NCBI RefSeq assembly: GCF_900232945.1
Contig: NZ_OCTU01000004.1
Location: 1 to 64,000 of the forward strand
DNA: 64,000 nt
Direction: 5' to 3'
DNA from: Urinicoccus timonensis
Lineage (GTDB): Bacteria > Bacillota > Clostridia > Tissierellales > Peptoniphilaceae
Below, piece after piece: positions 1 through 64,000 of the stretch. A program made the translations under genes and the position numbers. The notes under the pieces are model-generated. The model made no database searches. It was not told the origin of the DNA and saw only the letters and a list, made by a program, of their open reading frames with translations. Position 1 is the stretch's first letter; every line of letters starts with the position of its first letter.

Positions 1-120
1 AGCACATAAAACAATCCCATTTCATCCCTAATATCTATAATTTTATCATAGATGATTAGGTTCATTTTTAAGAACTATGCTTAAAGCTGTTCTTATACTA
101 TTAGTATATGAGCAAGCACA

Positions 121-225
121 GTAAGTGTACGGACACTTACGAAAAAATTAATGGAGCAAACCTTTACGGAATGCTCCATTTTTTTAATTTTTACCTTGTT
201 AGGGAGAGCCCTAAGACCCCGAAAT
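121..225. other. oriT: Candidate origin of transfer (oriT)
   Basis: Just upstream of mobC and the relaxase gene lie three inverted repeats in 100 bases: gtaagtgt/acacttac (121-140), aatggagca/tgctccatt (150-180) and ttaggg/ccctaa with loop agag (199-214). The last is followed by gacccc, the type of short arm plus nick region expected for MOBP-like relaxases. Position and structure support an oriT; the nick site itself is not proven. Confidence 0.5.
150..185 (+). terminator. Hairpin with T-run, possible intrinsic terminator
   Basis: A 9-bp stem (aatggagca/tgctccatt) is followed by seven T. It would end a rightward transcript entering from the left edge, or be part of the oriT structure. Confidence 0.45.
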
Positions 226-247
226 ATATTTTATAAAGGAGAATAAA

Positions 248-604
248 ATGGCAAATAGATTTAGAAATGAAAGAATAGAAATAAAACTAACCAAAGAAGA
301 AAAAGAAGTTTTTGAAAAAAAAATGAAACTTGCTAATTGCAAAACTATGTCCCACTTTCTTAGAAAATGTGTCTTAGAAAAAGAAATTTATGTTGTAGAT
401 TTAGAACCATTCAGAAACCTACAATGGCTACTTTCAAATGCAACAAATAATATAAACCAGATTGCAAAAGCTACTAATACAACTGGTGTTATTTACAAGA
501 ATGAAATTGAATCTATGAATAAGCAGATAGAAAAATTATCAAGAGAAATATGGCAGATCCATTCCCTACTTCTTAGTAAATCAAAAGAAAGTTCTGGTGA
601 TTAG
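248..604 (+). CDS. mobC: MobC-like relaxosome accessory protein
   Basis: 118 residues. Small basic protein with an N-terminal ribbon-helix-helix-like start (ERIEIKLTKEEKEVF) and a helical C-terminal half containing the LxxxxxNINQIA segment typical of MobC proteins. Such proteins bind oriT and help the relaxase melt and nick it. The ATG follows the ribosome binding site aaaggag. The stop codon (602-604) is followed at once by the relaxase start, so the two are co-translated. The candidate oriT lies directly upstream. Confidence 0.8.
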   Translation: MANRFRNERIEIKLTKEEKEVFEKKMKLANCKTMSHFLRKCVLEKEIYVVDLEPFRNLQWLLSNATNNINQIAKATNTTGVIYKNEIESMNKQIEKLSREIWQIHSLLLSKSKESSGD

Positions 605-605
605 T

Positions 606-1925
606 ATGGCAATTACAAAGATACATCCTATAAAATCAACTCTAAATTCGGCAATAGACTACATTACTAAGAGTGAAAAAATCTTAGTATCTTCATTTAA
701 ATGTCATCCATCTACTGCTCATATTCAATTTATAAAAACACGAGAAGACAATGATACTAAAGGTACAGTTTTGGCTAGACATTTAATCCAATCTTTTCTA
801 CCAGGAGAGGTTAATCCTATAAAAGCTCACGAAATTGGAATGGAATTATGTAAGAAAATTTTAAAAGAAGATTATGAATTTGTTCTTGCAACTCATATAG
901 ATAGAGGGCATATCCATAACCATATTATTTTTAATAATGTTAATTACAAGACTGGCAAATGCTACCAATCTAATAAAAAATCTTATCATAAAATCAGGTT
1001 TCAAAGTGACGAATTATGTAAAGAAAATAAGCTTTCAGTCATTGATAAATATTATGAAGCTTACAAAAGAAAATATAAAACTTCTGGTAAATCTTGGTAT
1101 GAGTTTGACCAAAGTAAGAAAGGAAATTCTTGGAAGTCAAAACTACAATTTGATATAGATAGAATGATTAATAAATCTAAATCTTGGGAAGAATTTTTAG
1201 AAAATATGAAATCTCTTGATTATGAAATTAAATTTGGTAAACACATTGCTTTTCGCCATAAAGATAAGCAAAGATTTACAAGGGCAAAGACTATCGGAGA
1301 AGATTATACTGAAGAAAAAATCAAAGAAAGAATAGATTTAGCAATTAAAATTAAAGCTAATCCTACTAAAAAACGAGTAGGAAATGTTATTGATATATCT
1401 ACTAATGAAAAAGCTCAATCCTCTAAAGGCTATGAAGTTTGGGCAAGAAAACATAATATCAAAACAATGGCTGATTTAATAATTAAACTTCGAGAGCAAG
1501 GCATTAATTCAATTACCCAACTCGATGATCTAATCAAAAAATCTGCTGATGATAGACAAGACTTATTAGATAAAATAAAGAAAATTGAAACTGAAATGAA
1601 GAGTTTATCCCAGGATATGGAAAATATAAATACTATAAATAAGTATCGTGAAATCTACAAATACCACAAGAAAAATCCTCAAGATAAGCAATTTGCAGAA
1701 GAGTATTATAGTGAACTTTCTGTTTATAAAATAGCAGCTAAAGAAATTTTAGTTAACTATAAAAAACTACAAAACACAAAAGAAATACTATCCACTCTCG
1801 ATAAACTGCAAGAAAAAAAGAACACCCTTATGCAAGAGTATTCTTTGAATAAAGAACAATTTTCTGACCTTGTTCATTATAGGAAAAACTATGAAAATTA
1901 TTATGGAAAAGAGGTGGAGAGGTAA
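606..1925 (+). CDS. mobA: MOBP-type relaxase (MobA/VirD2-like)
   Basis: About 439 residues from ATG 606; a GTG nine bases upstream is an alternative start. The N-terminal relaxase domain (PF03432-like) shows the metal-binding three-His signature HIDRGHIHNHIIFNN near residue 100. The catalytic Tyr is expected among the N-terminal tyrosines (for example in DYITKSEK). The C-terminal half is Lys/Glu-rich and likely coiled. It would nick oriT and pilot the strand during transfer by a helper element; no conjugation pore genes are present, so this is a mobilizable rather than self-transmissible unit. Confidence 0.88.
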   Translation: MAITKIHPIKSTLNSAIDYITKSEKILVSSFKCHPSTAHIQFIKTREDNDTKGTVLARHLIQSFLPGEVNPIKAHEIGMELCKKILKEDYEFVLATHIDRGHIHNHIIFNNVNYKTGKCYQSNKKSYHKIRFQSDELCKENKLSVIDKYYEAYKRKYKTSGKSWYEFDQSKKGNSWKSKLQFDIDRMINKSKSWEEFLENMKSLDYEIKFGKHIAFRHKDKQRFTRAKTIGEDYTEEKIKERIDLAIKIKANPTKKRVGNVIDISTNEKAQSSKGYEVWARKHNIKTMADLIIKLREQGINSITQLDDLIKKSADDRQDLLDKIKKIETEMKSLSQDMENINTINKYREIYKYHKKNPQDKQFAEEYYSELSVYKIAAKEILVNYKKLQNTKEILSTLDKLQEKKNTLMQEYSLNKEQFSDLVHYRKNYENYYGKEVER

Positions 1926-1943
1926 CATCTTCACTTCTTTCTC

Positions 1944-2765
1944 TTATAAATTTTTACTATTTTCGATTTCTCTAAAAGAATCCCAAAGATATCTAGTCAA
2001 TGTTATGCTCGCACCCACAGAAAGTTCTGCATGTTTTTTACTCAAAGCTTTAAAATTCCTTTCTCTTCCATGTCCACTTCCATAATGATTTCTAAGATCG
2101 TTAATTCCTGAAGCAAGTCCATTTAAACTCCCTGTAATTTGCTTTACTATTTTGTCTTCAGTTTCATCAATTATCATGCTTTCATTTGGAATTTTTAAAC
2201 ACTTAAAGGTTTCTTTAACTAATTGTGTTAATTTTAAGTTATCTTTTTTATTCTCTCCTAAATTATTGCAAATTTCCTTGCAACAACTTTCAAGTAGTTC
2301 CTTTGACTTTCCTATTGCTTCTGTGGGATTTCTATCCACCATTTCTAGCATTAAATCAATTTGAGAATTAATATATTCAGATGAGAATTTAATTTTCAAA
2401 ACTTCTGCTTCTGACATAAGATTTGAGCTATTTGATAATTCTCGATTAATAATATCTTTACACTTAATGTATAGAGATTTGAATGAAGTTCCTCTATTAT
2501 TTTTTTTATTTTCTTCTATCTCATCACTAAAATAAACAGAGTAAAACTCTAAAAGATCTTTATATAGTTTAGCAATTTTATAAGAATCACCCTCGTTTGT
2601 AAATTCTCTAAGTGACTTTCCTTTTGACAAATGATATTTTTCACATAATCTTATCCCTATACTTTGAAATGTAAACTCATCAAAATCATTCGTAGAAAAA
2701 TCTAGAACATAGCCACCTCTATTAAATAATTCATCAAGATATCCTTTTTCTATATAACTAAGCAT
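1944..2765 (-). CDS. Abortive-infection family protein (Abi_C domain)
   Basis: 273 residues. The C-terminal ~130 residues match the Abi_C pattern (PF14355): EAIGKSKELLESCCKEIC, then a Leu/Lys-rich linker, then GLASGINDLRNHYGSGHG and a final HAELSVGASITL helix. The N-terminal half is not recognised. Last gene of a leftward three-gene unit (7-nt gap to the gene at 2774-3577), converging with the relaxase gene. Abi_C proteins occur in phage-defence contexts; the mode of action here is unknown. Confidence 0.75.
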   Translation of the reverse strand: MLSYIEKGYLDELFNRGGYVLDFSTNDFDEFTFQSIGIRLCEKYHLSKGKSLREFTNEGDSYKIAKLYKDLLEFYSVYFSDEIEENKKNNRGTSFKSLYIKCKDIINRELSNSSNLMSEAEVLKIKFSSEYINSQIDLMLEMVDRNPTEAIGKSKELLESCCKEICNNLGENKKDNLKLTQLVKETFKCLKIPNESMIIDETEDKIVKQITGSLNGLASGINDLRNHYGSGHGRERNFKALSKKHAELSVGASITLTRYLWDSFREIENSKNL

Positions 2766-2773
2766 AGTTAAAC

Positions 2774-3577
2774 CTACTTTATAATTCCTAGTAATGAACC
2801 TAATTTGTTTATACCTTCAATAAAATCTGGAAGTGTTGCTATGGAGCCGATCATAAATTTTAACGAATTAAAGCTCGTTTTTAATAGATTTTTGTTAGGA
2901 TTTGCTTTGACTACTTCTCCTTTTATCAACTCCATATTTCCCATTAAAATACTTCGTTTATCTTCGTCATCTATATTTTCCAATAGGATTTCCAATTTTG
3001 ATATTTCTTCATCAATTTCATTCTTATTTAAGTAATTATTTTGTATTGCATCTATAGATGAATTATCACTAGCTAAATTTACCTGAACACCAGAACTATT
3101 TATGTTAATTTCATATTTATTATTGTCATCGTAACCCATATCAGTTGCTATATCTTTAATATATTCTTCAATCCCTGAAATAAATGGATAAACCATTCTA
3201 TTCCCAAAGCTTTGTGCCATATCTTGATACTTGTTGCTATTAGCGTAAAACCACCCAAAGTTAATGGTGTTTAAATTATTTTCTAAAATGTATTTAAAAG
3301 TAGAGTATAAAAGATACAATCTTTTTCCAGTATTACTTCCCAAATCTAAACATTGTCTACCATAAGATGAATATACATTATTTATACTTTCCTCTAAATC
3401 ACCTATATCATATTTGAAACTTTCAATATAATTTTTTATCAAAGATGTCTTATCTACATAATCTATAAATTCTCTTAGGAGGTCGATTTGTTCCCTATAA
3501 TCTGCATTAATTACATCTGAACCCAATCCTCTAAATTTTCTACTGATTTTTCTTAGTTCTTTCTTATTAATCTCCAT
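2774..3577 (-). CDS. Unrecognised protein in Abi_C operon
   Basis: 267 residues, family not recognised. It is acidic and helical, with a YGRQCLDLGS segment near residue 75, a low-complexity NSSGVQVNLASDNSS stretch near residue 160, and a moderately hydrophobic C-terminus (residues 235-267). It overlaps the upstream zinc-ribbon gene by 11 bases and is followed after 7 bases by the Abi_C gene, so the three are probably translated together. A sensor, effector or adaptor role in defence is inference from context only. Confidence 0.6.
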   Translation of the reverse strand: MEINKKELRKISRKFRGLGSDVINADYREQIDLLREFIDYVDKTSLIKNYIESFKYDIGDLEESINNVYSSYGRQCLDLGSNTGKRLYLLYSTFKYILENNLNTINFGWFYANSNKYQDMAQSFGNRMVYPFISGIEEYIKDIATDMGYDDNNKYEININSSGVQVNLASDNSSIDAIQNNYLNKNEIDEEISKLEILLENIDDEDKRSILMGNMELIKGEVVKANPNKNLLKTSFNSLKFMIGSIATLPDFIEGINKLGSLLGIIK

Positions 3578-4025
3578 CTACAATCTCCCCACAAAAAGGA
3601 CAATATCCACCCTCAAGATTTTTTATGCTACTAATTTTTGCTTTTTTCTTGCAACACTCATAATATTTTTCTTCAAAATCTCCAGTTTTTCGTCCTATGG
3701 GTATCTCTGGCTGCTTTTTAATTTTCTCGGTTTTAATTCTAATTTCTGAGTTTTTGAAACTTTTTTTCATAGTGGCTGAAAATTCATTTAATATATCAGC
3801 TACTTTGTTCTCTATCATCCTCTCCGCTAGATTTATTGTTTCATCATCTAAATAGTCTTGGTGTTTTAAACCACAGTTCGGACACCAAATATCTAAATTT
3901 GTGTCATCTTCTATATCATCTACAAGAAGCATAAATCTCTCTCCACAAGATGGGCACTTTAATAAAACATAACCATCAGAATCCGCTGGAATACTTATTT
4001 CTAGCGTTTCAAAATCTTTCATCAT
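3567..4025 (-). CDS. Zinc-ribbon protein heading the Abi_C operon
   Basis: 152 residues. Two Cys-x2-Cys zinc knuckle pairs at the N-terminus (CPSCGERF near residue 25 and CPNCGLKH near residue 50) form one ribbon. A second set lies at the C-terminus (YYECCKKK and CPFCGEIV). The middle is Lys-rich. First gene of the leftward operon; its start follows an aggtag site. Probably binds nucleic acid or partner protein through the ribbons. No known family is claimed. Confidence 0.6.
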   Translation of the reverse strand: MMKDFETLEISIPADSDGYVLLKCPSCGERFMLLVDDIEDDTNLDIWCPNCGLKHQDYLDDETINLAERMIENKVADILNEFSATMKKSFKNSEIRIKTEKIKKQPEIPIGRKTGDFEEKYYECCKKKAKISSIKNLEGGYCPFCGEIVDGD

Positions 4026-4101
4026 TAACTACCTCTACTAATTAAATTTTAACAACTTTCTATTATCAAAAGCACAATCTAAATCATATTCAAGATTTAT
4101 A

Positions 4102-4318
4102 TTAAGATATATCTCTATCATTTCTCCTATATTCAATAATATCTCCAATATAACATTGAAAATACTCACAAATCTTCCCTAATGTTTCTAAACTTACATT
4201 TTCATCTTTTCCCATCTTGGCTATTGTCTTGGGAGTTGTTGCTATTGCACATTGTAAGTCTTTTTTTCATATTTTTATCTATTAATAACTTCCTTAATTT
4301 ATTATATGAAAATCCCAT
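4102..4318 (-). pseudogene. Frameshifted XRE-family regulator
   Basis: Reading leftward from ATG 4318 gives MGFSYNKLRKLLIDKNMKK. The reading frame is then lost in a run of seven T (4261-4267 on +). Switching frame restores TIAKMGKDENVSLETLGKIC, the typical second half of a small YozG-like Cro/CI helix-turn-helix protein, to a TAA at 4102-4104. One indel in the homopolymer explains the break. It lies just upstream of the zinc-ribbon/Abi_C operon and may once have regulated it. Confidence 0.72.
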
Positions 4319-4440
4319 ATCATTCTCCAATACTATATTTTACCTTTCTAAACGTATGGATTAATTATTTAATTATAGCATATAACACTGATTCCTTTCA
4401 ATTATATGATTCACTGCGTTAAAACGAGCAAAAAAATAAA

Positions 4441-4458
4441 GACAGTCCGAAGACCGCC
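4441..4458 (-). terminator. UUCG-loop terminator
   Basis: On the minus strand, ggcggtc-ttcg-gactgtc is followed by tttattttttt. It sits downstream of the decayed SSB-like gene. Confidence 0.6.
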
Positions 4459-4540
4459 GTTATTTATCTTTCTGCACCTTTGCTATGGTCTTTCTTATTT
4501 GACCTAGCTTTGTCATCTGTCTTAAAGCTCTTTATTTACC

Positions 4541-4830
4541 CTAATATGGACTTTTTATCTTTTCTTGACTCTTTACTTGTTCTTTTGTTTTTAATAGCTT
4601 AGAAGACAAAATACGAACATTTTTATGTTCTTTCCCGTTGTTATCAATACTTGTTTTTACTTGTCCGAAGATTTTAACAAAATCGCCTTGTTTAAGATTC
4701 TCTAAATCTTTTGTCTTATCTCCATAGGCTGAACAATTGGTATAAGCTTTATTTCCATCGTCATCTTTATAAATAATTGAAAATTACTTACTTTAAAGTT
4801 TTCTATAGTATCGTATTTGACTCCAACACT
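4541..4830 (-). pseudogene. Decayed single-stranded DNA-binding-like gene
   Basis: The minus strand reads FSIIYKDDDGNKAYTNCSAY followed by GDFVKIFGQVKTSIDNNGKE, like the OB-fold SSB-type proteins of mobile elements, ending at a TAG (4541-4543). Upstream residues VGVKYDTIENFKVSNF sit in another frame, so there is at least one frameshift near 4776-4786, and no start codon is seen. A 15-base piece of this gene (taggctgaacaattg, 4725-4739) recurs at 6109-6123 beyond the FRG gene. Confidence 0.65.
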
Positions 4831-4888
4831 GATTCAATTTTAAATATCTTCTTTGTTTAATGTAGAATTTAAATAAAAGGATAATTTC

Positions 4889-6070
4889 TTATACCTCTTC
4901 TATATAAAAATCTTCTAGTAATTCAAATTTTGATTTTCTTACTTTACTCTTTTTATACACATATTTAGCTATGTTATCAGGATCGTTAAATAATTTTTTT
5001 CTATTTATCCCTAATAAATCTAAATCTTTTACAATTTCTATTTTATTTTCAATTTCTATGGAAATATCAGGAACTATTTTCTGTATATAATCCCTCTTTT
5101 CTTGTTTATTCAAAATATTAAATGGTGAATATAAAATATTTTGATAAATAAATCTACCAGATTGTAATGTCATTCTATCAAAATTAATATTAGGGTAATA
5201 TAATATCATTGGAAAATCAGGTACTTCATAAATATTATTACCATACTTTTTAATTAACAAATATATAAAAGTTGTTAAATATATTATTACATAATCTTCT
5301 AATTTCTGTATTTTTAGTTCAAATGAATAATTTTTTAATTTTGATAATTGGAAAAAAATATCCCTCCACATATCCAACTCTTCATTTTTGTTTTTAAGAA
5401 ATACTTGAAGTAGCCTTTGATTTAATTCATTTGGCCTATCCATAATGTATCCTTCTTTAATTCCCTTATCATACCAATCTACAGCTTTTATTATTTCAGA
5501 CGTATATGCATTGTGTTTACTTTTTTTTAATAAAACTTTGATCATATTTAAATTATTAGATAATGAAATTATGAATCCTTTTCTATTATTCTTATAAAAT
5601 TTTAATAATTTATTATAAAACATAACTTTTGTTTCATTTTGTTCGATTAAATCATTATAAAAGTATTGTATTTTTCTTCCTGAAATTTCATCACTAAATT
5701 TTATGAAATTATTTTTCTTAAATACATGGATATATCCTGTGTATTCAAAGTTATCACAACATGAAAAGTATAAAGCTACTAAAGCTGAACTTGTAATATC
5801 TATTAAATTTGTAGGCAATCCATGGTGTTGTGAATAAGATATAAAATTTGACTTTTCAATATCACTTAATTGTGCACTAACCTCATAGAAATATTCATCT
5901 ATCATCTCATCAATTATAGATCTATCTGAGTCATTAAAATTATCTCTATAACATGATGCTGCAATATTTGTATATTTCCTAGATTCTCCCCTAAAATATG
6001 CATCCAATAAATTTTTTTCTTTAAGAATTTTAATATAATCATATAAACTGCGAGCTCTTAATACTTCCAT
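4889..6070 (-). CDS. FRG-domain protein
   Basis: 393 residues. The N-terminal FRG domain is clear: YFRGESRKY near residue 25 supplies the (F/Y)RG motif, and SQHHGLPTNLIDITSSALVA near residue 85 is the conserved core of the family. The C-terminal ~250 residues are AT-rich-coded, helical and unrecognised. Start ATG 6070 follows an aaggaggt site. FRG proteins are frequent in defence islands, but no reaction is established. The gene is flanked by fragments of the same SSB-like gene, suggesting insertion. Confidence 0.78.
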   Translation of the reverse strand: MEVLRARSLYDYIKILKEKNLLDAYFRGESRKYTNIAASCYRDNFNDSDRSIIDEMIDEYFYEVSAQLSDIEKSNFISYSQHHGLPTNLIDITSSALVALYFSCCDNFEYTGYIHVFKKNNFIKFSDEISGRKIQYFYNDLIEQNETKVMFYNKLLKFYKNNRKGFIISLSNNLNMIKVLLKKSKHNAYTSEIIKAVDWYDKGIKEGYIMDRPNELNQRLLQVFLKNKNEELDMWRDIFFQLSKLKNYSFELKIQKLEDYVIIYLTTFIYLLIKKYGNNIYEVPDFPMILYYPNINFDRMTLQSGRFIYQNILYSPFNILNKQEKRDYIQKIVPDISIEIENKIEIVKDLDLLGINRKKLFNDPDNIAKYVYKKSKVRKSKFELLEDFYIEEV

Positions 6071-6242
6071 ACTACCTCCTTATTGTTTACACTTTTTTAT
6101 TATCTACTTAGGCTGAACAATTGACATACAATTTCTTAGTTTTAAATACTCTGATCAAAAGGTAAAAAAGAATTAGATTAATTCCACTTCTTTAGTCTTT
6201 AATATTTTCTTGCCTATGATTTGCCAGACAGTGTCTGTTAAA

Positions 6243-7085
6243 TTACAGCTCATTAATCCTATCTGATAGAATTGTCACTACATCAACTACCTTATCAAAG
6301 ATCAAATCTCCAATGTATTTATTTTCAATGAGATATACTTCCCACAAGGATCTCAGGTATGAATCTTCTTTTATGTCCTCGATTATTTCCTCATAGTCTT
6401 TAATTATCTCCTGACTTCCTCTTTTGTTTGAGGTTCTCTCTATTGCTTCTTTTAAAATTTCATAATCTATCTCATCTTTTTTTAGTTTGTAGAGGGTGTA
6501 TAAGTCGTAAAAGTCTCTCATTCGTGTTGTTGTTATATTTCTTCTGATTATGGTTTCGTATTTTTCTGCTAATATTGTTTCTAATGGATATGCCATTATT
6601 TTTATATCTTCTTTGCTAAAGATACAGGGATAGGTATATTCTATTTCCCTTGGTGTTATTGCATCTCCTGTTGTTAAGTCTAGTTTCATTGGGTTTTTAG
6701 TTTTCCTAACATTTGCTATTAGTGAAATTCTAAAGTTTTCGTACTCGTCTTCTTCTCTAATATAAGAGATGTCTTTTATTTCAAATTTTATTCCATCGTC
6801 TACATTGATATTTATGATTTCTTCTACGATTTCTTTTATTTTTTCTTCTTTTAGAGCTATGCCTTTTATGGTTGTGTCCATGTCCATAGTTGTTCTATTT
6901 TCAATGCCAATTAATGATGATATAAGGAATCCTCCCTTTATTACAAAATTGTTTTTGTATGGTGATTTAGATAGTCTTTCTAAAAATCTTTCAAAGAAAT
7001 ATATTTGCAGAACTTCTTGAGACTTTAGATTTTTCTTCTCTGCCAGACTTCTTATCTTGCCCTTTATACTCTCGATATTAATCAC
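6243..7085 (-). CDS. abiEii: AbiEii-type nucleotidyltransferase toxin
   Basis: 280 residues. The N-terminal nucleotidyltransferase core shows KGGFLISSLIGI and RTTMDMDTTIKG (GG...RxTxDxD, DNA polymerase beta fold) near residues 45-75; the C-terminus is helical. It is the toxin of the type IV AbiE pair, which halts growth on phage infection. It overlaps the antitoxin gene by four bases (7082-7085), the usual order with antitoxin first. Confidence 0.87.
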   Translation of the reverse strand: MINIESIKGKIRSLAEKKNLKSQEVLQIYFFERFLERLSKSPYKNNFVIKGGFLISSLIGIENRTTMDMDTTIKGIALKEEKIKEIVEEIININVDDGIKFEIKDISYIREEDEYENFRISLIANVRKTKNPMKLDLTTGDAITPREIEYTYPCIFSKEDIKIMAYPLETILAEKYETIIRRNITTTRMRDFYDLYTLYKLKKDEIDYEILKEAIERTSNKRGSQEIIKDYEEIIEDIKEDSYLRSLWEVYLIENKYIGDLIFDKVVDVVTILSDRINEL

Positions 7086-7669
7086 GATAATACCTCCATA
7101 TATTTTCTAATTTCATCTTCTATTTTAAATAGTCTACTGTATTTTATGAGTCGTCTTAGATTTTTATTTGGTGATTTAAAGTATCTTTTTATGGCTTCTG
7201 TGAAAATTTGCTTATCTATTTTTCCTCTGTCGATTATGATGTCACAAATCGTTCGATCTATATCGTAAACTGGAATAAGGTTGTCTTGTGGTGATTTTAT
7301 TTCTGTCTTTCCTAGTTCGTATAAATCTCTTTTTACATAATGAACTTGTAGATCTTCGTACCTCTTTTTGATATGGCTGGCATTGTAGCCTTGGGGTACA
7401 GATATATGAAATACATTTGGGGTCCTATCTGATAGGTCATGTAGATATAGGGCTGTTTGATGGGAAAATATAATTCGATTGCTATTTGATGATATTAAAA
7501 CAAAATCGTCTATTACTTTTCCTTTTAATTGATATAGTCCTGGTCTTAATCTTTCTAATTGTCCGATTTTTGTTAATTCTGATAGATTATGCCTAGTATA
7601 TCCAAGGTCTTCTGCTTCTTTGTTGGTTATTACTAAATTTTCTTGTATATATTCTTTAAGTGTATTCAT
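7082..7669 (-). CDS. abiEi: AbiEi-type antitoxin, winged-helix regulator
   Basis: 195 residues. The N-terminal helix-turn-helix (AEDLGYTRHNLSELTKIGQL) and the LRPGLYQL segment match the AbiEi antitoxin domain. The middle carries FSHQTALYLHDLSDRTPNVF, typical of the family. Known AbiEi proteins bind inverted repeats in their own promoter; such a repeat lies at 7690-7715. The ATG follows gaggaggtggact. Confidence 0.87.
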   Translation of the reverse strand: MNTLKEYIQENLVITNKEAEDLGYTRHNLSELTKIGQLERLRPGLYQLKGKVIDDFVLISSNSNRIIFSHQTALYLHDLSDRTPNVFHISVPQGYNASHIKKRYEDLQVHYVKRDLYELGKTEIKSPQDNLIPVYDIDRTICDIIIDRGKIDKQIFTEAIKRYFKSPNKNLRRLIKYSRLFKIEDEIRKYMEVLS

Positions 7670-7689
7670 AGTCCACCTCCTCTCGTTTA

Positions 7690-7715
7690 CGCTTTTATTA
7701 TATGTTATAAAAGCG
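7690..7715 (-). promoter_or_regulatory. Probable AbiEi operator
   Basis: An 8-bp inverted repeat, cgctttta (7690-7697) and taaaagcg (7708-7715), lies 21 bases upstream of abiEi, where autoregulation by AbiEi is expected. The operator role is inference from position and the known behaviour of AbiEi. Confidence 0.5.
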
Positions 7716-7790
7716 AATATGTAAAGTTGCTTATGAGTTTTCCATTTTTTGAAAAAGGATGTAACGAAATATTACTACCTTTAATAAAAA

Positions 7791-7813
7791 AGAGCAGCCT
7801 TTTAAGCTACTCT
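7791..7813 (-). terminator. Intrinsic terminator near prophage edge
   Basis: The inverted repeat agagcagc/gctactct (one mismatch) has a run of A on its left, so it reads as a hairpin plus U-run on the minus strand. Confidence 0.5.
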
Positions 7814-7864
7814 TGTAGAAAGTACAAAATGAGTTTATCTTATTATATTTTTCTTTGTGTCTCC

Positions 7865-8047
7865 TCATACCAGTTGCAAAACTACTCTTACGTCCATGCA
7901 GTTTTTTTGGGTCTTTTTGACGTATCCTTCTTCATCTTTATCGAAGACAAAATGCTTATAAAACTGCTTAAAATGCAGGATTTCTAAATTTATATCTTTT
8001 GTATCAACGCTATAGTCTCCACATGGCTTGAGAGGATAGAATGAATG
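7865..8047 (-). other. Open frame crossing the left att site
   Basis: A 61-codon stretch without stop runs leftward from after TGA 8048-8050 through the att core to TGA 7865. Its distal half looks protein-like (FVFDKDEEGYVKKTQKNC). It has no start codon or ribosome binding site and overlaps the rlmD tail in a different frame. It may be the 3' end of a gene truncated by an earlier insertion. Not recognised. Confidence 0.3.
7990..8025 (-). repeat. att: Left prophage attachment site with displaced rlmD 3' end
   Basis: The minus strand reads HVETIALIQKI then TAA, a natural rlmD C-terminus. It shares the 16-base core ctatagtctccacatg (8010-8025) with the 3' end of rlmD at 52257-52272, and the flanking atcaa with it (8003-8007 and 52250-52254). 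The prophage lies between the two copies. By integration logic, this tail is the original host 3' end, and the HVETIVLMSRK end now on rlmD was supplied by the phage. Confidence 0.8.
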
Positions 8048-8068
8048 TCATTTGAGTGTGTCCGTTCT

Positions 8069-8119
8069 CGGGAACATATCCACTGCGTTTTTGGAGCTAT
8101 CGGTAGACGGGAACATATC
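8069..8119. repeat. Two tandem copies of an rlmD-like VDMFP segment
   Basis: The 12-mer cgggaacatatc occurs at 8069-8080 and 8108-8119, 39 bases apart. On the minus strand both lie in one open frame as DMFPSTD and VDMFPRTD. The host RlmD carries PVDLFPQT just before its HVET end, so these look like rlmD 3' fragments beside the att core. Confidence 0.55.
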
Positions 8120-8137
8120 AATACACCTCATGGATTA

Positions 8138-8830
8138 TTATTTTAGAATGGATTTTAAGTAATCTAATAAATCTGATTTAGTTAGAGGCTCTGCATGACT
8201 TAAAATACAATACTTACAGTCGAAACTTTCTATCAAATTTGTTAATGACATTAATTTTTCTTTATCCATATACCCATCATTGTAGAAATCCTCGCTTGTT
8301 GAATCTCCCAAGAACAATATTTTTTCCTCAGGAATATAGATAAGCACCGTATCTTCCGAATGGGGTGAAACCGTATGAAAAATCATTGCGGTTATTCCAC
8401 CGAGATTAAGGGTAAGCTCTTTTTCAAATTGGATATCCGATAGAACGGCAATAATTCTTTTATTATCTACATATTCTCTAGCTAGGCACTCATCATCATT
8501 TATCAAAAATTTTATATATGCACTGTCAGATAGTTTGGCTCTTTCCTGTTTCAAAAACTCGTTGGTTTTATGGTGTGCAATGGACAATCCGTGAATTTTA
8601 TGCATTCCAAAGGTATGGTCCCAGTGCCAATGAGTGATGACAGTAAAATCTGGCTTCTTTAGGTCCTCGATTTCTAGGGATTTATAAAATTCATCAACAT
8701 GGTCTGCTGAATTTCCTGCATCAATGGCAAGTGCAATTTTATCTCCATTTAAGTATGCCAACATAGGCCTATCAGTTTCTGGTTGATGTGGATAATAAAA
8801 GACCCTGCTAGTTATCTTTTTCAGTTCCAT
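8138..8830 (-). CDS. MBL-fold metallo-hydrolase
   Basis: About 230 residues from ATG 8830, which follows aggtggg; a start 12 bases upstream is possible. The metal signature HWHWDH lies near residue 90, with further ligands in SPHSEDTV and FLGDS, and a C-terminal LSHAEP. This is a beta-lactamase-superfamily hydrolase of the small-molecule type; the substrate is unknown. It overlaps the upstream cytidine deaminase gene by about 10 bases, so they form one unit in the resistance block. It is not similar enough to a known class B carbapenemase to call a beta-lactamase. Confidence 0.78.
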   Translation of the reverse strand: MELKKITSRVFYYPHQPETDRPMLAYLNGDKIALAIDAGNSADHVDEFYKSLEIEDLKKPDFTVITHWHWDHTFGMHKIHGLSIAHHKTNEFLKQERAKLSDSAYIKFLINDDECLAREYVDNKRIIAVLSDIQFEKELTLNLGGITAMIFHTVSPHSEDTVLIYIPEEKILFLGDSTSEDFYNDGYMDKEKLMSLTNLIESFDCKYCILSHAEPLTKSDLLDYLKSILK

Positions 8831-9210
8831 TTGCCATCCCACCTTTCTGGTAATAAATCTTTCAGCAACACTTCTTCCATTTCAGGTAATACAATTTGGG
8901 TCTCTATATTTTGATTATCTATCTGTGCAATAAACTCTCTGCACCTTCCACATGGTGGAAGTATACTCCCATCTTCAAATACAGCGATAATCCTTTTGAT
9001 TGCAGTTTCATTGTTCTTTACCATTTCAGCAATAGCTGACTGTTCAGCGCATAAGCCAATAGAACAGGGCAAGTCAATGCATATTCCTGTAAAGATGTTA
9101 CCGCTATTTGTCTCCAACGCGCACGCAACATGCCCTGAAGTTCCAAAGTTCCGTAACTTTTTATGATTAATTATACTGAAAGCAATTTGATATAATTCTT
9201 GTTTATTCAT
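8821..9210 (-). CDS. Cytidine/blasticidin-deaminase-like protein
   Basis: About 129 residues from ATG 9210 (ggagaa upstream; an ATG 12 bases earlier is possible). The zinc deaminase signature is intact: CAEQSA near residue 56 (ligand Cys and catalytic Glu) and PPCGRCRE near residue 90. Its length matches tetrameric cytidine deaminases and blasticidin S deaminase. Placed between a hydrolase and a phosphotransferase in a resistance block, it may detoxify a nucleoside antibiotic, but simple pyrimidine salvage is equally possible. Confidence 0.78.
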   Translation of the reverse strand: MNKQELYQIAFSIINHKKLRNFGTSGHVACALETNSGNIFTGICIDLPCSIGLCAEQSAIAEMVKNNETAIKRIIAVFEDGSILPPCGRCREFIAQIDNQNIETQIVLPEMEEVLLKDLLPERWDGKWN

Positions 9211-9255
9211 TTTCTTCTCCAATATTATTTAGCTTAATAATACGTTATTCTTTTT

Positions 9256-9780
9256 TCAAAACACTAAGTTATTCAGTTCACCATCAAGAACTTTTATAGT
9301 TTCATTTCTTTCCTTATCCTCTTGATTGTCATATAAAAGTTGTTCAATAAACTCCCATATATCTTCTAGTTTACGTCTAATATGATAGAATAACAAAGCA
9401 TCCGTATTGATTAAAAAATCTTTGTGTAATTTCAGGTATATGTTCATAAATACATCATAATATGGCTTATCAACAAAAAACATGAGATCAGCTTTTACTG
9501 GAGCCAATTTCAAGCCTTCCCAGTCAATTAGAACTAACTGCTCATCCCGTTGCATCAAGTTCCAATTATGAATATCTGTATGGCATAGGGCCATTTTAGG
9601 ATTACTTCGTCTTAGAATCTCCGACAGTCCTTCAACTCTGTCAATAGATTGTTCAAGGGGTTTTATGTGTGCCCCAAGCAAGCATTTTAAGTCCATGGGA
9701 AGACTGGCGCATTCTTTACGCAATACTTGTTTTAGCTGTTTCAGAAATGGCAAACTAAAATCTTCCCTAATTAGTTGCAC
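9256..9780 (-). pseudogene. 5'-truncated aminoglycoside/spectinomycin-type phosphotransferase
   Basis: 174 codons remain. The catalytic loop CHTDIHNWNLM and the metal-binding IDWEGLKLAP segment of the APH family are present. The N-terminal ATP-binding lobe is missing: family members such as APH(9) run to about 330 residues, and the frame is closed by stops just upstream of the GTG at 9780. Probably inactive. Phosphotransferases of this type have been reported near erm(TR) (recollection). Confidence 0.7.
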
Positions 9781-9952
9781 ATATACCTACTATATCAATA
9801 AATTTTGAGTTATCATTGACTATATTAGTTGCTATTATCAGAATAGTCGTCGATAACTATATTTTCGTGCAAATATGCAAATAAGTAAAATGATAGTTAT
9901 GTTATATCATAATAATTGAAAATAATAGAATGCATTTTTCAATGTAATAAGA
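9781..9952. other. Intergenic stretch, no gene seen
   Basis: AT-rich sequence between the truncated phosphotransferase and the erm terminator. The missing 5' half of the phosphotransferase is not here, so the truncation was a deletion or rearrangement rather than a simple stop. Confidence 0.5.
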
Positions 9953-9985
9953 TTAAGCGTTCTCTTAAAGTTAGAGAACGCTTAA
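9953..9985 (-). terminator. erm terminator
   Basis: A perfect 12-bp stem (ttaagcgttctc / gagaacgcttaa) lies 12 bases past the erm stop codon. The downstream tail on the minus strand is only weakly T-rich. Confidence 0.7.
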
Positions 9986-9996
9986 TTATTTTTAAT

Positions 9997-10728
9997 TTAT
10001 TGAAATAATTTGTAACTATTGAAAACAGACAAAAATTGTTCATTGGATAATTTATCAAGATCAGTAATATTCGCATGCTTCAGCACCTGTCTTAATTGAT
10101 TTTTAGTAAAAAGAACATGATATTCCCTGTTTACCCATTTATAAACGAAAAATCTATACTTTTTGTAGTCCTTCTTTAAAATAAATGGTTTATGCCTTTC
10201 AAGTACAATCAATACAGAATCTACATTAGGCTTAGGGTGAAAATATGCTCGTGGCACTTTTTTAAGAATTTTTATATCCATTTCCACCATTAACAGCAAA
10301 CCTAAAGCTCGTTGGGTATTTTGCAACCTTTTAGCAAATCCCCTCTCTACAATAAGGTAGCTATATTTCGCTTGACTATCAAAAGCAATCTTTTTTACAA
10401 TATCAGTACTAATATTGTAGGGAATATTACCAAATATTTTATAGTCTGTATTTTTAGGAAAGCTAAACTTCAAAATATCCTCATGAATAACTTTTATATT
10501 CTGAAAAGGTTCAACTGCTTTTTTCGTGGCATGACATAAACCTTCATCAATCTCTATAGCATTCACCCGTTGACTCATTTCCACAAGTTCCTTGGTAAAA
10601 TGTCCTTTTCCTGACCCAATTTCTATTATTTTATCTTGTTTATTGATATTCGTATATTTTAATATTTCCTTTACATGCTTTTTAGATGTAATGAAATTTT
10701 GCGTATTTTTCGGGTTTTTCTGTTTCAT
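9997..10728 (-). CDS. erm(TR): 23S rRNA adenine-N6 methyltransferase Erm(A), erm(TR) subtype
   Basis: 243 residues, full length for Erm. It dimethylates A2058 of 23S rRNA, giving macrolide-lincosamide-streptogramin B resistance. The SAM motif [15 protein letters not shown], the acidic motif NAIEIDEG and the catalytic GNIPYNIST are all present. The sequence and both leader peptides match the erm(TR) form of Erm(A) as I remember it. The start is preceded by aaggag, which the attenuator hairpin (10747-10783) can hide. Base composition and an own promoter mark it as acquired cargo. Confidence 0.93.
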
Positions 10729-10746
10729 TATAACCTTCTCCTTGCC

Positions 10747-10783
10747 GGTTATAATGAACTAATCTTAAGAGCTCATTATAACC
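10747..10783 (-). promoter_or_regulatory. Translational attenuator hairpin of erm
   Basis: A perfect 11-bp inverted repeat, ggttataatga (10747-10757) and tcattataacc (10773-10783), sits between LP2 and the erm start, with the erm ribosome binding site beside it. Stalling of a drug-bound ribosome in the leader would open it, the known mechanism for Erm(A)-class genes. Confidence 0.85.
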
Positions 10784-10785
10784 AA

Positions 10786-10845
10786 TTATTTTTGGTTTGG
10801 TTGATAATTAAATCTCTCAATAACAAATATAGAAAACATACCCAT
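10786..10845 (-). CDS. erm leader peptide 2
   Basis: 19 codons, MGMFSIFVIERFNYQPNQK, with a strong aaaggaggt site seven bases before the ATG. It carries the IFVI stalling motif of Erm(A)-class leaders and controls access to the erm ribosome binding site. Confidence 0.88.
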   Translation of the reverse strand: MGMFSIFVIERFNYQPNQK

Positions 10846-10871
10846 ACCTTTACCTCCTTTAATTTTTTTCA

Positions 10872-10919
10872 TTATAAATGAGATAAAGTAATATCTACTA
10901 CTGCAATACATGTACACAT
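10872..10919 (-). CDS. erm leader peptide 1
   Basis: 15 codons, MCTCIAVVDITLSHL, after aaggaggag. It contains the IAVV stalling motif known for the first Erm(A) leader. Too short for ordinary gene callers. Confidence 0.87.
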   Translation of the reverse strand: MCTCIAVVDITLSHL

Positions 10920-10943
10920 ATTTAACTCCTCCTTATGCAACTG

Positions 10944-10972
10944 ATTATATCACTTTTAATTTCTCTATTCAA
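10944..10972 (-). promoter_or_regulatory. erm promoter
   Basis: Minus-strand TTGAAT (10967-10972), 17-base spacer and TATAAT (10944-10949), about 25 bases upstream of LP1. Confidence 0.78.
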
Positions 10973-11136
10973 TAAAGTTCTGTGCTAATCTACCTCACCC
11001 TATGGATTTTTAATACCGAAACATCAAATGTCATCTGTCAAATGCCCTATTTAAAAGGGTCAAAAAACGGTATTTTTTAGCCTGTTTTTGACCCAATTTT
11101 CGTACTCAAACCACTACATGTTGTGGTTGACTCCTA

Positions 11137-11223
11137 TTATTCCTTGTCCAAACCACAATACGTCATCAGAATTGCTGCTTCAACGTGGTTCGCATTGTTA
11201 AGAGGCGTGTCGGGTGCTGTTAG
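11137..11223 (-). other. Possible second rlmD-like att remnant at the end of the recombinase operon
   Basis: Directly after the last recombinase gene a 28-codon open stretch contains NANHVEAAILM, resembling the HVETIVLM end of RlmD, at the place where an integrase attachment site would be expected. HVE codons lie at 11179-11187. The core bases differ from the 8010 and 52257 copies, so this is only a suggestion. The rest of 10973-11236 holds an inverted repeat aaccac/gtggtt (11109-11128) and no gene. Confidence 0.35.
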
Positions 11224-11236
11224 TTATATTGTATAT

Positions 11237-12811
11237 TTACTTTTTATCCTTGTCAATTTCAACCTCAAGTCCAGATTTAAACACTACTTTTAAATTTTCT
11301 TCATAAATTACTATCTTATCTATAAGTTTCCTCACCAATTCTTCATCATAACTTTCTATTTCTAATTCTTGATTGTCTAAAAACTCTTCTAATTCCTTTA
11401 GCCTGCTTTGTTCATTCTTCTCTTCCGCCATTTCAAGGAGTATCTTTTCTTTTTCATTTCTTAACTCTTCCACCCTTTCTACAAGGTCTGTGTAATCTTT
11501 CTTGGCATTAGCTACTTTTAAAAGCTCTTCTTGCACTTTCAACATTTCTTTATCTATTTCTTCTATCTGGCCACTTCCATCACCTGTGATGGCTTTTTCT
11601 ATATTTTCTTTTATTGTTTCTTTTAATTCACTGCTTTCAGATATAAGTTGATTGATGGCTTCTACAACTGCCTCTTGTAGGTCTTCTTCTTTTATTGTTC
11701 TTGCATGGCAGGCATCTGGTCCATGGGTTACTCTTGTACAACACCTCCAAACAGTGTATTTTTTTCCTCTGTTATTCCATGCTATTCGCCTGTAAATATC
11801 TCCGCATTTAGAACAATAGACAATACTTGAAAGGGCATATTTACTCGAATAAATTCTTCTTTTCCCTTTACCACTTACCATATTAGCTCGTCTATCAATT
11901 TCTTCTTGGACTCGCATGAAGATTTCTTTAGGTATAATGGCTTCATGGCTATTTTCTACATAATATTGAGGTGCTATTCCATCATTCTTTACTCTCTTCT
12001 TATTCAGGAAATCTACAGTGTATGTTTTTTGTAAGAGGGCATCCCCCATATATTTCTCATTAGTTAATATTTGATTGAGGTTTGATACATGCCACTTCTT
12101 ATTTCCTGCTCCATTTACTATCTTATCTTTTTCAAGTCCCACCTTTATATCTCTTAGGCTTGCTCCTTCCAAGTATTCTCTGTAGATCCTTTTTACTATT
12201 TTTGCTTCTTCAGGAACGATGACAAGTTTTCCCTCTTCGTCTTTTGTATAGCCTAAAAACCTATTATGATTTACTTGGACTTGCCCTTGTTGAAATCTAT
12301 ATTGAAAGCCTAACTTTACGTTTTGAGATAAGGACTGACTTTCCTGTTGAGCAAGAGATGCCATAATGGTAAGGAGGACTTCTCCCTTGGCATCCATAGT
12401 GTTGATGTTTTCTTTTTCAAAGTAAACTGGGATGTTATTCTCTTTTAGTTTTCTAATATACTTTAAGCAGTCTAGTGTATTTCTAGCAAACCTCGATATG
12501 GACTTTGTAATGATGTAGTCTATGTTTCCTTCCATGGCTTCTTCAATCATTTTATTAAAGCCAGCTCTTTTCTTGGTATAAGTTCCACTGATTCCTTCAT
12601 CAGAAAAAACTCCCGCAAATTCCCAATCTGGATTTTTCTTAATATAGTTTGTGTAATGGTCTATTTGAGTGTCATAAGAAGTTGCCTGTTCATCGCTGTC
12701 CGTTGATACCCTTGCATAAGCTGCCACCCTTAGTTTCTTCTTTTCTGATTCCTTGATGGAATTTCCTTTTTTCTTCTTCGCTGGTATAACTATAACCTTG
12801 CTACTCATCAT
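11237..12811 (-). CDS. Large serine recombinase (distal)
   Basis: 524 residues. The resolvase-type catalytic domain starts with [11 protein letters not shown] (nucleophile Ser about residue 36) and continues with the GISGT and SRFARN motifs. The recombinase domain follows at about 180-290 ([10 protein letters not shown] ... [14 protein letters not shown]), then a zinc ribbon (CSKCGD ... [12 protein letters not shown]) and a coiled coil at about 400-480. All parts of a phage integrase are intact. Overlaps the middle ORF by 11 bases. Likely acts with the other two at the rlmD att sites. Confidence 0.9.
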
Positions 12812-13217
12812 CTATCACCTCGATTAAATTGTACTGGTGGCTTGCTCGTTCAAAAGGATCTAGTGGTAGAATTCCTTCCTCTTTATACCTAAACTTGCAT
12901 GGAACTTTAATAATCTCTTCTTCCTTTTCCCAAACTCGTCCCATGGCCACTGCCCTTTCTTTTAACATTTGACCTGCCTTTTCAAAGCTTTCTCTATCTA
13001 TTATCTTGGGATAGATATCATTTCCTAAATACTTTTTATTGGTTAGGATTCTTTTTACACTGGAACTGTTTTTCTTTAAGCCTGCAAGGTCTGCACACTT
13101 TATAAGGGCATTTCCAGCAAGATAATTTTTAAAGATTTTTCTTATATTCTCTGCTTCTTTTTCTTCAATTTCTAATCTTCCGTCTCTTATGGTATAGCCA
13201 TAGCATAGTCTAGACAT
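12801..13217 (-). CDS. Catalytic-domain-less recombinase-like protein
   Basis: 138 residues made only of the recombinase domain ([20 protein letters not shown] ... [15 protein letters not shown]), with no resolvase domain, no nucleophile Ser and no zinc ribbon. It overlaps both neighbours (11 and 8 bases), so it is kept in translational coupling. Similar three-ORF sets are familiar in clostridial and streptococcal mobile elements. It probably binds att DNA as an accessory subunit or directionality factor (inference). Confidence 0.75.
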
Positions 13218-14772
13218 CTTCTTTCACTTCCTCTCTTAATACAAGTCCACACTTTAAATGAAAATCAAGAGTCTCTCTATTGACAACCTGTATGTGTGCA
13301 ATGATTACTTCAAACAAGTCATCTTCAAAGTGATCTATCATTTCACTTTTTCCTAAGATTTCTATTAATTTTTCAAGTTCTCTTATTTCTTCATCATTTC
13401 CAAGGATGGCTTTTTTAATTCTTTCCTTTTCCCTGAGTAGATGACTTTCTTCACTTGAAATTTCACTGCTTTCTTTTGCGTAAATACTTGCATCTAAAAC
13501 TCCCGAAGTTATAAGTTTGTTTAGAACCTCTTTTCTTTCCCTTAGTTTTTCTAAGCTTTCTTCTGTTTTATTTATCTTCGCAACTTCTTTCTTGCTGTCC
13601 ACTCTCTTTAAAGATTCTAAGAGTGGCATTAGAATTCTATCTTTTCCAAAGACTAGCTTGTTTACTAAAGTTATAAAAGCCACTTTTATGTCCTTGTCTT
13701 TTATAAACTTCATGGAGCACTTGTTGATATCTATTAGGTGTTCACTGCAAGTCCAAGCTATATATTTTTCTTTGCCATTATAGTGATGTCTTCTTTTAAA
13801 GCTTGAACCACACTCGCCACACTTTATTTTCCCCGATAGGCTATATCTATTTTGATATCTTTTGGTGTTTTTCCCATTTTCTTTTGCTATAGCCCTTATC
13901 TTTATTAGGCCTTGAACTTTCTGAAAGTCCTCTCTACTTACTATGGCTTCATGGTTGTCTATTATCTTATACTGGTCTTCTTCTCCCTTATTCTTGTGTC
14001 TCTTATAATTTTCATCTGTATAAGTTTTTTGGTAGATGACATCGCCTATATATTTTTCATTTTTTAAGATTCCGTTTATAGTCGACCCATGCCATTTTGC
14101 TCCTTTTTGTCCTTTAATCTTTCTTTTATTTAAGTCTTCTGCTATTTTGTGCGTTCCCTTACCTGAAAGATACTGTTCAAATATTTCTTTTATGATTTTT
14201 CCTTCTTCTTCATTCACTACCATCTTTCCGTCTATATTCTCATAGCCATAGGGTGGGCTTGATATAATAAAAGTTCCATTTTGAAATCTTTTCTTTATGG
14301 ACCATTTGTTATTTTCTGAAATAGACCTGGATTCACTTTCTGCAAGGGATGAAAGTATGGATAGCATCAACTCACTTTCCATAGTTCTTGTATCAATGTT
14401 TTCTTTTTCAAAATAGATACCAATGTTTAAATCAAGGAGTCTTCTTACGATTTCCAAACAATCTGTCGTGTTTCTTGCAAGCCTTGAGATGGATTTGGTT
14501 AGGATAAAATCTATTTTTCCGTCTTCACAGTCTTTTAGCATTTTTAGAAGACCATCTCTACATTCTTTCTTGGTTCCAGTGATGCCTTCATCAAAGTATA
14601 AACCTGCAAAAGTATATGAATTGTTCTCTGCTATCATCTTTTCGTAGTGTGCCTTTTGCGTTTTAAGACTCACAAGCTGAGCTTCCTCATCTGTCGATAC
14701 TCTTGCATAAGCAGCAACTCTTAATGTAGATTCTTCTTTTTGATTCGCTTCTATTATTGTTATCTTTTTCAT
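13210..14772 (-). CDS. Large serine recombinase (proximal)
   Basis: 520 residues. Catalytic start [13 protein letters not shown] (Ser about 26), then GITGTKKECRDG and SRLARNTTD. The recombinase domain contains PPYGYENIDGKM ... TINGILKNEKYIGD; the zinc ribbon is CGECGSSF ... CSEHLIDINKC; the coiled coil lies near 390-460. First of the three overlapping recombinase ORFs, after a strong aaaggaggt site. The small gene at 14832-15041 precedes it. Confidence 0.9.
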   Translation of the reverse strand: MKKITIIEANQKEESTLRVAAYARVSTDEEAQLVSLKTQKAHYEKMIAENNSYTFAGLYFDEGITGTKKECRDGLLKMLKDCEDGKIDFILTKSISRLARNTTDCLEIVRRLLDLNIGIYFEKENIDTRTMESELMLSILSSLAESESRSISENNKWSIKKRFQNGTFIISSPPYGYENIDGKMVVNEEEGKIIKEIFEQYLSGKGTHKIAEDLNKRKIKGQKGAKWHGSTINGILKNEKYIGDVIYQKTYTDENYKRHKNKGEEDQYKIIDNHEAIVSREDFQKVQGLIKIRAIAKENGKNTKRYQNRYSLSGKIKCGECGSSFKRRHHYNGKEKYIAWTCSEHLIDINKCSMKFIKDKDIKVAFITLVNKLVFGKDRILMPLLESLKRVDSKKEVAKINKTEESLEKLRERKEVLNKLITSGVLDASIYAKESSEISSEESHLLREKERIKKAILGNDEEIRELEKLIEILGKSEMIDHFEDDLFEVIIAHIQVVNRETLDFHLKCGLVLREEVKEDV

Positions 14773-14831
14773 CCATTCAACCTCCTTTCTGCTAGTGCTA
14801 TATTCCCGTACAAGTGAGTATTTATCAAGTC

Positions 14832-15041
14832 TTATAGTAATAATTCTGAAAGAATAGGTCTGAATTTTTTAATGTTTTCTCTCCTAATTTTTCTATATTC
14901 TTCAAGGCTAATTTCATCTAAAAGAAAGAGATCCTGGATGAACTTATCTGATAGATAGAAATTAAGCTCTGCCTTTAAATCCCTTTCTGTATATTCAGTC
15001 TTTATAATTTCTTGTCTACCTTCAAACTTTTCTACTCTCAT
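14832..15041 (-). CDS. Small SHOCT-like protein upstream of recombinases
   Basis: 69 residues. The C-terminal half (LFLLDEISLEEYRKIRREN) resembles the short SHOCT oligomerisation motif. Strong taggaggtggagt site before ATG 15041. An upstream open frame holding a CPKEY unit ends in ATGA overlap with this start. Its place before the recombinase cassette suggests an integration or excision accessory, without proof. Confidence 0.65.
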   Translation of the reverse strand: MRVEKFEGRQEIIKTEYTERDLKAELNFYLSDKFIQDLFLLDEISLEEYRKIRRENIKKFRPILSELLL

Positions 15042-15151
15042 ACTCCACCTCCTATATCACAGGCAAAGAAATCAGGTCTATTTTTAACCCTAATTTTCTT
15101 TCCTCTATATTCCTTAGGACATAGAGTGTGTTTTTGAGTAATATTAAGGTC
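15038..15151 (-). other. Distal CPKEY-repeat unit in a start-less open frame
   Basis: The minus strand from 15151 reads DLNITQKHTLCPKEYRGKK, then RVKNRPDFFACDIGGGV and a TGA overlapping the next gene's ATG (ATGA). The 48-base unit at 15098-15145 is closely related to the tandem units at 49549-49740. No ATG, GTG or TTG start with a ribosome binding site is visible, so expression is uncertain. Confidence 0.45.
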
Positions 15152-15198
15152 TTAATATATGCCATAAGAAATACTGAAATAGGATGGTAAAATAAAAA

Positions 15199-15239
15199 AA
15201 GGCTTAATGGATTTCTAATTTAAAAATCCATTAAGCCTT
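15199..15239 (-). terminator. Terminator of the C45/CW_7 moron
   Basis: A 16-bp perfect stem (aaggcttaatggattt / aaatccattaagcctt) is followed on the minus strand by a T-run. It lies 11 bases after the CW_7 ORF. Confidence 0.88.
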
Positions 15240-15249
15240 AATCGTTTTA

Positions 15250-15423
15250 TTAAATTAGCTGATTTACTCTCTTCTGAACCGCTTTATAATCATATCCAGC
15301 TTGAGTTAACCTTCTTTTTCTTTCTGCTCCATTCCCCCATTTCTCACTTATAACCTCTCTTGCTAATTTGTCGATTGATTTTCTTATAATGGGATATCTT
15401 TCCTTATGAATGATTCTTACCAT
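15250..15423 (-). CDS. Free-standing CW_7 cell-wall-binding domain
   Basis: 57 codons from ATG 15423. Residues 17-57 (KLAREVISEKWGNG, RKRRLTQAGYDY, VQKRVNQL) are a complete CW_7 repeat (PF08230), nearly the same as the C-terminus of the phage endolysin. The ATG overlaps the C45 gene's end by seven bases (15417-15423), so translation is probably coupled. It has no catalytic domain. Either a functional mini-protein targeting peptidoglycan, or the duplicated 3' end of an endolysin left when the C45 gene was inserted. Confidence 0.7.
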   Translation of the reverse strand: MVRIIHKERYPIIRKSIDKLAREVISEKWGNGAERKRRLTQAGYDYKAVQKRVNQLI

Positions 15424-16394
15424 CTACGATCTATAGAATATTTTTTCCTACTTGGATTTCCCTCACAGCGATATATTTTATTTTCTTTTAAGTCATATAT
15501 AGATGACCAAATGGTATCAAATTTCTGACTTTTATCATATTGACACATAAAACCAAACTCTCCACTTAAAAGTGATTTTATATCATCTTTGTATAATAAA
15601 TCAGAGTTTGCATTTTCTATTGTCTTATATCTCTCATGAGAATGTATATCGTCTTTGATGTTGGTTTTATACTTGTTCATCTTATTAGATATAAAGTGGT
15701 TTGTTCTATATATACATCCGTCATTTATTTGTTCAAAATATCTATCGTTTGAATTCAATTCTGCAAGTAAAATTTCCCCACTTTTATCAATAACTATTAT
15801 ATTCTGAGATGACCCAATATCTACATTTTCTAAAAAATTTCTAGCTTGATTAACTGTTGAACACTTCTCCAAAATATATCTAATTAAAAAGCCTGCATTA
15901 AATCCTACCCCTCTAACAGTTGGGTAGACAAAAGTTAAACCACATGCCAAGCCTTTCTCATTCACTCCATCTTCCATTTGGATCATAGCTGTTGTGTTAC
16001 CAATAAAAGAATAACTACTATCGATTCTATAAAAGGCACTATCAGTTAAGCTTTTTATGCTCTTGTCAAAGTCACTATTTCTAGCAAGAAATATCCCTCT
16101 TGAATTAGAAATACCTATACACGAACAAAATGCATCTTCTGTAAATACATACATAGATGATAAAAACGCAAATACTATATCAAAATCTATCTTTAATCCA
16201 TCCCCAAAACCTTGTATTTCATCCAAAATCTCTGGATAAAATTTATTGTAGATTTGATATGCTTTTTTTGAATATTCTAATTTTTCTGAATTTATTAGTT
16301 TTCTAAAATTTGGTGTTTTACTATTTTTAAAAAGTAGAGTTCCATACTTAAATCCAGCTTCATAATGACTGCCTTTCCATCTTGAATGATACAT
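15417..16394 (-). CDS. C45-family autoproteolytic acyltransferase/hydrolase (Ntn fold)
   Basis: About 325 residues from ATG 16394, chosen because aaggagggg lies at the right distance and a promoter lies just upstream; a longer frame to 16469 has no such signals. The GSHYEAGFKYG opening, the CSCIGISNSRG segment (expected N-terminal nucleophile Cys after self-cleavage, about residue 108) and FLARNSDF match the penicillin acyltransferase/C45 group of linear amide hydrolases. It sits between the endolysin terminator and its own terminator, so it is a moron. The substrate is unknown: an acylated signal, a bile-type amide or a beta-lactam are possibilities. Confidence 0.75.
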   Translation of the reverse strand: MYHSRWKGSHYEAGFKYGTLLFKNSKTPNFRKLINSEKLEYSKKAYQIYNKFYPEILDEIQGFGDGLKIDFDIVFAFLSSMYVFTEDAFCSCIGISNSRGIFLARNSDFDKSIKSLTDSAFYRIDSSYSFIGNTTAMIQMEDGVNEKGLACGLTFVYPTVRGVGFNAGFLIRYILEKCSTVNQARNFLENVDIGSSQNIIVIDKSGEILLAELNSNDRYFEQINDGCIYRTNHFISNKMNKYKTNIKDDIHSHERYKTIENANSDLLYKDDIKSLLSGEFGFMCQYDKSQKFDTIWSSIYDLKENKIYRCEGNPSRKKYSIDRRW

Positions 16395-16412
16395 TTTCCC
16401 CTCCTTAGGATA

Positions 16413-16441
16413 AGTATCTTCTAATAAAAATTTTTTGTCAA
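16413..16441 (-). promoter_or_regulatory. Promoter of the C45 moron
   Basis: Minus-strand TTGACA (16436-16441), 17-base spacer and GATACT (16413-16418), directly before the aaggagggg site of the C45 gene. Confidence 0.6.
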
Positions 16442-16540
16442 TGATTTTAATCTTGTAAATTTCATACAATACTTTGATTTATTAATTAAAGTTTGAACAC
16501 CGATATTTAAAATTAGTTAAAATGTTTCAAAATAAAAAAT

Positions 16541-16566
16541 AGCCTGCAACAAAATCGGCACAGGCT
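16541..16566 (-). terminator. Terminator after the endolysin gene
   Basis: Stem agcctg / caggct with a T-run on the minus strand, 14 bases past the endolysin stop. It closes the late operon before the moron. Confidence 0.75.
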
Positions 16567-16579
16567 TCTTACTCACATA

Positions 16580-17389
16580 TTATAATAGTTGGTTTACTCT
16601 TCTCTGAATAACATAATAATCATATCCAGCATTAGTTAACCTTCTTTTTCTCTCTTCTCCATTACCCCATTTTCCACTTATAACCTCTCTTGCTAACTCA
16701 TCGGTTGTCTTTCCAACTGGATATACTATCTTGCCATTTGCATCGAATACTTTTAAACCAAATCTATCGGCACATCTTTTGGCATTATCTAAATTCTTAA
16801 ATGCACCTTTCTGGCTTTTTACATCAGACCAAGATTTTCTAACTCTATATAGTCCACCTGTCGGTTTACTAATAGTATTATTGCCTCTTAGTCTTTTATT
16901 TACTTCATTTGCTATATATGGAAACTTGCTGCCAAGATATGGACCAGGACAGTTAGTGCTTTTATACCATTCGTGTTTTTGAAGGACACCATCCTTACCT
17001 CCAGTGTAGGTGCAAGGATAGATTCCATTTCTTCTGCAGATGTCTGTAACTAAATCAATTAGTCTATTTAAAACATAATCAGAAACTAACCACTGAGGTC
17101 CCCTCGTAGAGTTCCCTACTTCAATTGTGACTGCTCGATTGTCACACCAAGAAGACGAGGTTGTCCAGGCTCTGTTAGATTCATCTACTCCTAAAACAAT
17201 GACTCCATCTGACCCTAAATTGTAGTTAGCTGATGCTCGTCTTGACCTTGGCACAAATACTCCAGCAAGATTTCTACCATTTATAACTCCTGCCGCATGG
17301 TGGATTGCTATTTTAGTAATTTTTTGATTTCTTCTTCCACTATGGTTAGGTGAAAGAATTCTTGCTTGTACTAATGGACTATTACTCAT
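16580..17389 (-). CDS. Endolysin: N-acetylmuramoyl-L-alanine amidase with CW_7
   Basis: 269 residues. Amidase_2/PGRP domain at about 20-165: IAIHHAAGV supplies the first zinc His pair, VTIEVGNS the core strand, QKHEWYKSTNCPGP the later ligands. A SPOR-like segment follows at about 180-225 (GLYRVRKSWSD ... NAKRCADRFG), and a CW_7 cell-wall-binding repeat ends the protein (DELAREVISGKWGNGEE ... GYDY). It cleaves peptidoglycan for lysis. One base separates it from the holin gene. No signal peptide, as expected for holin-dependent release. Confidence 0.9.
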   Translation of the reverse strand: MSNSPLVQARILSPNHSGRRNQKITKIAIHHAAGVINGRNLAGVFVPRSRRASANYNLGSDGVIVLGVDESNRAWTTSSSWCDNRAVTIEVGNSTRGPQWLVSDYVLNRLIDLVTDICRRNGIYPCTYTGGKDGVLQKHEWYKSTNCPGPYLGSKFPYIANEVNKRLRGNNTISKPTGGLYRVRKSWSDVKSQKGAFKNLDNAKRCADRFGLKVFDANGKIVYPVGKTTDELAREVISGKWGNGEERKRRLTNAGYDYYVIQRRVNQLL

Positions 17390-17791
17390 TTATTTTTCCT
17401 CCTTGAATTGTTCTAATACTCTTTTTAATTTTTCTGGTACTGGCAAGCCTAGTGCTACAGAGTTTTCCAAAATAGAGAGCCCTTCATTTGCTATATAAAA
17501 AAAGATGATGGCTGTTCTTATCATAGTTCCATCACCTTTAATTAAATTTACATCACATAGGTTTGCTATTCCTACAACTATAAAAATCATAATCTTTTTT
17601 GCTATCCCTTTAAATCCTATGGATGAGGATAGCTTTCTTTCAACCCCTGCTCTTAAAACTCCCGTCAAATAGTCGGCTATTACAAAAGCAAGTAATGTGT
17701 AAATAAATGCATCTACACTTCCAAGATAAAATCCCAACCATCCTCCGATAGCTGTAAAACATACTTTTAGTATTTCTAAAAACTTATTCAT
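17390..17791 (-). CDS. Phage holin (phage_holin_4 type)
   Basis: 133 residues. Several membrane segments: LGFYLGSVDAFIYTLLAFVI near 20-40 and IMIFIVVGIANLCDV near 70. Motifs IADYLTGVLRAGVERKLSS and SSIGFKGIAKK are typical of the family. It forms the membrane hole that releases the endolysin. Located between tail genes and the endolysin, all leftward. Confidence 0.88.
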   Translation of the reverse strand: MNKFLEILKVCFTAIGGWLGFYLGSVDAFIYTLLAFVIADYLTGVLRAGVERKLSSSIGFKGIAKKIMIFIVVGIANLCDVNLIKGDGTMIRTAIIFFYIANEGLSILENSVALGLPVPEKLKRVLEQFKEEK

Positions 17792-17792
17792 T

Positions 17793-19172
17793 TTATTCCT
17801 CCTCTGTTAAGGTATATGTTATTTTCATTGTCTTATCTGCCGTTTTTAATATTGGACTTGATAGGTTATTAATTGTTCCAAGGTATGGGGTATGAAGAAA
17901 TAAAAGTTTATAAAACCTCTCCTCATAACCTCCAAAACCAATGACCAATGGTCCGATTGTCTTTGGATCCATCATTAAGTTTGGTATTCCCTCACCGTTA
18001 TAATCAGAAACACTGTTTACTATGACTTGGTCTTTTTTATCAATTGCAAATTCATAACCTAATATATAGTCTCCCCACTTATATAGGTAACAGTATTCTC
18101 CCCCATATTTCGAAGTCCTAACTTCTTTACCTAATTCTATAACAGAAATATCTACAGGATTATTGATATTAATTTTATAGATTTTATCCGCACTATATGA
18201 ATTTATCGAATATAGGTAACCATCTTTAATACAGCTATATACACATCTATGACAGTAACTTCTATTTTTTTCATAGTAACTTCCTAATTTACCTAATCTT
18301 ATTTCATTTAATGCCCACTCATCTATTTTCGTTGAGTAATCATTTTTATTTATTTTTATTCTTATTAGCTTATCTCTGTAAGTTCCAAAGCCATACCAAT
18401 TTCCATCTTCTCCGTCATAAAAACAACATTCGTTCCAAGTACTCAGTTTACTAAAAAACTCTGATACATCAATTGTTATCCTTTCCTCATTTTTATATCC
18501 TTTAGTGTAAATTGGATCATTTAAACCTATACTCGTAAATGGTTCCTTAAGTTTTACTAATTCTATTGATTTGTTGTCTAAAGGCCATATTGAAACCAAG
18601 GTGTTGTTTTCAACATCTATTTCAACACATCCGTTATATGCGTCCGAGACTTCTCTGTTTTTCCATAAGCTAATTTTATTTAATAATAAGAAGGGATCTT
18701 TACCATGAGTGTCTCCATAAAAATGTTTCCCTCCTCTATAATGTGTTAATGCCAATGAAGAGATTCTTCCGTTTGCCTGTGATGTAGAAAAGTCCCAGAC
18801 AAACTTGTATCCATTTTCAAGAGGGGTTGATTCATTAAGATTAGCTGAACCTCTTCTTGGTGCATCTGTTGAATTTACATCATTGGATGCATAGCCTATG
18901 ATTTGATTATCAGAAGGAGCAAATATTTTATTTGGATCTTCCTCTAGTTTATCCTCAAATAAAAGGATTCCACCATAACATTTAGTTGCTATAGGAAATA
19001 TTTCTTTTTCATATTGAGTAATTCTCGAATCACCCATAGGGTACATTAACCCCATAGGATTGAGTCTTAATAAATCTGGAACTGCATTCGTTATTAAGTT
19101 TTCATCTTCATATATCTCCTTCCTATTTGTCCTCACATCAGTTAGTTCAATGACTGATTTACCCTTGAGCAT
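17793..19172 (-). CDS. Putative tail fibre/receptor-binding structural protein
   Basis: About 459 residues from ATG 19172 (MLKGKSVIELTDV), chosen because aaggaggaa precedes it; it overlaps the upstream tail gene by 14 bases. Opening features (ITNAVPDLL, RGGKHFYGDTHG) are shared with distal tail proteins of clostridial phages. The middle is a run of beta-type segments rich in Tyr/Trp. Position last in the tail module, before the holin, supports a host-contact role. Specific receptor unknown. Confidence 0.6.
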   Translation of the reverse strand: MLKGKSVIELTDVRTNRKEIYEDENLITNAVPDLLRLNPMGLMYPMGDSRITQYEKEIFPIATKCYGGILLFEDKLEEDPNKIFAPSDNQIIGYASNDVNSTDAPRRGSANLNESTPLENGYKFVWDFSTSQANGRISSLALTHYRGGKHFYGDTHGKDPFLLLNKISLWKNREVSDAYNGCVEIDVENNTLVSIWPLDNKSIELVKLKEPFTSIGLNDPIYTKGYKNEERITIDVSEFFSKLSTWNECCFYDGEDGNWYGFGTYRDKLIRIKINKNDYSTKIDEWALNEIRLGKLGSYYEKNRSYCHRCVYSCIKDGYLYSINSYSADKIYKININNPVDISVIELGKEVRTSKYGGEYCYLYKWGDYILGYEFAIDKKDQVIVNSVSDYNGEGIPNLMMDPKTIGPLVIGFGGYEERFYKLLFLHTPYLGTINNLSSPILKTADKTMKITYTLTEEE

Positions 19173-21030
19173 TTTCTTCCTCCTTATCTTTAAATTCTGT
19201 AGTAATTTCTTCTTTATATTTTCCAAGCATCAATCCTTGATATTTAAATCTTCCTACCTTTTCATTAAATATAATCGGTGTTGGTATTTGTCTTTCTACT
19301 TTGTAGTCTGCTTTAAGTTTCCTAAGCAAGAATGAATGACTAAGTTCTATTCTCTTCCAAGATTCATCAATCTTTATCTTTCCATCCCATGATGCTGTAG
19401 AACCAAGCGACTGACCAGAGATGGCTGCTAAAGCGTTATCTTTTCCAATCATAGCCTTACCTGATTCAAGCCTAATTAATACCGAGAAATTGTTCATAGT
19501 CTTTTCCTGTAGTTTAGTTAGTGGATAGAAAAGATTTAGAATGTGGTCACCACTTAGGTAAGTTTCTTTTGGAATGTGGTGTTCTATTTTCGTATCATTA
19601 AAAACATAAGTAACAATTAGCCTTGTTGGTATTTCTATGTTTTCAAGAAAGTCTAGTTCCTCTACTTCTTCTTTTTCTTCATACTTTGGAGGATCATAGG
19701 ATTTTCCATCATTATTTAAAACCTCTACTTGTTTCTTGAACTTTCTGGATATCTTTCTCGTTTTTTCTTCAGTATCACAAATTATATTTAACAAGATGGA
19801 GGCATTAAAAATTGCCTCCGTTTCTTTATTGGAGGCAAATTCTATACGAATTATTGGTGTATCTGTTGTAGAAAGACTAAAGGCAGAGTAATTAGAATAG
19901 GCATGAACTACTAATTTTTCAGATTCAATCTGGTTTAACAGTCCTACTATATTCTTATCATTCTTACTTTTAGCCTTAGATAAGTATGGATTCTTTCCAA
20001 CTCCTAGAATTCTGTGCTTACCATTTATCTTGTATTCAATGTCAGTAATAAGTCCTTCAATCTTTTCTTCTTCGTAAGAAATAGCTATTCTGTCTCCTAC
20101 ATCAAGACTTGGGTCCCCTATTGTTACCATATCAAAAGGTGTGTGATGAATTTTGCAAATTTCAGTAAGAAGAGCCTCACACATTCTTTTTCTTTTTTCT
20201 GGAAGTCCTAATTGCATTAAAGGATTTATTCCAAGGTTCATAGTTAATCCATCATCATTTTCTAAAGAGTAGTATTCAGCAATTTTAGACTTTGCATTTG
20301 TTGAGTTGATGGCTGTATATCTTGTCTTAAAATCTGATATTGATGAAGAAAATCTTTCTCTTGTTTTAATTTCAGTTGATATGCTTTCTGCATACTTCTT
20401 TAAAACCAACTTACCATCACGAGACACACCAGCAAAAGCACCAAGAGTCGATGCTATATAGTGAATAAAATCCCTATAAGTTTCTATATCATGGTCTTGA
20501 TAAATTGCCAGAACTTCCTCTCCATTTACAAAAGCTTTTACCTCATCTTCTGTCATACCTAGTTCTACCTTGCACTTCTCACAAGATAATGTAAGTAATT
20601 CAAAAGCTGTACCAAAGGTATCTGTTACTGGGAAATTCTTATCAAATCTAAGCATATAATCATAGCCTTTTAGTTCTAAAATTTTCTTAGACCTATTTGC
20701 CTCAGTGACATCAAAGATTCCCATTGGTATGGTTTCTATCTTTTTGCTTTCTAATTCTTGATGGTAAAAAAGTTCTAGCTTTGAATCCTCTAAAGAATAC
20801 CTATCTATATTTGAAAAAAGGCTAATTCCAAACTCTCCAGCATAAACTGTACCTATTTCAAGTTCAGAAGATCCAGAGCATGAACGATGAATGTATCCAG
20901 ACCCTTTAAGAATATCTTTATTGGTAAATGGAATGATTGTTTCATCTTTTAAGATGATATTTCCCGTCCAGTAAAATTTACGAGAGTTCTTTTTTATGAC
21001 TATCTTATATTCATTACTTGTTGGATACAT
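19159..21030 (-). CDS. Tail hub/baseplate protein (Tal-like)
   Basis: About 623 residues from ATG 21030 (MYPTSNEYKIVIKK), whose first base overlaps the stop region of the preceding gene. Residues 1-350 resemble the hub-type tail proteins that follow the distal tail protein in siphoviruses (ITDIEYKINGKHRILGVGK near 325). The C-terminal part has a disordered Glu/Lys-rich linker (PPKYEEKEEVEEL) and a likely carbohydrate-binding-type beta segment. Forms the tail tip. Confidence 0.65.
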   Translation of the reverse strand: MYPTSNEYKIVIKKNSRKFYWTGNIILKDETIIPFTNKDILKGSGYIHRSCSGSSELEIGTVYAGEFGISLFSNIDRYSLEDSKLELFYHQELESKKIETIPMGIFDVTEANRSKKILELKGYDYMLRFDKNFPVTDTFGTAFELLTLSCEKCKVELGMTEDEVKAFVNGEEVLAIYQDHDIETYRDFIHYIASTLGAFAGVSRDGKLVLKKYAESISTEIKTRERFSSSISDFKTRYTAINSTNAKSKIAEYYSLENDDGLTMNLGINPLMQLGLPEKRKRMCEALLTEICKIHHTPFDMVTIGDPSLDVGDRIAISYEEEKIEGLITDIEYKINGKHRILGVGKNPYLSKAKSKNDKNIVGLLNQIESEKLVVHAYSNYSAFSLSTTDTPIIRIEFASNKETEAIFNASILLNIICDTEEKTRKISRKFKKQVEVLNNDGKSYDPPKYEEKEEVEELDFLENIEIPTRLIVTYVFNDTKIEHHIPKETYLSGDHILNLFYPLTKLQEKTMNNFSVLIRLESGKAMIGKDNALAAISGQSLGSTASWDGKIKIDESWKRIELSHSFLLRKLKADYKVERQIPTPIIFNEKVGRFKYQGLMLGKYKEEITTEFKDKEEENAQG

Positions 21031-21392
21031 TAGTATTCCTCCAATGAAAAAGATACTTCCCACAATCCCTTATAAGAAGTATCTTTTATTAGTTTGACTT
21101 GAAACTTGTCTATATACATTTGTGACTCTTTTAGTTCTAGTGTTTCTGTATCTAAGTATTTAACTTTAAGATTAGACTTATTAGCAAGACCACTCAATGT
21201 CTTTACAAGCTTAGGACTACATGAAAAACTTACAGATATACTCGCTACTTTATTTCTAACTATATCTCTCTGAATAGTCCCTGCCTCTGTCTCTCCTCCA
21301 GTATCTGCCTCTATATCTCTAAACTCCAAATCATAAGTATTTGGTAGTGGCAGGTCTACTCCTTCAATAATTAAATATGATTGATATTTCAT
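21030..21392 (-). CDS. Distal-tail-region protein (DUF6711-like)
   Basis: 120 residues. The start MKYQSYLIIEGVDLPLPNTY and the end GLWEVSFSLEEY match small tail proteins encoded right after the tape measure gene in clostridial siphoviruses. One-base overlap with both the tape measure gene and the hub gene shows tight coupling. Confidence 0.6.
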   Translation of the reverse strand: MKYQSYLIIEGVDLPLPNTYDLEFRDIEADTGGETEAGTIQRDIVRNKVASISVSFSCSPKLVKTLSGLANKSNLKVKYLDTETLELKESQMYIDKFQVKLIKDTSYKGLWEVSFSLEEY

Positions 21393-24300
21393 TACCTACC
21401 TCCACTTCTTAAATTCTTGCGCATAGATGCATTAACAATAACTTCATCAAGGAGTGTGCCTCCAAGATAGACTGGTATAACTATATCTCCAGTATTTTCT
21501 GATTTTAAATTGATGTTTGCAAGTGCATCAGATATTTGTCTTCCTATATCAACTCCATTTACAGCAGATTCTTTATCATATCCACCCATACTAACAGTTG
21601 ATATATTTGGATTTAAAACCATATCGCTTGCTACATTCTTCATAGAAGATTGAACTAATCTCCTACTCTTTTCAATTCCATTAGATAATCCTTCCATAAA
21701 GTCTGGCATCCATGATTCGTAGTCAGTAAGTGGACCAACATCTGGTACAGAGAAATGCAAGTAAGACCTAATGGTTGATGCAACATTAGATACAGCAGAT
21801 ATTACATTACCTATTGCATTTGAAATCCCTCTAGCAATTCCATTAATCATATCGGCTCCCCATGTGTAGGCTTGTGATGCTAGATTTCTAATAAAGTTAA
21901 CTGCATTATTAAATCCATTTCTAATGCTAGATAAAATATTCGACATACTAGAAGAAATAGCTGACTTCATCGAATTAAAGGCAGATGTGACTGCTGATTT
22001 TGCAGAATTCACTGTTGATGAAATAGTAGATTTGATGCCATTCCAAATATTAGATACTAATGACCTAATTCCATTTAAAACTCCAGATATGAAGGACTTG
22101 ATAGCATTCCAAACATTCATCACTATAGATTTAATAGCATTTAAAACGGTTTGAATTACTACTTTTATATTGTTCCAGGATGTGGACATAAATGTTCCAA
22201 TAGCTGTAATTACAGTGGTTAAGAAACCTTTTATCCCATTCCAAATGGTCTCTGCTTTTACCTTAATAGCATCAAGAACAGTTGAAATTAAAGTCTTTAT
22301 ACCTTCCCAAGTAGTTTTTATAAATTCTCCAATTGCTGTAAATACTTCTGTGGTTTTAGTTGAGATAGCTGTCCATATATTGGTAAATGTAGTTTGAATT
22401 CCTGTCCATAGGCTTGTAAAAAATTCTCCCAAACTTTGCCATAGACTCTTGGCTCCCTCAATAAAGGTATTCCAAGATTCAGTTAGAAAAGTTGTTATAG
22501 CTGTCCATGTACTGTTCCATCCTTCAACAAGTCCATTCCATAGATTGGCAAAGAAGTCCATGATTCCTTTCCAAGTTGTCTTAACTCCTTCAATAAATCC
22601 AGACCAGAATTCTGATAAGAAAGTAGTAATCTCAGTCCACGATTTTGTCCAAGATTCTGATATTCCTTGCCAAAGGTTTACGAAGAATTCTTTTATTCCA
22701 TTCCAAATAGCAACAGTTGATTCCTTAATAGTTTCCCATATGGAGATGACACCTTCTCTAAACCAGTCACACTTCTTCCATAAAAGAACAAGTCCAGCTA
22801 TTACTGCACCAATAGCAATAGGAACAATACCTATGGTTGATACTACTGCAGTGATTGCTGGAATAAGTGTACCTGTAAAGATTCCAACTATCTTAGTTAT
22901 TCCTCCAACAATTAGAGGTCCTTTAGTCATAATAGTTCCTATTGACCAGATAAGTTTTCCTACAATCATAAGTACAGGACCAAGAGCAGCTATAAAAAGA
23001 CCAATACCTGCAATAATACCTTTTACTGGACCAGGAAGTGTATTAAGTCCATTTACCAGTTTTGTTAATATATCTACTACTTTTCTTACAGTAGGCATCA
23101 ATAGTTCTCCAAAGGATATAGCTAATTCTTCTAAGGCAGATTGTAGAATCTTTAATTGACCTCCTAGGTTATCCTGCATAGTAGTTGCCATTTTTTCTGC
23201 TGTTCCATCTGCCTTATATATGGCATCACTCAAACTGTTATAGTCTTTCTCACTGGCATTTATAATTGCCAACATTCCAGACATGGCATTTTTACCAAAT
23301 ATCATCGATGCTGCCTGTGCCTGTTGAGTTCCATCTAAATTAGCAAAAGAGTCTCTAAATATTCTTAGAGTTTCATCAAGAGAAAGACCCTGTACATCCT
23401 CAATTGATAAGCCTAGCATGGACATTCCATTCATAACTTCTTTAGTTGGTGATGCGAGTCTAGTTAGTCCAGCCCTTAAAGCTGTACCTGCTTGTGAACC
23501 CTTTATTCCTGAGTTTGCCATTAAACCTATAGCTACTGCAGTATCTTCAACTGAATATCCAAGAGCGGCAGCAATAGGTGCAGCATATTTAAAGGTCTCA
23601 CCCATTAATGAAACATTGGTATTGGCGTTGGATGATGCAGCTGCAAGAACATCAGCAAAGTGAGAAGAGTCTTCAGCTTTTAAACCAAAGGCCGTAAGGG
23701 CATCTGTAACAATATCTGAAGTGGTTGCTAAATCCTCACCACTTGCCGCAGCAAGATTCATAATTCCTTCAATACCACCAATCATGTCCTTACTTTTCCA
23801 GCCAGCCATGGCCATGTAATTCATAGCCTCTGCCGCTTCAGATGCTGAGAACTTTGTCTTGGCTCCCATTTCACGAGCCTTTTCCCTTAGGGCATCAAAG
23901 TCGGATCCTGTTGCACCAGACACTGCTTTTACCTTTGCCATACCAGAGTCAAAATCCGATGCAGTCTTTACTGCCGCTACCCCAAGGCCTGCTACTGCAA
24001 GAGATACTGGCATAATATTTTTACCGACATTTTCAATGTTCTGGCCAGTATTTTGCCACTTTTCTCCAGTAGCTGCAATATTTTGTAGGGTCTGATTAGT
24101 TGTTGCCCCTTGCCTTTCTAGAGATTTAAGGGCTTGTTCTGTTTCAATAATCTCACGTTTAAGGGCATCATATTGTTCTTGGGAGATCTTACCTTCTGCA
24201 AGAGCCTGTTCAACTTGTTTCTGTGCATCTTTTAAAGAGGTTAATTTGTTCTTTGTTTCTTCTAAGGTCTGTCCTAATAGCTTATGCTTTTGTGAGATAA

Positions 24301-24457
24301 GTTCAGTATTTCCGGGGTCAAGTTTTAGAAGTTTATTGACATCACGAAGTTCAGACTGAGTATGTTTAATCTCCGTATTAACTTGTTTTAATGCAGTTTG
24401 AAGTTTGGTAGTATCTCCACCAATCTCAACAGTTATTCCTTTTATTCTATTTGCCAC
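21392..24457 (-). CDS. Tail tape measure protein
   Basis: 1021 residues starting with GTG 24457 after ggaaggagg. The N-terminal ~120 residues form a coiled coil (TTKLQTALKQVNTEI). The TP901-type core follows at about 160-400 (GMAKVKAVSG, AAEAMNYMAMAGWKS, GLMANSGIKGSQAGTALRAG). Hydrophobic segments lie near 470-560, and then a long series of Trp-containing repeats (FFVNLWQGI, FFANLWNGL, FFTSLWTGI). Length sets the tail length. Flanked upstream by a moron rather than directly by the chaperone gene. Confidence 0.93.
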   Translation of the reverse strand: MANRIKGITVEIGGDTTKLQTALKQVNTEIKHTQSELRDVNKLLKLDPGNTELISQKHKLLGQTLEETKNKLTSLKDAQKQVEQALAEGKISQEQYDALKREIIETEQALKSLERQGATTNQTLQNIAATGEKWQNTGQNIENVGKNIMPVSLAVAGLGVAAVKTASDFDSGMAKVKAVSGATGSDFDALREKAREMGAKTKFSASEAAEAMNYMAMAGWKSKDMIGGIEGIMNLAAASGEDLATTSDIVTDALTAFGLKAEDSSHFADVLAAASSNANTNVSLMGETFKYAAPIAAALGYSVEDTAVAIGLMANSGIKGSQAGTALRAGLTRLASPTKEVMNGMSMLGLSIEDVQGLSLDETLRIFRDSFANLDGTQQAQAASMIFGKNAMSGMLAIINASEKDYNSLSDAIYKADGTAEKMATTMQDNLGGQLKILQSALEELAISFGELLMPTVRKVVDILTKLVNGLNTLPGPVKGIIAGIGLFIAALGPVLMIVGKLIWSIGTIMTKGPLIVGGITKIVGIFTGTLIPAITAVVSTIGIVPIAIGAVIAGLVLLWKKCDWFREGVISIWETIKESTVAIWNGIKEFFVNLWQGISESWTKSWTEITTFLSEFWSGFIEGVKTTWKGIMDFFANLWNGLVEGWNSTWTAITTFLTESWNTFIEGAKSLWQSLGEFFTSLWTGIQTTFTNIWTAISTKTTEVFTAIGEFIKTTWEGIKTLISTVLDAIKVKAETIWNGIKGFLTTVITAIGTFMSTSWNNIKVVIQTVLNAIKSIVMNVWNAIKSFISGVLNGIRSLVSNIWNGIKSTISSTVNSAKSAVTSAFNSMKSAISSSMSNILSSIRNGFNNAVNFIRNLASQAYTWGADMINGIARGISNAIGNVISAVSNVASTIRSYLHFSVPDVGPLTDYESWMPDFMEGLSNGIEKSRRLVQSSMKNVASDMVLNPNISTVSMGGYDKESAVNGVDIGRQISDALANINLKSENTGDIVIPVYLGGTLLDEVIVNASMRKNLRSGGR

Positions 24458-24488
24458 TTGACCGCCTCCTTCCTAAAAATGGACATGA

Positions 24489-24520
24489 AAAAAGCACCTA
24501 CTATTTTGTAAGTGCTTTTT
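24489..24520 (-). terminator. Hairpin closing the 24.5-25.3 kb moron
   Basis: Stem aaaaagcac / gtgcttttt with flanking A and T runs, between the moron and the tape measure gene. Closely similar in sequence to the hairpin at 30944-30965. Confidence 0.7.
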
Positions 24521-24539
24521 GAATTTTCTTTAAACTATT

Positions 24540-24893
24540 TTATTTTCTGAATAATTTTGATGCAAAAGTTAGTATGTCTCTTGCTGTTTCAAAACTATTT
24601 TTCTCAGTATCATTTTGACCGTCATCCCAATGTCTTTGGAAGTCTCTATCAATACGAATACCATTCTCATCAGAATGAAAAGTATATGTATCTTCTTCAT
24701 TCACACGATATGTGTCTTCCGAATCAAAGGATTTATAAGATGATCTATATGTCTTAGTCGTTCCATCAAGCTTTTCTCTATTTTTAACCAGATACTCTAA
24801 ATTTTCAATTTCATGGTCCTTAAATCTACCATTACCTAAATTAACATATTCGCTTAACTTCTCTTTTCTTGACTTTTTTTCTTTCTTATCCAT
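24540..24893 (-). CDS. Unrecognised hydrophilic protein (moron gene 2)
   Basis: 117 residues, strongly charged (KKEKKSRKEKLSEY at the N-terminus; DEDTYRVNEEDTYTFHSDE-like acidic centre), no membrane segment. Overlaps the upstream gene by one base. It stands between the tail assembly chaperone and tape measure genes, where phages normally have nothing, and is followed by its own hairpin. Function unknown. Confidence 0.55.
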   Translation of the reverse strand: MDKKEKKSRKEKLSEYVNLGNGRFKDHEIENLEYLVKNREKLDGTTKTYRSSYKSFDSEDTYRVNEEDTYTFHSDENGIRIDRDFQRHWDDGQNDTEKNSFETARDILTFASKLFRK

Positions 24894-25270
24894 TACAAAG
24901 TACCTCCCTCACGAAAATTTAATTCATCGTTCCAATTTTCCTCAAGTATATCTTTTAATTTCAGTTTTAAAGATTTAGAAATCTTATACGAATTTATTTT
25001 TAACAATATAGATTCCTTAGTTTCACCTTTTTTTACTAATTCTTTAACTACTTGAACAAATATCTTTTCAAATCCATATTCAGAAATAGCTTGAGATATT
25101 AGTCCAATTAATCCTAATGTTGCTATTCCTCCTATCATACCAAAAGGGCCAATTGCGCACAGGGCTGTTGTGATTGATGCCGCTCCCACATATCCAGTTG
25201 CTCCTATAGCTAACAATAGCACTAATCCAGGAACTCCCAAAGCAACAATTTTTGAAACAATTTTATCCAT
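24893..25270 (-). CDS. Small membrane protein (moron gene 1)
   Basis: 125 residues. Residues 5-65 are two or three hydrophobic, Gly/Ala-rich helices (GVPGLVLLLAIGATGYVGAA; GPFGMIGGIATLGLIGLI). The C-terminus is soluble and Lys-rich. Own promoter-like sequence upstream (25320-25348). The shape recalls superinfection-exclusion or lysogenic-conversion proteins; this is inference. Confidence 0.55.
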   Translation of the reverse strand: MDKIVSKIVALGVPGLVLLLAIGATGYVGAASITTALCAIGPFGMIGGIATLGLIGLISQAISEYGFEKIFVQVVKELVKKGETKESILLKINSYKISKSLKLKLKDILEENWNDELNFREGGTL

Positions 25271-25319
25271 GAACCTTGCTCCTATAGAAATTCAAATTTA
25301 TATTTTATATATTACCCTT

Positions 25320-25348
25320 ATTATACCATGTCTACTCAAGGTTTTAAA
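25320..25348 (-). promoter_or_regulatory. Probable promoter of the tail-region moron
   Basis: Minus-strand TATAAT (25320-25325) with TTTAAA (25343-25348) at 17-base spacing. The -10 context ggTATAATaa also occurs before the other moron (31502-31507). Confidence 0.4.
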
Positions 25349-25534
25349 TTAGAACTTATCAAAGTCTTCTTGTGTGGCTACTTCTTTGTACTTATATTCA
25401 TCGTTATTCTTTTCTGTGAACATATCATTTACAAGTCCAATTGTTAATAGGGATAAATCAGAAACAGAAAGACCTAATTCAACAGCCCTTAATAGAAACA
25501 AGGGTGTAGTCATTGGTCGTTCTGTTTGTCTTAC
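25349..25534 (-). CDS. gpT-like frameshift extension of the tail assembly chaperone
   Basis: In the -1 frame after the slippery site A AAA AAG (25534-25540), translation continues as VRQTERPMTTPLFLLRAVEL and ends DEYKYKEVATQEDFDKF at TAA 25349-25351, about 61 codons. Content and position match the T extension of lambda-type gpG/gpGT chaperones made by programmed -1 frameshifting. No independent start is seen. Confidence 0.78.
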   Translation of the reverse strand, partial: VRQTERPMTTPLFLLRAVELGLSVSDLSLLTIGLVNDMFTEKNNDEYKYKEVATQEDFDKF

Positions 25535-25887
25535 TTTTTTTTAGGAACTTCTTCCGATTTTATATTAAGTCCCCACAACTCAATTAGCTGAGGTAGAATT
25601 TGATAAATTGAAAAGGTTGAGAAATTATCCAACCATTCTTCTGGGCTATCTGGCACAGTTTTATCTCCATGCTTAGCCATTACATAGGCTATATTTTCAA
25701 ATAACTCAAGAGAGCCTATATCAAGATTGGATTTATCTTTATCATTTTTCTTCATGGACTTTTCTAGTTCCACCAAGTCTTTAAAGATATCTCGACCAAA
25801 CTTTAATCTATATATTCTTGGAATAGCTGCCGATGCACGAAATATAACATCTTTTCCATCTATTTTTATAGTTTTTGTTAATGCCAT
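25531..25887 (-). CDS. Tail assembly chaperone (gpG-like)
   Basis: 118 residues, ending VPKKK just at the slippery A-run. It carries the RASAAIPRIYRLKFGRDIF segment typical of siphovirus chaperones encoded between the major tail and tape measure genes. It coats the tape measure protein during tail assembly. Start ATG 25887 overlaps the stop of the major tail protein gene by one base. Confidence 0.8.
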   Translation of the reverse strand: MALTKTIKIDGKDVIFRASAAIPRIYRLKFGRDIFKDLVELEKSMKKNDKDKSNLDIGSLELFENIAYVMAKHGDKTVPDSPEEWLDNFSTFSIYQILPQLIELWGLNIKSEEVPKKK

Positions 25888-26483
25888 TATCTATTACCTC
25901 CTGTTGTCCTTGTTGTAGAAGATGATGTTTCTATTGGTAGATAAACTGATTTATACCAACCATCATAAATTTCCTTAGTTGTCTCATCACTTGTCCTAGC
26001 CTTTACATTTCCATTTGGAAGTGGTCTTGCTTGGATAGATAAGGTTTCTGGTTGAACTTCTCTTGATTCCTCATTAGTTTCTCCTTCGAGAGTAGGTCTT
26101 GCTGCCGAGCAGTTATACATTACGTGACGGATTTTCTTTTGGTCACCATCAAACTCAAATAGAAGTGCAAAATTTGCAGTTTCAGAATTTGAGGACTCAA
26201 TTAAAACTTTATTTGAATCTGATTTTTCCATCAAAACATCAGTCCTAAAAGATTCTGGAATAAGAGCGATTTCTAAATCTCCGTCATATCCCATGTTGTT
26301 TGAAATAGTGTAGTATTCAATTCCATCAGCATAAAAGCTTTCTGGCTCTCCATTTGGATCTAGTGAAATTGAAACAGCACCAGGCATTGGTACTGGTGTC
26401 TTATATTTAATCACGCCCTCTTCGGCTTTATCAAAGAGAGCGTAGTGTACGTTACAAATATTAAATTTAACTTTATTAGCCAT
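25887..26483 (-). CDS. Major tail tube protein
   Basis: 198 residues. Segments VKFNICNVHYALFDK, GAVSISLDPNGEPESFYADG and NMGYDGDLEIALIPE match the phi13-type major tail proteins. It forms the tail tube. Placed between the tail completion protein and the chaperone, as usual. Eight-base overlap with the preceding gene. Confidence 0.85.
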   Translation of the reverse strand: MANKVKFNICNVHYALFDKAEEGVIKYKTPVPMPGAVSISLDPNGEPESFYADGIEYYTISNNMGYDGDLEIALIPESFRTDVLMEKSDSNKVLIESSNSETANFALLFEFDGDQKKIRHVMYNCSAARPTLEGETNEESREVQPETLSIQARPLPNGNVKARTSDETTKEIYDGWYKSVYLPIETSSSTTRTTGGNR

Positions 26484-26817
26484 TATTTACCTCCGTAATT
26501 TTTAAATTAAGTGTGAATTCATATAAAACTTCATAGAGTCTTTCTGATTCAATCCAAACTTCAGATTTTTCATAATAGATTTTTTCTCTATCAAGTATCT
26601 CTTCTATCTTTTCTTCTAGTTTTAAATCTTTCTTATCAGTATAAAGTTCTAAGTCTATCTGAGTATTTTTATAGAAAACTACTCCATCTGCACCAAAGTG
26701 TTTATTCTTGGAAAATAGATAAACCATAAATGGTGGATTTGGACTTTCTCCCTCAGCAAAGTGTGAATAGGCAAATGGAAGTCCTATCTCATTAATTATT
26801 TCCATTAACTTATTCAT
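26476..26817 (-). CDS. Tail completion/terminator-type protein
   Basis: 113 residues. Position directly before the major tail gene and the FYKNTQIDLELYTDKKD segment fit the tail terminator (gpU-like) family. Four-base overlap with the preceding gene. Confidence 0.65.
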   Translation of the reverse strand: MNKLMEIINEIGLPFAYSHFAEGESPNPPFMVYLFSKNKHFGADGVVFYKNTQIDLELYTDKKDLKLEEKIEEILDREKIYYEKSEVWIESERLYEVLYEFTLNLKITEVNNG

Positions 26818-27191
26818 TCTATTAACTTCCTCATTATATTTTCTTCCAATTCTCTGGCCCCTTTCTCTTCAGCTGGTCCAATGTGTGGCTTAGCAGACAC
26901 TCTTCCACCCTGTCTAAGGACGTGACCTTTCTCTAGTAAATGAGCCAGTTGATATCTATTCCTTGAGTGAACTACGAGCTCTATTGAGTTTGAAGTTTCT
27001 TTCATAGTTTTTACTGACCAAGATTTAGAATATTTCTTTGTTTCTCCTACAGGTGCATTTTCTTGTATGTCTTTTCTAATATTACTACCAGTTTTTTTAA
27101 CTTCCTTTTTGACTTCATCTGTTGCCATATCAGAATATTCTTCTAAGCCTTTCATAATTTCACTGGCTAAGTTTTCAATTTTTACATTCAC
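26814..27191 (-). CDS. HK97 gp10-like head-tail protein
   Basis: 125 residues. ETKKYSKSWSVKT and YQLAHLLEKGHVLR followed by AKPHIGPA are the hallmark of the HK97 gp10 family. It helps to join the tail to the head. Overlaps both neighbours by four bases. Confidence 0.82.
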   Translation of the reverse strand: MNVKIENLASEIMKGLEEYSDMATDEVKKEVKKTGSNIRKDIQENAPVGETKKYSKSWSVKTMKETSNSIELVVHSRNRYQLAHLLEKGHVLRQGGRVSAKPHIGPAEEKGARELEENIMRKLIE

Positions 27192-27520
27192 CTACTCACC
27201 TTCCTACACCTAAACTTTATAAGTCTATTTTTGTAGTTCATAAAGTCAATTGAGATGATATTGTATTTTTCATCATCAAATAGAATTCTGTACTCTGAAG
27301 TATTAATATTCTTCAACCTATTTTGAAATCTTACAGTAAAAGAAATATCTGACCTATCTACTTCCATTCCAAGAAAAACTTCTTCTCCTTTTCCTTGAAA
27401 AGATATATAGGCTGAAGTTTCTAGATAGTATGTCCATACTGATTTATGGTTACCAATTTCATCTACCTCAACATTTTTATTTTGAAAGATTATTTTTCTA
27501 TTTAAATCAGATACCCTCAT
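27188..27520 (-). CDS. Head closure protein (SPP1 gp16-like)
   Basis: 110 residues. Opening RVSDLNRKIIFQNKNVEVDE and YRILFDDEKYNIISID match the phage head-tail adaptor fold. One-base overlap with the connector gene. Confidence 0.78.
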   Translation of the reverse strand: MRVSDLNRKIIFQNKNVEVDEIGNHKSVWTYYLETSAYISFQGKGEEVFLGMEVDRSDISFTVRFQNRLKNINTSEYRILFDDEKYNIISIDFMNYKNRLIKFRCRKVSR

Positions 27521-27792
27521 TAGAATTCAGCCTTTCTCATTCCAAATAATAAAGCCCTTAGGGTTAAGTTTAATTCAGAATAATCTGCCTCTTCTCGATG
27601 TTCATAAAGATAAGCAGTCATATATAGCACTGCTATCTTTCCATTTGAATTTTTAGAAAGTTCCTCTTCACTGTCAACTCTAGCCACATCCATGGAGTGC
27701 TTGATTGATGATTGGATGAGAGATTCAATCATCTCATCCTCATCATCAAAATCCACCCTTAAATAGGACTTTGCCTCCTCAAGAGTAATCAT
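27520..27792 (-). CDS. Head-tail connector (gp6-like)
   Basis: 90 residues. ITLEEAKSYLRVDFDDEDEM is the classic start of the phage gp6-like connector family (helical ring below the portal). It lies between the capsid gene and the head closure gene. Confidence 0.85.
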   Translation of the reverse strand: MITLEEAKSYLRVDFDDEDEMIESLIQSSIKHSMDVARVDSEEELSKNSNGKIAVLYMTAYLYEHREEADYSELNLTLRALLFGMRKAEF

Positions 27793-27802
27793 AATTTACT
27801 CC

Positions 27803-28993
27803 TTAGGCAGTAGCACCGATTTTTAAAAGTTTAACTGCATCTCTTAAAACTAAGATTCCATCTACTCTCTCTTTACCTAAGAAACCAACCATGCCATTGC
27901 CTGCAAACAGTTCCTTTAAGTCTTGGAAAGACCTATTTCCTCTATCTCCAATCTTGTAATAAGAAAAATCACCAAAGGCAACTGCGAGTTTTCCTTTCTC
28001 AGCTTTTGGAGCAAAAGCTGATGTGTAGGCAGGATATCCTAAAAGTCTATCTGGTTCTCCATCTTTAATTGAAGGTTGCCAAATATATGCACCATTAACA
28101 TCTTTAAGTTTTCTAATCTGAGCAACTGTTGCATCATTTAAAATGAACGCTGCTTTCTTTCTATATGGTCTATCTAGAGAGTAAACTAAATCAATTAGTT
28201 CATCTGCAGTAATTGTTTGGGCCTTTGTTGTCACACCAAGTTCTCCACCCTTTTTAGAGTCAAAAATTCCTGTAGGCTTATTTACTCCATCACCATTTAA
28301 GAAAGCATCCTCTTCAGCATTTGCTAGTGCTCTAGTAAATTCTTCAGTGATGTATTTTCCTAAATTAAAGGCTGCATCATAGAGTAGTTCTTCAGTAACC
28401 TTAATACCAACATGGAGTTTATGCGCATCAAGAGATACTTGATCGAATTTGCCATCGCCAAAGGTAAGTTGGCCACCCTCTTCAACCCATAGGGCTGCTG
28501 GCTTTGTAGCTGCAATATTGATTTTATGAAGTCCGGAAGTTTGAACTTTTGTAGCTAATTTTCTTACAATATTTTCATCTTCAAGACCATTTACGATATC
28601 TGTTTCCATTTCTTCTGGAACTAAATATCCACCACTTTCATCTGTGCCTACTTTTAATTCATTGGAAATATCTCTAAAGTTAGTTCTTAATGCCTTCATC
28701 ATAGATTTCTTATAGACATTTCTTGCTCTCATTGGCTTTTCTTCTTCATTAAATGTAGCAGGTTCATTTGTTAGTGCTTGAGTAGTAGGTTTTTCTAAGG
28801 ATTTATCCATTTCTTCTTCCCTCTTCTTTCTTTCAATTTCACGAGTGTAATTCTCGATAGTTTTTTCCATCTTTTCATATGTTTTAAAGTCTTCATCAGA
28901 CATTAGACCATTTTCATCTTTCTTAGATTCAGCAAATGCTTTTGCCTCATCCCAAGCTCTAGTTCTCTTTTCCATTAGTTCTTTTAAGTTCAT
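27803..28993 (-). CDS. HK97-fold major capsid protein
   Basis: 396 residues. The N-terminal ~100 residues are a coiled, charged scaffold-like delta region (LMEKRTRAWDEAKAFAESKK), which the upstream protease would remove. The HK97 fold follows (DESGGYLVPEEMETDIVNGL, KLATKVQTSGLHKINIAA, FLNGDGVNKPTGIF). Forms the icosahedral shell. Confidence 0.93.
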   Translation of the reverse strand: MNLKELMEKRTRAWDEAKAFAESKKDENGLMSDEDFKTYEKMEKTIENYTREIERKKREEEMDKSLEKPTTQALTNEPATFNEEEKPMRARNVYKKSMMKALRTNFRDISNELKVGTDESGGYLVPEEMETDIVNGLEDENIVRKLATKVQTSGLHKINIAATKPAALWVEEGGQLTFGDGKFDQVSLDAHKLHVGIKVTEELLYDAAFNLGKYITEEFTRALANAEEDAFLNGDGVNKPTGIFDSKKGGELGVTTKAQTITADELIDLVYSLDRPYRKKAAFILNDATVAQIRKLKDVNGAYIWQPSIKDGEPDRLLGYPAYTSAFAPKAEKGKLAVAFGDFSYYKIGDRGNRSFQDLKELFAGNGMVGFLGKERVDGILVLRDAVKLLKIGATA

Positions 28994-28997
28994 ATCT

Positions 28998-29684
28998 TTA
29001 CCTCCAAGTATTTTTAATTTTGTTTAATCTGCCTTCGACCTCACTCATTGAGTGAGTTTTCACTTCTTTATTTATCTTTGTTAAGAGCGAATTTGTAACT
29101 GCTCGCCTTGAAAAGACCATGTTTATAGCTTTTTCATCTTTTCTTTTGTCAGTGAGAGTTCCATCACAAAAACCCATCTCGATGGCCTTATTCTCATCAA
29201 ACCAAGTCTCTCCATCCATTAGATTAGAAATTTCTTCTCTGGATAAACCTGTCTTAATCTCATAGGCATTGATGATTGATTCCTTGACTTCCTTTAACAT
29301 ATCTATGGCTTTTTGCATTTCTTTTGAGTCACCAATGGCTACAGTTAAGGGGTTATGAATCATCATTAATGAAGTAGGACTCATCAAAACTTCAGTTCCT
29401 GCCATGGCAATAACCGATGCTGCTGATGCTGCAAGTCCATCAATCTTAATGGTCACATTTCCCTTGTGCTCTAAAAGCATGGTGTAAATTCTTGATGCAG
29501 CTATGCAATCACCACCAGGGGAGTTAATCCACACAGTTATATCTCCACTTTTGTTTTTTAATTCCTCAAAAAAGAGCCTTGGTGTGATTTCATCATCAAA
29601 CCAAGACTCTTCTGCAATAACTCCATCTATATAAAGTTCATTTGAATCCTTTTTCCAGTTCCAAAATATTTTATTGTTCTTCAT
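28998..29684 (-). CDS. ClpP-like head maturation protease
   Basis: 228 residues. ClpP/crotonase fold with WINSPGGDCIAASRIY, the nucleophile Ser in LAASAASVIAMAG and the catalytic His in MMIHNPLT. It cleaves the capsid delta domain. Overlaps the portal gene by 14 bases and is followed after four bases by the capsid gene. Confidence 0.92.
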   Translation of the reverse strand: MKNNKIFWNWKKDSNELYIDGVIAEESWFDDEITPRLFFEELKNKSGDITVWINSPGGDCIAASRIYTMLLEHKGNVTIKIDGLAASAASVIAMAGTEVLMSPTSLMMIHNPLTVAIGDSKEMQKAIDMLKEVKESIINAYEIKTGLSREEISNLMDGETWFDENKAIEMGFCDGTLTDKRKDEKAINMVFSRRAVTNSLLTKINKEVKTHSMSEVEGRLNKIKNTWR

Positions 29685-30912
29685 TAGGACTTATCTCTTC
29701 TCCTTTCTGCTGATAAAAACTACCTGCCTTATCAAGTGGTAGCATATTTCCATTTACAAGATATAGGTCTCCACCTTCTTCAGCTGATATCCTATCTAGG
29801 TTTTCTAACTCTCTTATGTCATTTGCACTCATCCACCCATTCTGTCTTCCTACAGCATATCCATTCATCCTTGATTCATAGTCTCCTCTTAGAAGTCCAT
29901 CAAGGTTGAATTTAATAAAGTAGGACTCTTTTTCTTTCTTAGTTAGTAGCGCTCTTTCTAGTGATTGCTCCCAACGAACAATCCAAGGATCAAGAGTGTA
30001 TTTAACAAATTCAAGTGACTGCTGTTCTATATTTGAAAATGACGACCTCTCCAAGTCTCCAATCATATGAGGTGGTATTCTAAAAATTCTTGCTATCTCA
30101 TTTAACTGAAACTTTCTTGTTTCCAAAAACTGGGCCTCACTTGGTGCTATAGCTATGGGTTGATATTTCATTCCTTCTTCAAGTACAGCCACTTTGTTGG
30201 CGTTTTTAGGGCCTTGAAAGGCAGCATTCCATGACGCTCTAACTCTTTCTGGGTCTTTAATAATTCCTGGATGTTCTAAAACTCCACCTGGTTGTGCTCC
30301 ATTTTGGAAGAAAGATGCACCATAATCTTCACAAGCCAAAGCCATGCCTATAGCATTTTTAGCCATGGTAATTGGTGAGTAGCCAATAAGTCCATCAAAA
30401 CCAAGTCCTGGAATATGAAGGACATCTTCTTTTAAAAGATAAACTTCTTCTGATTTATGATTGTATTTATAAAAGATTTCTCCATCTTCACTTCTCATTA
30501 CAGTCATCTTGTTTGGCATTAAGGGATAAAGTCCAATAACCTCATTTCTTCCATTACGAATTATCTGAGCATAGGCATTACCCCACAATAAAAGATGTGT
30601 CATTAGTGTTTCTCTAAATACAAATGAAGTCATTTCAGTATTTGGCTCATCGTGTAAAAGAAAATATATGACGTGGTCTTTAGCTTTTTCTTTTGAGTTT
30701 GAATCTCCCCTTTTATATAAATGAAGAGGAAGTCCAGCTAAGGTTTCAGCAAGAACTCTCACACATGAATAAACTGCCGTCATCTGCATAGCAGTAAATT
30801 CGTTGACATTCCTACCTGCTGTTGTTCTCCCAATTAAAAAAGACGATGAAGATATCCTCTCCCCGTCTTTAGGCTTGTCTCTCGACTTGAATATTAAATT
30901 TAAAATGTTTAT
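29671..30912 (-). CDS. Portal protein with an ATA start codon
   Basis: About 414 residues if started at 30912. The HK97-type portal features are clear (MTAVYSCVRVLAETLAGLPL, LEHPGIIKD, FRIPPHMIGD). The usual N-terminal ~40 residues (NILNLIFKSRDK ... GRNVNEFT) are encoded in frame upstream of the first ATG (30789), with aaggagg seven bases before codon ATA at 30910-30912. Homologues are expected to begin with ATG here, so the start has changed to ATA, or initiation occurs at ATA. A 372-residue form from ATG 30789 would lack the N-terminus. Confidence 0.85.
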   Translation of the reverse strand: MNILNLIFKSRDKPKDGERISSSSFLIGRTTAGRNVNEFTAMQMTAVYSCVRVLAETLAGLPLHLYKRGDSNSKEKAKDHVIYFLLHDEPNTEMTSFVFRETLMTHLLLWGNAYAQIIRNGRNEVIGLYPLMPNKMTVMRSEDGEIFYKYNHKSEEVYLLKEDVLHIPGLGFDGLIGYSPITMAKNAIGMALACEDYGASFFQNGAQPGGVLEHPGIIKDPERVRASWNAAFQGPKNANKVAVLEEGMKYQPIAIAPSEAQFLETRKFQLNEIARIFRIPPHMIGDLERSSFSNIEQQSLEFVKYTLDPWIVRWEQSLERALLTKKEKESYFIKFNLDGLLRGDYESRMNGYAVGRQNGWMSANDIRELENLDRISAEEGGDLYLVNGNMLPLDKAGSFYQQKGEEISPNEEQ

Positions 30913-30943
30913 ATTACCACCTCCTTAATTTAGTCATTAAAAA

Positions 30944-30965
30944 AGCACCTACTTTTGTAGATGCT
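30944..30965 (-). terminator. Hairpin closing the 31-kb moron
   Basis: Stem agcacctac / gtagatgct (one mismatch) with a T-run on the minus strand. Sequence resembles the hairpin at 24489-24520. Confidence 0.65.
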
Positions 30966-30971
30966 GGTAAT

Positions 30972-31484
30972 TCATATTAACAAAATAGGATCTGAGCCAT
31001 ACCAAGTCTCTACATCCCTATCATGGTCATCATTATTTGTAGGATCCTCGTACCCTACATCATCAATCCATGAGATTGCAAAGTAATATTTATCTGTTTT
31101 AGTTTCTTTTAATACCAAATAAGATAGACCATTAAGTTTATACTCTATATCGTAATCATTACTTGTTTCCATTAGCCTACTTCCTATATATCCCCAACTT
31201 TCCCCATAGGCTCCAATGGATAGCTTTATCCTTTCTTCCCCATAAAAACTTATACATTCTAGCATCTCCCCAGTTTCTATTTCAGATTTTAAGGATTGAT
31301 TTTTTGTAATTTCACAGGAAATGCTATATTCTTCACATGTTGGTTTAGATATTATTTCTATTAAGTACCTACCTAATAAATTAGGACAAGTCCTATCATT
31401 AGCACACTTTTTATATTCGTAGCTTATTTCTTTGTTGTTGATTTTTATAGATACTTCTCCAAAAGGAGTATTTAGCCTTTTCAT
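30972..31484 (-). CDS. Unrecognised soluble protein (moron between terL and portal)
   Basis: 170 residues, acidic, without membrane segments; four Cys (CANDRTCPN, CEEYSISCE). Not recognised. It has its own TATAAT (31502-31507) and aggagg site and is closed by a hairpin (30944-30965), so it is an independent unit wedged between terminase and portal genes. Likely expressed from the prophage. Confidence 0.55.
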   Translation of the reverse strand: MKRLNTPFGEVSIKINNKEISYEYKKCANDRTCPNLLGRYLIEIISKPTCEEYSISCEITKNQSLKSEIETGEMLECISFYGEERIKLSIGAYGESWGYIGSRLMETSNDYDIEYKLNGLSYLVLKETKTDKYYFAISWIDDVGYEDPTNNDDHDRDVETWYGSDPILLI

Positions 31485-31513
31485 AAAATCCTCCTATTGT
31501 TATTATACCAAAT

Positions 31514-33103
31514 TCAGAATACTATTAACCCCCTATCATCATAAACAGATTCACTTGTATCATTGCCACATCTTATAGCCCTATCAAGTGCCATGATTGT
31601 AGCAATTACTCCATCTATCTTTTCTGTAGATTTTTCCTTATCTGCCTTAATGTTTCCAGCAGGGTCTGTTCGTATAAAGATATTATCCATCATCCATCTT
31701 AGAACTTGATTACCTCCATGGGCTATTTTTCTTTCGAGTGTTAGTTTCATTAATTCTTTTGTTGGTGGAGACATATCTTTAAATCCTTGACCAAAGGGAA
31801 CTACTGTAAAACCCATCCATTCTAAGTTTTGAACCATCTGAACTGCTCCCCATCTATCAAAGGCAATTTCTCTAATGTTATATATCTCACCTAAGTTTTC
31901 GATAAATTTTTCTATGAAACCATAGTGTACTACATTTCCTTCTGTTGTCTGAATGTAGCCTTGTTTTTTCCATAGGTCATAGTTTACATGGTCTCTTTTT
32001 ACTCTAAGGTCAAGATTATCTTCTGGCAACCAAAAGTAGGGTAATATCTGATATTTATCTTCTTCATCTAATGGAGGAAAGACTAAAACAAAGGCTGTAA
32101 TATCTGTTGTCGATGATAGGTCAAGACCTCCATAACAAACTCTGCCCTTTAGTTCATCTTCATTAACAGCAAAATTACATAAGTCCCATTTTTCCATAGG
32201 CATCCACCTAATTGCTTGTTTGACCCACTGATTTAATCTTAACTGTCTAAAGGCGTTCTCTTCAGTTGGATTTTGCTTAGCTGATTCACAGGCTTGTCTT
32301 ACTTTTTCTATTGGAACTGTAATTCCAAGAGACGGATTTGCCTTATGCCATACTTTTTCATCTGTCCAATCATCTTCTCTACCTGCTCCATAAATTACAG
32401 GATAAAAAGTTGGATCAGTTTTTCTGCCTTCAAGTATGTCCACTGCCTTTTGATGTGTTTCGTAGCAGATTGATTTCGTATCTGTTCCTGCAGTTGTTAT
32501 AAGAAAATATAAAGGCTGAGTTCTCGCATCGCCAGACCCTTTGGTCATGACATCAAATAACTTTCTATTAGGTTGGGTATGAAGTTCGTCAAAGACCACA
32601 CCATGAATATTAAATCCGTGTTTAGAATAAGCCTCTGCAGATAGGACTTGGTAAAAAGAATTCGTAGGCTTATATATCATTCTCTTTTGAGATGCTAGAA
32701 TCTTTACTCTTTTAGAAAGGGCTGGAGACATTCTTACCATATCAGCTGCAACATCAAAAACTATAGTTGCTTGCTGTCTATCAGCAGCACATCCATAAAC
32801 TTCTGCTCTTTCTTCCCCATCACCACAAGTAAGGAGGAGTGCTACAGCAGCTGCAAGTTCAGATTTACCCATCTTCTTTGGAATTTCAATATAGGCTGTA
32901 TTGAATTGTCTATACCCCGTATCTTTTACAATACCAAATAAGTCTCTGATGATTTCTTCTTGCCATTCAATAAGCTTGAAGTCTTTTCCTGCCCATCTAC
33001 CTTTTGTGTGTTTAAGACATTCTATAAATGTAACAGCATAATCTGCCTTGTTTTTATCATAATGAGAAGTTTCTATCATAAATTTACTTGGTTTATATTT
33101 CAT
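31514..33103 (-). CDS. terL: Terminase large subunit
   Basis: 529 residues. ATPase domain with IPKKMGKSELAAAVALL (Walker A) near 75 and VVFDELH (Walker B) near 170; nuclease domain with GGLDLSSTTD near 320 and a final DGVIATIMALDRA. It cuts and translocates DNA into the head. Start follows aaggaggt. Unusually far from the small subunit gene (37681-38253): a methyltransferase/SAM-synthetase block lies between them. Confidence 0.94.
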   Translation of the reverse strand: MKYKPSKFMIETSHYDKNKADYAVTFIECLKHTKGRWAGKDFKLIEWQEEIIRDLFGIVKDTGYRQFNTAYIEIPKKMGKSELAAAVALLLTCGDGEERAEVYGCAADRQQATIVFDVAADMVRMSPALSKRVKILASQKRMIYKPTNSFYQVLSAEAYSKHGFNIHGVVFDELHTQPNRKLFDVMTKGSGDARTQPLYFLITTAGTDTKSICYETHQKAVDILEGRKTDPTFYPVIYGAGREDDWTDEKVWHKANPSLGITVPIEKVRQACESAKQNPTEENAFRQLRLNQWVKQAIRWMPMEKWDLCNFAVNEDELKGRVCYGGLDLSSTTDITAFVLVFPPLDEEDKYQILPYFWLPEDNLDLRVKRDHVNYDLWKKQGYIQTTEGNVVHYGFIEKFIENLGEIYNIREIAFDRWGAVQMVQNLEWMGFTVVPFGQGFKDMSPPTKELMKLTLERKIAHGGNQVLRWMMDNIFIRTDPAGNIKADKEKSTEKIDGVIATIMALDRAIRCGNDTSESVYDDRGLIVF

Positions 33104-33169
33104 TTGACCTCCTTCCTCTAAAAATGAGCATAAAAAATACTAGTCTTAGCTAGTTCACTACGAGAAAAA

Positions 33170-33181
33170 GAGCCTTGGCTC
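33170..33181 (-). terminator. Short hairpin with T-run
   Basis: gagcc tt ggctc followed by five T on the minus strand, between the 33195-33482 gene and terL. Confidence 0.45.
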
Positions 33182-33194
33182 ATTTCCTTTATTT

Positions 33195-33482
33195 TTATCT
33201 TTGTCTTGCTATGTTTAATTCTTTGTAAGCTTTCTTAAGTTCTCTATCTAATGTTTCTGATTCTGCAAAAAGTTCAAATTCTTCTTCGTTTAGGTTTCCT
33301 TGTGACTCTTTCCAAAGTTCTTCATGAAGTTGGTCTGCACATTTCTTTGCTGCTCCTGCTATGTCTAAAAGGTTAATTGCTGATCCAATATTTCCTTCTC
33401 TTGATTTTTTTATTGAATTTTCAGCGTATCTTTTGCAGGCTTTGACTTCTGTTTCTAATCTTTCTAGGATATCTTTTTTCAT
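33195..33482 (-). CDS. Unrecognised small helical protein
   Basis: 95 residues, almost entirely charged helix (KKDILERLETEVKACKRYAE). Not recognised. Thirteen bases from the upstream gene, in the same unit. Likely a phage accessory protein. Confidence 0.5.
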   Translation of the reverse strand: MKKDILERLETEVKACKRYAENSIKKSREGNIGSAINLLDIAGAAKKCADQLHEELWKESQGNLNEEEFELFAESETLDRELKKAYKELNIARQR

Positions 33483-33494
33483 GGTAACTCTCTT

Positions 33495-33869
33495 TTATTT
33501 TTGAATCTTTCTTAGAAGTAAAGCTGGCTTTATTTCTTTTTCGTCTTCTTTTGTTTCAAAATTCCAGTTTGTTCTTCCTGTTTCTTGTTCGATTAAGTCG
33601 ACTATGAAATATCCTTTATTTTTGAGTGCTTGTAATTCATTCATAAGTGCTGTGGATTGGTCTGAAATTGTAAATTCTTTAATTTCAAATCTCTCAAGGT
33701 TTTCTATAATTTCTAGGTAGTCTTTTTCAAATCCTAATTCTTCAAAGTCTAGTCTTTCAAGTCCTGCTCTTTTAGCTTTTTCGTAGGCCCAATAAAAGCT
33801 GTAGTTGATTTTGTTTTCTTGGAAATCTTCGTTTGTTTCAAGGTTTTCTAAAATGTCTATTTTTTTCAT
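33495..33869 (-). CDS. Unrecognised phage protein
   Basis: About 124 residues from ATG 33869 (MKKIDILENLETNEDF), preferred over the frame's upstream start because ataaggag precedes it. Acidic; the middle (FSYWAYEKAKRAG-like helix) and C-terminal EQETGRTNWNFE give no family. Confidence 0.5.
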   Translation of the reverse strand: MKKIDILENLETNEDFQENKINYSFYWAYEKAKRAGLERLDFEELGFEKDYLEIIENLERFEIKEFTISDQSTALMNELQALKNKGYFIVDLIEQETGRTNWNFETKEDEKEIKPALLLRKIQK

Positions 33870-33961
33870 TTTCTTTATCTCCTTATCTCTTTTTGTTATG
33901 TACATATTCCCGTACTATCGAAGATAAGTCAAGTAATTTTCGCTTAAATAACAGCTATTTT

Positions 33962-34186
33962 TCAATCTTTATCCGATATTTTTTCTATAATATCTTCCTT
34001 GAAAATCACATTTAATGTTGAACCATTATCCCATTTTACTAGGATTGATCCAATAGAATCCACTCCATAAACTGTACCTAGAGTTCCTTTTGGTGGTGCT
34101 TGTATATCATCCATCTTAATTAATTTAATTCTTGTTCCATCTGGATATACTTCTTTTAAAGTTTTAATCATTTCCTTTGAAATCAT
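33962..34186 (-). CDS. DUF4314-like protein
   Basis: 74 residues. GTRIKLIKMDDIQAPPKGT and GSILVKWDNGSTL are the conserved pattern of the DUF4314 family, small SH3-like proteins of phages. Function unknown. Confidence 0.75.
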   Translation of the reverse strand: MISKEMIKTLKEVYPDGTRIKLIKMDDIQAPPKGTLGTVYGVDSIGSILVKWDNGSTLNVIFKEDIIEKISDKD

Positions 34187-34231
34187 CTAATCACCTCTTA
34201 CATACATATATTGCTCAAATGCTGATTTATA

Positions 34232-35569
34232 TCAAGTCTTATTTGCTGTATTTACAAGGCTTTTAAAGATATATATTGCGCATGGAAGAGCAATCCCATT
34301 GCCCCACATTTTATATTCTGCTGAATCTGTATGAGGATTTTTAAGCCATTTTAATATTTGCTTATCTGTTTTCTTCTTTTTAAGACCTTTTATTTCAGCA
34401 TCCTTATCAAAAACCTCTCTCCAAAAGGATACATCTTCATCCGTTGAATTTTCTATTCCTAAGTCATCACACCAGTAATCTGGAAATCCTTGTAATCTTC
34501 CACATTCTTTTGGTGTTAATCTTCTTACAAGTTTCTGATTAACAAGAGGTGGATCTTTATAATCAGTAGCAACTAAAGAAGGCGATATATTCTTGTCTGC
34601 TTTTGTAAAATGAGAATTCTTGCTCATGGTGTAGATGTCTTCTACTATTGCAACTCCACCTTGATTTCTAGTAGGAGTATTTCCAGATGTATCTATAGTT
34701 CTTGAAACGTCACACTCATAAATATTATGTCTTTCATTTTTTGTATTTTCAGAAGTTTGTCTTATATCATATAAAAGAGGAGGATTACCTGCCTTTGCTC
34801 TTAGTGTTCCAGATAAATCCTCAGATATATCCATTCTTTCTCCACCTTGGTCATTTAAACAGATTGTTTTATTAAAGCTTTCTTTAATGGCTCTGGTATT
34901 TCTTTTTCCTTTCTCGCAGCCCTCTGAAGTATCCCCTGACAAGCTTTTTTGCTCAAATAATATTTCTCTGGAACTTCCTCCATCAAGATCTGCGACAAGG
35001 AAGATTCGTCTTCTTCGTTGGGGCACTCCGAAATATTTAGCATCAAGGACTCTCCATGCAAGGGAAAAATCGTCTCCCAGGATTTCTCCTGCACTTTGCC
35101 ATTTCGATGGTCGAGAAAGTTTAACTGCGGAATTTTTAATTCTTGTAATTTCTTCAAGGACGCATCTAAAGTCTTCTCCTTTGTTTGATGAGAAGGCTCC
35201 TGGCACATTTTCCCATAGTAGGTATCTAGGATACTTACCATTACTTTTACACCTCATTTCTTTTATAACTCTTATTGCCTCATAAAAAAGGTTAGATTTT
35301 TCTCCTTCAAGTCCTGCCCTTTTACCAGCAATAGATAAATCTTGGCAAGGACTACCGAATGAAATGATATCGACAGGTTCGATTTCAGTCCCGTCAATAT
35401 CTTTGATATCTCCTAAATGTTTAACTTGAGGTAGGTTTTTCTGGGTAACTCTTATTGGAAAAGGCTCAACTTCAGATGACCATATAGGTTCTATTCCACA
35501 AAAAATAGCAGCCAAGGGGAATCCTCCACTGCCGTCAAATAGTGAACCTAATCTTAGTTCTTTATTCAT
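34232..35569 (-). CDS. DNA (cytosine-5) methyltransferase
   Basis: 445 residues. Motif I LGSLFDGSGGFPLAAI, catalytic motif IV FGSPCQDLSIAG (Cys about 75), motif VI LWENVPG, motif VIII PQRRRRIFLVADL, and late motifs RRLTPKECGRLQGFP and MWGNGIALP. Target recognition region at about 200-320. No cognate restriction enzyme is seen, so it probably protects phage DNA. Overlaps the next methyltransferase by eight bases. Confidence 0.92.
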   Translation of the reverse strand: MNKELRLGSLFDGSGGFPLAAIFCGIEPIWSSEVEPFPIRVTQKNLPQVKHLGDIKDIDGTEIEPVDIISFGSPCQDLSIAGKRAGLEGEKSNLFYEAIRVIKEMRCKSNGKYPRYLLWENVPGAFSSNKGEDFRCVLEEITRIKNSAVKLSRPSKWQSAGEILGDDFSLAWRVLDAKYFGVPQRRRRIFLVADLDGGSSREILFEQKSLSGDTSEGCEKGKRNTRAIKESFNKTICLNDQGGERMDISEDLSGTLRAKAGNPPLLYDIRQTSENTKNERHNIYECDVSRTIDTSGNTPTRNQGGVAIVEDIYTMSKNSHFTKADKNISPSLVATDYKDPPLVNQKLVRRLTPKECGRLQGFPDYWCDDLGIENSTDEDVSFWREVFDKDAEIKGLKKKKTDKQILKWLKNPHTDSAEYKMWGNGIALPCAIYIFKSLVNTANKT

Positions 35570-36797
35570 CTTTTACTACCTCGGAGTATTTGTATTCTTT
35601 TCCATTTCTTAAAAGTCTTACATCTTTATCACTGCCAACTAATTCAATAAATCTATTTACAATGACATCTACAAATTTTTCATCAAGTTCTATCATCCTA
35701 CAAATCCTATCCGTTTGTTCACAAGCTATTAGTGTGCTTCCACTTCCACCAAATGGATCGAGTACAATGGAGTTTGTCATTGATGAATTTTTAATTGGAT
35801 AAGATAAAAGTGGAATAGGTTTCATAGTAGGGTGGTCGCCATTTTTTCTTGGTTTATCAAATTCCCAAATGGTAGACTCTTTTCTTCCTGTGTACCAGTT
35901 GTGTTTTCCCTTTTTCTTCCAACCATAAAGAATTGGCTCATGTTGCCATTGATATGGACTTCTTCCAAGTACAAGGGACTGTTTTTTCCAAATACAAGTA
36001 CCAGATAAATAAAATCCAGCATCTTGAAATGCCTTTCTGAAGTTAAGTCCTTCTGTATCAGCATGGAAAACATATATCGAACCATCACCTACAAGGAACT
36101 TTTCCATATTTAAAAAGGAGCTTAGTAAAAATTCATAGAATTTACCTTGCTCCATATTGTCATTTTTAATTTTTCCAGCTGTTCCTTCATAGTTTACATT
36201 GTATGGAGGATCTGTGATGATAAGATTTGCTTTTGATTCTCCCATTAATTTCTCGTAGGTTGTCTCATCTGTAGAATCTCCACAAACAAGTTTGTGCTTA
36301 CCTAATGTCCATATATCTCCAGCTTTTGAAAAAGTAGGTTTTTCCAATTCTTTATCTACATCAAAACCGTCATCTTCTGTATCATTTCCTAAGTCAAAAA
36401 TATTAGATAGTTCATCTGGTGAAAAACCAGTAAGTTCTACATTAAAACCATAATCTTCCAGAGATTCAATTTCTACTCTTAGTAGTTCTTCATCCCATCC
36501 AGCATCAAGAGCCATTCTATTATCAGCTAAAATATATGCTTTCTTCTGTGCCTCATTTAGATGGTCTGCAAAGACACATGGAACTTCTTTTATACCTTCT
36601 TCCTTCGCTGCCATAATTCTTCCGTGACCTGCAATAACTCCATAGTCTTTATCAATAATTACAGGATTAATGAAACCAAACTCTCTAATTGATGATCGTA
36701 GTTTATTAATCTGGTCTGCTGAATGAGTTCTTGCATTGTTTACATAGGGCACAAGTTTTTCAATATCGACTAATTTCATTTCCTTTGTTGTTATCAT
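35562..36797 (-). CDS. ParB-like/DNA methyltransferase fusion
   Basis: About 411 residues from ATG 36797, which overlaps the SAM synthetase stop as ATGA. N-terminal ParB/Srx-like domain (VPYVNNARTHSADQ, GVIAGHGRIMAAKE). The C-terminal beta-class amino-methyltransferase carries catalytic DPPYNVNY near 200 and FGGSGSTLIACEQ as the SAM motif. Common in phages, where it modifies adenine or N4-cytosine. Partner of the cytosine methyltransferase in the same operon. Confidence 0.9.
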   Translation of the reverse strand: MITTKEMKLVDIEKLVPYVNNARTHSADQINKLRSSIREFGFINPVIIDKDYGVIAGHGRIMAAKEEGIKEVPCVFADHLNEAQKKAYILADNRMALDAGWDEELLRVEIESLEDYGFNVELTGFSPDELSNIFDLGNDTEDDGFDVDKELEKPTFSKAGDIWTLGKHKLVCGDSTDETTYEKLMGESKANLIITDPPYNVNYEGTAGKIKNDNMEQGKFYEFLLSSFLNMEKFLVGDGSIYVFHADTEGLNFRKAFQDAGFYLSGTCIWKKQSLVLGRSPYQWQHEPILYGWKKKGKHNWYTGRKESTIWEFDKPRKNGDHPTMKPIPLLSYPIKNSSMTNSIVLDPFGGSGSTLIACEQTDRICRMIELDEKFVDVIVNRFIELVGSDKDVRLLRNGKEYKYSEVVKDE

Positions 36798-37576
36798 ATT
36801 AACCCCCACTTTGCAAATTCCTCAAAACCACCAATAGAATTAATGTAGTTTCTAGCAATTTCTACAATTTCAGAATATGGCCTACCATCAACAGTTTCAT
36901 CTCCGATTGCACAGGATAATTCAATCTCTCTATTTCCCTCTTGTGCCTTTAGGTGAGCATAAATATTGACTGATACATCAGCCTTAGATAGGTCTTTGCC
37001 ATGAAGACCTCCACCCGTTACTGCTCTTCCCATGTCAGAACCGAGTTTTCTATTTGTAGCTCCAGTATCGACATTAAGCCCTCCAGTCCAATCTCCAAGA
37101 GGATTTATGAAAGCATTGGGATAAATTGATTTTAAAATTTCTGTAGATACATTTGACTGGCAGATGATGAGTTTATCTCCATCAAGAATATATTTCCCAT
37201 CATAAGAATAATTAGAATAAATTTCACGAGCAATTAAAGATAGTTCCTTTTCTTCATCTGAAGTAGGTACTCCCTTAAAAATTCCATTGTCTCCGCATCT
37301 TATTTTTTCTTTTTGATTCTTTGATAAGTGGATATCCTGTTCTACTAATTTAATATCTGCTATTACATCTCCAGCTATCCTATTAATTGCTGTTTCAATT
37401 TCTTTTTTATTTAAGTTACAGTCCGTTTCAATAATTACATGACAATTTCCATGCCCCAGCAAAACTTCGACTGCTATTTTAGGATTTTCATTTTCTTTAT
37501 ATGCTAAATCTACAATTGCACCAGCTATACAATCAGCTATTTTATCTGGATGCTTTGGATTTACTTTTTCAAACAT
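36794..37576 (-). CDS. metK: Phage S-adenosylmethionine synthetase
   Basis: About 260 residues from ATG 37576 (MFEKVNPKHPDKIADC), after gagaggaa; the frame's TTG at 37675 lacks family similarity upstream. HPDK near residue 8 supplies the catalytic His; GHGNCHV and GDWTGGLNVDTGATNRKLG match the MetK core. Shorter than cellular MetK (about 390). It makes SAM from methionine and ATP, apparently feeding the two methyltransferases downstream in the same operon. Confidence 0.85.
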   Translation of the reverse strand: MFEKVNPKHPDKIADCIAGAIVDLAYKENENPKIAVEVLLGHGNCHVIIETDCNLNKKEIETAINRIAGDVIADIKLVEQDIHLSKNQKEKIRCGDNGIFKGVPTSDEEKELSLIAREIYSNYSYDGKYILDGDKLIICQSNVSTEILKSIYPNAFINPLGDWTGGLNVDTGATNRKLGSDMGRAVTGGGLHGKDLSKADVSVNIYAHLKAQEGNREIELSCAIGDETVDGRPYSEIVEIARNYINSIGGFEEFAKWGLI

Positions 37577-37680
37577 TTTCTTCCTCTCTTTCTTTAAATA
37601 ATGAAAATGTACTCGTGCCCAACGATAGAAACAAAGAAATCTATGATTTCGTCTTGTTTCATCGGAAGGGTACAAATTTA

Positions 37681-38253
37681 TTACCTCCTTTGCCTTAGTA
37701 ATTTTTCCATCATATCCTCTCCATAGTCCTCATAAACTTCCGTGCAGTTTTCTTTTACAATGTCATAAATCTCATACCATAAAAGATTTGCTGTCTTTTG
37801 AAACTGACTAGACATCTGTACAAACGGAGATGCAATAACTCCTCCAGTAGTAGGATGCTTGCCTAATAGTCCAAATTGACTTATTGCTTCTTCACATTGA
37901 ATGTATCTTGCAAAAGCCTGAGAATAGGATTCTAATAATCTTGGATTAACTAAGTTCTCACAGTTTCTCTGTTTTAACCAAGACCATGTCTCTTTATATA
38001 TTTCATCAGCACCAAGTGGTATTCCATTCTTTTGCTTTGCAGATAGATATTCACTAGGTGCTGGCATATCTGTTCCATCAAGAACTGCACCATCTGGTAA
38101 ATCAACTGCATCTATTTCTTCTGGAGTAAATGTTGGAATATCATTCATTAGTATTTCTACTTTTTTACCTTTTTCTATTTTTTCAGCAGCAGACTGTGGT
38201 TTACCCCCTGCTTTTACTCTTCTTCCACCTCTGTATGTTCCGTCTTTAGCGAT
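37681..38253 (-). CDS. terS: Terminase small subunit (P27 family) with an ATC start codon
   Basis: About 190 residues if started at 38253. The first ATG (38148) misses 35 conserved residues (AKDGTYRGGRRVKAGGKPQS). These are open in frame, and aggaggtgat lies seven bases before codon ATC at 38251-38253, where ATG would be expected (ATG GCT AAA). The body (YLSAKQKNGIPLGADEIYKE, LLGKHPTTGGVIASPFVQ) is typical P27 small terminase, which recognises phage DNA for packaging. Confidence 0.82.
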   Translation of the reverse strand: MAKDGTYRGGRRVKAGGKPQSAAEKIEKGKKVEILMNDIPTFTPEEIDAVDLPDGAVLDGTDMPAPSEYLSAKQKNGIPLGADEIYKETWSWLKQRNCENLVNPRLLESYSQAFARYIQCEEAISQFGLLGKHPTTGGVIASPFVQMSSQFQKTANLLWYEIYDIVKENCTEVYEDYGEDMMEKLLRQRR

Positions 38254-38382
38254 AGTATCACCTCCTATGTTTATTATTTTCTTTAATAGGGCCTTTGAAC
38301 CCGTTTTTTTGTGCGTGAGAGGGCGGCACCGTTGGTATGGAAATCAGCTTTTAAGGTAACGACTCCCCCTCCCCACGTAAAA

Positions 38383-38739
38383 CTATCCTCCAAACCTATC
38401 TCCACTCTTTGCATGAATCTTTGAGTGACAAGATTTACAAAGACTCATAAGATTGTCTTCGTTATTAGTTCCACCACGAGAAAGAGGAAGTATGTGATGT
38501 ACTTCCTCTACCTTTGTCATTCTATTCTCTTTTAAACACATCTCACAAAGTGGATGCTCTGCTACATATCTTTTTCTAATAATTCTCCACGTTTTTCCAT
38601 AACGCTTATGAGTTTTAGGATCTCGTTTATATTTTTCATAGTTTCTGTTGTATTCTTTCTCATGTTTCTTACAGAATCGTCCATCAACTAATTCAGGACA
38701 ACCTGGATGTGAACATGGTCTCTTAGGTTTTCTTGGCAC
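38383..38739 (-). CDS. HNH endonuclease of the packaging region
   Basis: 118 residues from GTG 38739 (MPRKPKRPCSHPGCPELV), after ggagtgat. The zinc Cys pairs (CSHPGC, CEMC ... CKSC) and EVHHILPLSRGGTNNEDNLM form the HNH nuclease. Genes of this type lie next to terS and aid DNA packaging in HK97-like phages. The 129-base gap to terS holds no ORF. Confidence 0.87.
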   Translation of the reverse strand: MPRKPKRPCSHPGCPELVDGRFCKKHEKEYNRNYEKYKRDPKTHKRYGKTWRIIRKRYVAEHPLCEMCLKENRMTKVEEVHHILPLSRGGTNNEDNLMSLCKSCHSKIHAKSGDRFGG

Positions 38740-38858
38740 TTTATCACTCCATAAAGAAAGCCCTGAAGATTTTATCTCCAAGGCTCGTTTTATTATTCTT
38801 TTGCTATTCTAACTATACTACAACTACTTACTCTCATTCTATCAACTTTACTCTCCAC

Positions 38859-38916
38859 TTGACTTTTTTCTCAGAAGAAAATATAATTTAGTTAGAAAGT
38901 ATGAATTTCTAACTAA
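38859..38916 (+). promoter_or_regulatory. Promoter and operator of the abrB/relE pair
   Basis: TTGACT (38859-38864), 17-base spacer and TATAAT (38882-38887). An 11-bp perfect inverted repeat ttagttagaaa / tttctaactaa (38888-38898 and 38906-38916) covers the transcription start and reaches the ribosome binding site. Fits autorepression by the AbrB-type antitoxin. Confidence 0.8.
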
Positions 38917-38927
38917 GGAGGTTTTTT

Positions 38928-39185
38928 ATGTTAGTTGAACTAAAAGCTAAATCACAAGTTACTATCCCAAAAGACATAGTAAACTCTATGGAATTAAATC
39001 AAGGCGACCAATTTGAAGTCATAGAAGATAACGGAAAAATTGTACTTGTTCCAGTTGCAATCTATCCAGAACACGTCATAAAAAATTTAAAAGCTGAAGT
39101 AAAAGAAATTAAAGAATCTATAAAAAATGGGACTCAACCTGTTTTTGATTCTATCGACTCTCTATTCGAGGAGTTAGACAAGTAA
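38928..39185 (+). CDS. AbrB/MazE-type antitoxin
   Basis: 85 residues. The swapped-hairpin AbrB domain is evident: ELKAKSQVTIPKDIVNSM and GDQFEVIEDNGKIVLVPV. The C-terminal helix is acidic and would wrap the toxin. Transcribed rightward against all neighbouring phage genes, from its own promoter/operator; one-base overlap with the toxin. Confidence 0.85.
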   Translation: MLVELKAKSQVTIPKDIVNSMELNQGDQFEVIEDNGKIVLVPVAIYPEHVIKNLKAEVKEIKESIKNGTQPVFDSIDSLFEELDK

Positions 39186-39451
39186 TGTCCTATAAAATTA
39201 CTTATTCGAAAGCCTTTAAAAAACATTACAAAAAACTATCTGATACTGAAAAGAAACAAACGAAAAAGAAACTTAAATTTTTCGTAGAAAATCCTACCCA
39301 TCCATCTTTAAGAACTAAGAAAATACAAGGTACAGATGGAATATGGGAGTCCTCTGTTAACATGGATATTCGCATTATTTGGTTCTATGAAAACAATGAG
39401 CTGATATTCCTTTTAGATATTGGACACCATGATATCCTGGATAAGTTTTAA
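39185..39451 (+). CDS. RelE/YafQ-type mRNA interferase toxin
   Basis: 88 residues. YKITYSKAFKKHYKKL and the C-terminal NMDIRIIWFYENNELIFLLDIG with HHDILDKF follow the YafQ pattern, including the C-terminal His. Predicted ribosome-dependent mRNA cleavage, neutralised by the AbrB-type partner. Confidence 0.85.
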   Translation: MSYKITYSKAFKKHYKKLSDTEKKQTKKKLKFFVENPTHPSLRTKKIQGTDGIWESSVNMDIRIIWFYENNELIFLLDIGHHDILDKF

Positions 39452-39495
39452 AATTAGTACTATAATAAAAACACGAATTGAAAACGAAAGTTTTG

Positions 39496-39521
39496 CGGGT
39501 GATGCATTGATGCGTCACCCG
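39496..39521 (+). terminator. Terminator of the toxin-antitoxin pair
   Basis: Stem cgggtga / tcacccg followed by seven T on the plus strand, at the convergent junction with the leftward gene ending at 39528. Confidence 0.8.
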
Positions 39522-39527
39522 ATTTTT

Positions 39528-39929
39528 TTATATCTCTATATTTTTCAAAGCCTTACTATGAAGTCTAAAGATATGTTGAATTGAGTAATTCATTTCAACT
39601 GCTATCTTCTCCCAAGATTCAAAACAAAGATATCTTTTTTCTAAAACCACTTGAAGTTCTTTATCTTCAATCTTTTTTATTGTTCTTACGATTTCTTTTT
39701 TCAAGTCTACCAACTTATCTATATCCCTATTAATTTCTTCTTGTAAGTCTATAATCTTTACGATGGTATCTTCAAGTTTAGATGAGCCTCGATTAGGACT
39801 CCTCGGCATATCTGATAGGGTCGATGTAGCTTTTGTTGCTAGAGCATTGAGTGATTCAACTTGCTCCAGCTTTGAGTTTATTCTCTTGTCTAAATAAAAA
39901 GCTTGTTTTAAATATTCTTTTGCATTCAT
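39528..39929 (-). CDS. DUF1492/sigma-like late regulator
   Basis: 133 residues. Coiled N-terminus, then LEKRYLCFESWEKIAVEMNY followed by HIFRLHSKALK, a sigma region-4-like helix-turn-helix. Such proteins lie before the packaging genes in many Gram-positive phages and activate late transcription. Start ATG after ggaggtaag. Confidence 0.75.
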   Translation of the reverse strand: MNAKEYLKQAFYLDKRINSKLEQVESLNALATKATSTLSDMPRSPNRGSSKLEDTIVKIIDLQEEINRDIDKLVDLKKEIVRTIKKIEDKELQVVLEKRYLCFESWEKIAVEMNYSIQHIFRLHSKALKNIEI

Positions 39930-39977
39930 TTCTTACCTCCATAGGTTTTTGAGGTAAGTTATCCATATAACTTCTAC

Positions 39978-41321
<1,344 letters not shown>

Positions 41322-41603
41322 TTAGTCACCTCCAATCCTCTTTATTATTTCATCAATGTTTTCTTTTAAATCAAGAACATAAACCTTAAAACCTAAATCT
41401 TTAAATTGCCTTATTCTCTTTTTCTGGATTGGTCTTGGTTCTCCTCCAGGTCTTTTTGTTTCTACAAATCCTATCTTACCTTTAGGTAGGAGTATTATCC
41501 TGTCTGGTATTCCCGTCATTGAAGGAGATGTAAACTTAAGACAAAGACCCTTATTCTCTTTTACTCTTTTAACAAGGGCAGATTCAATCTCTTTCTCTCG
41601 CAA
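41322..41603 (-). CDS. VRR-NUC domain nuclease
   Basis: 93 residues. GIPDRIILLPKGKIGFVETK contains the PD-(D/E)xK core (D...ExK). Structure-specific nuclease, usual neighbour of the SNF2 helicase. Its stop lies inside the ribosome binding region of the helicase gene. Confidence 0.88.
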   Translation of the reverse strand: MREKEIESALVKRVKENKGLCLKFTSPSMTGIPDRIILLPKGKIGFVETKRPGGEPRPIQKKRIRQFKDLGFKVYVLDLKENIDEIIKRIGGD

Positions 41604-41818
41604 TTTTCATACTCCCTCCATGCGTTCTCAAAAGTCATCATACAATCATAACAAGCACCCTGGCTTTCTAAATAATTTTTAATCAGTCTTTTCCAGCCCT
41701 TAAATTTCCCCGTTTTATTTTTAGGAAAGTCTCTATCTTCCTTCATATTTCTTACTAAATCTCCTCTTGGAGACTTTTCATTTAAGTGATTTTTCATCAT
41801 GTAGTTATAGAAATTCAT
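41561..41818 (-). CDS. YozE-SAM-like protein
   Basis: 85 residues. NFYNYMMKNHLNEKSPRGDL and GKFKGWKRLIKNYLESQGAC match the sterile-alpha-motif-like YozE family, often in Firmicute phages. Overlaps the VRR-NUC gene by 43 bases. Confidence 0.7.
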   Translation of the reverse strand: MNFYNYMMKNHLNEKSPRGDLVRNMKEDRDFPKNKTGKFKGWKRLIKNYLESQGACYDCMMTFENAWREYENCERKRLNLPLLKE

Positions 41819-42081
41819 AAATCCTCCATTTTTTTAAGTGTTGTATAGTGTAGCTTTATATAAACCTTTTACACGAGAGAATAAAAATAATATATAAAAG
41901 AAAGTAGGCTATAACCATTCACACCATACAAAACGCCTATATTAAGCCATTTTACTGTTAAATCAAGTGTAAATAGTCATGTCTTTTTGTAGTTTAGTGT
42001 ATATATTTTTCACTAATTAAGAAAAACTTTTTTCTATATAGTCATCTTTATTTAGCCTATAAATGCTACACTAAGATACAT
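41819..42081. other. AT-rich gap in the replication module, possible origin
   Basis: No gene seen. It holds two distant inverted pairs: agtgtagc near 41846 with gctacact near 42066, and taggcta near 41909 with tagccta near 42054. The 263-base gap beside the primase-helicase is the largest in the module and a reasonable place for an origin or promoter; this is inference. Confidence 0.3.
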
Positions 42082-44283
42082 TTATAAAAAGTCGTCTACT
42101 GACTCCATTAAATCATTGATGCTTATACCGCTCCATTCAATGCCCCTATTTGTCCTTTTCTTTTCATAACCTTCTGCTATAAGGGCTCGTGAAAAATCTC
42201 TATTATTCCTAATGTATTCTCCATTTGAACCAGCCCACTCACGATAAACTTGGTATAACCTTGCACTCATCTCTTTATAATTTGTACCTTTTATGCATTT
42301 ATCTGAAATAAAATGGTTTATCCAATCATTCTCTTCCTTATATGAGCTTTTAGCATCATCTACAACACTACACTTTGGATATTTAAAGCCTGCATCTATA
42401 TATTCTTTTGCCCCTTCAATCATCCACTGTAGAATTGCCCCACCTGCTTTTTCTAGAAGCTTATCTATATAGTCTGTCTTAGGATTTTTAATGGCAACAG
42501 AAAATGGAGCCACCACAATTCTTCTCCAGGTTCCTCGATCATTAGAGCCCACCTTTGGTAGATGGTTTGTATAGAGGATAGTAGAATGCGTTGGCGTAAA
42601 TGAAAAGGGTGCATAGTATTTTCTTTCTGCTGAAATATCATCAACACTTGCTATCTGCTTTAGCATAGAGCTTGATAATCTTTGACCCTCTTCTGTTTCA
42701 GAGGCTAGAATAAATCTCTTACCACATAACTCAGCAAGATCAACCTTCACATTCTTTGCTCTTGTTGTTAAAGACTCAGCTGGGATTTTACCTGCATAGT
42801 CTCCAAGAACATGAGCCTCTGAATTAAATACTGTAGACTTCCCATTTCCTCCATCTCCATAAGCTATAAGGAGAGCTTCTTCATAAACATGACCTATTAA
42901 AGTCGACCCTGCATGATACTTTAAGAAATTAATAAACTCATTATCTCCACCAGTTACATCTCTTAAAGTAGATAGCCACATATCCATATTATCCTTACTT
43001 GGAGCTAGGGCAGTCATCTTCGTGCAGTAGTAAGACGGGTCATGCTCTTTTATTTCACTTGTTTTCAAATCAATAACTCCAGCAGGTGTATTTAAAATAA
43101 AAGCATCTGCATCTAGTTTCTCATTTTTAACTTCTAACAAGGACTTAGCTAGTTTTAATATTCCAGATACTTTTCCATGATCGTTCATTTTTTTAGCAAA
43201 ATTGAGATAAGCTTTTGCACTATTTGCTTTTAACTTTGCTTGTGCCTTTTCTTCCTTACTTCCCATCATTTCTGCATCTGCTAATTCTTGATAGACCTCT
43301 TTAAATTCAATGCTTGCATTTTCTAGAACTTTTTTAGCAGTCCCCATATAAAGACTCATTACTTTTAGTTCAGAATCTTCCCACTTCCTGCCCGTCCAAT
43401 AAAGCCAGCCTTGAGATATCGTGTAGATAGCTTTATTTTTGTTGTGCTTAGTAAAGATTTCAGCCATTGCTATATCTGTAAGTTTCTCTGGCTTATATTC
43501 CTCATATCTTTCGTTGTATTCTTCAGGTGGAACATAATCTTCACTTGCTGCTACTTTTTTATAAAACTTACAAGCTGACCTCCAGATTTGTTCCAATTCA
43601 TCATCTGGGAGTGGTGGTGAGCAAAGACTAGCTTTTTTATTAAATAATTCTCTTGCATCATCTGTCTTTCCATATCGAATTAGAACCCTACCAGCAAAAT
43701 GGTTCATAGTTGAATTTCTAGAGCCTTGTTGAATTAAGTCTTGAGAGTTATCGAAGTCTTCAAAGTCATCTTTTAGAATATCAGTTATATATTTCCTTCC
43801 CCTAACTATTTCAACAGCAGGGTTCTTTACTCCAAAGAAAAACCTCGCTCCATCTAGGGCATTGCCATCAAAGAAAGTATAGGTTTCCGCCAAGCTTTCT
43901 TTTATTCCTACATATTCAGCTAAATTTGTGATCTTAGGAATTGGGAAATATATGTGCATTCTTGGTCTTGCAGCTTTTCCATTTTTTTCTTTTCTATGGT
44001 TTCTGCTGTAAACTATGGCAAATTTAACTCCGTCAAAGATTCTTTTTAAATCATTAGCTGAAATCCAGTCATCTGGATTTTCTGAATGATCGTTGTCTAT
44101 ATCCATGGGAACACATTCCGACTCTATAAAATTATCATTGGACCTGTAGGAGTTTTTATACTTAGCCATTACATGATCAAAACTTGCGGCTTTCTCAAAT
44201 GACCTAACATCTACTGCATTAACTTCATTTGGATAAACACAGTTTGACTCCACTCCCATTAAGTTTGAGGTATATATTTTCAA
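42082..44283 (-). CDS. D5-type phage primase-helicase
   Basis: 733 residues from TTG 44283 after gggaggt. The N-terminal third is the primase-like part (VPMDIDNDHSENPDDW carries the acidic motif). The D5_N region lies in the middle, and the SF3 helicase follows, with GDGGNGKSTVFNSE (Walker A) near 475 and ILASETEEGQ near 525. Primes and unwinds phage DNA. Confidence 0.92.
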   Translation of the reverse strand: MKIYTSNLMGVESNCVYPNEVNAVDVRSFEKAASFDHVMAKYKNSYRSNDNFIESECVPMDIDNDHSENPDDWISANDLKRIFDGVKFAIVYSRNHRKEKNGKAARPRMHIYFPIPKITNLAEYVGIKESLAETYTFFDGNALDGARFFFGVKNPAVEIVRGRKYITDILKDDFEDFDNSQDLIQQGSRNSTMNHFAGRVLIRYGKTDDARELFNKKASLCSPPLPDDELEQIWRSACKFYKKVAASEDYVPPEEYNERYEEYKPEKLTDIAMAEIFTKHNKNKAIYTISQGWLYWTGRKWEDSELKVMSLYMGTAKKVLENASIEFKEVYQELADAEMMGSKEEKAQAKLKANSAKAYLNFAKKMNDHGKVSGILKLAKSLLEVKNEKLDADAFILNTPAGVIDLKTSEIKEHDPSYYCTKMTALAPSKDNMDMWLSTLRDVTGGDNEFINFLKYHAGSTLIGHVYEEALLIAYGDGGNGKSTVFNSEAHVLGDYAGKIPAESLTTRAKNVKVDLAELCGKRFILASETEEGQRLSSSMLKQIASVDDISAERKYYAPFSFTPTHSTILYTNHLPKVGSNDRGTWRRIVVAPFSVAIKNPKTDYIDKLLEKAGGAILQWMIEGAKEYIDAGFKYPKCSVVDDAKSSYKEENDWINHFISDKCIKGTNYKEMSARLYQVYREWAGSNGEYIRNNRDFSRALIAEGYEKKRTNRGIEWSGISINDLMESVDDFL

Positions 44284-44670
44284 TTAGGCTACCTCCCTTA
44301 TATATTGAATCTTCATTTTTCTCTTCTCAGCAACTCTTATTTCTTCTGCCATTCCAGGACTTATGTTGTCACCAAAGACCCAGACTTCTTCACATTTTCC
44401 AAGAAGGACATAATTAAAATGCATAGCAAGTCTTCTCTCACTTTCATCACTCATAAACTGAGGAAATAAAAGATGTGGTGCTATGGGAATATTTCCTCTA
44501 TCCAAGGCATAGCGAGAATAAGTTCTTGCCTTAATTACATTATTTTCAACATCTCCAGAAAATGGACTGCAGATATATACCAAGGGATAGTACCTTTTCT
44601 CTGTATTTTTAATTGCTTGATAAGGAGTGGGGTCCTTGCACCCACTCCTGTTGTATAATTCTTTATTCAT
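44284..44670 (-). CDS. DUF4406/DUF7768-like protein
   Basis: 128 residues. VYICSPFSGDVENNVIKART and the late WVFGDNISPGMAEEI match a family related to nucleoside 2-deoxyribosyltransferases. Possible role in phage nucleotide metabolism. No gap to the primase gene. Confidence 0.72.
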   Translation of the reverse strand: MNKELYNRSGCKDPTPYQAIKNTEKRYYPLVYICSPFSGDVENNVIKARTYSRYALDRGNIPIAPHLLFPQFMSDESERRLAMHFNYVLLGKCEEVWVFGDNISPGMAEEIRVAEKRKMKIQYIREVA

Positions 44671-44863
44671 AAATATCCCTCATTGTTTCACTACAAGTAT
44701 TACAGTAAACTTGAGTAGAAAATAAATCTCCATCTTCTAATACTTCATTTAAGTCTACTCGAACTTCTTTTCCACACTTTGGACAGGTGCAAAAGACATT
44801 CTCATCATTTATTTCAATACTTATTTCCATGGCATCATTGATTTTTTCTTTAACATAAAACAT
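44663..44863 (-). CDS. Small zinc-ribbon protein
   Basis: About 66 residues from ATG 44863 (MFYVKEKINDAMEI), preferred because gaggaggt lies upstream. Two Cys pairs, CTCPKCGK and CNTCSE, form a zinc ribbon. Function unknown. Confidence 0.6.
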   Translation of the reverse strand: MFYVKEKINDAMEISIEINDENVFCTCPKCGKEVRVDLNEVLEDGDLFSTQVYCNTCSETMRDIYE

Positions 44864-44876
44864 AAATAAACCTCCT

Positions 44877-46808
44877 CTAATCTTTCTTATAAAATTCGCT
44901 TTCAAATCCATCTGCATCTAAGATAAGTCCAGGTGCCCAAATAGGAACAACGGACATAATTTGATTTACTTCCTCGATACTAGATGAATCACTTTCTATA
45001 ACAACTTCATCATGAATATGCATGACGATATTAAATCCTTTTTTCTCAAGTCTCATCATAGCCTCAGCTAGGATATCTCTGGCTATTGCTTGAACTATAT
45101 TCTCTACAAATTTACCACCATAGGATTCTATCTTGTCCCATTTATTTCCTACTACGATTCCTTCATAGACAATTGACTCTCCACCAAATCGATTCGTCCC
45201 GATTTTTGCCTTTGGATAAGCAAGCCTTCTTTTTGAAGGTAGCTCTATGAAAAGAATGCCTTTTTCATAGCTAATAACTAGGCTCTTATATTCTTCTTTA
45301 GTTCTAGTCTTTACAACTCTTTTTACTACAGAATCAATATCCCACCAAAGACTTACTATATTTGGATTTGCCTCTCGCCAGGAATCGACTATTGATTGAA
45401 GTTCATCTTCAGATAAACCCATATCAATTCCACCCATTGCCTTAAGAGCACCTAAGGCCCCTTGATAACCACAGGCTAAAGTAGCAATCTTCCCTTTTTG
45501 TCTAAGATGTCCGTTTACTCCATGCTTTTCAACTGGCACTCCAAACATCCTAGATGCCGTTCTACAATAGATGTCTTCTCCATTTTCAAATGCATCCAAT
45601 ACCCACTGTTCTCCTGCAAGCCAAGCAAGAACACGAGCCTCTATTGCTGAAAAATCTGAAATAATAAACCTGGTGCCTTCTTTTGCTATAAAGGCCGTCC
45701 TTATTAGTTGGGATAAAATATCAGAGGGTGATTTATATAAAATTTCCATAGTTTCATAATCTCTATTTTTTACAAGATTCCTAGCTATGTCTAAATCTTT
45801 TAGATTGTTTCTTCTTAAGTTTTGAACTTGAATAAGCCTTCCTGAGTACCTTCCAGTTCTATTTGCTCCATAGAATTGAATCAGACCTCTTGCTCGATTG
45901 TCTTTTCCTTTTACATTTTTCATAGCATCATATTTCCTAACTGAAGACTTAGATAACTCTTGTCTAAGTTCCAAGACTTCTTTTATATCTCCTTCAGCAT
46001 TTTTAAGAGCAGACTCTACATCTTTTTTAGCTAAGGAATCTATCTCTAAGCCTTTTTTATTAAGCCAATCTTTTAGTTGTAAGGGAGAGTTTGGATTCTC
46101 AAGACCAGTTAATCCTATGGCTCTATCCATATTTTCTTCTCGTAAAATTTCATCGAATTTAATAGCTGATTCAACTAAAGCTTCATCAATCAAAATTCCT
46201 CTGTCATTTATGTTTTGGTCTACCCAGTAGTTTTCCCATTCTGAATAAGGCATAGGAAAGGCTGATAATTTTTTCTTTATAGCCATTTCTGTTTCCACAT
46301 CCCTTTGGTTGTATTCCTTAAAGGTAAACCACTTTTTTAAATCGTGATGTGGTAGATTTCTTGTTCTCATACCATTGATTTTAGTAGGTTTACATGGAAT
46401 AGAAAAATATTTAATAAGAGCCTTGCCTTCATTCATCTTTTGCTTATCTAGTTTCAAAACCTCCCCGACTTTCTCAAGCGATAGAGGTAGACCAAGATAG
46501 GCTGACCAAATCATAGTGCAGTACCAACCTTGAGGTTTTAGTCTCTTACCTAAAAACCTAGATAGACACACCCTTTCAAAATTCGCGTTAAAAGCCCACT
46601 TTTCTATGCTTTCATCACTAAGTGCTGATAATATTTCTTTAGGAATAAGCTCTCCATTTACCAAATCTATGACTTGTACTTTCTGATCATTTAATGAATA
46701 TGCAAAGAGGAGGATTTCAAAATCCTCACTCTCGGCATATTTGTATACACCACTTTTGCCTAAATCAATTGAAGAGAATGTTTCAAGATCTATGGACAAT
46801 CTCTTCAT
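44877..46808 (-). CDS. Family A DNA polymerase
   Basis: About 643 residues from ATG 46808 (MKRLSIDLETFSS). The 3'-5' exonuclease has DLETFSS near 8 and the polymerase motifs DFSAIEARVLAWLAG (motif A), a motif-B region around KIATLACGYQGALGAL, and IHDEVV (motif C). Replicates phage DNA together with the primase-helicase. Confidence 0.94.
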   Translation of the reverse strand: MKRLSIDLETFSSIDLGKSGVYKYAESEDFEILLFAYSLNDQKVQVIDLVNGELIPKEILSALSDESIEKWAFNANFERVCLSRFLGKRLKPQGWYCTMIWSAYLGLPLSLEKVGEVLKLDKQKMNEGKALIKYFSIPCKPTKINGMRTRNLPHHDLKKWFTFKEYNQRDVETEMAIKKKLSAFPMPYSEWENYWVDQNINDRGILIDEALVESAIKFDEILREENMDRAIGLTGLENPNSPLQLKDWLNKKGLEIDSLAKKDVESALKNAEGDIKEVLELRQELSKSSVRKYDAMKNVKGKDNRARGLIQFYGANRTGRYSGRLIQVQNLRRNNLKDLDIARNLVKNRDYETMEILYKSPSDILSQLIRTAFIAKEGTRFIISDFSAIEARVLAWLAGEQWVLDAFENGEDIYCRTASRMFGVPVEKHGVNGHLRQKGKIATLACGYQGALGALKAMGGIDMGLSEDELQSIVDSWREANPNIVSLWWDIDSVVKRVVKTRTKEEYKSLVISYEKGILFIELPSKRRLAYPKAKIGTNRFGGESIVYEGIVVGNKWDKIESYGGKFVENIVQAIARDILAEAMMRLEKKGFNIVMHIHDEVVIESDSSSIEEVNQIMSVVPIWAPGLILDADGFESEFYKKD

Positions 46809-46983
46809 AGCTATCACTAAGCTTTGTTAATTCTGCTAAATTATTTTTTCTATCTTCTTTTATTTGTTTTTCTATTTTTCTGATATCTCTATCTAGTTCT
46901 TTTAGTTGAGCTTGTAAAAATCCAAGCTTATACCATAAAAAGGACCAAATAGCTAAAACTATTGCTGTAATTAAATAGTCCAT
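46783..46983 (-). CDS. Small membrane-anchored protein
   Basis: 66 residues. One N-terminal membrane helix (LITAIVLAIWSFLWYKLGFL), then a charged coiled coil. Overlaps the polymerase start by 26 bases. Not recognised. Confidence 0.5.
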   Translation of the reverse strand: MDYLITAIVLAIWSFLWYKLGFLQAQLKELDRDIRKIEKQIKEDRKNNLAELTKLSDSYEEIVHRS

Positions 46984-46992
46984 TTCTGCCTC

Positions 46993-47538
46993 CTATGCTA
47001 AGAAATCTTCGTCATCATCGTCCATGGCATCAAAGTCATCTGCTGCATTAGACCTATTTCCTAGAGGTTGACCATCTCTTAGTTTTTGAATATTCCCTAG
47101 CCCAACCGCTACGCCCTTATTGCCATTTACATTGTAGGCATAGAAATTAAGGGATACCCTTGCATAAACCCCTGAGTAGACTTCACTTCTATCAAGAATA
47201 GGTTCTACATTTCTATCTACAATTTGAGGTGCTGTCATAGAGTTGGCATTTAAGAAATATGCATCTGCATATGCTTCATCATCTTTTTCTGTATCGCCAT
47301 CTCTTAATGGTAGTTTGATAGCTTTCTTATTTGGTTTCTTTCCATTGAATTTAGAAAGTCCTTCATCAATAGCAGCATCTACTGCCTTTTCAATTTTCTC
47401 AATTGTCTTTTGGTCGCTCTTTGGAATAATGACAGATACTGAGTATCTTTCTTTACCACCATTGATTGACTTTGGTTCCCATCCGTTAAAATATGATAAT
47501 CTAACTTCACCTGTAATTACTTTTGTTTTATTTTGCAT
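46993..47538 (-). CDS. DUF2815 ssDNA-binding-like protein
   Basis: 181 residues. GEVRLSYFNGWEPKS, YSVSVIIPKSD and VSLNFYAYNVNGNKGVAVGL follow the DUF2815 pattern. The acidic tail (DDFDAMDDDDEDFLA) is like that of SSB proteins. Probably the phage single-strand binding protein. Confidence 0.82.
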   Translation of the reverse strand: MQNKTKVITGEVRLSYFNGWEPKSINGGKERYSVSVIIPKSDQKTIEKIEKAVDAAIDEGLSKFNGKKPNKKAIKLPLRDGDTEKDDEAYADAYFLNANSMTAPQIVDRNVEPILDRSEVYSGVYARVSLNFYAYNVNGNKGVAVGLGNIQKLRDGQPLGNRSNAADDFDAMDDDDEDFLA

Positions 47539-48025
47539 AATTTTCCTCCTGAATTATATTTATATTCGCAAATTTACCATGATACTTTTTAGCTGCTTTG
47601 TTGTACGCCATTGCAGCGTCTACTTCTTTATCAAAACTACCTAAATAAATGTGTTTGCCATTTACTCTGATGCACGCTTGCCAACATCTATCTCTAACAT
47701 GAAAAGTAACTCCCTTATATTTAGAGTGAGAATTCTTGTTAAACTTGTTTCTATTAAAAGAATTTTCTTGTCGAGTTGCTAATCTTAAATTAGATCGTCT
47801 ATTATCTAATCTATTGAGATTTATATGATCTACTTCCATATTTTCTGGTGCATTTAGAATCTGTCTATGCATTCTAATATGGCGAGATTTATTCTCTGGA
47901 TTGTGTCTACAGGCATATAACTGACCTGGATGACCGCTGGCAAACCACTTATATTTTGATAGTTCTTTGTAATCTTCATCGTCAACTAATGCATAAAGTC
48001 CTTTTGTAAGTGGTATTTTTTTCAT
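47528..48025 (-). CDS. HNH/AP2 homing-type endonuclease
   Basis: 165 residues. HNH core VDHINLNRLDNRRSNLRLAT and an AP2 DNA-binding domain (YKGVTFHVRDRCWQACI ... YLGSFDKEVDAA). Its ends overlap both neighbours (11 and 4 bases) in a conserved DUF2800-DUF2815 pair, the pattern of a free-standing homing gene that slipped in without disrupting them. Confidence 0.87.
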   Translation of the reverse strand: MKKIPLTKGLYALVDDEDYKELSKYKWFASGHPGQLYACRHNPENKSRHIRMHRQILNAPENMEVDHINLNRLDNRRSNLRLATRQENSFNRNKFNKNSHSKYKGVTFHVRDRCWQACIRVNGKHIYLGSFDKEVDAAMAYNKAAKKYHGKFANINIIQEENYAK

Positions 48026-49140
48026 TCCTTAACCACTCCAAATTCTTCTTTAACATTGTCAATTTTTACTTCTTCTCGCTTGTCATCAATGCTTACTAAG
48101 GTTAACTTTCCTTTTGGTTTTTCTAATAAGTCGCTGATATTTTCATCAAAGACCTTCTTACCTAGTAACTTAGTCATAGCTGTGATGCCAAGTATCTTTT
48201 CTTCAAAGGGATTGAATCCCAGTTCTTTTACTTTGTTTATAACTTCATCTTCATCTCTGTATCTTCGATTAGACCTGCCCTCAACGAGTTTTAGGTCCTT
48301 CCATCTATGGCCCCTCATTGCTTTTTCTAAAGCATAGGCCTTGATATCTTTGACCCATTGTTCCATTTCGTCTAGTCTTGGTAAAATCTTTTCAATTTCA
48401 TCGTCAGATAGTTCTGGTGGTAGGGTAAATTCATCTTGTGCTAGTTTCAGATTCTCTTCTGCCCTTTTCCTGCATTTATTCTTAGCTTTGCAGAAGATGC
48501 ACCATTCTCCACAAGAGAATTCCCCTTCTCCTTTGTAAGCTTTCTCTGCAATCTCTCGTACAGATTCTCCCCACTTATAAAGTTCTATCTTTTTAATTTC
48601 ATAAGTTGAGATATTGCATCTTCTTGGTTGATAGATGTGAAGAACTACTTTCTCGATATCATAAATTCCATCAAAGAGAGTCAATGCACCAAGTCCGTAT
48701 AACATGAGTTGTGAATTCTCTTTAGCGTCTACTAAAACTCCTTGACCATACTTTAGATCTATTACATGAAGTTCTTTTCCTCCAACAACTACACAGTCAG
48801 CAGTTCCAAAGGACTCCTTAACATAGTCTGATAGGTCAAGTCTTTCTTCCACAAAGACGGCTGGGCTTTCGTACCTACTTATAACTTCCGTTACATATGA
48901 GGCATATCCTTCAGTTAGTTCATCCATTTCCTCATCATAAAAATCCAAATCGTCAGTAGGATCTTTTACATCTAAACCTAATAACTTTTTAAGTTTATAC
49001 TCTGCTAAGGCATGAGCTGATGTGCCTTCAAGCGCATAAGGACTAACCTCATCTTCATATTTTTGAGAGAGCCTAACACTTGGTGGACAGTGAATCCAGC
49101 GTGAACTACTTGATGCAGATAATATTGCGTGATCGCCCAT
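48022..49140 (-). CDS. DUF2800 Cas4/RecB-like nuclease
   Basis: 372 residues. EGTSAHALAEYKLKKLL near 40, ELHVIDLKYGQGV near 130 (PD-(D/E)xK core D...K) and the cluster Cys of CGEWCIFCKAKNKC near 205 fit the DUF2800 group of iron-sulfur nucleases. Acts in phage replication or recombination. Confidence 0.85.
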   Translation of the reverse strand: MGDHAILSASSSSRWIHCPPSVRLSQKYEDEVSPYALEGTSAHALAEYKLKKLLGLDVKDPTDDLDFYDEEMDELTEGYASYVTEVISRYESPAVFVEERLDLSDYVKESFGTADCVVVGGKELHVIDLKYGQGVLVDAKENSQLMLYGLGALTLFDGIYDIEKVVLHIYQPRRCNISTYEIKKIELYKWGESVREIAEKAYKGEGEFSCGEWCIFCKAKNKCRKRAEENLKLAQDEFTLPPELSDDEIEKILPRLDEMEQWVKDIKAYALEKAMRGHRWKDLKLVEGRSNRRYRDEDEVINKVKELGFNPFEEKILGITAMTKLLGKKVFDENISDLLEKPKGKLTLVSIDDKREEVKIDNVKEEFGVVKE

Positions 49141-49436
49141 CAGAGTTTCTCCACATCTGCTATCAAGTCTTTATAGTTACTTGGTTCAATGTCAGATAAC
49201 TTTTTAGCTCCATACTTTTCTAAGAGTTCTCTTATCTTAGCTGTATGGCCTAATCTTGATTTGTCGGCTAGTATTTTTCTAACATCTTCAATCTCATAGG
49301 TCTTTTCTTCTTGTTTTACCTTTTCTTCTTTAGGCAGTTCCTCATCACTTTCTAGTGCTGTGAGAAAGACACCTATACTAGATGCAAGATTCTCTGCATC
49401 TTCTTTGATTTCCATTAGTAGCTTTATTCTTGACAC
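49140..49436 (-). CDS. Unrecognised phage protein ahead of DUF2800
   Basis: 98 residues from GTG 49436 after aaaggag. The N-terminus is helical; the C-terminus IRELLEKYGAKKLSDIEPSN resembles small phage proteins sometimes labelled rRNA-biogenesis-like, a label without experimental basis. One-base overlap with DUF2800. Confidence 0.6.
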   Translation of the reverse strand: MSRIKLLMEIKEDAENLASSIGVFLTALESDEELPKEEKVKQEEKTYEIEDVRKILADKSRLGHTAKIRELLEKYGAKKLSDIEPSNYKDLIADVEKL

Positions 49437-49542
49437 TTTTTTCTCCTTTCTCTGGTTGCATTAATTCCATAGCTATCTTCTTGGCAACAATTGAGATGGC
49501 TATTAAACTTTCTGCCATCTGTTCGTTTTTTACTAAGTCCAC
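49378..49542 (-). CDS. Small phage protein downstream of the repeat array
   Basis: 54 residues from GTG 49542 (MDLVKNEQMAESLIA), chosen because aaaggaggaacaaa precedes it. It is open in the same frame as the upstream LTQ/CPKEYE repeats, so a longer fusion product starting at TTG 49749 is also possible. Not recognised. Confidence 0.55.
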   Translation of the reverse strand: MDLVKNEQMAESLIAISIVAKKIAMELMQPEKGEKSVKNKATNGNQRRCRESCI

Positions 49543-49548
49543 TTTGTT

Positions 49549-49740
49549 CCTCCTTTCATACTCCTTGGGACATTCATTAAATTTTTGAGTAAGATTTCTC
49601 CTCTCATACTCCTTAGGACATTTGCCTTCATTTTGAGTAAGTTGTATCTCCTCATACTTCTTAGGACATCCTGTTTGTATTTGAGTAAGACTTCTTCCCT
49701 CATATTCCTTAGGACATCTAGTAAGTTTTTGAGTAATTAT
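49549..49740 (-). repeat. Four 48-base tandem repeats encoding LTQ(x)4CPKEYE units
   Basis: Units at 49740-49693, 49692-49645, 49644-49597 and 49596-49549 read ITQKLTRCPKEYEGRS, LTQIQTGCPKKYEEIQ, LTQNEGKCPKEYERRN and LTQKFNECPKEYERRN. The ends of each unit are conserved while the middle four residues vary. Third-position changes in the conserved codons (CCT/CCC, GAA/GAG) suggest selection on the peptide. They lie between the sigma-like gene and the GTG-started gene, all in one open frame. Confidence 0.8.
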
Positions 49741-50255
49741 TTTTTCCAAGGTCTCAATTTCTCTTGAATCTTTGGTAAATGCTTATTTTTGATGTTATTA
49801 ACTGTTTTTTGGGATATTCCTACTACTTCTGCGACTTCTCTTTCTTTCATTTCGTAGATAAAAAGTAGTTTTAGAACTTCTTTATCTCTTTCAGAAAATT
49901 CACTAATGACTTCTAAGAATGCTTCTTCTAGAAGTTTGTACGTTACTATGTCCTCAGTATTTTTAACGCTAGTTACTTCAAAGTCGTATTCTTCTTCAGC
50001 AACATCAAGGGATAAGGGAAGACCATATTCTTTTGTTTCGACAAAGCCTGTTTCTAAACTTCCTGCTTGGACATAGTTTCCATTTTTCTCAGCCACTGTT
50101 TTAATTCTGTCTTTATCCTGTAGTTCTTCTAAATTCTTGTAGGCTCTTTGGATTCTCTTTTTTTCTCTCCAGATTGGTTTCATATATTCTTTGTAGACTT
50201 CTTCACTAACTTCGATTTCTTTGCCATTTATTTCTAAATATCTTTTCTTTGCCAT
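49737..50255 (-). CDS. Sigma-70-like/helix-turn-helix transcription factor
   Basis: 172 residues. The C-terminal region-4-type helix-turn-helix is clear: FSERDKEVLKLLFIYEMKE then EVAEVVGISQKTVNNIKNKH. No region 2 is evident, so it may be an ArpU/sigma-like regulator. It follows a strong nested hairpin and is the head of the early replication operon. Confidence 0.82.
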   Translation of the reverse strand: MAKKRYLEINGKEIEVSEEVYKEYMKPIWREKKRIQRAYKNLEELQDKDRIKTVAEKNGNYVQAGSLETGFVETKEYGLPLSLDVAEEEYDFEVTSVKNTEDIVTYKLLEEAFLEVISEFSERDKEVLKLLFIYEMKEREVAEVVGISQKTVNNIKNKHLPKIQEKLRPWKK

Positions 50256-50281
50256 CTTTTGCCTCCTTGCAAAATCTCTAG

Positions 50282-50373
50282 ATCCGCAAGAAGGCCATCC
50301 GTAAAAACAAAAAAAGACGGCAATAGAAAACCATGGTTTGGTTTTCCGACTGCCGTCTAGCGTTCTTGCGGAT
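50282..50373 (-). terminator. Nested double hairpin, probable regulated terminator
   Basis: An 11-bp perfect outer stem (atccgcaagaa 50282-50292 / ttcttgcggat 50363-50373) encloses an inner hairpin (agacggca 50315-50322 / tgccgtct 50351-50358, with gaaaacc/ggttttc further in). On the minus strand the inner hairpin is followed by TTTTTTT, a strong intrinsic terminator. The outer stem could compete with or stabilise it. Confidence 0.75.
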
Positions 50374-50378
50374 ATCTT

Positions 50379-50513
50379 TTACTTATTTAAAATTTTAATT
50401 TCGCCTTTAACTACATAGGCTATGGTTGTACTTTTACCTCGCCTGATAGTTAGCTTTTTCTTGTCTTCACTAATATCACAGACTCTTTTTCCTTCTTTGT
50501 TTCTTATTTCTAT
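50379..50513 (-). CDS. 44-codon phage protein with an ATA start
   Basis: IEIRNKEGKRVCDISEDKKK, then TIRRGKSTTIAYVVKGEI and a TAA at 50379-50381. Similar small proteins are common early phage genes. Codon ATA (50511-50513) stands exactly seven bases after aaggagg of the strong site aaggaggtgat, with no ATG, GTG or TTG in frame. The third gene in this prophage with this feature. Confidence 0.6.
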   Translation of the reverse strand: MEIRNKEGKRVCDISEDKKKLTIRRGKSTTIAYVVKGEIKILNK

Positions 50514-50589
50514 AGGATCACCTCCTTAATATAAAAATAGCCAGATGAGTTTCTTTTTGAATACTCATCCGGCTATTTGATAGTTACAT

Positions 50590-50754
50590 TTACTTCTTTG
50601 CTCGGTATGGTTTTTTCTTATTTTTGTTTGATATTTCCAGTGTTGAGATTTTCCCACAGTGTGGACATTTTGCTGCTATCTTTATTTTCTCTAAAGGAAT
50701 TCTTGATACATCAAAAAATCTCTTTTTACAGACTGGACATGCCATTTGTTCCAT
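50590..50754 (-). CDS. Com-like zinc-finger mini-protein
   Basis: 54 residues from ATG 50754 after aaggaggt. Two Cys pairs (MACPVCKKRFF and KCPHCGKIS) form a zinc ribbon like the phage Mu Com family of RNA-binding translational regulators. Similarity is at motif level only. Confidence 0.7.
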   Translation of the reverse strand: MEQMACPVCKKRFFDVSRIPLEKIKIAAKCPHCGKISTLEISNKNKKKPYRAKK

Positions 50755-50826
50755 AATACCTCCTTATCTTTCCTTGTTAGCTTCTTTGCTAATTTCTTTC
50801 TTAAAAAAATATAGCTAAGCTATATT

Positions 50827-51612
50827 TTAAAAACTAAATTCGTTATATAGTTCTTTTGTTAATTCAAAATCATTAGGTGCATAGCCTAATACTTTTAATC
50901 GAACTAATGCTGCTGTTTTTGATACTTGGAATTGCTCTGATACTTTCATGATGAAATCAAATAGATAAGTTTCATCCTTGATATGCTTATCATAACCTAG
51001 ATAGTATAAATACTTTCTGATCGCTTTTTTATTCATCAAAAGACAAGAAGCAAATGTATTCGCCTGCCATTCTATTGTATCCATAAATCCCCAGCGTTTA
51101 TTTTTCTTCTTATTAACATCGCCAGTTCGACAAGCTAGCGAAGCAGGCTTTTCTTCTTCATTAAAAAAAGATATTTGGTTTGGATCTCTATAGAATACAC
51201 ACGGATGAATTACACCATGTCCACATTCATGAGCTAGGGTAAACCTTCTAAATCCTTTATCTCTTGGATTGTCTAATTGTTTATCTATTAGAATAGTATT
51301 GGCTCTATCTGTAAGATATTCTAGTTCCCATTGTCCCGTTTCAACATTTGGCATTAGGCTTTTCATTGTTCTTATTACTTGGTCATCATTAAAGACCATC
51401 ATTCCTGCATAGCATCCGTTATGAGATAAGTAGGCATACTCAACACTAAACCCTAAATCAAATTCTGCCAGTCCTTCAATATCTACTGCTTCAAAATTCT
51501 CGATTGCAGAAGGACAATATTTATTGAGAATATTCTCGGTCAGTGATTCAATTTGATCTAAAGTGATAAATGGAGCACCTGTACTTGATTTGTTGAAGTT
51601 ATATTGATACAT
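50827..51612 (-). CDS. ImmA/IrrE-family metallopeptidase
   Basis: 261 residues. The zinc signature FTLAHECGHGVIH lies near 120, with the downstream EWQANTFASCLLM Glu. Expected to cleave the XRE repressor encoded just upstream and so trigger induction. Three-base gap to the repressor gene. Confidence 0.88.
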   Translation of the reverse strand: MYQYNFNKSSTGAPFITLDQIESLTENILNKYCPSAIENFEAVDIEGLAEFDLGFSVEYAYLSHNGCYAGMMVFNDDQVIRTMKSLMPNVETGQWELEYLTDRANTILIDKQLDNPRDKGFRRFTLAHECGHGVIHPCVFYRDPNQISFFNEEEKPASLACRTGDVNKKKNKRWGFMDTIEWQANTFASCLLMNKKAIRKYLYYLGYDKHIKDETYLFDFIMKVSEQFQVSKTAALVRLKVLGYAPNDFELTKELYNEFSF

Positions 51613-51614
51613 GC

Positions 51615-51986
51615 CTACCTCTCTTTTTCAATTTCTTCAATGAATTTTATCCACTCTTCTTCTTTAACATCTAAGTCTCTAGCCTTTCTCAAAGCTACGC
51701 TTAAGCCTTTAGTCTTTAAAATATACTCTGGCAAATCAGGTGCCACCGTATTTCTTTGCTTTCCAGCTAAATCCATCATAATGGATGATTCTTCTTCATC
51801 CAAATTTAATATTTTAGCAATTTGGTTCAACCTATCTAAGTCAAAAGAGTCTCTTTTTCCTTTCTCTACATCGCTTAGATACGGTGAGGAAATATTAAGC
51901 CTGTCCGCCATATCTTTTAAGGTGATTCTTAAATCCTTTCTCTTCTGAGAAATAAAATCCCCAAAAGTCAGTTCGTGATTGTTCAT
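51615..51986 (-). CDS. XRE-family prophage repressor
   Basis: 123 residues. N-terminal helix-turn-helix: GDFISQKRKDLRITLKDMAD followed by NISSPYLSDVEKGKRDSFD. A short C-terminal extension follows (VAPDLPEYILKTKGL). First gene of the leftward prophage programme, with its own promoter and an operator-like repeat. Partner of the ImmA-like protease. Confidence 0.87.
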   Translation of the reverse strand: MNNHELTFGDFISQKRKDLRITLKDMADRLNISSPYLSDVEKGKRDSFDLDRLNQIAKILNLDEEESSIMMDLAGKQRNTVAPDLPEYILKTKGLSVALRKARDLDVKEEEWIKFIEEIEKER

Positions 51987-52006
51987 GATTACCTCCTATT
52001 ACATTA

Positions 52007-52060
52007 TTAGCTAATCTGCTAACTTGTTTATATTCTACAACTTATTAATTCGCTTGTCAA
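52007..52060 (-). promoter_or_regulatory. Repressor promoter with operator-like repeat
   Basis: Minus-strand TTGACA (52055-52060), 17-base spacer and TAGAAT (52032-52037), then an inverted repeat ttagc/gctaa (52007-52022) between promoter and gene, suited to autorepression. Confidence 0.7.
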
Positions 52061-52168
52061 GTCCAAATATCTATTCTGTTCACTCTCCCTATAAATATCT
52101 ATCCTGTCTATACACCCCTATGATTTTTACTATTGATATGTTACCACGAGGTATTTTTAAAATAAAAA

Positions 52169-52208
52169 AATGGCTTTTAAGATTTCTTAAAAAATCCTAA
52201 AAGCCATT
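52169..52208 (-). terminator. rlmD terminator supplied by prophage DNA
   Basis: A 17-bp stem with one mismatch (aatggcttttaagattt / aaatcctaaaagccatt) and a T-run on the minus strand, 28 bases past the rlmD stop. It lies on the phage side of the att core. The region 52061-52168 holds no gene. Confidence 0.8.
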
Positions 52209-52236
52209 GATTTCAACAGTTTTATATCTTGTTATT

Positions 52237-53577
52237 CTATTTTCTTGACATCAATACTATAGTCTCCACATGCGGCGTTTGAGGAAATAGATCCACAGGT
52301 TGAACTTCTTGGATTTGATAGCCCAGATCTACGAATTCTTTGCAGTCTCGAGCCAGGGTGGCGGGATTGCAGGAAATGTAGATGATCTTTCCTGGGGCTA
52401 ATTGGCCCAGACTTTGGATGAAGCTGGGGTCTAGGCCCTTTCGTGGTGGATCCACAAGGGCTAGGTCAAATTCCAAGCCTTGTTTTTGCCATTGAGGAAG
52501 GATTTTTTCCGCCTTACCAGCTTGGAAATAGACATTGGTAATTTGGTTTATTTTTTTATTTTCTTCTGCTGTTTGGATGGCTTCCTTTACGATTTCCATA
52601 GCATGGACTAGTCTGGCTTTTTTGGCCAAGTGGAGGCTAATGGTCCCTAGACCGCAATAGGCATCCAAAACTCTTTCTGTCCCTTGGAGTTGGGCATAGT
52701 CCAGGGCCAGCTGGTAGAGGACTTCTGTTTGAGGGGTATTGACTTGGTAAAAGGCTTGGGGGCTTTGATAAAAGCTTAAGTCCAAGAGCTGGTCTTTTAA
52801 GTACTTGTCGCCCCAAAGGATCTTGGTTTTTCTCCCCAATATTTCCTGGTGGTCTTTTTCTTGTTTATTTTGGGCTATGGAAACCAGCTGGGGTATTTGG
52901 TCCTTCAGGTCTTGGTAGAGGGCTTGGTCCCCTAGAGGGGTTTCATTTTTACAGACAAAGAGAATCATAATCTCCCCGCTATAGTGGCCTCTTTTTAGGA
53001 TAATATGGTGGAGGTTACCCTGTTTGCTTATGGGGTCATAGGCTTGGATCTTATGTTTTCTCAAGATGTCTCGAGCCTTAAAGATGCTTTCTTCCAGGGG
53101 CTTTTCCGCCAGGTAGGTCTGGTCTACGGGGATGAAGTCGTGGCTTTTACGGCCAAAGATGCCAAATTCCAACCGGCCCTGGATGTCTTTTACAGCTAGG
53201 GTCATTTTATTGCGATAAAACCATGGATGGTCCATGGTTTTAAGGGGCTTGATCTTAATGTTTCTTTGCCCGGCAATTCTTTCCAAGGCTTGCTTGACGA
53301 CATTTTCTTTAAAGGCTTTTTGCCCCTGGGCATTGAGGATTTGTAGGGGCATAATGGGCATGAGGGTGGGATCTTTGGCCTCTTGTCTTTGGGGACTTGC
53401 TTGCAGAATTTCTACTAGGTTTCCTGAGGCGAATTTTTTTCCTTTTTTCGTGACTTGGTAGAGGATTCTTTCTCCCGCTAGGGCCCCGGGAATAAAGATG
53501 GGAAACCGTCCTTCTTTTACGACTCCCCGCCCATCATGGGTCATGTTTTCTACTTGTCCTTCTAGGTATTCTTTCAT
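52237..53577 (-). CDS. rlmD: 23S rRNA (uracil-5-)-methyltransferase
   Basis: 446 residues. N-terminal TRAM domain (EGQVENMTHDGRGVVK). SAM motif VLDAYCGLGTISLHLA near 305 and the catalytic Cys in ISCNPATLARD near 400. The iron-sulfur Cys set usual in RlmD is missing (IMPLQILNAQGQKAF lacks the Cys cluster). It methylates a uracil of 23S rRNA at C5. The last seven residues (IVLMSRK) come from the prophage; the displaced native tail is at 7990-8025. GC-richer than the prophage. Confidence 0.9.
   Translation of the reverse strand: MKEYLEGQVENMTHDGRGVVKEGRFPIFIPGALAGERILYQVTKKGKKFASGNLVEILQASPQRQEAKDPTLMPIMPLQILNAQGQKAFKENVVKQALERIAGQRNIKIKPLKTMDHPWFYRNKMTLAVKDIQGRLEFGIFGRKSHDFIPVDQTYLAEKPLEESIFKARDILRKHKIQAYDPISKQGNLHHIILKRGHYSGEIMILFVCKNETPLGDQALYQDLKDQIPQLVSIAQNKQEKDHQEILGRKTKILWGDKYLKDQLLDLSFYQSPQAFYQVNTPQTEVLYQLALDYAQLQGTERVLDAYCGLGTISLHLAKKARLVHAMEIVKEAIQTAEENKKINQITNVYFQAGKAEKILPQWQKQGLEFDLALVDPPRKGLDPSFIQSLGQLAPGKIIYISCNPATLARDCKEFVDLGYQIQEVQPVDLFPQTPHVETIVLMSRK
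52250..52272 (-). repeat. att: Right prophage attachment site inside rlmD
   Basis: The core ctatagtctccacatg (52257-52272), with atcaa at 52250-52254, repeats 8003-8025 with two mismatches in the 23-base span. It encodes the HVETI of RlmD, so insertion keeps rlmD open with a phage-supplied last few codons. Confidence 0.8.
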
Positions 53578-53584
53578 GCTGGTC

Positions 53585-54397
53585 CTACTTAATCAGGTCG
53601 ATACTATAGTCTTTAATGGTGGCTAGACGGTTTTTATAGAGGCGACCAGCTGCACGTTTAAAGGCTTTTTTGGATAGTTTGGTGGCCTGGTAGATCTTTT
53701 CCGGCGAGGACTTGTCTCCCAGGTCCAGGTGGCCCTTGTTGCGTTTTAAAATGGTTAGGAGGGTTTGGGCATCTTTTTCCAAACGAGTGGACACGGAGGC
53801 CTTGGTTGTCATGGTAATTTTTCCGTCTTCATGGGCGAAAATTACCCGTCCTTGGACTTCTTCTCCTGTAATGTAGATTCCTGTGGCTTCTTTTTCCGGA
53901 ATCAAGCCATCGTATTGGTAGTCAATGGCCACAAAGTAGCCTAGTTTGGCCTTGTGGTGGTAGACAACGCCCTTGACTTGGTCTCCGGGATGGAAGGTCT
54001 TGTTGCCCTTTAAGTGGTCTTTAATCTTGCTGGTCAAGGCCAGACGGTTGGATTTGTCTATATAGAGGTAGAAGAGCTGGACTGACCCTTCTTTTAGGGG
54101 GTAGACTTGCTCTGTAAAGGGACATAGGACATCCCGGTCGATGCCAATATCTACAAAGGCTCCAATTTTCGTAGCACTCACCACTCTTAAGGGGCGGATT
54201 TGCCCCAGGGTAATCTTGGGTTCTTGGATGGTGGCTTGAAGTTTCTTGTCGTGGTCTTTATAGATAAAGGCTAGAACTTTGTCATTTTCTTTCAAGTCAT
54301 TTTCACGAAAAGGAATCCTTTGACCTTCTAGGTCACAATAAAAGTTTTTTCCTTCTTTTTTTACTTCTACTTCAATTTGCTTTCCTAATGCATTCAT
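53585..54397 (-). CDS. cvfB: CvfB-family S1-domain RNA-binding protein
   Basis: About 270 residues from ATG 54397. Repeated S1-type OB folds (RVVSATKIGAFVDIGIDRDV near 70; GVVYHHKAKLGYFVAIDYQ near 155) and a C-terminal winged helix (KIYQATKLSKKAFKRAAGRL) give the CvfB/YitL layout. Post-transcriptional regulator. Eight bases upstream of rlmD and overlapping the next gene's stop by four bases. Confidence 0.88.
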   Translation of the reverse strand: MNALGKQIEVEVKKEGKNFYCDLEGQRIPFRENDLKENDKVLAFIYKDHDKKLQATIQEPKITLGQIRPLRVVSATKIGAFVDIGIDRDVLCPFTEQVYPLKEGSVQLFYLYIDKSNRLALTSKIKDHLKGNKTFHPGDQVKGVVYHHKAKLGYFVAIDYQYDGLIPEKEATGIYITGEEVQGRVIFAHEDGKITMTTKASVSTRLEKDAQTLLTILKRNKGHLDLGDKSSPEKIYQATKLSKKAFKRAAGRLYKNRLATIKDYSIDLIK

Positions 54398-55008
54398 TTT
54401 AGGACTCCTTTTTCTTTTAAATATTGGGCAATACACATTTTTCCATAGCCAAAGGTGGCTTGGTTCATCTGTCCGATATAAAGACTGCCCTTGGGTAGGT
54501 CTTTCAACACCTGGATGGCGTAGTAGGTGAAATCAGGCCATTGGCCCAGGAGGGTGATGGTTTCCAAGGCTCCCTTGGCCTCCATCAGGTCGTAGTACCT
54601 GGCCAGGATCATGCCAAATTTTACGGCTTCAATTTCTTCTGAATACCGCATCAGGTACAGACTCAAGCCCAGGTAGGGCAGGTCTCCTGCATCTTCTTCC
54701 CGGTACATCCATTGGTGGTAGTGGTCCAGGACTTCCAGGGTCTTGTGATTTTTAAAAAAGTCATTGATTTGACTTGGACTGGTGGTTTCTTTGTAAAAAT
54801 AGGACAGGATTGCTGCATCCAGCCCATCTGTATCCTTGCTGGGAGGGACTTTTTCCCCCTTCATAACCCGATATTCCAACTCACCTGGGTCGGAATGGTA
54901 GAGTTCCCTCATGGGAACGTATTGTTCTAATTGGACGGGTCGTTTTTCCCAATCGGTCATTTTTTTATATATGGTGGCTTTTTTCTTTTTTGACCATGGC
55001 CATTTCAT
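54394..55008 (-). CDS. Unrecognised host protein
   Basis: About 204 residues from ATG 55008 (MKWPWSKKKKATIYKKM), after agggggc. Soluble and helical, with a Trp/Lys-rich start. The pattern of paired helices after residue 90 could be a tetratricopeptide-like repeat. Not recognised. Overlaps cvfB by four bases. Confidence 0.6.
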   Translation of the reverse strand: MKWPWSKKKKATIYKKMTDWEKRPVQLEQYVPMRELYHSDPGELEYRVMKGEKVPPSKDTDGLDAAILSYFYKETTSPSQINDFFKNHKTLEVLDHYHQWMYREEDAGDLPYLGLSLYLMRYSEEIEAVKFGMILARYYDLMEAKGALETITLLGQWPDFTYYAIQVLKDLPKGSLYIGQMNQATFGYGKMCIAQYLKEKGVLK

Positions 55009-55018
55009 TTTTTGCCCC

Positions 55019-56389
55019 CTATTCGTCGTTTTGCTTTGAATCTCCCCCACTGCTTCTTGTTCCTACTAAAAGGACCCGGTCTCGGCCAATGTAGGTGGAG
55101 GTGGATATTTGTTTCTTTTCAAGGACTTGTCCATCCTTGATAATTTCTTTATAGGTCCTATAGCTATAGCCATTGTGGCCGCTTTCTTTGACCTCTGTTT
55201 CCCCCTTGGCCAGGGAATCTGTGTAGATGGTTTTTGTCCTGGGTTTATTGGTAGAAACGAGTTGTGGGATAATTTTAACTTCATAATCCTTGTCTTCCTT
55301 GGAGCCAAAGATTTGAAAGGTCAGTTCTCTGCCATCAGCCTGGGCCCCTATATAGATGGGGTGGCTAAAGTCATTTTGAAAGACTAGGTTTTTATAGCCG
55401 GTAGCTACGGCCGCATCAGTTCCATTTTTTACATAGCCAATGGGCCTGGAGTGGTTGTGTCTTTCGATAATGTTGGCATCCGCCCGAATTAGGGCATTGT
55501 ATAGGGTGGTGGATACTTGACAGATCCCACCGCCTACTCCTCGGTCAAATTCGCCATTTCGAATAACCCCAGCCACCTTAAAGCCGGCTTCTTTGGTGAT
55601 TTGGTCCATCTTGTCATTAAAGGAAACTTGTTCTCCAGGCTTTAGGATGGTATGGTTTAATTTTTCTGCCCCTAGGGCAATGTTGTATTTCCTATTTTTT
55701 TCACTGCTTGCATAATTGCTGGTAAATTCTCCCAAAACAGAATCCATTTTTTCCAACATCTTGGCTTGGACATCTGCTGGCCGATCAAAGACGGGAAGGA
55801 CAATGGCTTGACTCCCATCCCAATTTTCCAAGGCTTCCCTGGTTAGGTTGGTATCCAGGTAACGACCATCCTGGTCTTGGACTAGATGGACTTGACCATC
55901 TTCTATAGAGAGTTGAGCATCTTTTGCCAGGATGAAAAGGTCATCTGCCAGGCCATGAAGATAGTCATCTAGCTTGTCCCCCTTAAAAGCTCCCTGGATG
56001 GGAAGGGGTTGGCGAAAGAGGCTATAAAAGGCATCCAAAAAGTCAGCTCCCTTGTTGCCTGACCGGCCAATTCTATAGGCCTGGTCCACCATGGCATCAA
56101 TTTCATAGCTATAGCCCAAGTCTCTTAGGCTGGTGCGGTAGTGTTTGTCTTGGTATTCTAAATCAAGGGTCTTGTCTAGGTTGGCATCCAAGTCTTCTTC
56201 CAATTTCTGTTTGGCTTCTGCCTTGGTCATAGAGCCAAGGCCTAGCTTCCCAACCCGGACTCCGGGATAGATTTTATCGGATTGATGAACGATTAGGCCG
56301 TAGCCTAAGGCTAGAACTAGGAGGGCTAAAAGGGTTAAGATAATCTTTCCCCACAGGCTTCCTAGTAGCTGGTCTTTTATCCATTTCAT
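55019..56389 (-). CDS. VanW-family cell-envelope protein
   Basis: 456 residues. One N-terminal membrane helix (IILTLLALLVLALGYGLIV). Residues 45-210 resemble the peptidoglycan-binding YoaR/PG_binding_4 region. The VanW domain at about 225-360 has NHTILKPGEQVSFN, GVGGGICQVSTTLYNAL and RHNHSRPIGYV. A surface-anchored protein of unknown reaction; the name VanW does not imply glycopeptide resistance. Overlaps nth by four bases. Confidence 0.88.
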   Translation of the reverse strand: MKWIKDQLLGSLWGKIILTLLALLVLALGYGLIVHQSDKIYPGVRVGKLGLGSMTKAEAKQKLEEDLDANLDKTLDLEYQDKHYRTSLRDLGYSYEIDAMVDQAYRIGRSGNKGADFLDAFYSLFRQPLPIQGAFKGDKLDDYLHGLADDLFILAKDAQLSIEDGQVHLVQDQDGRYLDTNLTREALENWDGSQAIVLPVFDRPADVQAKMLEKMDSVLGEFTSNYASSEKNRKYNIALGAEKLNHTILKPGEQVSFNDKMDQITKEAGFKVAGVIRNGEFDRGVGGGICQVSTTLYNALIRADANIIERHNHSRPIGYVKNGTDAAVATGYKNLVFQNDFSHPIYIGAQADGRELTFQIFGSKEDKDYEVKIIPQLVSTNKPRTKTIYTDSLAKGETEVKESGHNGYSYRTYKEIIKDGQVLEKKQISTSTYIGRDRVLLVGTRSSGGDSKQNDE

Positions 56390-57042
56390 TTTTTCGACTC
56401 CTGGTTTTTATGGTAATAGTAACAAACTTCTGTCAGGGAACAAATCTCACACTTGGGACTTCTAGAGGCACAAATCCTACGGCCTAAGAAGATTAAAAGG
56501 TGGTGAGTCTTGGTCCACCGATCTTTTGGGATGGCCTTTTGTAGCTGGACTTCTGTTTCCTCTACTGTCTTGGCCTTGGCCAGGCCAATCCGGTTGCTGG
56601 TCCGAAAGACATGGGTATCTACGGCAATGGCATCCACTCCAAAACAGGTGGAGGCCACGACATTGGCTGTTTTTTGTCCCACTCCTGGGAGCTTGACCAA
56701 TTCTTCAATGGTCTCCGGCACTTGGGACTGGTAGTCTTCCACTAAAATTTTTGCTGTAGCTACAATATTCTTGGCCTTATTTTTATAAAATCCACAAGAC
56801 CGGATTAGGGGTTCCAGGCCCTGGACTCCCAGGTCTACAAAGTCTTGGGGGGTCTTGTATTTTTTATAAACTTCCTTGGTTACCATGTTGACCCGGACAT
56901 CAGTACATTGGGCAGAAAGAATGGTGGCTACCAACATTTCAAAGGGGTTGGATGCCACTAGTTCAGGTTTGGCATCTGGAAAGGTCTCTTCTAAGCGGTC
57001 TAAAATCCAGCTAACTTCTTTTTTTGTGAATTTTTTTGCCAA
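56386..57042 (-). CDS. nth: Endonuclease III
   Basis: 218 residues. ATILSAQCTDVRVN, helix-hairpin-helix LPGVGQKTANVV with the catalytic Lys, DTHVFR with the catalytic Asp, and the [4Fe-4S] Cys of CASRSPKCEICSLTEVC. DNA glycosylase/AP lyase removing oxidised pyrimidines. Four bases after queG. Confidence 0.93.
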   Translation of the reverse strand: MAKKFTKKEVSWILDRLEETFPDAKPELVASNPFEMLVATILSAQCTDVRVNMVTKEVYKKYKTPQDFVDLGVQGLEPLIRSCGFYKNKAKNIVATAKILVEDYQSQVPETIEELVKLPGVGQKTANVVASTCFGVDAIAVDTHVFRTSNRIGLAKAKTVEETEVQLQKAIPKDRWTKTHHLLIFLGRRICASRSPKCEICSLTEVCYYYHKNQESKK

Positions 57043-57046
57043 TGGT

Positions 57047-57931
57047 CTACTCCTTACTTTTCCGGGCCCAATAGGCCTCTATAGACTTAAAATTTTCCAT
57101 CCATTGTTTTTTACCCCGCCAGGCTCCAGTTAGGTGGCCATACTTTTTCTTAAATTCTCGGTTGGACAGGTCTTGGATTTCTTCCTTGCTGATACCTTCC
57201 TTTAAGACTTGGTCTAGGGATGTCAAGGGAACATGCTTATTTTTAGGGCAAACCTCCTGGCAGACATCGCAGCCATAGAGTCTGGGCCCTAGCTGTCTAG
57301 AACCTTCCTCCAGACTTTGGGTCTTGTAGGAAAGACAAGACATGGGGTCTAAAACTCCCCCTCCCTTTAGGGCGCCTCCAGGACAAGCCTTAATACAAAG
57401 CTTACAAGAGCTACAGGTCCCTCCCACTTCTCCATCATAGGGGAAGGTTTTTTCTGTTAATATTAAGCCCAGGGCCAGGTAGGTCCCATAGACTGGGTGG
57501 ATTAGGGCTGTATTTTCCCCAATATAACCCAGGCCGGCCCTTTGGGCAAAGGCCCTTTCCATCAAGGGGTGGGAATCCACCATAAGCTTGGCCTGGTCTT
57601 CTAGTTTTAAGAGCTGGCAAAGCTTATTTCCAGATTCTTTTAAAACAGTATGGTAGTCGGGAATCCGGCTGATTCCCGCCAAAAGCCCTTGACCTTTTTT
57701 TAGCTGAATGGGCCTAGTCTTGGTGTTGATGCCAAAAACCAGGACACTTTTTACCGGGCTATAGTGTAGAGAGGGATCCAATCTTTCTTCAATTCTCTGC
57801 CCTTCATATTTGCACAGGCCAAAATGAGCCTGCCGGTCTAGTAGGTAGGCTTTTTCTTTTTCTAAAGGCCTTGCAGAGCAAAAACCCAGGACATCTAGGC
57901 CTGCTTTTTTTAAGATTGCTTCCCGATCCAT
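57047..57931 (-). CDS. queG: Epoxyqueuosine reductase-like iron-sulfur protein
   Basis: 294 residues, shorter than the ~380 of full QueG because the C-terminal HEAT part is absent. Cobalamin-binding-type N-terminus (LGFCSARPLEKEK), GYIGENTALIHPVYGTYLAL near 135, and two ferredoxin clusters: CSSCKLCIKACPGGAL and CDVCQEVCPKN. Predicted last step of queuosine synthesis in tRNA. Short forms occur in Firmicutes. Confidence 0.82.
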   Translation of the reverse strand: MDREAILKKAGLDVLGFCSARPLEKEKAYLLDRQAHFGLCKYEGQRIEERLDPSLHYSPVKSVLVFGINTKTRPIQLKKGQGLLAGISRIPDYHTVLKESGNKLCQLLKLEDQAKLMVDSHPLMERAFAQRAGLGYIGENTALIHPVYGTYLALGLILTEKTFPYDGEVGGTCSSCKLCIKACPGGALKGGGVLDPMSCLSYKTQSLEEGSRQLGPRLYGCDVCQEVCPKNKHVPLTSLDQVLKEGISKEEIQDLSNREFKKKYGHLTGAWRGKKQWMENFKSIEAYWARKSKE

Positions 57932-57999
57932 CTCTTCCTCCGTCCTTCTATTATACTGGATATAGCTTGGGATTTAAACGGACTGGGGCAAATAAAAAA

Positions 58000-58032
58000 G
58001 AATAAATTTCCAAGAATCTTGGAAATTTATTC
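58000..58032 (-). terminator. Terminator after phaC
   Basis: A 15-bp perfect stem (gaataaatttccaag / cttggaaatttattc), loop aat, with A and T runs on both sides. It ends the phaJ-phaE-phaC transcript. Confidence 0.88.
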
Positions 58033-58069
58033 TTTTTTGTATTCTTTAAAACTTTTCCTTTAAGGCACT

Positions 58070-59134
58070 TTATTTCCGTTCATTTAAGAAGTCGTTAATC
58101 TTAGGCGCAACTTCTCTTTGGCTACGTCCACTGACAAAAATTCCAATATGGCCTGTGTTGAATTCTGCTAATTCCTTATCTTTGGATCCTACTGCATCCA
58201 TAATGGGTCTAGTAGCTGCTGGTGGTACTTGGTTGTCCTTTTGGCCTAAAATAACCAGGATTGGACAGGTGATTTTCTTTAAGTCTACCTCTTGACCTTC
58301 CAGCTTATACTCTCCCTTATAGAGGGCATTCTTGTGGTACATTTCTTCTGTAAATTCTCGAATAGTGGCTCCTGCTTGACCGGGAGAATCAAAAATCCAT
58401 TGTTCCATCCTCATAAAGTTCGCCATCTTCATGGGGTCGTCTAGGTCTGGAATCAAGTTAATATACTTGCCAACAGCCAGGTCAAAGGGTTTTAACATTA
58501 AGAAACCTGCATTCATAAAGTCTCCAGGAACAACTCCATAGGCTTCTGCTGCCTTACCCATATTTAGGTATTTACCCCACTTAAAGAGGAGGCCATCATC
58601 GGTAGAGAAGTCAAGAGGAGTAACTAGAGTTACTAGGTTCTTAATCTTGTCTTGGTTCAAGGCTGTATAAATCAAGGAGAAGGTACCCCCTTGGCAAACA
58701 CCTAAGAGGTTGACCTTGTCAATTTTCTTTTCTTTTAAAATAAAGTCCACACAACTGTCAATATAGCCGTTGATATAGTCTCCCATAGTCAGGTATTGGT
58801 CTTCTTGGGTTGGGTATCCCCAATCGATAATATAGATATCTTGACCGCCATCTAAGAGCTTACGGATCAAGGACCGGTCTTCTTGAATATCCATCATATA
58901 TTGCTTGTTCACTAGGGCATAAACAATCAAAATAGGATACTTGTTGGGGTCTTTTACCCGAGGACTATAGTGGTAGAGCTTCATCTTATCCATTTCAAAA
59001 ACCAATTCTTTTTCAGTTTCATTGGAGCCTGAATAGTCTACATCCATCATAGTGGTTAATCCAGCTAAGATTTTTTGTTGGCTTTCAAAAAGTTTTTTCA
59101 TACTATCCATCATTGTTTCATTCAAGTTTTCCAA
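58070..59134 (-). CDS. phaC: Class III poly(hydroxyalkanoate) synthase, catalytic subunit
   Basis: 354 residues, right for class III PhaC. The lipase-like box GVCQGG near 148 carries the catalytic Cys; LGQKDNQVPP near 290 the Asp; GHIGIFVSG near 325 the His. With PhaE it polymerises hydroxyacyl-CoA. Eleven-base gap after phaE, same leftward unit. Confidence 0.94.
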   Translation of the reverse strand: MENLNETMMDSMKKLFESQQKILAGLTTMMDVDYSGSNETEKELVFEMDKMKLYHYSPRVKDPNKYPILIVYALVNKQYMMDIQEDRSLIRKLLDGGQDIYIIDWGYPTQEDQYLTMGDYINGYIDSCVDFILKEKKIDKVNLLGVCQGGTFSLIYTALNQDKIKNLVTLVTPLDFSTDDGLLFKWGKYLNMGKAAEAYGVVPGDFMNAGFLMLKPFDLAVGKYINLIPDLDDPMKMANFMRMEQWIFDSPGQAGATIREFTEEMYHKNALYKGEYKLEGQEVDLKKITCPILVILGQKDNQVPPAATRPIMDAVGSKDKELAEFNTGHIGIFVSGRSQREVAPKINDFLNERK

Positions 59135-59145
59135 AACTTCTCCTC

Positions 59146-60258
59146 CTATTTATCTGTACTGGTGGTTTTACTGGCGGTTGTGGTTTTGCGAGTTCGAGTA
59201 GCCGGTTTTGCTGGCTTTTCTTCTTGCTTTTCACCCTTTATTTCTTCCAGTTCTTTCTTAAGGCTGCGTACTTCCTTTTTCAAGTCATAAACTGTCTTGT
59301 AAAGACTGTTTATATCTGTTTTCAAGGCTACAGGTAGGGGACTTAATTGCATTTCTAAAATTTTATCATTGGCAATTTTAAAGTCCATGGCAGCTTCCAT
59401 ATAGGTACTCAGTAGTTTAGAAAATTCATCAGAATAGAAAAGACCATCAAAAGCCTTGTCTAAAGAGGACCGCCAAAGTTCATAGAATTCTTCCATGGTC
59501 TTGGGTTGTTCTCCTTCTTGAACTCTTTCCAGAGCCTCTTCATAAACATCCAGAGTGTTTTTATTGGCCAGGATTAAAATTCTAGCTACAAGTTCCATTT
59601 GGTAACTAACCATTTTAATAAAGCGATCTGTCGCCTTTAAGATTTCTTCTTGTTTTTGTCCAGAAATCCCCATAGCTGGTAGGTCTAGGATTCTACTGAT
59701 TGTGTTAGAATAGTCTTTTTGCCATTCTTCAAAGAAGTCTAAGAATCCTTCAGGATCCTTATAAATTCCCTTCATAAAGGCATCCATTAGGGGACGGAAA
59801 TTATCCATCCAGGGTTCGTAGAAGTAGGAGAAGGACTTTTCCATATTCTTCCCTAACTTCATGGTTTCCTTCCACATTTCTGCCAAGTCATTGGGTAGGA
59901 AGGGAATATAGATCTCTTCTAGGTACTTTCCACTTTTTTCCATCCATCCCTTGATGATATTTTCCATATTTTTTTCTTTAGGTTGGATGCTTTGGTCGAT
60001 AAAGTTTTTGTAAGCTTCATACATATTGTAGTAAACTTCAGAAGCCTTGGTCATTTTATCCCAAACTTCTTTGGGACTTCCTGTGTAGTCAGCAAAGGCC
60101 TTAAAGTTTGGTTGGTCCCACCACTTCCATAAATCTTTAAATTCTTCCATGGACCCCCATTGGTTCTTGGTGGCTTCTTGGGTCATTTCTTTCCACTCTT
60201 CCATTAATTTCTTTTGTGCGTCCAAATAGTCTGTAAACATATTGTTCATAAAATTCAC
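59146..60258 (-). CDS. phaE: Class III PHA synthase, PhaE subunit
   Basis: 370 residues. Trp/Tyr-rich helical body (SMEEFKDLWKWWDQPNFKAF near 40; FYELWRSSLDKAFDGLFYSD near 260), coiled coil at about 315-345, and a Lys/Thr-rich tail (KPATRTRKTTTASKTTSTDK) like phasin/PhaM-type DNA- or granule-binding tails. Needed for PhaC activity. Confidence 0.88.
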   Translation of the reverse strand: MNFMNNMFTDYLDAQKKLMEEWKEMTQEATKNQWGSMEEFKDLWKWWDQPNFKAFADYTGSPKEVWDKMTKASEVYYNMYEAYKNFIDQSIQPKEKNMENIIKGWMEKSGKYLEEIYIPFLPNDLAEMWKETMKLGKNMEKSFSYFYEPWMDNFRPLMDAFMKGIYKDPEGFLDFFEEWQKDYSNTISRILDLPAMGISGQKQEEILKATDRFIKMVSYQMELVARILILANKNTLDVYEEALERVQEGEQPKTMEEFYELWRSSLDKAFDGLFYSDEFSKLLSTYMEAAMDFKIANDKILEMQLSPLPVALKTDINSLYKTVYDLKKEVRSLKKELEEIKGEKQEEKPAKPATRTRKTTTASKTTSTDK

Positions 60259-60269
60259 GTTCTATCCTC

Positions 60270-60695
60270 CTAGTCTTTTTTCACAAGTGCTTCTCCAGTA
60301 ATTACTTTCTTTCCATCTTGGTTGACAACTACAGTTTCAAAGAAAATCATGTGCTTGTCATCTCTTTTTTTCACAACCTTTACTCTGGCTGTAATTTCAT
60401 CACCTATATAAACTGGAGCTAGGAAATTTAATGTTTGGGACATATATATGGTGTTTACGCCAGGTAACTTTGTTCCAAGAACTGCTGAAATTAATGATGC
60501 TCCAATGATGCCATGGGCAATTCTTTTTTTAAAGATAGTTTTTCCTGCAAATTCTTCATCTAGATGAAGAGGATTGGTGTCTAGGGAGACTTCACTAAAT
60601 TTCTGAATGTCCTCCTCTGTAACAACTTTTGAAATCTCTGCTTCATCGCCGATTTTAATTTCATCGTACATTTTTTCTACATAGTTTCCACTCAT
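60270..60695 (-). CDS. phaJ: (R)-specific enoyl-CoA hydratase (MaoC/PhaJ)
   Basis: 141 residues. The hydratase-2 motif is intact: SLDTNPLHLDEEFAGKTIF and RIAHGIIGASL (catalytic Asp and His). It converts crotonyl-CoA to (R)-3-hydroxybutyryl-CoA, supplying PhaCE. First gene of the pha unit, leading fatty-acid-type intermediates from the bcd/etf pathway into PHA. Confidence 0.9.
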   Translation of the reverse strand: MSGNYVEKMYDEIKIGDEAEISKVVTEEDIQKFSEVSLDTNPLHLDEEFAGKTIFKKRIAHGIIGASLISAVLGTKLPGVNTIYMSQTLNFLAPVYIGDEITARVKVVKKRDDKHMIFFETVVVNQDGKKVITGEALVKKD

Positions 60696-60816
60696 TACTG
60701 TCTCCCCTTCTTTCTTTTTAATCTTCCGACTATCTTATTCATAGTATACCCTATTTGGAATTTTTTATTTCTTTATTTTGATAAATCACCATAAAACTTT
60801 GTTCATAATTTTATAC

Positions 60817-60846
60817 AAAAAGAACCTGCCTAAGCAGGTTCTTTTT
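60817..60846 (-). terminator. Terminator of the tRNA-Pro pair
   Basis: A 13-bp stem aaaaagaacctgc / gcaggttcttttt just downstream of the tRNA genes on the minus strand. Confidence 0.85.
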
Positions 60847-60856
60847 GTGGATACAT

Positions 60857-60933
60857 TGGTCGGAGTGAGAGGATTTGAACCTCCGACTTCATGATCCCGA
60901 ATCATGCGCGCTACCAAACTGCGCTACACCCCG
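60857..60933 (-). tRNA. tRNA-Pro (anticodon CGG)
   Basis: 77 bases with encoded CCA. The cloverleaf is complete: acceptor CGGGGTG/CACTCCG, D-loop with AGTTTGGTAG, anticodon loop TTCGGGA on stem CATGA/TCATG, T-loop GTTCAAATC. Confidence 0.93.
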
Positions 60934-60944
60934 TAATAAAAAAA

Positions 60945-61021
60945 TGGTCGGGGTGAAAGGATTCGAACCTTCGACCCCATGGTCCCAAACCATGTGCGCT
61001 ACCAAACTGCGCTACACCCCG
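60945..61021 (-). tRNA. tRNA-Pro (anticodon TGG)
   Basis: 77 bases with encoded CCA. Acceptor CGGGGTG/CACCCCG, anticodon loop TTTGGGA on stem CATGG/CCATG, T-loop GTTCGAATC. First of the two, 11 bases upstream of the CGG gene. Confidence 0.94.
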
Positions 61022-61230
61022 ACAAAAATTTAAATAAAGTTTTCAAGCAATCTTCTATATTATAGCAAAACTTCTTGGCCTTTGCAAGTATTTTTACTCT
61101 TTCTTTATAGATTTCTTACTTCATGTCTTTTAACGACATATACTATCTTACATCATTTGATGAAAAATTGCAATTGCTTTCTTCCATAAAATCAATTTTT
61201 TCTACTTCTATTTATCTTAATTAAAAAGAA
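61022..61230. other. Intergenic stretch between tRNA genes and etfA
   Basis: AT-rich, no ORF or RNA fold recognised. It probably contains the tRNA promoter, since both tRNAs are read leftward from here. Confidence 0.5.
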
Positions 61231-61259
61231 AAAAGATACAGGGAAACCCTGTATCTTTT
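61231..61259 (-). terminator. Terminator of the bcd-etfBA operon
   Basis: Stem aaaagatacaggg / ccctgtatctttt, loop aaa, 22 bases after the etfA stop. Confidence 0.88.
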
Positions 61260-61281
61260 CGTCTTTATAAAGAATAATTAA

Positions 61282-62292
61282 TTAATCAATTTCTTCTTTA
61301 AGAGCTTTTTCTTTTTGGTATTCTTCAATTAACTTAGGAACGATAGCGTTTAAGTCTCCTACGATTCCTAGATCAGCTACATCAAAGATTGGTGCAGTGT
61401 CATTTTTGTTAATTGCAATGATTAAATCAGATTCTTCCATACCAGCTAAATGTTGGATGGCTCCGGAAATACCAAAGGCAAAGTATAGGTCTGGACGAAC
61501 TGTTTTACCTGTTTGACCAACTTGACGATCTTTTTCGATCCAGCCAGCGTCAACAGTTGCACGAGAAGTAGAAACTTCCCCGCCAAGTTCTTCAGCCAAT
61601 TGTTGTAATTGTTTGAATCCTTCTGGTCCACCGATTCCACGGCCACCGGATACAAGGATGTTTGCTTCGGTAATATCTTTTTTCTTTTCTTCTTCTTTTG
61701 CAATTTCACGAACAGTTACGTTCATGTCAGCATCAGAAAATTCAACTTTTTCTTCGATAAGTTCACCTGTACGGTCATGGTCTGTAGCCAGGGGAGTCAT
61801 TACGCCTGGACGTACTGTTGCCATTTGTGGACGGTGTTCTTCACAAAGAATAGTTGCCATTAAGTTTCCACCGAAAGCTGGACGAGTCATCATAAGGTTT
61901 TTAGATTCTTCGTCGATTTCAAGGCTTGTACAGTCTGCTGTTAATCCAGTGTGAATTCTTGCAGCTAGTCTTGGTGCAAGGTCACGACCGATGGAAGTTG
62001 CTCCGTAAAGAACAATTTCTGGATCATATTTTTCAGTAATTTGGAAAATAGCTTTTGCATATGGTTCTGTTACATATTCTTTTAGCATTGGGTCATCTAC
62101 TACGATAACTTTATCTGCACCATGGTGGAACAAAACTTCTGCTTGGTCTTTGATGTTGTCGCCAAGTAACATAGCTACAACTTCTTGACCTAAATCTTTT
62201 GCAAGTTCATTGGCCTTACCTAAAAGTTCGATACCAACTTTTTGCAATACGCCGTCTCTTTGTTCTGCAAAGACAAATACATTTTTACTCAT
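61282..62292 (-). CDS. etfA: Electron transfer flavoprotein alpha subunit
   Basis: 336 residues. N-terminal ETF domain with LVSGGRGIGGPEGFKQL, and the FAD domain ending with GISGAIQHLAGMEESDLIIA and NKNDTAPIFDVADLGIVGD, the EtfA signature. With EtfB and butyryl-CoA dehydrogenase it probably forms the bifurcating complex that couples crotonyl-CoA and ferredoxin reduction. Confidence 0.95.
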   Translation of the reverse strand: MSKNVFVFAEQRDGVLQKVGIELLGKANELAKDLGQEVVAMLLGDNIKDQAEVLFHHGADKVIVVDDPMLKEYVTEPYAKAIFQITEKYDPEIVLYGATSIGRDLAPRLAARIHTGLTADCTSLEIDEESKNLMMTRPAFGGNLMATILCEEHRPQMATVRPGVMTPLATDHDRTGELIEEKVEFSDADMNVTVREIAKEEEKKKDITEANILVSGGRGIGGPEGFKQLQQLAEELGGEVSTSRATVDAGWIEKDRQVGQTGKTVRPDLYFAFGISGAIQHLAGMEESDLIIAINKNDTAPIFDVADLGIVGDLNAIVPKLIEEYQKEKALKEEID

Positions 62293-62319
62293 TTTATCAC
62301 GCTCCTATTGGTTCGACTC

Positions 62320-63114
62320 TTAGATAATATATTTTTCTTTCATCTTAGCGATGATAGCATGTGCTGCTTCTTCTGGTGATAAGTCTTCTAACTTAACGCC
62401 AGCGCCCTTACCTTGTTTTGGATAAGATTTCTTAACTTTTGTTGGAGAACCTTTAAGTCCAATGTTTGCAAGATCAAGGTGTTCTTTAATATCATCGAGA
62501 CCCCAAATCTTAAGGTCGTGTTTGTAAGCATCAAAAATTCCGCCAACAGTCATGTATCTTGGTTCTGCTAATTCAGTTAAAGCAGTAACTAGACATGGTG
62601 TTTTCACATCAATGATGTGGTAACGGTCTTCAAATTGACGTTTTACAGTTACAGTATCTCCATTTACAGATAGGTCTTCTGCATAAGTTACTTGAGGAAT
62701 ATTCAAGTGTTCTGCAATTTGTGGACCAACTTGTGCTGTATCCCCATCAATTGCTTGACGACCAGTGATAATTAAATCATAGTCACCAATAGTTTCTAGA
62801 GCACCTGCAATTGTACAGGAAGTTGCCCATGTATCAGCTCCACCAAATGCACGGTCTGTCAATAGGATTGCTTCGTCAGCACCCATAGCTAAAGATTCTC
62901 TTAGAGCATCTTCAGCTTGTGGGGGTCCCATTGAAAGGATTGTTACATGAGTATCTGGGTTTTGGTCTTTAATTCTAAGTGCTGTTTCAATAGCTGCCTT
63001 ATCATCTGGGTTGATGATACTTGGAACCCCTTCACGAATTAATGTGTTTGTTTTTGGGTCCAAACGCACTTCTGTTGTATCTGGTACTTGTTTTACACAA
63101 ACAATTATTTTCAT
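62320..63114 (-). CDS. etfB: Electron transfer flavoprotein beta subunit
   Basis: 264 residues. VCVKQVPDTTEVRLDPKTN at the start, GRQAIDGDTAQVGPQIAEHL near 120 and CLVTALTELAEPRYM near 175 define EtfB. Between bcd and etfA, as in butyrate producers. Confidence 0.96.
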   Translation of the reverse strand: MKIIVCVKQVPDTTEVRLDPKTNTLIREGVPSIINPDDKAAIETALRIKDQNPDTHVTILSMGPPQAEDALRESLAMGADEAILLTDRAFGGADTWATSCTIAGALETIGDYDLIITGRQAIDGDTAQVGPQIAEHLNIPQVTYAEDLSVNGDTVTVKRQFEDRYHIIDVKTPCLVTALTELAEPRYMTVGGIFDAYKHDLKIWGLDDIKEHLDLANIGLKGSPTKVKKSYPKQGKGAGVKLEDLSPEEAAHAIIAKMKEKYII

Positions 63115-63136
63115 AGTTTAACCTCCAATTAATCTC

Positions 63137-64000
63137 TTATTTTACGCCCATCCAACCACTGATGACCATACGCATTACTTCACTCGTACCTTCATAGATT
63201 TCAGTGATCTTCGCATCACGCATCATACGTTCAATTGGATAGTCTCTAGTGTATCCGTATCCACCAAATAATTGTAGACAACGTCTTGTTACATCACTTG
63301 ATGTTTCAGAAGCGAATAATTTAGCCATTGCTGCATAGTGACCATATTTTTCTCCACGGCCCTTTGTATCTGCTGCACGGTAAACTAACAATTGAGCAGC
63401 TTCTGTTTTAGCCTTCATGTCTGCTAATTGGAATTGTGTATTTTGGAATTGAGAAATACGACGTCCGAATTGGACTCTTTCTTTTGTATATTGAACAGTT
63501 TGGTCAATAGCGCCTTCTGCAATACCTAAAGCTTGAGCAGCGATTCCGATACGTCCACCGTCAAGAGTCTTCATTGCTAGAGCAAAGCCCTTGCCTTCGC
63601 GGCCAAGAAGATTTTCTTTTGGAATACGGCAGTTTTCAAAGATTAATTCACAAGTAGAAGATCCGCGAATCCCCATCTTGTCTTCTGGTTCACTTACAGA
63701 GAATCCTGGAGTTCCTTTTTCTACGATAAAGGCACTGATTCCGTGGTTTCCTGGTGCTTTACGGTCGGTTTTTCCGATAACGATAAAGGTATCAGCAAAT
63801 CCGGCGTTTGTGATAAAGATTTTTGTTCCGTTTAGGATCCATTCGTCTCCATCAAGTTCTGCATAAGTTTGTTGTCCTGATGCATCTGTACCAGCGTTTG
63901 GTTCTGTTAAACCGAAGGCACCAATTTTTTTACCAGATAATAAGTCAGGTAAGTATTTTTTCTTTTGTTCTTCTGTCCCATTTTCGTAGATTGGTGCTGC
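63137..64000 (-). CDS. bcd: Butyryl-CoA (acyl-CoA) dehydrogenase, 5' end outside window
   Basis: About 288 residues visible; the start lies beyond the right edge. The frame is open through 64000 (GAFGLTEPNAGTDASGQQ, ILNGTKIFITNAG). Later motifs are GFALAMKTLDGGRIGIAAQA, FGGYGYTRDYPIERMMRDAK and the catalytic Glu in KITEIYEGTSEVMR. Reduces crotonyl-CoA to butyryl-CoA. Confidence 0.95.
   Translation of the reverse strand, partial: AAPIYENGTEEQKKKYLPDLLSGKKIGAFGLTEPNAGTDASGQQTYAELDGDEWILNGTKIFITNAGFADTFIVIGKTDRKAPGNHGISAFIVEKGTPGFSVSEPEDKMGIRGSSTCELIFENCRIPKENLLGREGKGFALAMKTLDGGRIGIAAQALGIAEGAIDQTVQYTKERVQFGRRISQFQNTQFQLADMKAKTEAAQLLVYRAADTKGRGEKYGHYAAMAKLFASETSSDVTRRCLQLFGGYGYTRDYPIERMMRDAKITEIYEGTSEVMRMVISGWMGVK

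Follow-up and report, generated by a model that had tools for sequence, protein, structure and literature searches.

What starts the translation of three prophage genes that carry a strong Shine-Dalgarno (SD) sequence and, where a start codon would be expected, ATA or ATC, and what might such codons do on genes for DNA packaging? The three genes lie in a stretch of 64,000 nucleotides from Urinicoccus timonensis (contig NZ_OCTU01000004.1, positions 1 to 64,000), which was analysed as a whole and is called the window below (Table 1). The original prediction had read an ATA for the portal, an ATC for the small terminase (TerS) and an ATA for a short early gene, and we find them as described, all on the minus strand and each with 7 nt between GGAGG and the codon. 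Likewise confirmed is the claim that no in-frame ATG, GTG or TTG lies between the upstream stop and the start codon at any of these sites. According to the ORF listing, the first canonical start in frame is at 30789 in the portal and at 38148 in TerS, and the frame of the early gene is closed by a TAA five codons upstream of its ATA.

Table 1. Features of the window that bear on the three start sites
Feature	Position	Strand	Basis
Portal gene from ATA, 413 codons, HK97-type	29671..30912	-	PF04860 E 5.3e-130; TIGR01537 E 8.2e-98; phrog_12 E 4.7e-150
Portal start codon ATA	30910..30912 (30912-30910 as read)	-	conservation in relatives
Portal extended SD AAGGAGGTG	30918..30926	-	GGAGG to start 7 nt
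Terminator-like hairpin and U-run before portal	30939..30965	-	sequence, folding
TerL, ATG start 4 nt after GGAGG	31514..33103	-	PF20441 E 7.5e-50
TerS gene from ATC, 190 codons	37681..38253	-	phrog_83 E 4.3e-30
TerS start codon ATC	38251..38253	-	conservation in relatives
TerS extended SD AGGAGGTGAT	38257..38266	-	GGAGGT invariant in 30/30 unique relatives
Early gene from ATA, 44 codons	50382..50513	-	stop 50379-50381
Early gene start codon ATA	50511..50513	-	relatives; start-free pattern search
Early gene SD AAGGAGGTGATCC, 13-nt anti-SD match	50515..50527	-	sequence
Terminator-like hairpin directly before early gene SD	50533..50575	-	leader MFE -30.6 kcal/mol, z -6.0

A profile search found in the element domains matching all nine core genes of Ca. 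Heliusviridae, namely DUF2800, DUF2815, DNA polymerase I, VRR-NUC and SNF2 helicase (PF10926, PF10991, PF00476, PF08774 and PF00176, the VRR-NUC match scoring 27.5 bits against a cut-off of 23.8) together with TerL, portal, Clp-protease and major capsid protein (PF20441/PF03354, PF04860, PF00574 and PF05065); PF10991 (Enc34 ssDNA-binding) we take to be the former DUF2815. The affiliation used here is by domain content, and the portal and TerL matches include records with Ca. Heliusvirales in their taxonomy line. The family is characterized in the excerpted description by nine shared core genes, and the term "start codon" has no match in its main text (PMC9226167).

The codon at each start position was tabulated in homologues, as had been proposed with the original prediction, with the count restricted to loci retrieved through protein similarity (160 with a portal match, less 24 in which the alignment fell short of residue 1 or upstream DNA was missing, and 133 with a TerS match, less three that include L109 with an indel). 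The portal ATA and the TerS ATC proved constant in the clade of the element, with a canonical codon beyond it: 1) All 44 portal loci of at least 85% identity have ATA, as do 27/27 unique full-length sequences, with no change on the tree; the frames of L050, L178, L179 and L201 are too short for the unique set, and ATA is present in all four. 2) TerS has ATC in 47/47 loci of at least 85% identity, in L132 at 73% and in 30/30 unique full-length sequences, again with no change on the tree. 3) Beyond the clade, the aligned codon of the portal is canonical in 91/91 loci, counted after one misalignment was taken out (ATG 86, GTG 4, TTG 1), and that of TerS is ATG, GTG or TTG in 82/82 loci; the portal of L238 has an ATG two codons upstream. 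The clade relatives that share these codons come from at least six host genera. In the same comparison, 4-fold sites changed on average 3.87 times in the portal and 4.76 times in TerS, and 18/118 (15%) and 2/41 (5%) of them, respectively, are invariant too, so that we regard the third-base invariance of the start codons as good but not overwhelming evidence. The pS of the portal is lower near the start (0.20 vs 0.35). In the portal SD, AGGTGG is invariant in 27/27 unique relatives, and the core is altered in L167 and L168.

Purifying selection acts on the codons ahead of the next ATG, with a pN/pS of 0.088 in the portal and of 0.136 in TerS, the latter from 33 sequences of which three were fetched by a DNA pattern that fixes the first two start-codon bases. 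This bears on the reading, put forward from the beginning as one that could overturn the prediction, that the downstream ATGs at 30789 and 38148 are the real starts and the upstream part is untranslated. Depositors do pick such ATGs: of 12 annotated phage regions inspected, three (Javan630, phi1605 and NatCom_21982) have the TerL start placed 12 codons past a conserved ATC. But the low pN/pS of the upstream codons (0.09-0.14), the canonical starts of outgroup genes at the aligned upstream codon and the conserved extended SD 7 nt from the ATA or ATC render this reading extremely improbable. Random decay had been put aside as not obvious, and the persistence of the same codon in every clade relative while synonymous sites turned over bears this out. 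Of the two options then offered, that AUA and AUC hold expression down fits the alignments, whereas a mutational process hitting start codons is at odds with their conservation. Some hosts do carry decayed copies of TerS (L383, L387 and L393), but these have kept ATC, the remnant L381 having ATT (all four were found by a pattern fixing AT and leaving the third base free), while intact relatives share the same codons and no change to ATG occurs on the trees; the chance that decay or mutation destroyed three start codons is negligible. That the codons align with outgroup starts, recur without exception among the clade members read and are followed by codons under purifying selection before any canonical start argues for genuine non-AUG starts.

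The early gene has ATA at all 21 loci compared, some of which are the same contig met twice, and these comprise seven unique sequences with nine distinct synonymous codon changes against one non-synonymous change. Its relatives are so little diverged that the invariance of the ATA carries little weight. A start-free pattern taken from mid-gene recovered the same 10 viral contigs. The gene has no match in PHROGs or Pfam, relatives outside the clade were found neither in 61 genomes nor by protein and viral-contig searches, and a plasmid search with the early region gave no match. A search of 5.8 billion proteins yielded just two matches to the 44-aa protein, both with a different N-terminus.

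The longest anti-SD match is 9 nt at the portal, 10 nt at TerS and 13 nt at the early gene, against a mean of 6.1 at 46 other starts of the element, a gene list picked by hand (Mann-Whitney p = 0.003), and complementarity runs past the AGGAGG core at all three sites; an ATG gene at 14772 has a match of 11 nt. The pattern AGGAGGTG-N5-ATH occurs at four sites in the nearest genome (1.8 Mb), three of them being the portal, TerS and the early gene, and a backwards-read control also gives four; hence, the case for these starts rests on conservation. A rough scan of 800 kb of this genome, the filters of which missed the known portal, returned 11 AUH (AUA, AUC or AUU) candidates behind GGAGG, including TerS and the early gene, vs 12 in the reversed control, and general use of AUH starts by the host was therefore rejected. 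AUH behind an extended SD of at least 8 nt was found four times there, on each of the three phage genes and once in the interior of a different gene. Among the matches listed in a viral sample of AAGGAGGTGATNNTAT (at least 80 loci), 58/80 have ATG and 22/80 AUH, and 5/22 of these AUH sites have frames of at least 40 codons. The portal leader contains an SD-pairing fold (z -4.0 in the window) with no conserved counterpart visible by eye in other clade leaders, and a hairpin similar to its terminator-like one is present in many, not all, of them; the TerS leader is no more stably folded than its shuffled versions (z 0.34).

Upstream of the portal SD, clade members differ in sequence, and this speaks against a phage trans-acting factor enabling AUH starts, be it a dedicated initiator tRNA or the zinc-ribbon protein of Com-like type at 50590-50754. 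A weak Com-type match does adjoin the early gene (phrog_6417, E 1.6e-5), but the only tRNA genes detected by ARAGORN in the window are two for tRNA-Pro, at 60.9-61.0 kb, so that a phage initiator tRNA gene there is rejected, and, to judge from the host infC gene, AUH starts are already within the repertoire of the host machinery. Such a factor is very unlikely. In infC, which encodes IF3, AUH is the sole start-type codon 4-11 nt past a GGAGG or GGGGG core in 27/28 parsed genes of the host family (30 loci, two unparsed; the remaining parsed gene has an N in the codon and no candidate). Like the phage sites, infC has its AUH codon behind a strong SD, usually GGAGGTG; it differs in being a host gene which, in the known system, is autoregulated by IF3. 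As none of the phage genes codes for IF3, any effect of IF3 on them would be one-way.

The same device apparently extends beyond these three genes to TerL of related phages. Among 68 unique TerL genes sharing one N-terminal motif (RKL-type), 51 start with ATA (25), ATC (15) or ATT (11), and the others with TTG (13), ACG (2), CTG (1) and ATG (1). No canonical codon at all is present back to the in-frame stop in 27 of the 51 AUH genes. Three observations weigh against this picture: 1) an in-frame canonical codon lies upstream in the other 24 AUH genes, with a GTG inside the SD in 22 of them; 2) TerL genes without the RKL motif outside the clade include ATG starters (L219, L227, L233 and L236); and 3) TerL of the window's own clade starts with ATG, so that low expression need not hold for all three packaging genes. 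Where TerS, TerL and portal are all readable, AUH or ACG is found on one or another of them in 39/45 loci, and in 22/28 outside the window's clade. Further, AUH stands behind an extended SD of at least 8 nt 37 times in 21 clade loci, always on TerS (18) or the portal (19), and 19 times in 59 outgroup loci, 16 times on TerL and three times inside genes.

We consider it likely, with a probability of roughly 0.78, that the portal, TerS and early gene starts are genuine weak non-AUG starts of the infC type, which throttle packaging genes. Judging from published work, the initiator tRNA would read AUA or AUC by a mismatch normally rejected by IF3, and an SD helix of 9-13 nt would retain the 30S subunit for long enough to permit initiation at a low rate. 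Among the products of the late operon, TerS, TerL and portal are present in low copy number. The weak start would be a fixed throttle on their output, presumably for reasons of stoichiometry, sitting on TerL in the related phages and on TerS and the portal in the window's clade; in the early gene, the same device would serve a small protein of no assigned role. Regulation responsive to IF3 may be added to this throttle.

Excerpts of Kohl et al. (2026, PMC13009471) describe extended SDs with AUH starts for Staphylococcus aureus ccpN (AUA), cvfC1 (AUU), infC (AUA) and citZ (AUA), where AUA or AUU gives about 10%, and up to 30%, of AUG expression, the value of ~10% of AUG reporter output applying to cvfC1, ccpN and citZ in poor medium. 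These sites resemble those of the phage in combining extended SD and AUH, but the cases excerpted are chromosomal genes, with no phage structural gene among them, from hosts other than Peptoniphilaceae (PMC13009471). Streptomyces sigR, in the excerpted account, has a misannotated start behind AGGAGGTG that is repressed by IF3 and sets a protein ratio; it shares with the phage sites a non-canonical codon behind that SD and differs in that the codon is GTC and the gene a single, actinobacterial host gene (PMC5472188). A survey of related genomes reports, in the part excerpted, that one of 61,358 ancestral AUG starts had become AUU (PMC5622118). Passages from the literature on phage SPP1 give AUG, GUG and UUG starts only, and our search of open-licence PMC, at listing level, found no account of AUA, AUC or AUU starts of phage packaging genes.

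These precedents also bear on an unlikely, though possible, alternative, in which the AUH start senses IF3, such that less free IF3 per ribosome during stress or induction would raise portal, TerS and early gene and couple assembly to the state of the host. The similar site on infC of the same host family, the repression of sigR and the response of ccpN AUA to medium are in line with it, but cvfC1 AUU does not respond to medium and citZ AUA responds only modestly (PMC13009471, as excerpted), and TerL starts also include TTG, CTG and ACG, so that "weak" describes these codons better than "IF3-sensing". We think it rather doubtful that the AUH sites of packaging genes form an IF3-gated checkpoint in a large group of temperate phages, in which one or more of TerS, TerL and portal would always keep a weak start and these starts would have moved among the three over evolution, with free IF3 of the host, plus transcription, setting packaging capacity.

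Gene-finding programs tend to shorten or miss such non-AUG genes, and the errors exposed here are misplaced TerL starts and an early protein nearly absent from the protein search. AUH starts have been described for few bacterial genes; here, one phage group keeps them on packaging genes across many hosts. If the weak starts are genuine, the ATA, ATC, ATT, TTG, CTG and ACG codons would constitute a natural series on one orthologous gene, and thereby offer a direct test of the trade-off among extended SD pairing, IF3 and expression level.

An original prediction held that the portal gene, the small terminase gene (TerS) and a 44-codon early gene of the prophage start at ATA, ATC and ATA respectively, each with GGAGG 7 nt upstream, and a re-reading of the sequence bore this out exactly, as it did the absence of a canonical in-frame start upstream in all three frames. 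Complementarity to the 16S tail reaches 9, 10 and 13 nt at these sites, as against a mean of 6.1 at 46 other starts of the element (p = 0.003), the latter being hand-chosen genes, one of which, with an ATG start, attains 11. Taken by itself, the motif AGGAGGTG-N5-ATH occurs in the nearest genome as often as its reversed control does (4 times each). Domain matches to all nine core genes shared in Ca. Heliusviridae (PMC9226167) occur on the element.

Positions of the weak starts and neighboring features of the prophage
Feature	Position	Strand	Character
First large serine recombinase	11237-12811		in tandem with the second, a small frame between
Second large serine recombinase	13210-14772		
Portal start	30912-30910	minus	ATA; next in-frame ATG 30789
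Large terminase (TerL) start	33103		ATG
TerS start	38253-38251	minus	ATC; next in-frame ATG 38148
Repeats after the early gene	50281-50376	minus	nested, inverted, internal U-run (by eye)
Early gene start	50513-50511	minus	ATA
Small protein	50590-50754		54 aa, zinc-ribbon-like, directly upstream of the early gene
Upstream edge of prophage	52001-58000		G+C from about 0.34 up to 0.44-0.46

Portal relatives were drawn from the best 80 matches in IMG/VR and the best 80 from one genome per GTDB species, and TerS relatives from the best 80 in IMG/VR and the flanks of the portal loci in the GTDB species genomes; start codons in the clade of close relatives were counted on protein-fetched loci only. 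The homologue alignment and codon tabulation proposed with the prediction gave ATA (portal) or ATC (TerS) throughout the clade and canonical codons at the aligned position in the outgroup. Among these best-80 lists, ATA begins 44/44 portals with at least 85% identity, from hosts named Anaerococcus, Peptoniphilus, Aedoeadaptatus, Urinicoccus, Fenollaria and Lagierella, and ATC begins 47/47 TerS with at least 85% identity, as well as one at 73% (L132). Because contigs can recur across both collections, we reduced these lists to unique full-length sequences, which retain ATA in 27 of 27 portals and ATC in 30 of 30 TerS. The more distant portals show ATG (86), GTG (4) or TTG (1) and the more distant TerS ATG (51), GTG (22) or TTG (9), tallies that leave out loci aligned short of residue 1 (23 portal, 3 TerS) and a misaligned portal locus, L238. 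Four-fold sites average 3.87 changes on the portal tree and 4.76 on the TerS tree, with none at either start codon; since 18/118 and 2/41 of these sites are likewise invariant, start-codon invariance alone is moderate evidence. The SD segments, AGGTGG in the 27 unique portals and GGAGGT in the 30 unique TerS, are equally invariant. The stretch from the weak start up to the following ATG shows a pN/pS of 0.088 (portal) and 0.136 (TerS), as against 0.054 and 0.087 in the remainder of the genes. Decayed TerS copies of some hosts, fetched by a pattern with only the third base left free, keep ATC, with ATT in one remnant. Separately, portals 96-99% identical to that of the window occur at loci L161-L175 and L177-L180, in hosts named Urinicoccus, Anaerococcus, Aedoeadaptatus and Peptoniphilus, a sign of the prophage's recent wide spread.

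A scan for AUH (AUA, AUC or AUU) downstream of an extended SD of at least 8 nt recovered 19 AUH versus 158 canonical sites in 59 outgroup loci (1.02 Mb); of the 19, 16 are TerL starts and 3 fall within genes. The 21 clade loci yielded 37 AUH sites, every one on TerS or portal. The starts of the 68 unique TerL genes with an RKL-type N-terminus comprise ATA (25), ATC (15), ATT (11), TTG (13), ACG (2), CTG (1) and ATG (1), a count omitting 49 motif-less loci, mostly of the window's clade, and 27 unreached at the N-terminus; certain motif-less outgroup TerL (L219, L227, L233, L236) start with ATG. No ATG, GTG or TTG occurs back to the in-frame stop in 27 of the 51 AUH-type TerL, and in 22 of the other 24 a GTG lies inside the SD. 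The residues after the start, RKLKKYKPT, are kept amid free synonymous change (40 unique segments). At loci L054 and L205 ACG stands 8 nt after GGAGG and is followed by RKLKKY, with in-frame canonical codons further upstream; TerL appears to start at ACG there. The tree of 92 unique TerL genes requires at least 15 start-codon changes, apportioned in one parsimony reconstruction as 12 among non-ATG codons and 3 to ATG. In 12 of 60 listed annotated phage regions that were examined, ATC occupies the conserved TerL site in three (Streptococcus phage Javan630, Erysipelothrix phage phi1605 and NatCom_21982), whose annotated start lies 12 codons downstream, and ATG, GTG or TTG occurs at or adjoining it in nine.

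Across the 45 of loci L161-L240 with TerS, TerL and portal all readable, AUH or ACG begins at least one of the three in 39 (17/17 in the window's clade, 22/28 outside) and ATG begins all three in one. The window's clade combines an ATG on TerL with weak starts on TerS and portal, the reverse of the state elsewhere; the loci compared show this swap a single time. The clade TerL has its ATG, yet only 4 nt separate it from GGAGG, and so close a spacing may likewise make initiation weaker.

The early gene was recovered at 21 loci (7 unique sequences), every one with ATA behind AAGGAGGTGATCC; most were fetched by patterns fixing part of the start, and a mid-gene pattern retrieved the same 10 viral contigs. 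As the copies are nearly identical, this invariance is weak evidence. Of the distinct changes, nine are synonymous and one is non-synonymous, which says that the gene is translated. It has no family match in PHROGs or Pfam, and no relatives outside the clade were found in 61 genomes, a protein search and viral contigs. It directly follows a strong terminator-like hairpin and, given the repeats after it, is bracketed on both sides by terminator-like sequences. A database copy of the early protein, P0001, has an annotated length of 62 aa; as read from the protein, the N-terminal residues point to a base lost before the SD, whereby the frame opens into the terminator. The small protein encoded upstream weakly matches the phage translational-regulator family phrog_6417.

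For 27 of the 28 infC loci parsed in the host family (60 genomes searched, 30 loci fetched), AUH is the sole start-type codon 4-11 nt past a GGAGG/GGGGG core; the host's own machinery therefore probably makes use of such sites already. Elsewhere, AUH sites of the infC type are subject to control by IF3. Apart from infC, an 800-kb stretch of the nearest genome showed no excess of AUH starts. In S. aureus an extended SD with AUA/AUU is reported to yield about 10% of the AUG output, and ccpN in rich medium up to 30% (PMC13009471); a Streptomyces GTC start behind AGGAGGTG is described as repressed by IF3 (PMC5472188), and stronger SDs tend to accompany weak GUG/UUG starts, with exceptions in some phyla (PMC5622118). 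The phage sites are probably infC-type throttles on low-copy packaging proteins, and it is possible that they sense IF3. The window's portal leader has a strong fold, which we leave out of this explanation because no counterpart is evident across the rest of the clade. Weak starts of the infC type are known for a few host genes, and here they are maintained on phage packaging genes; weak starts on the packaging genes of this phage group, found in many hosts, are a real and conserved feature.
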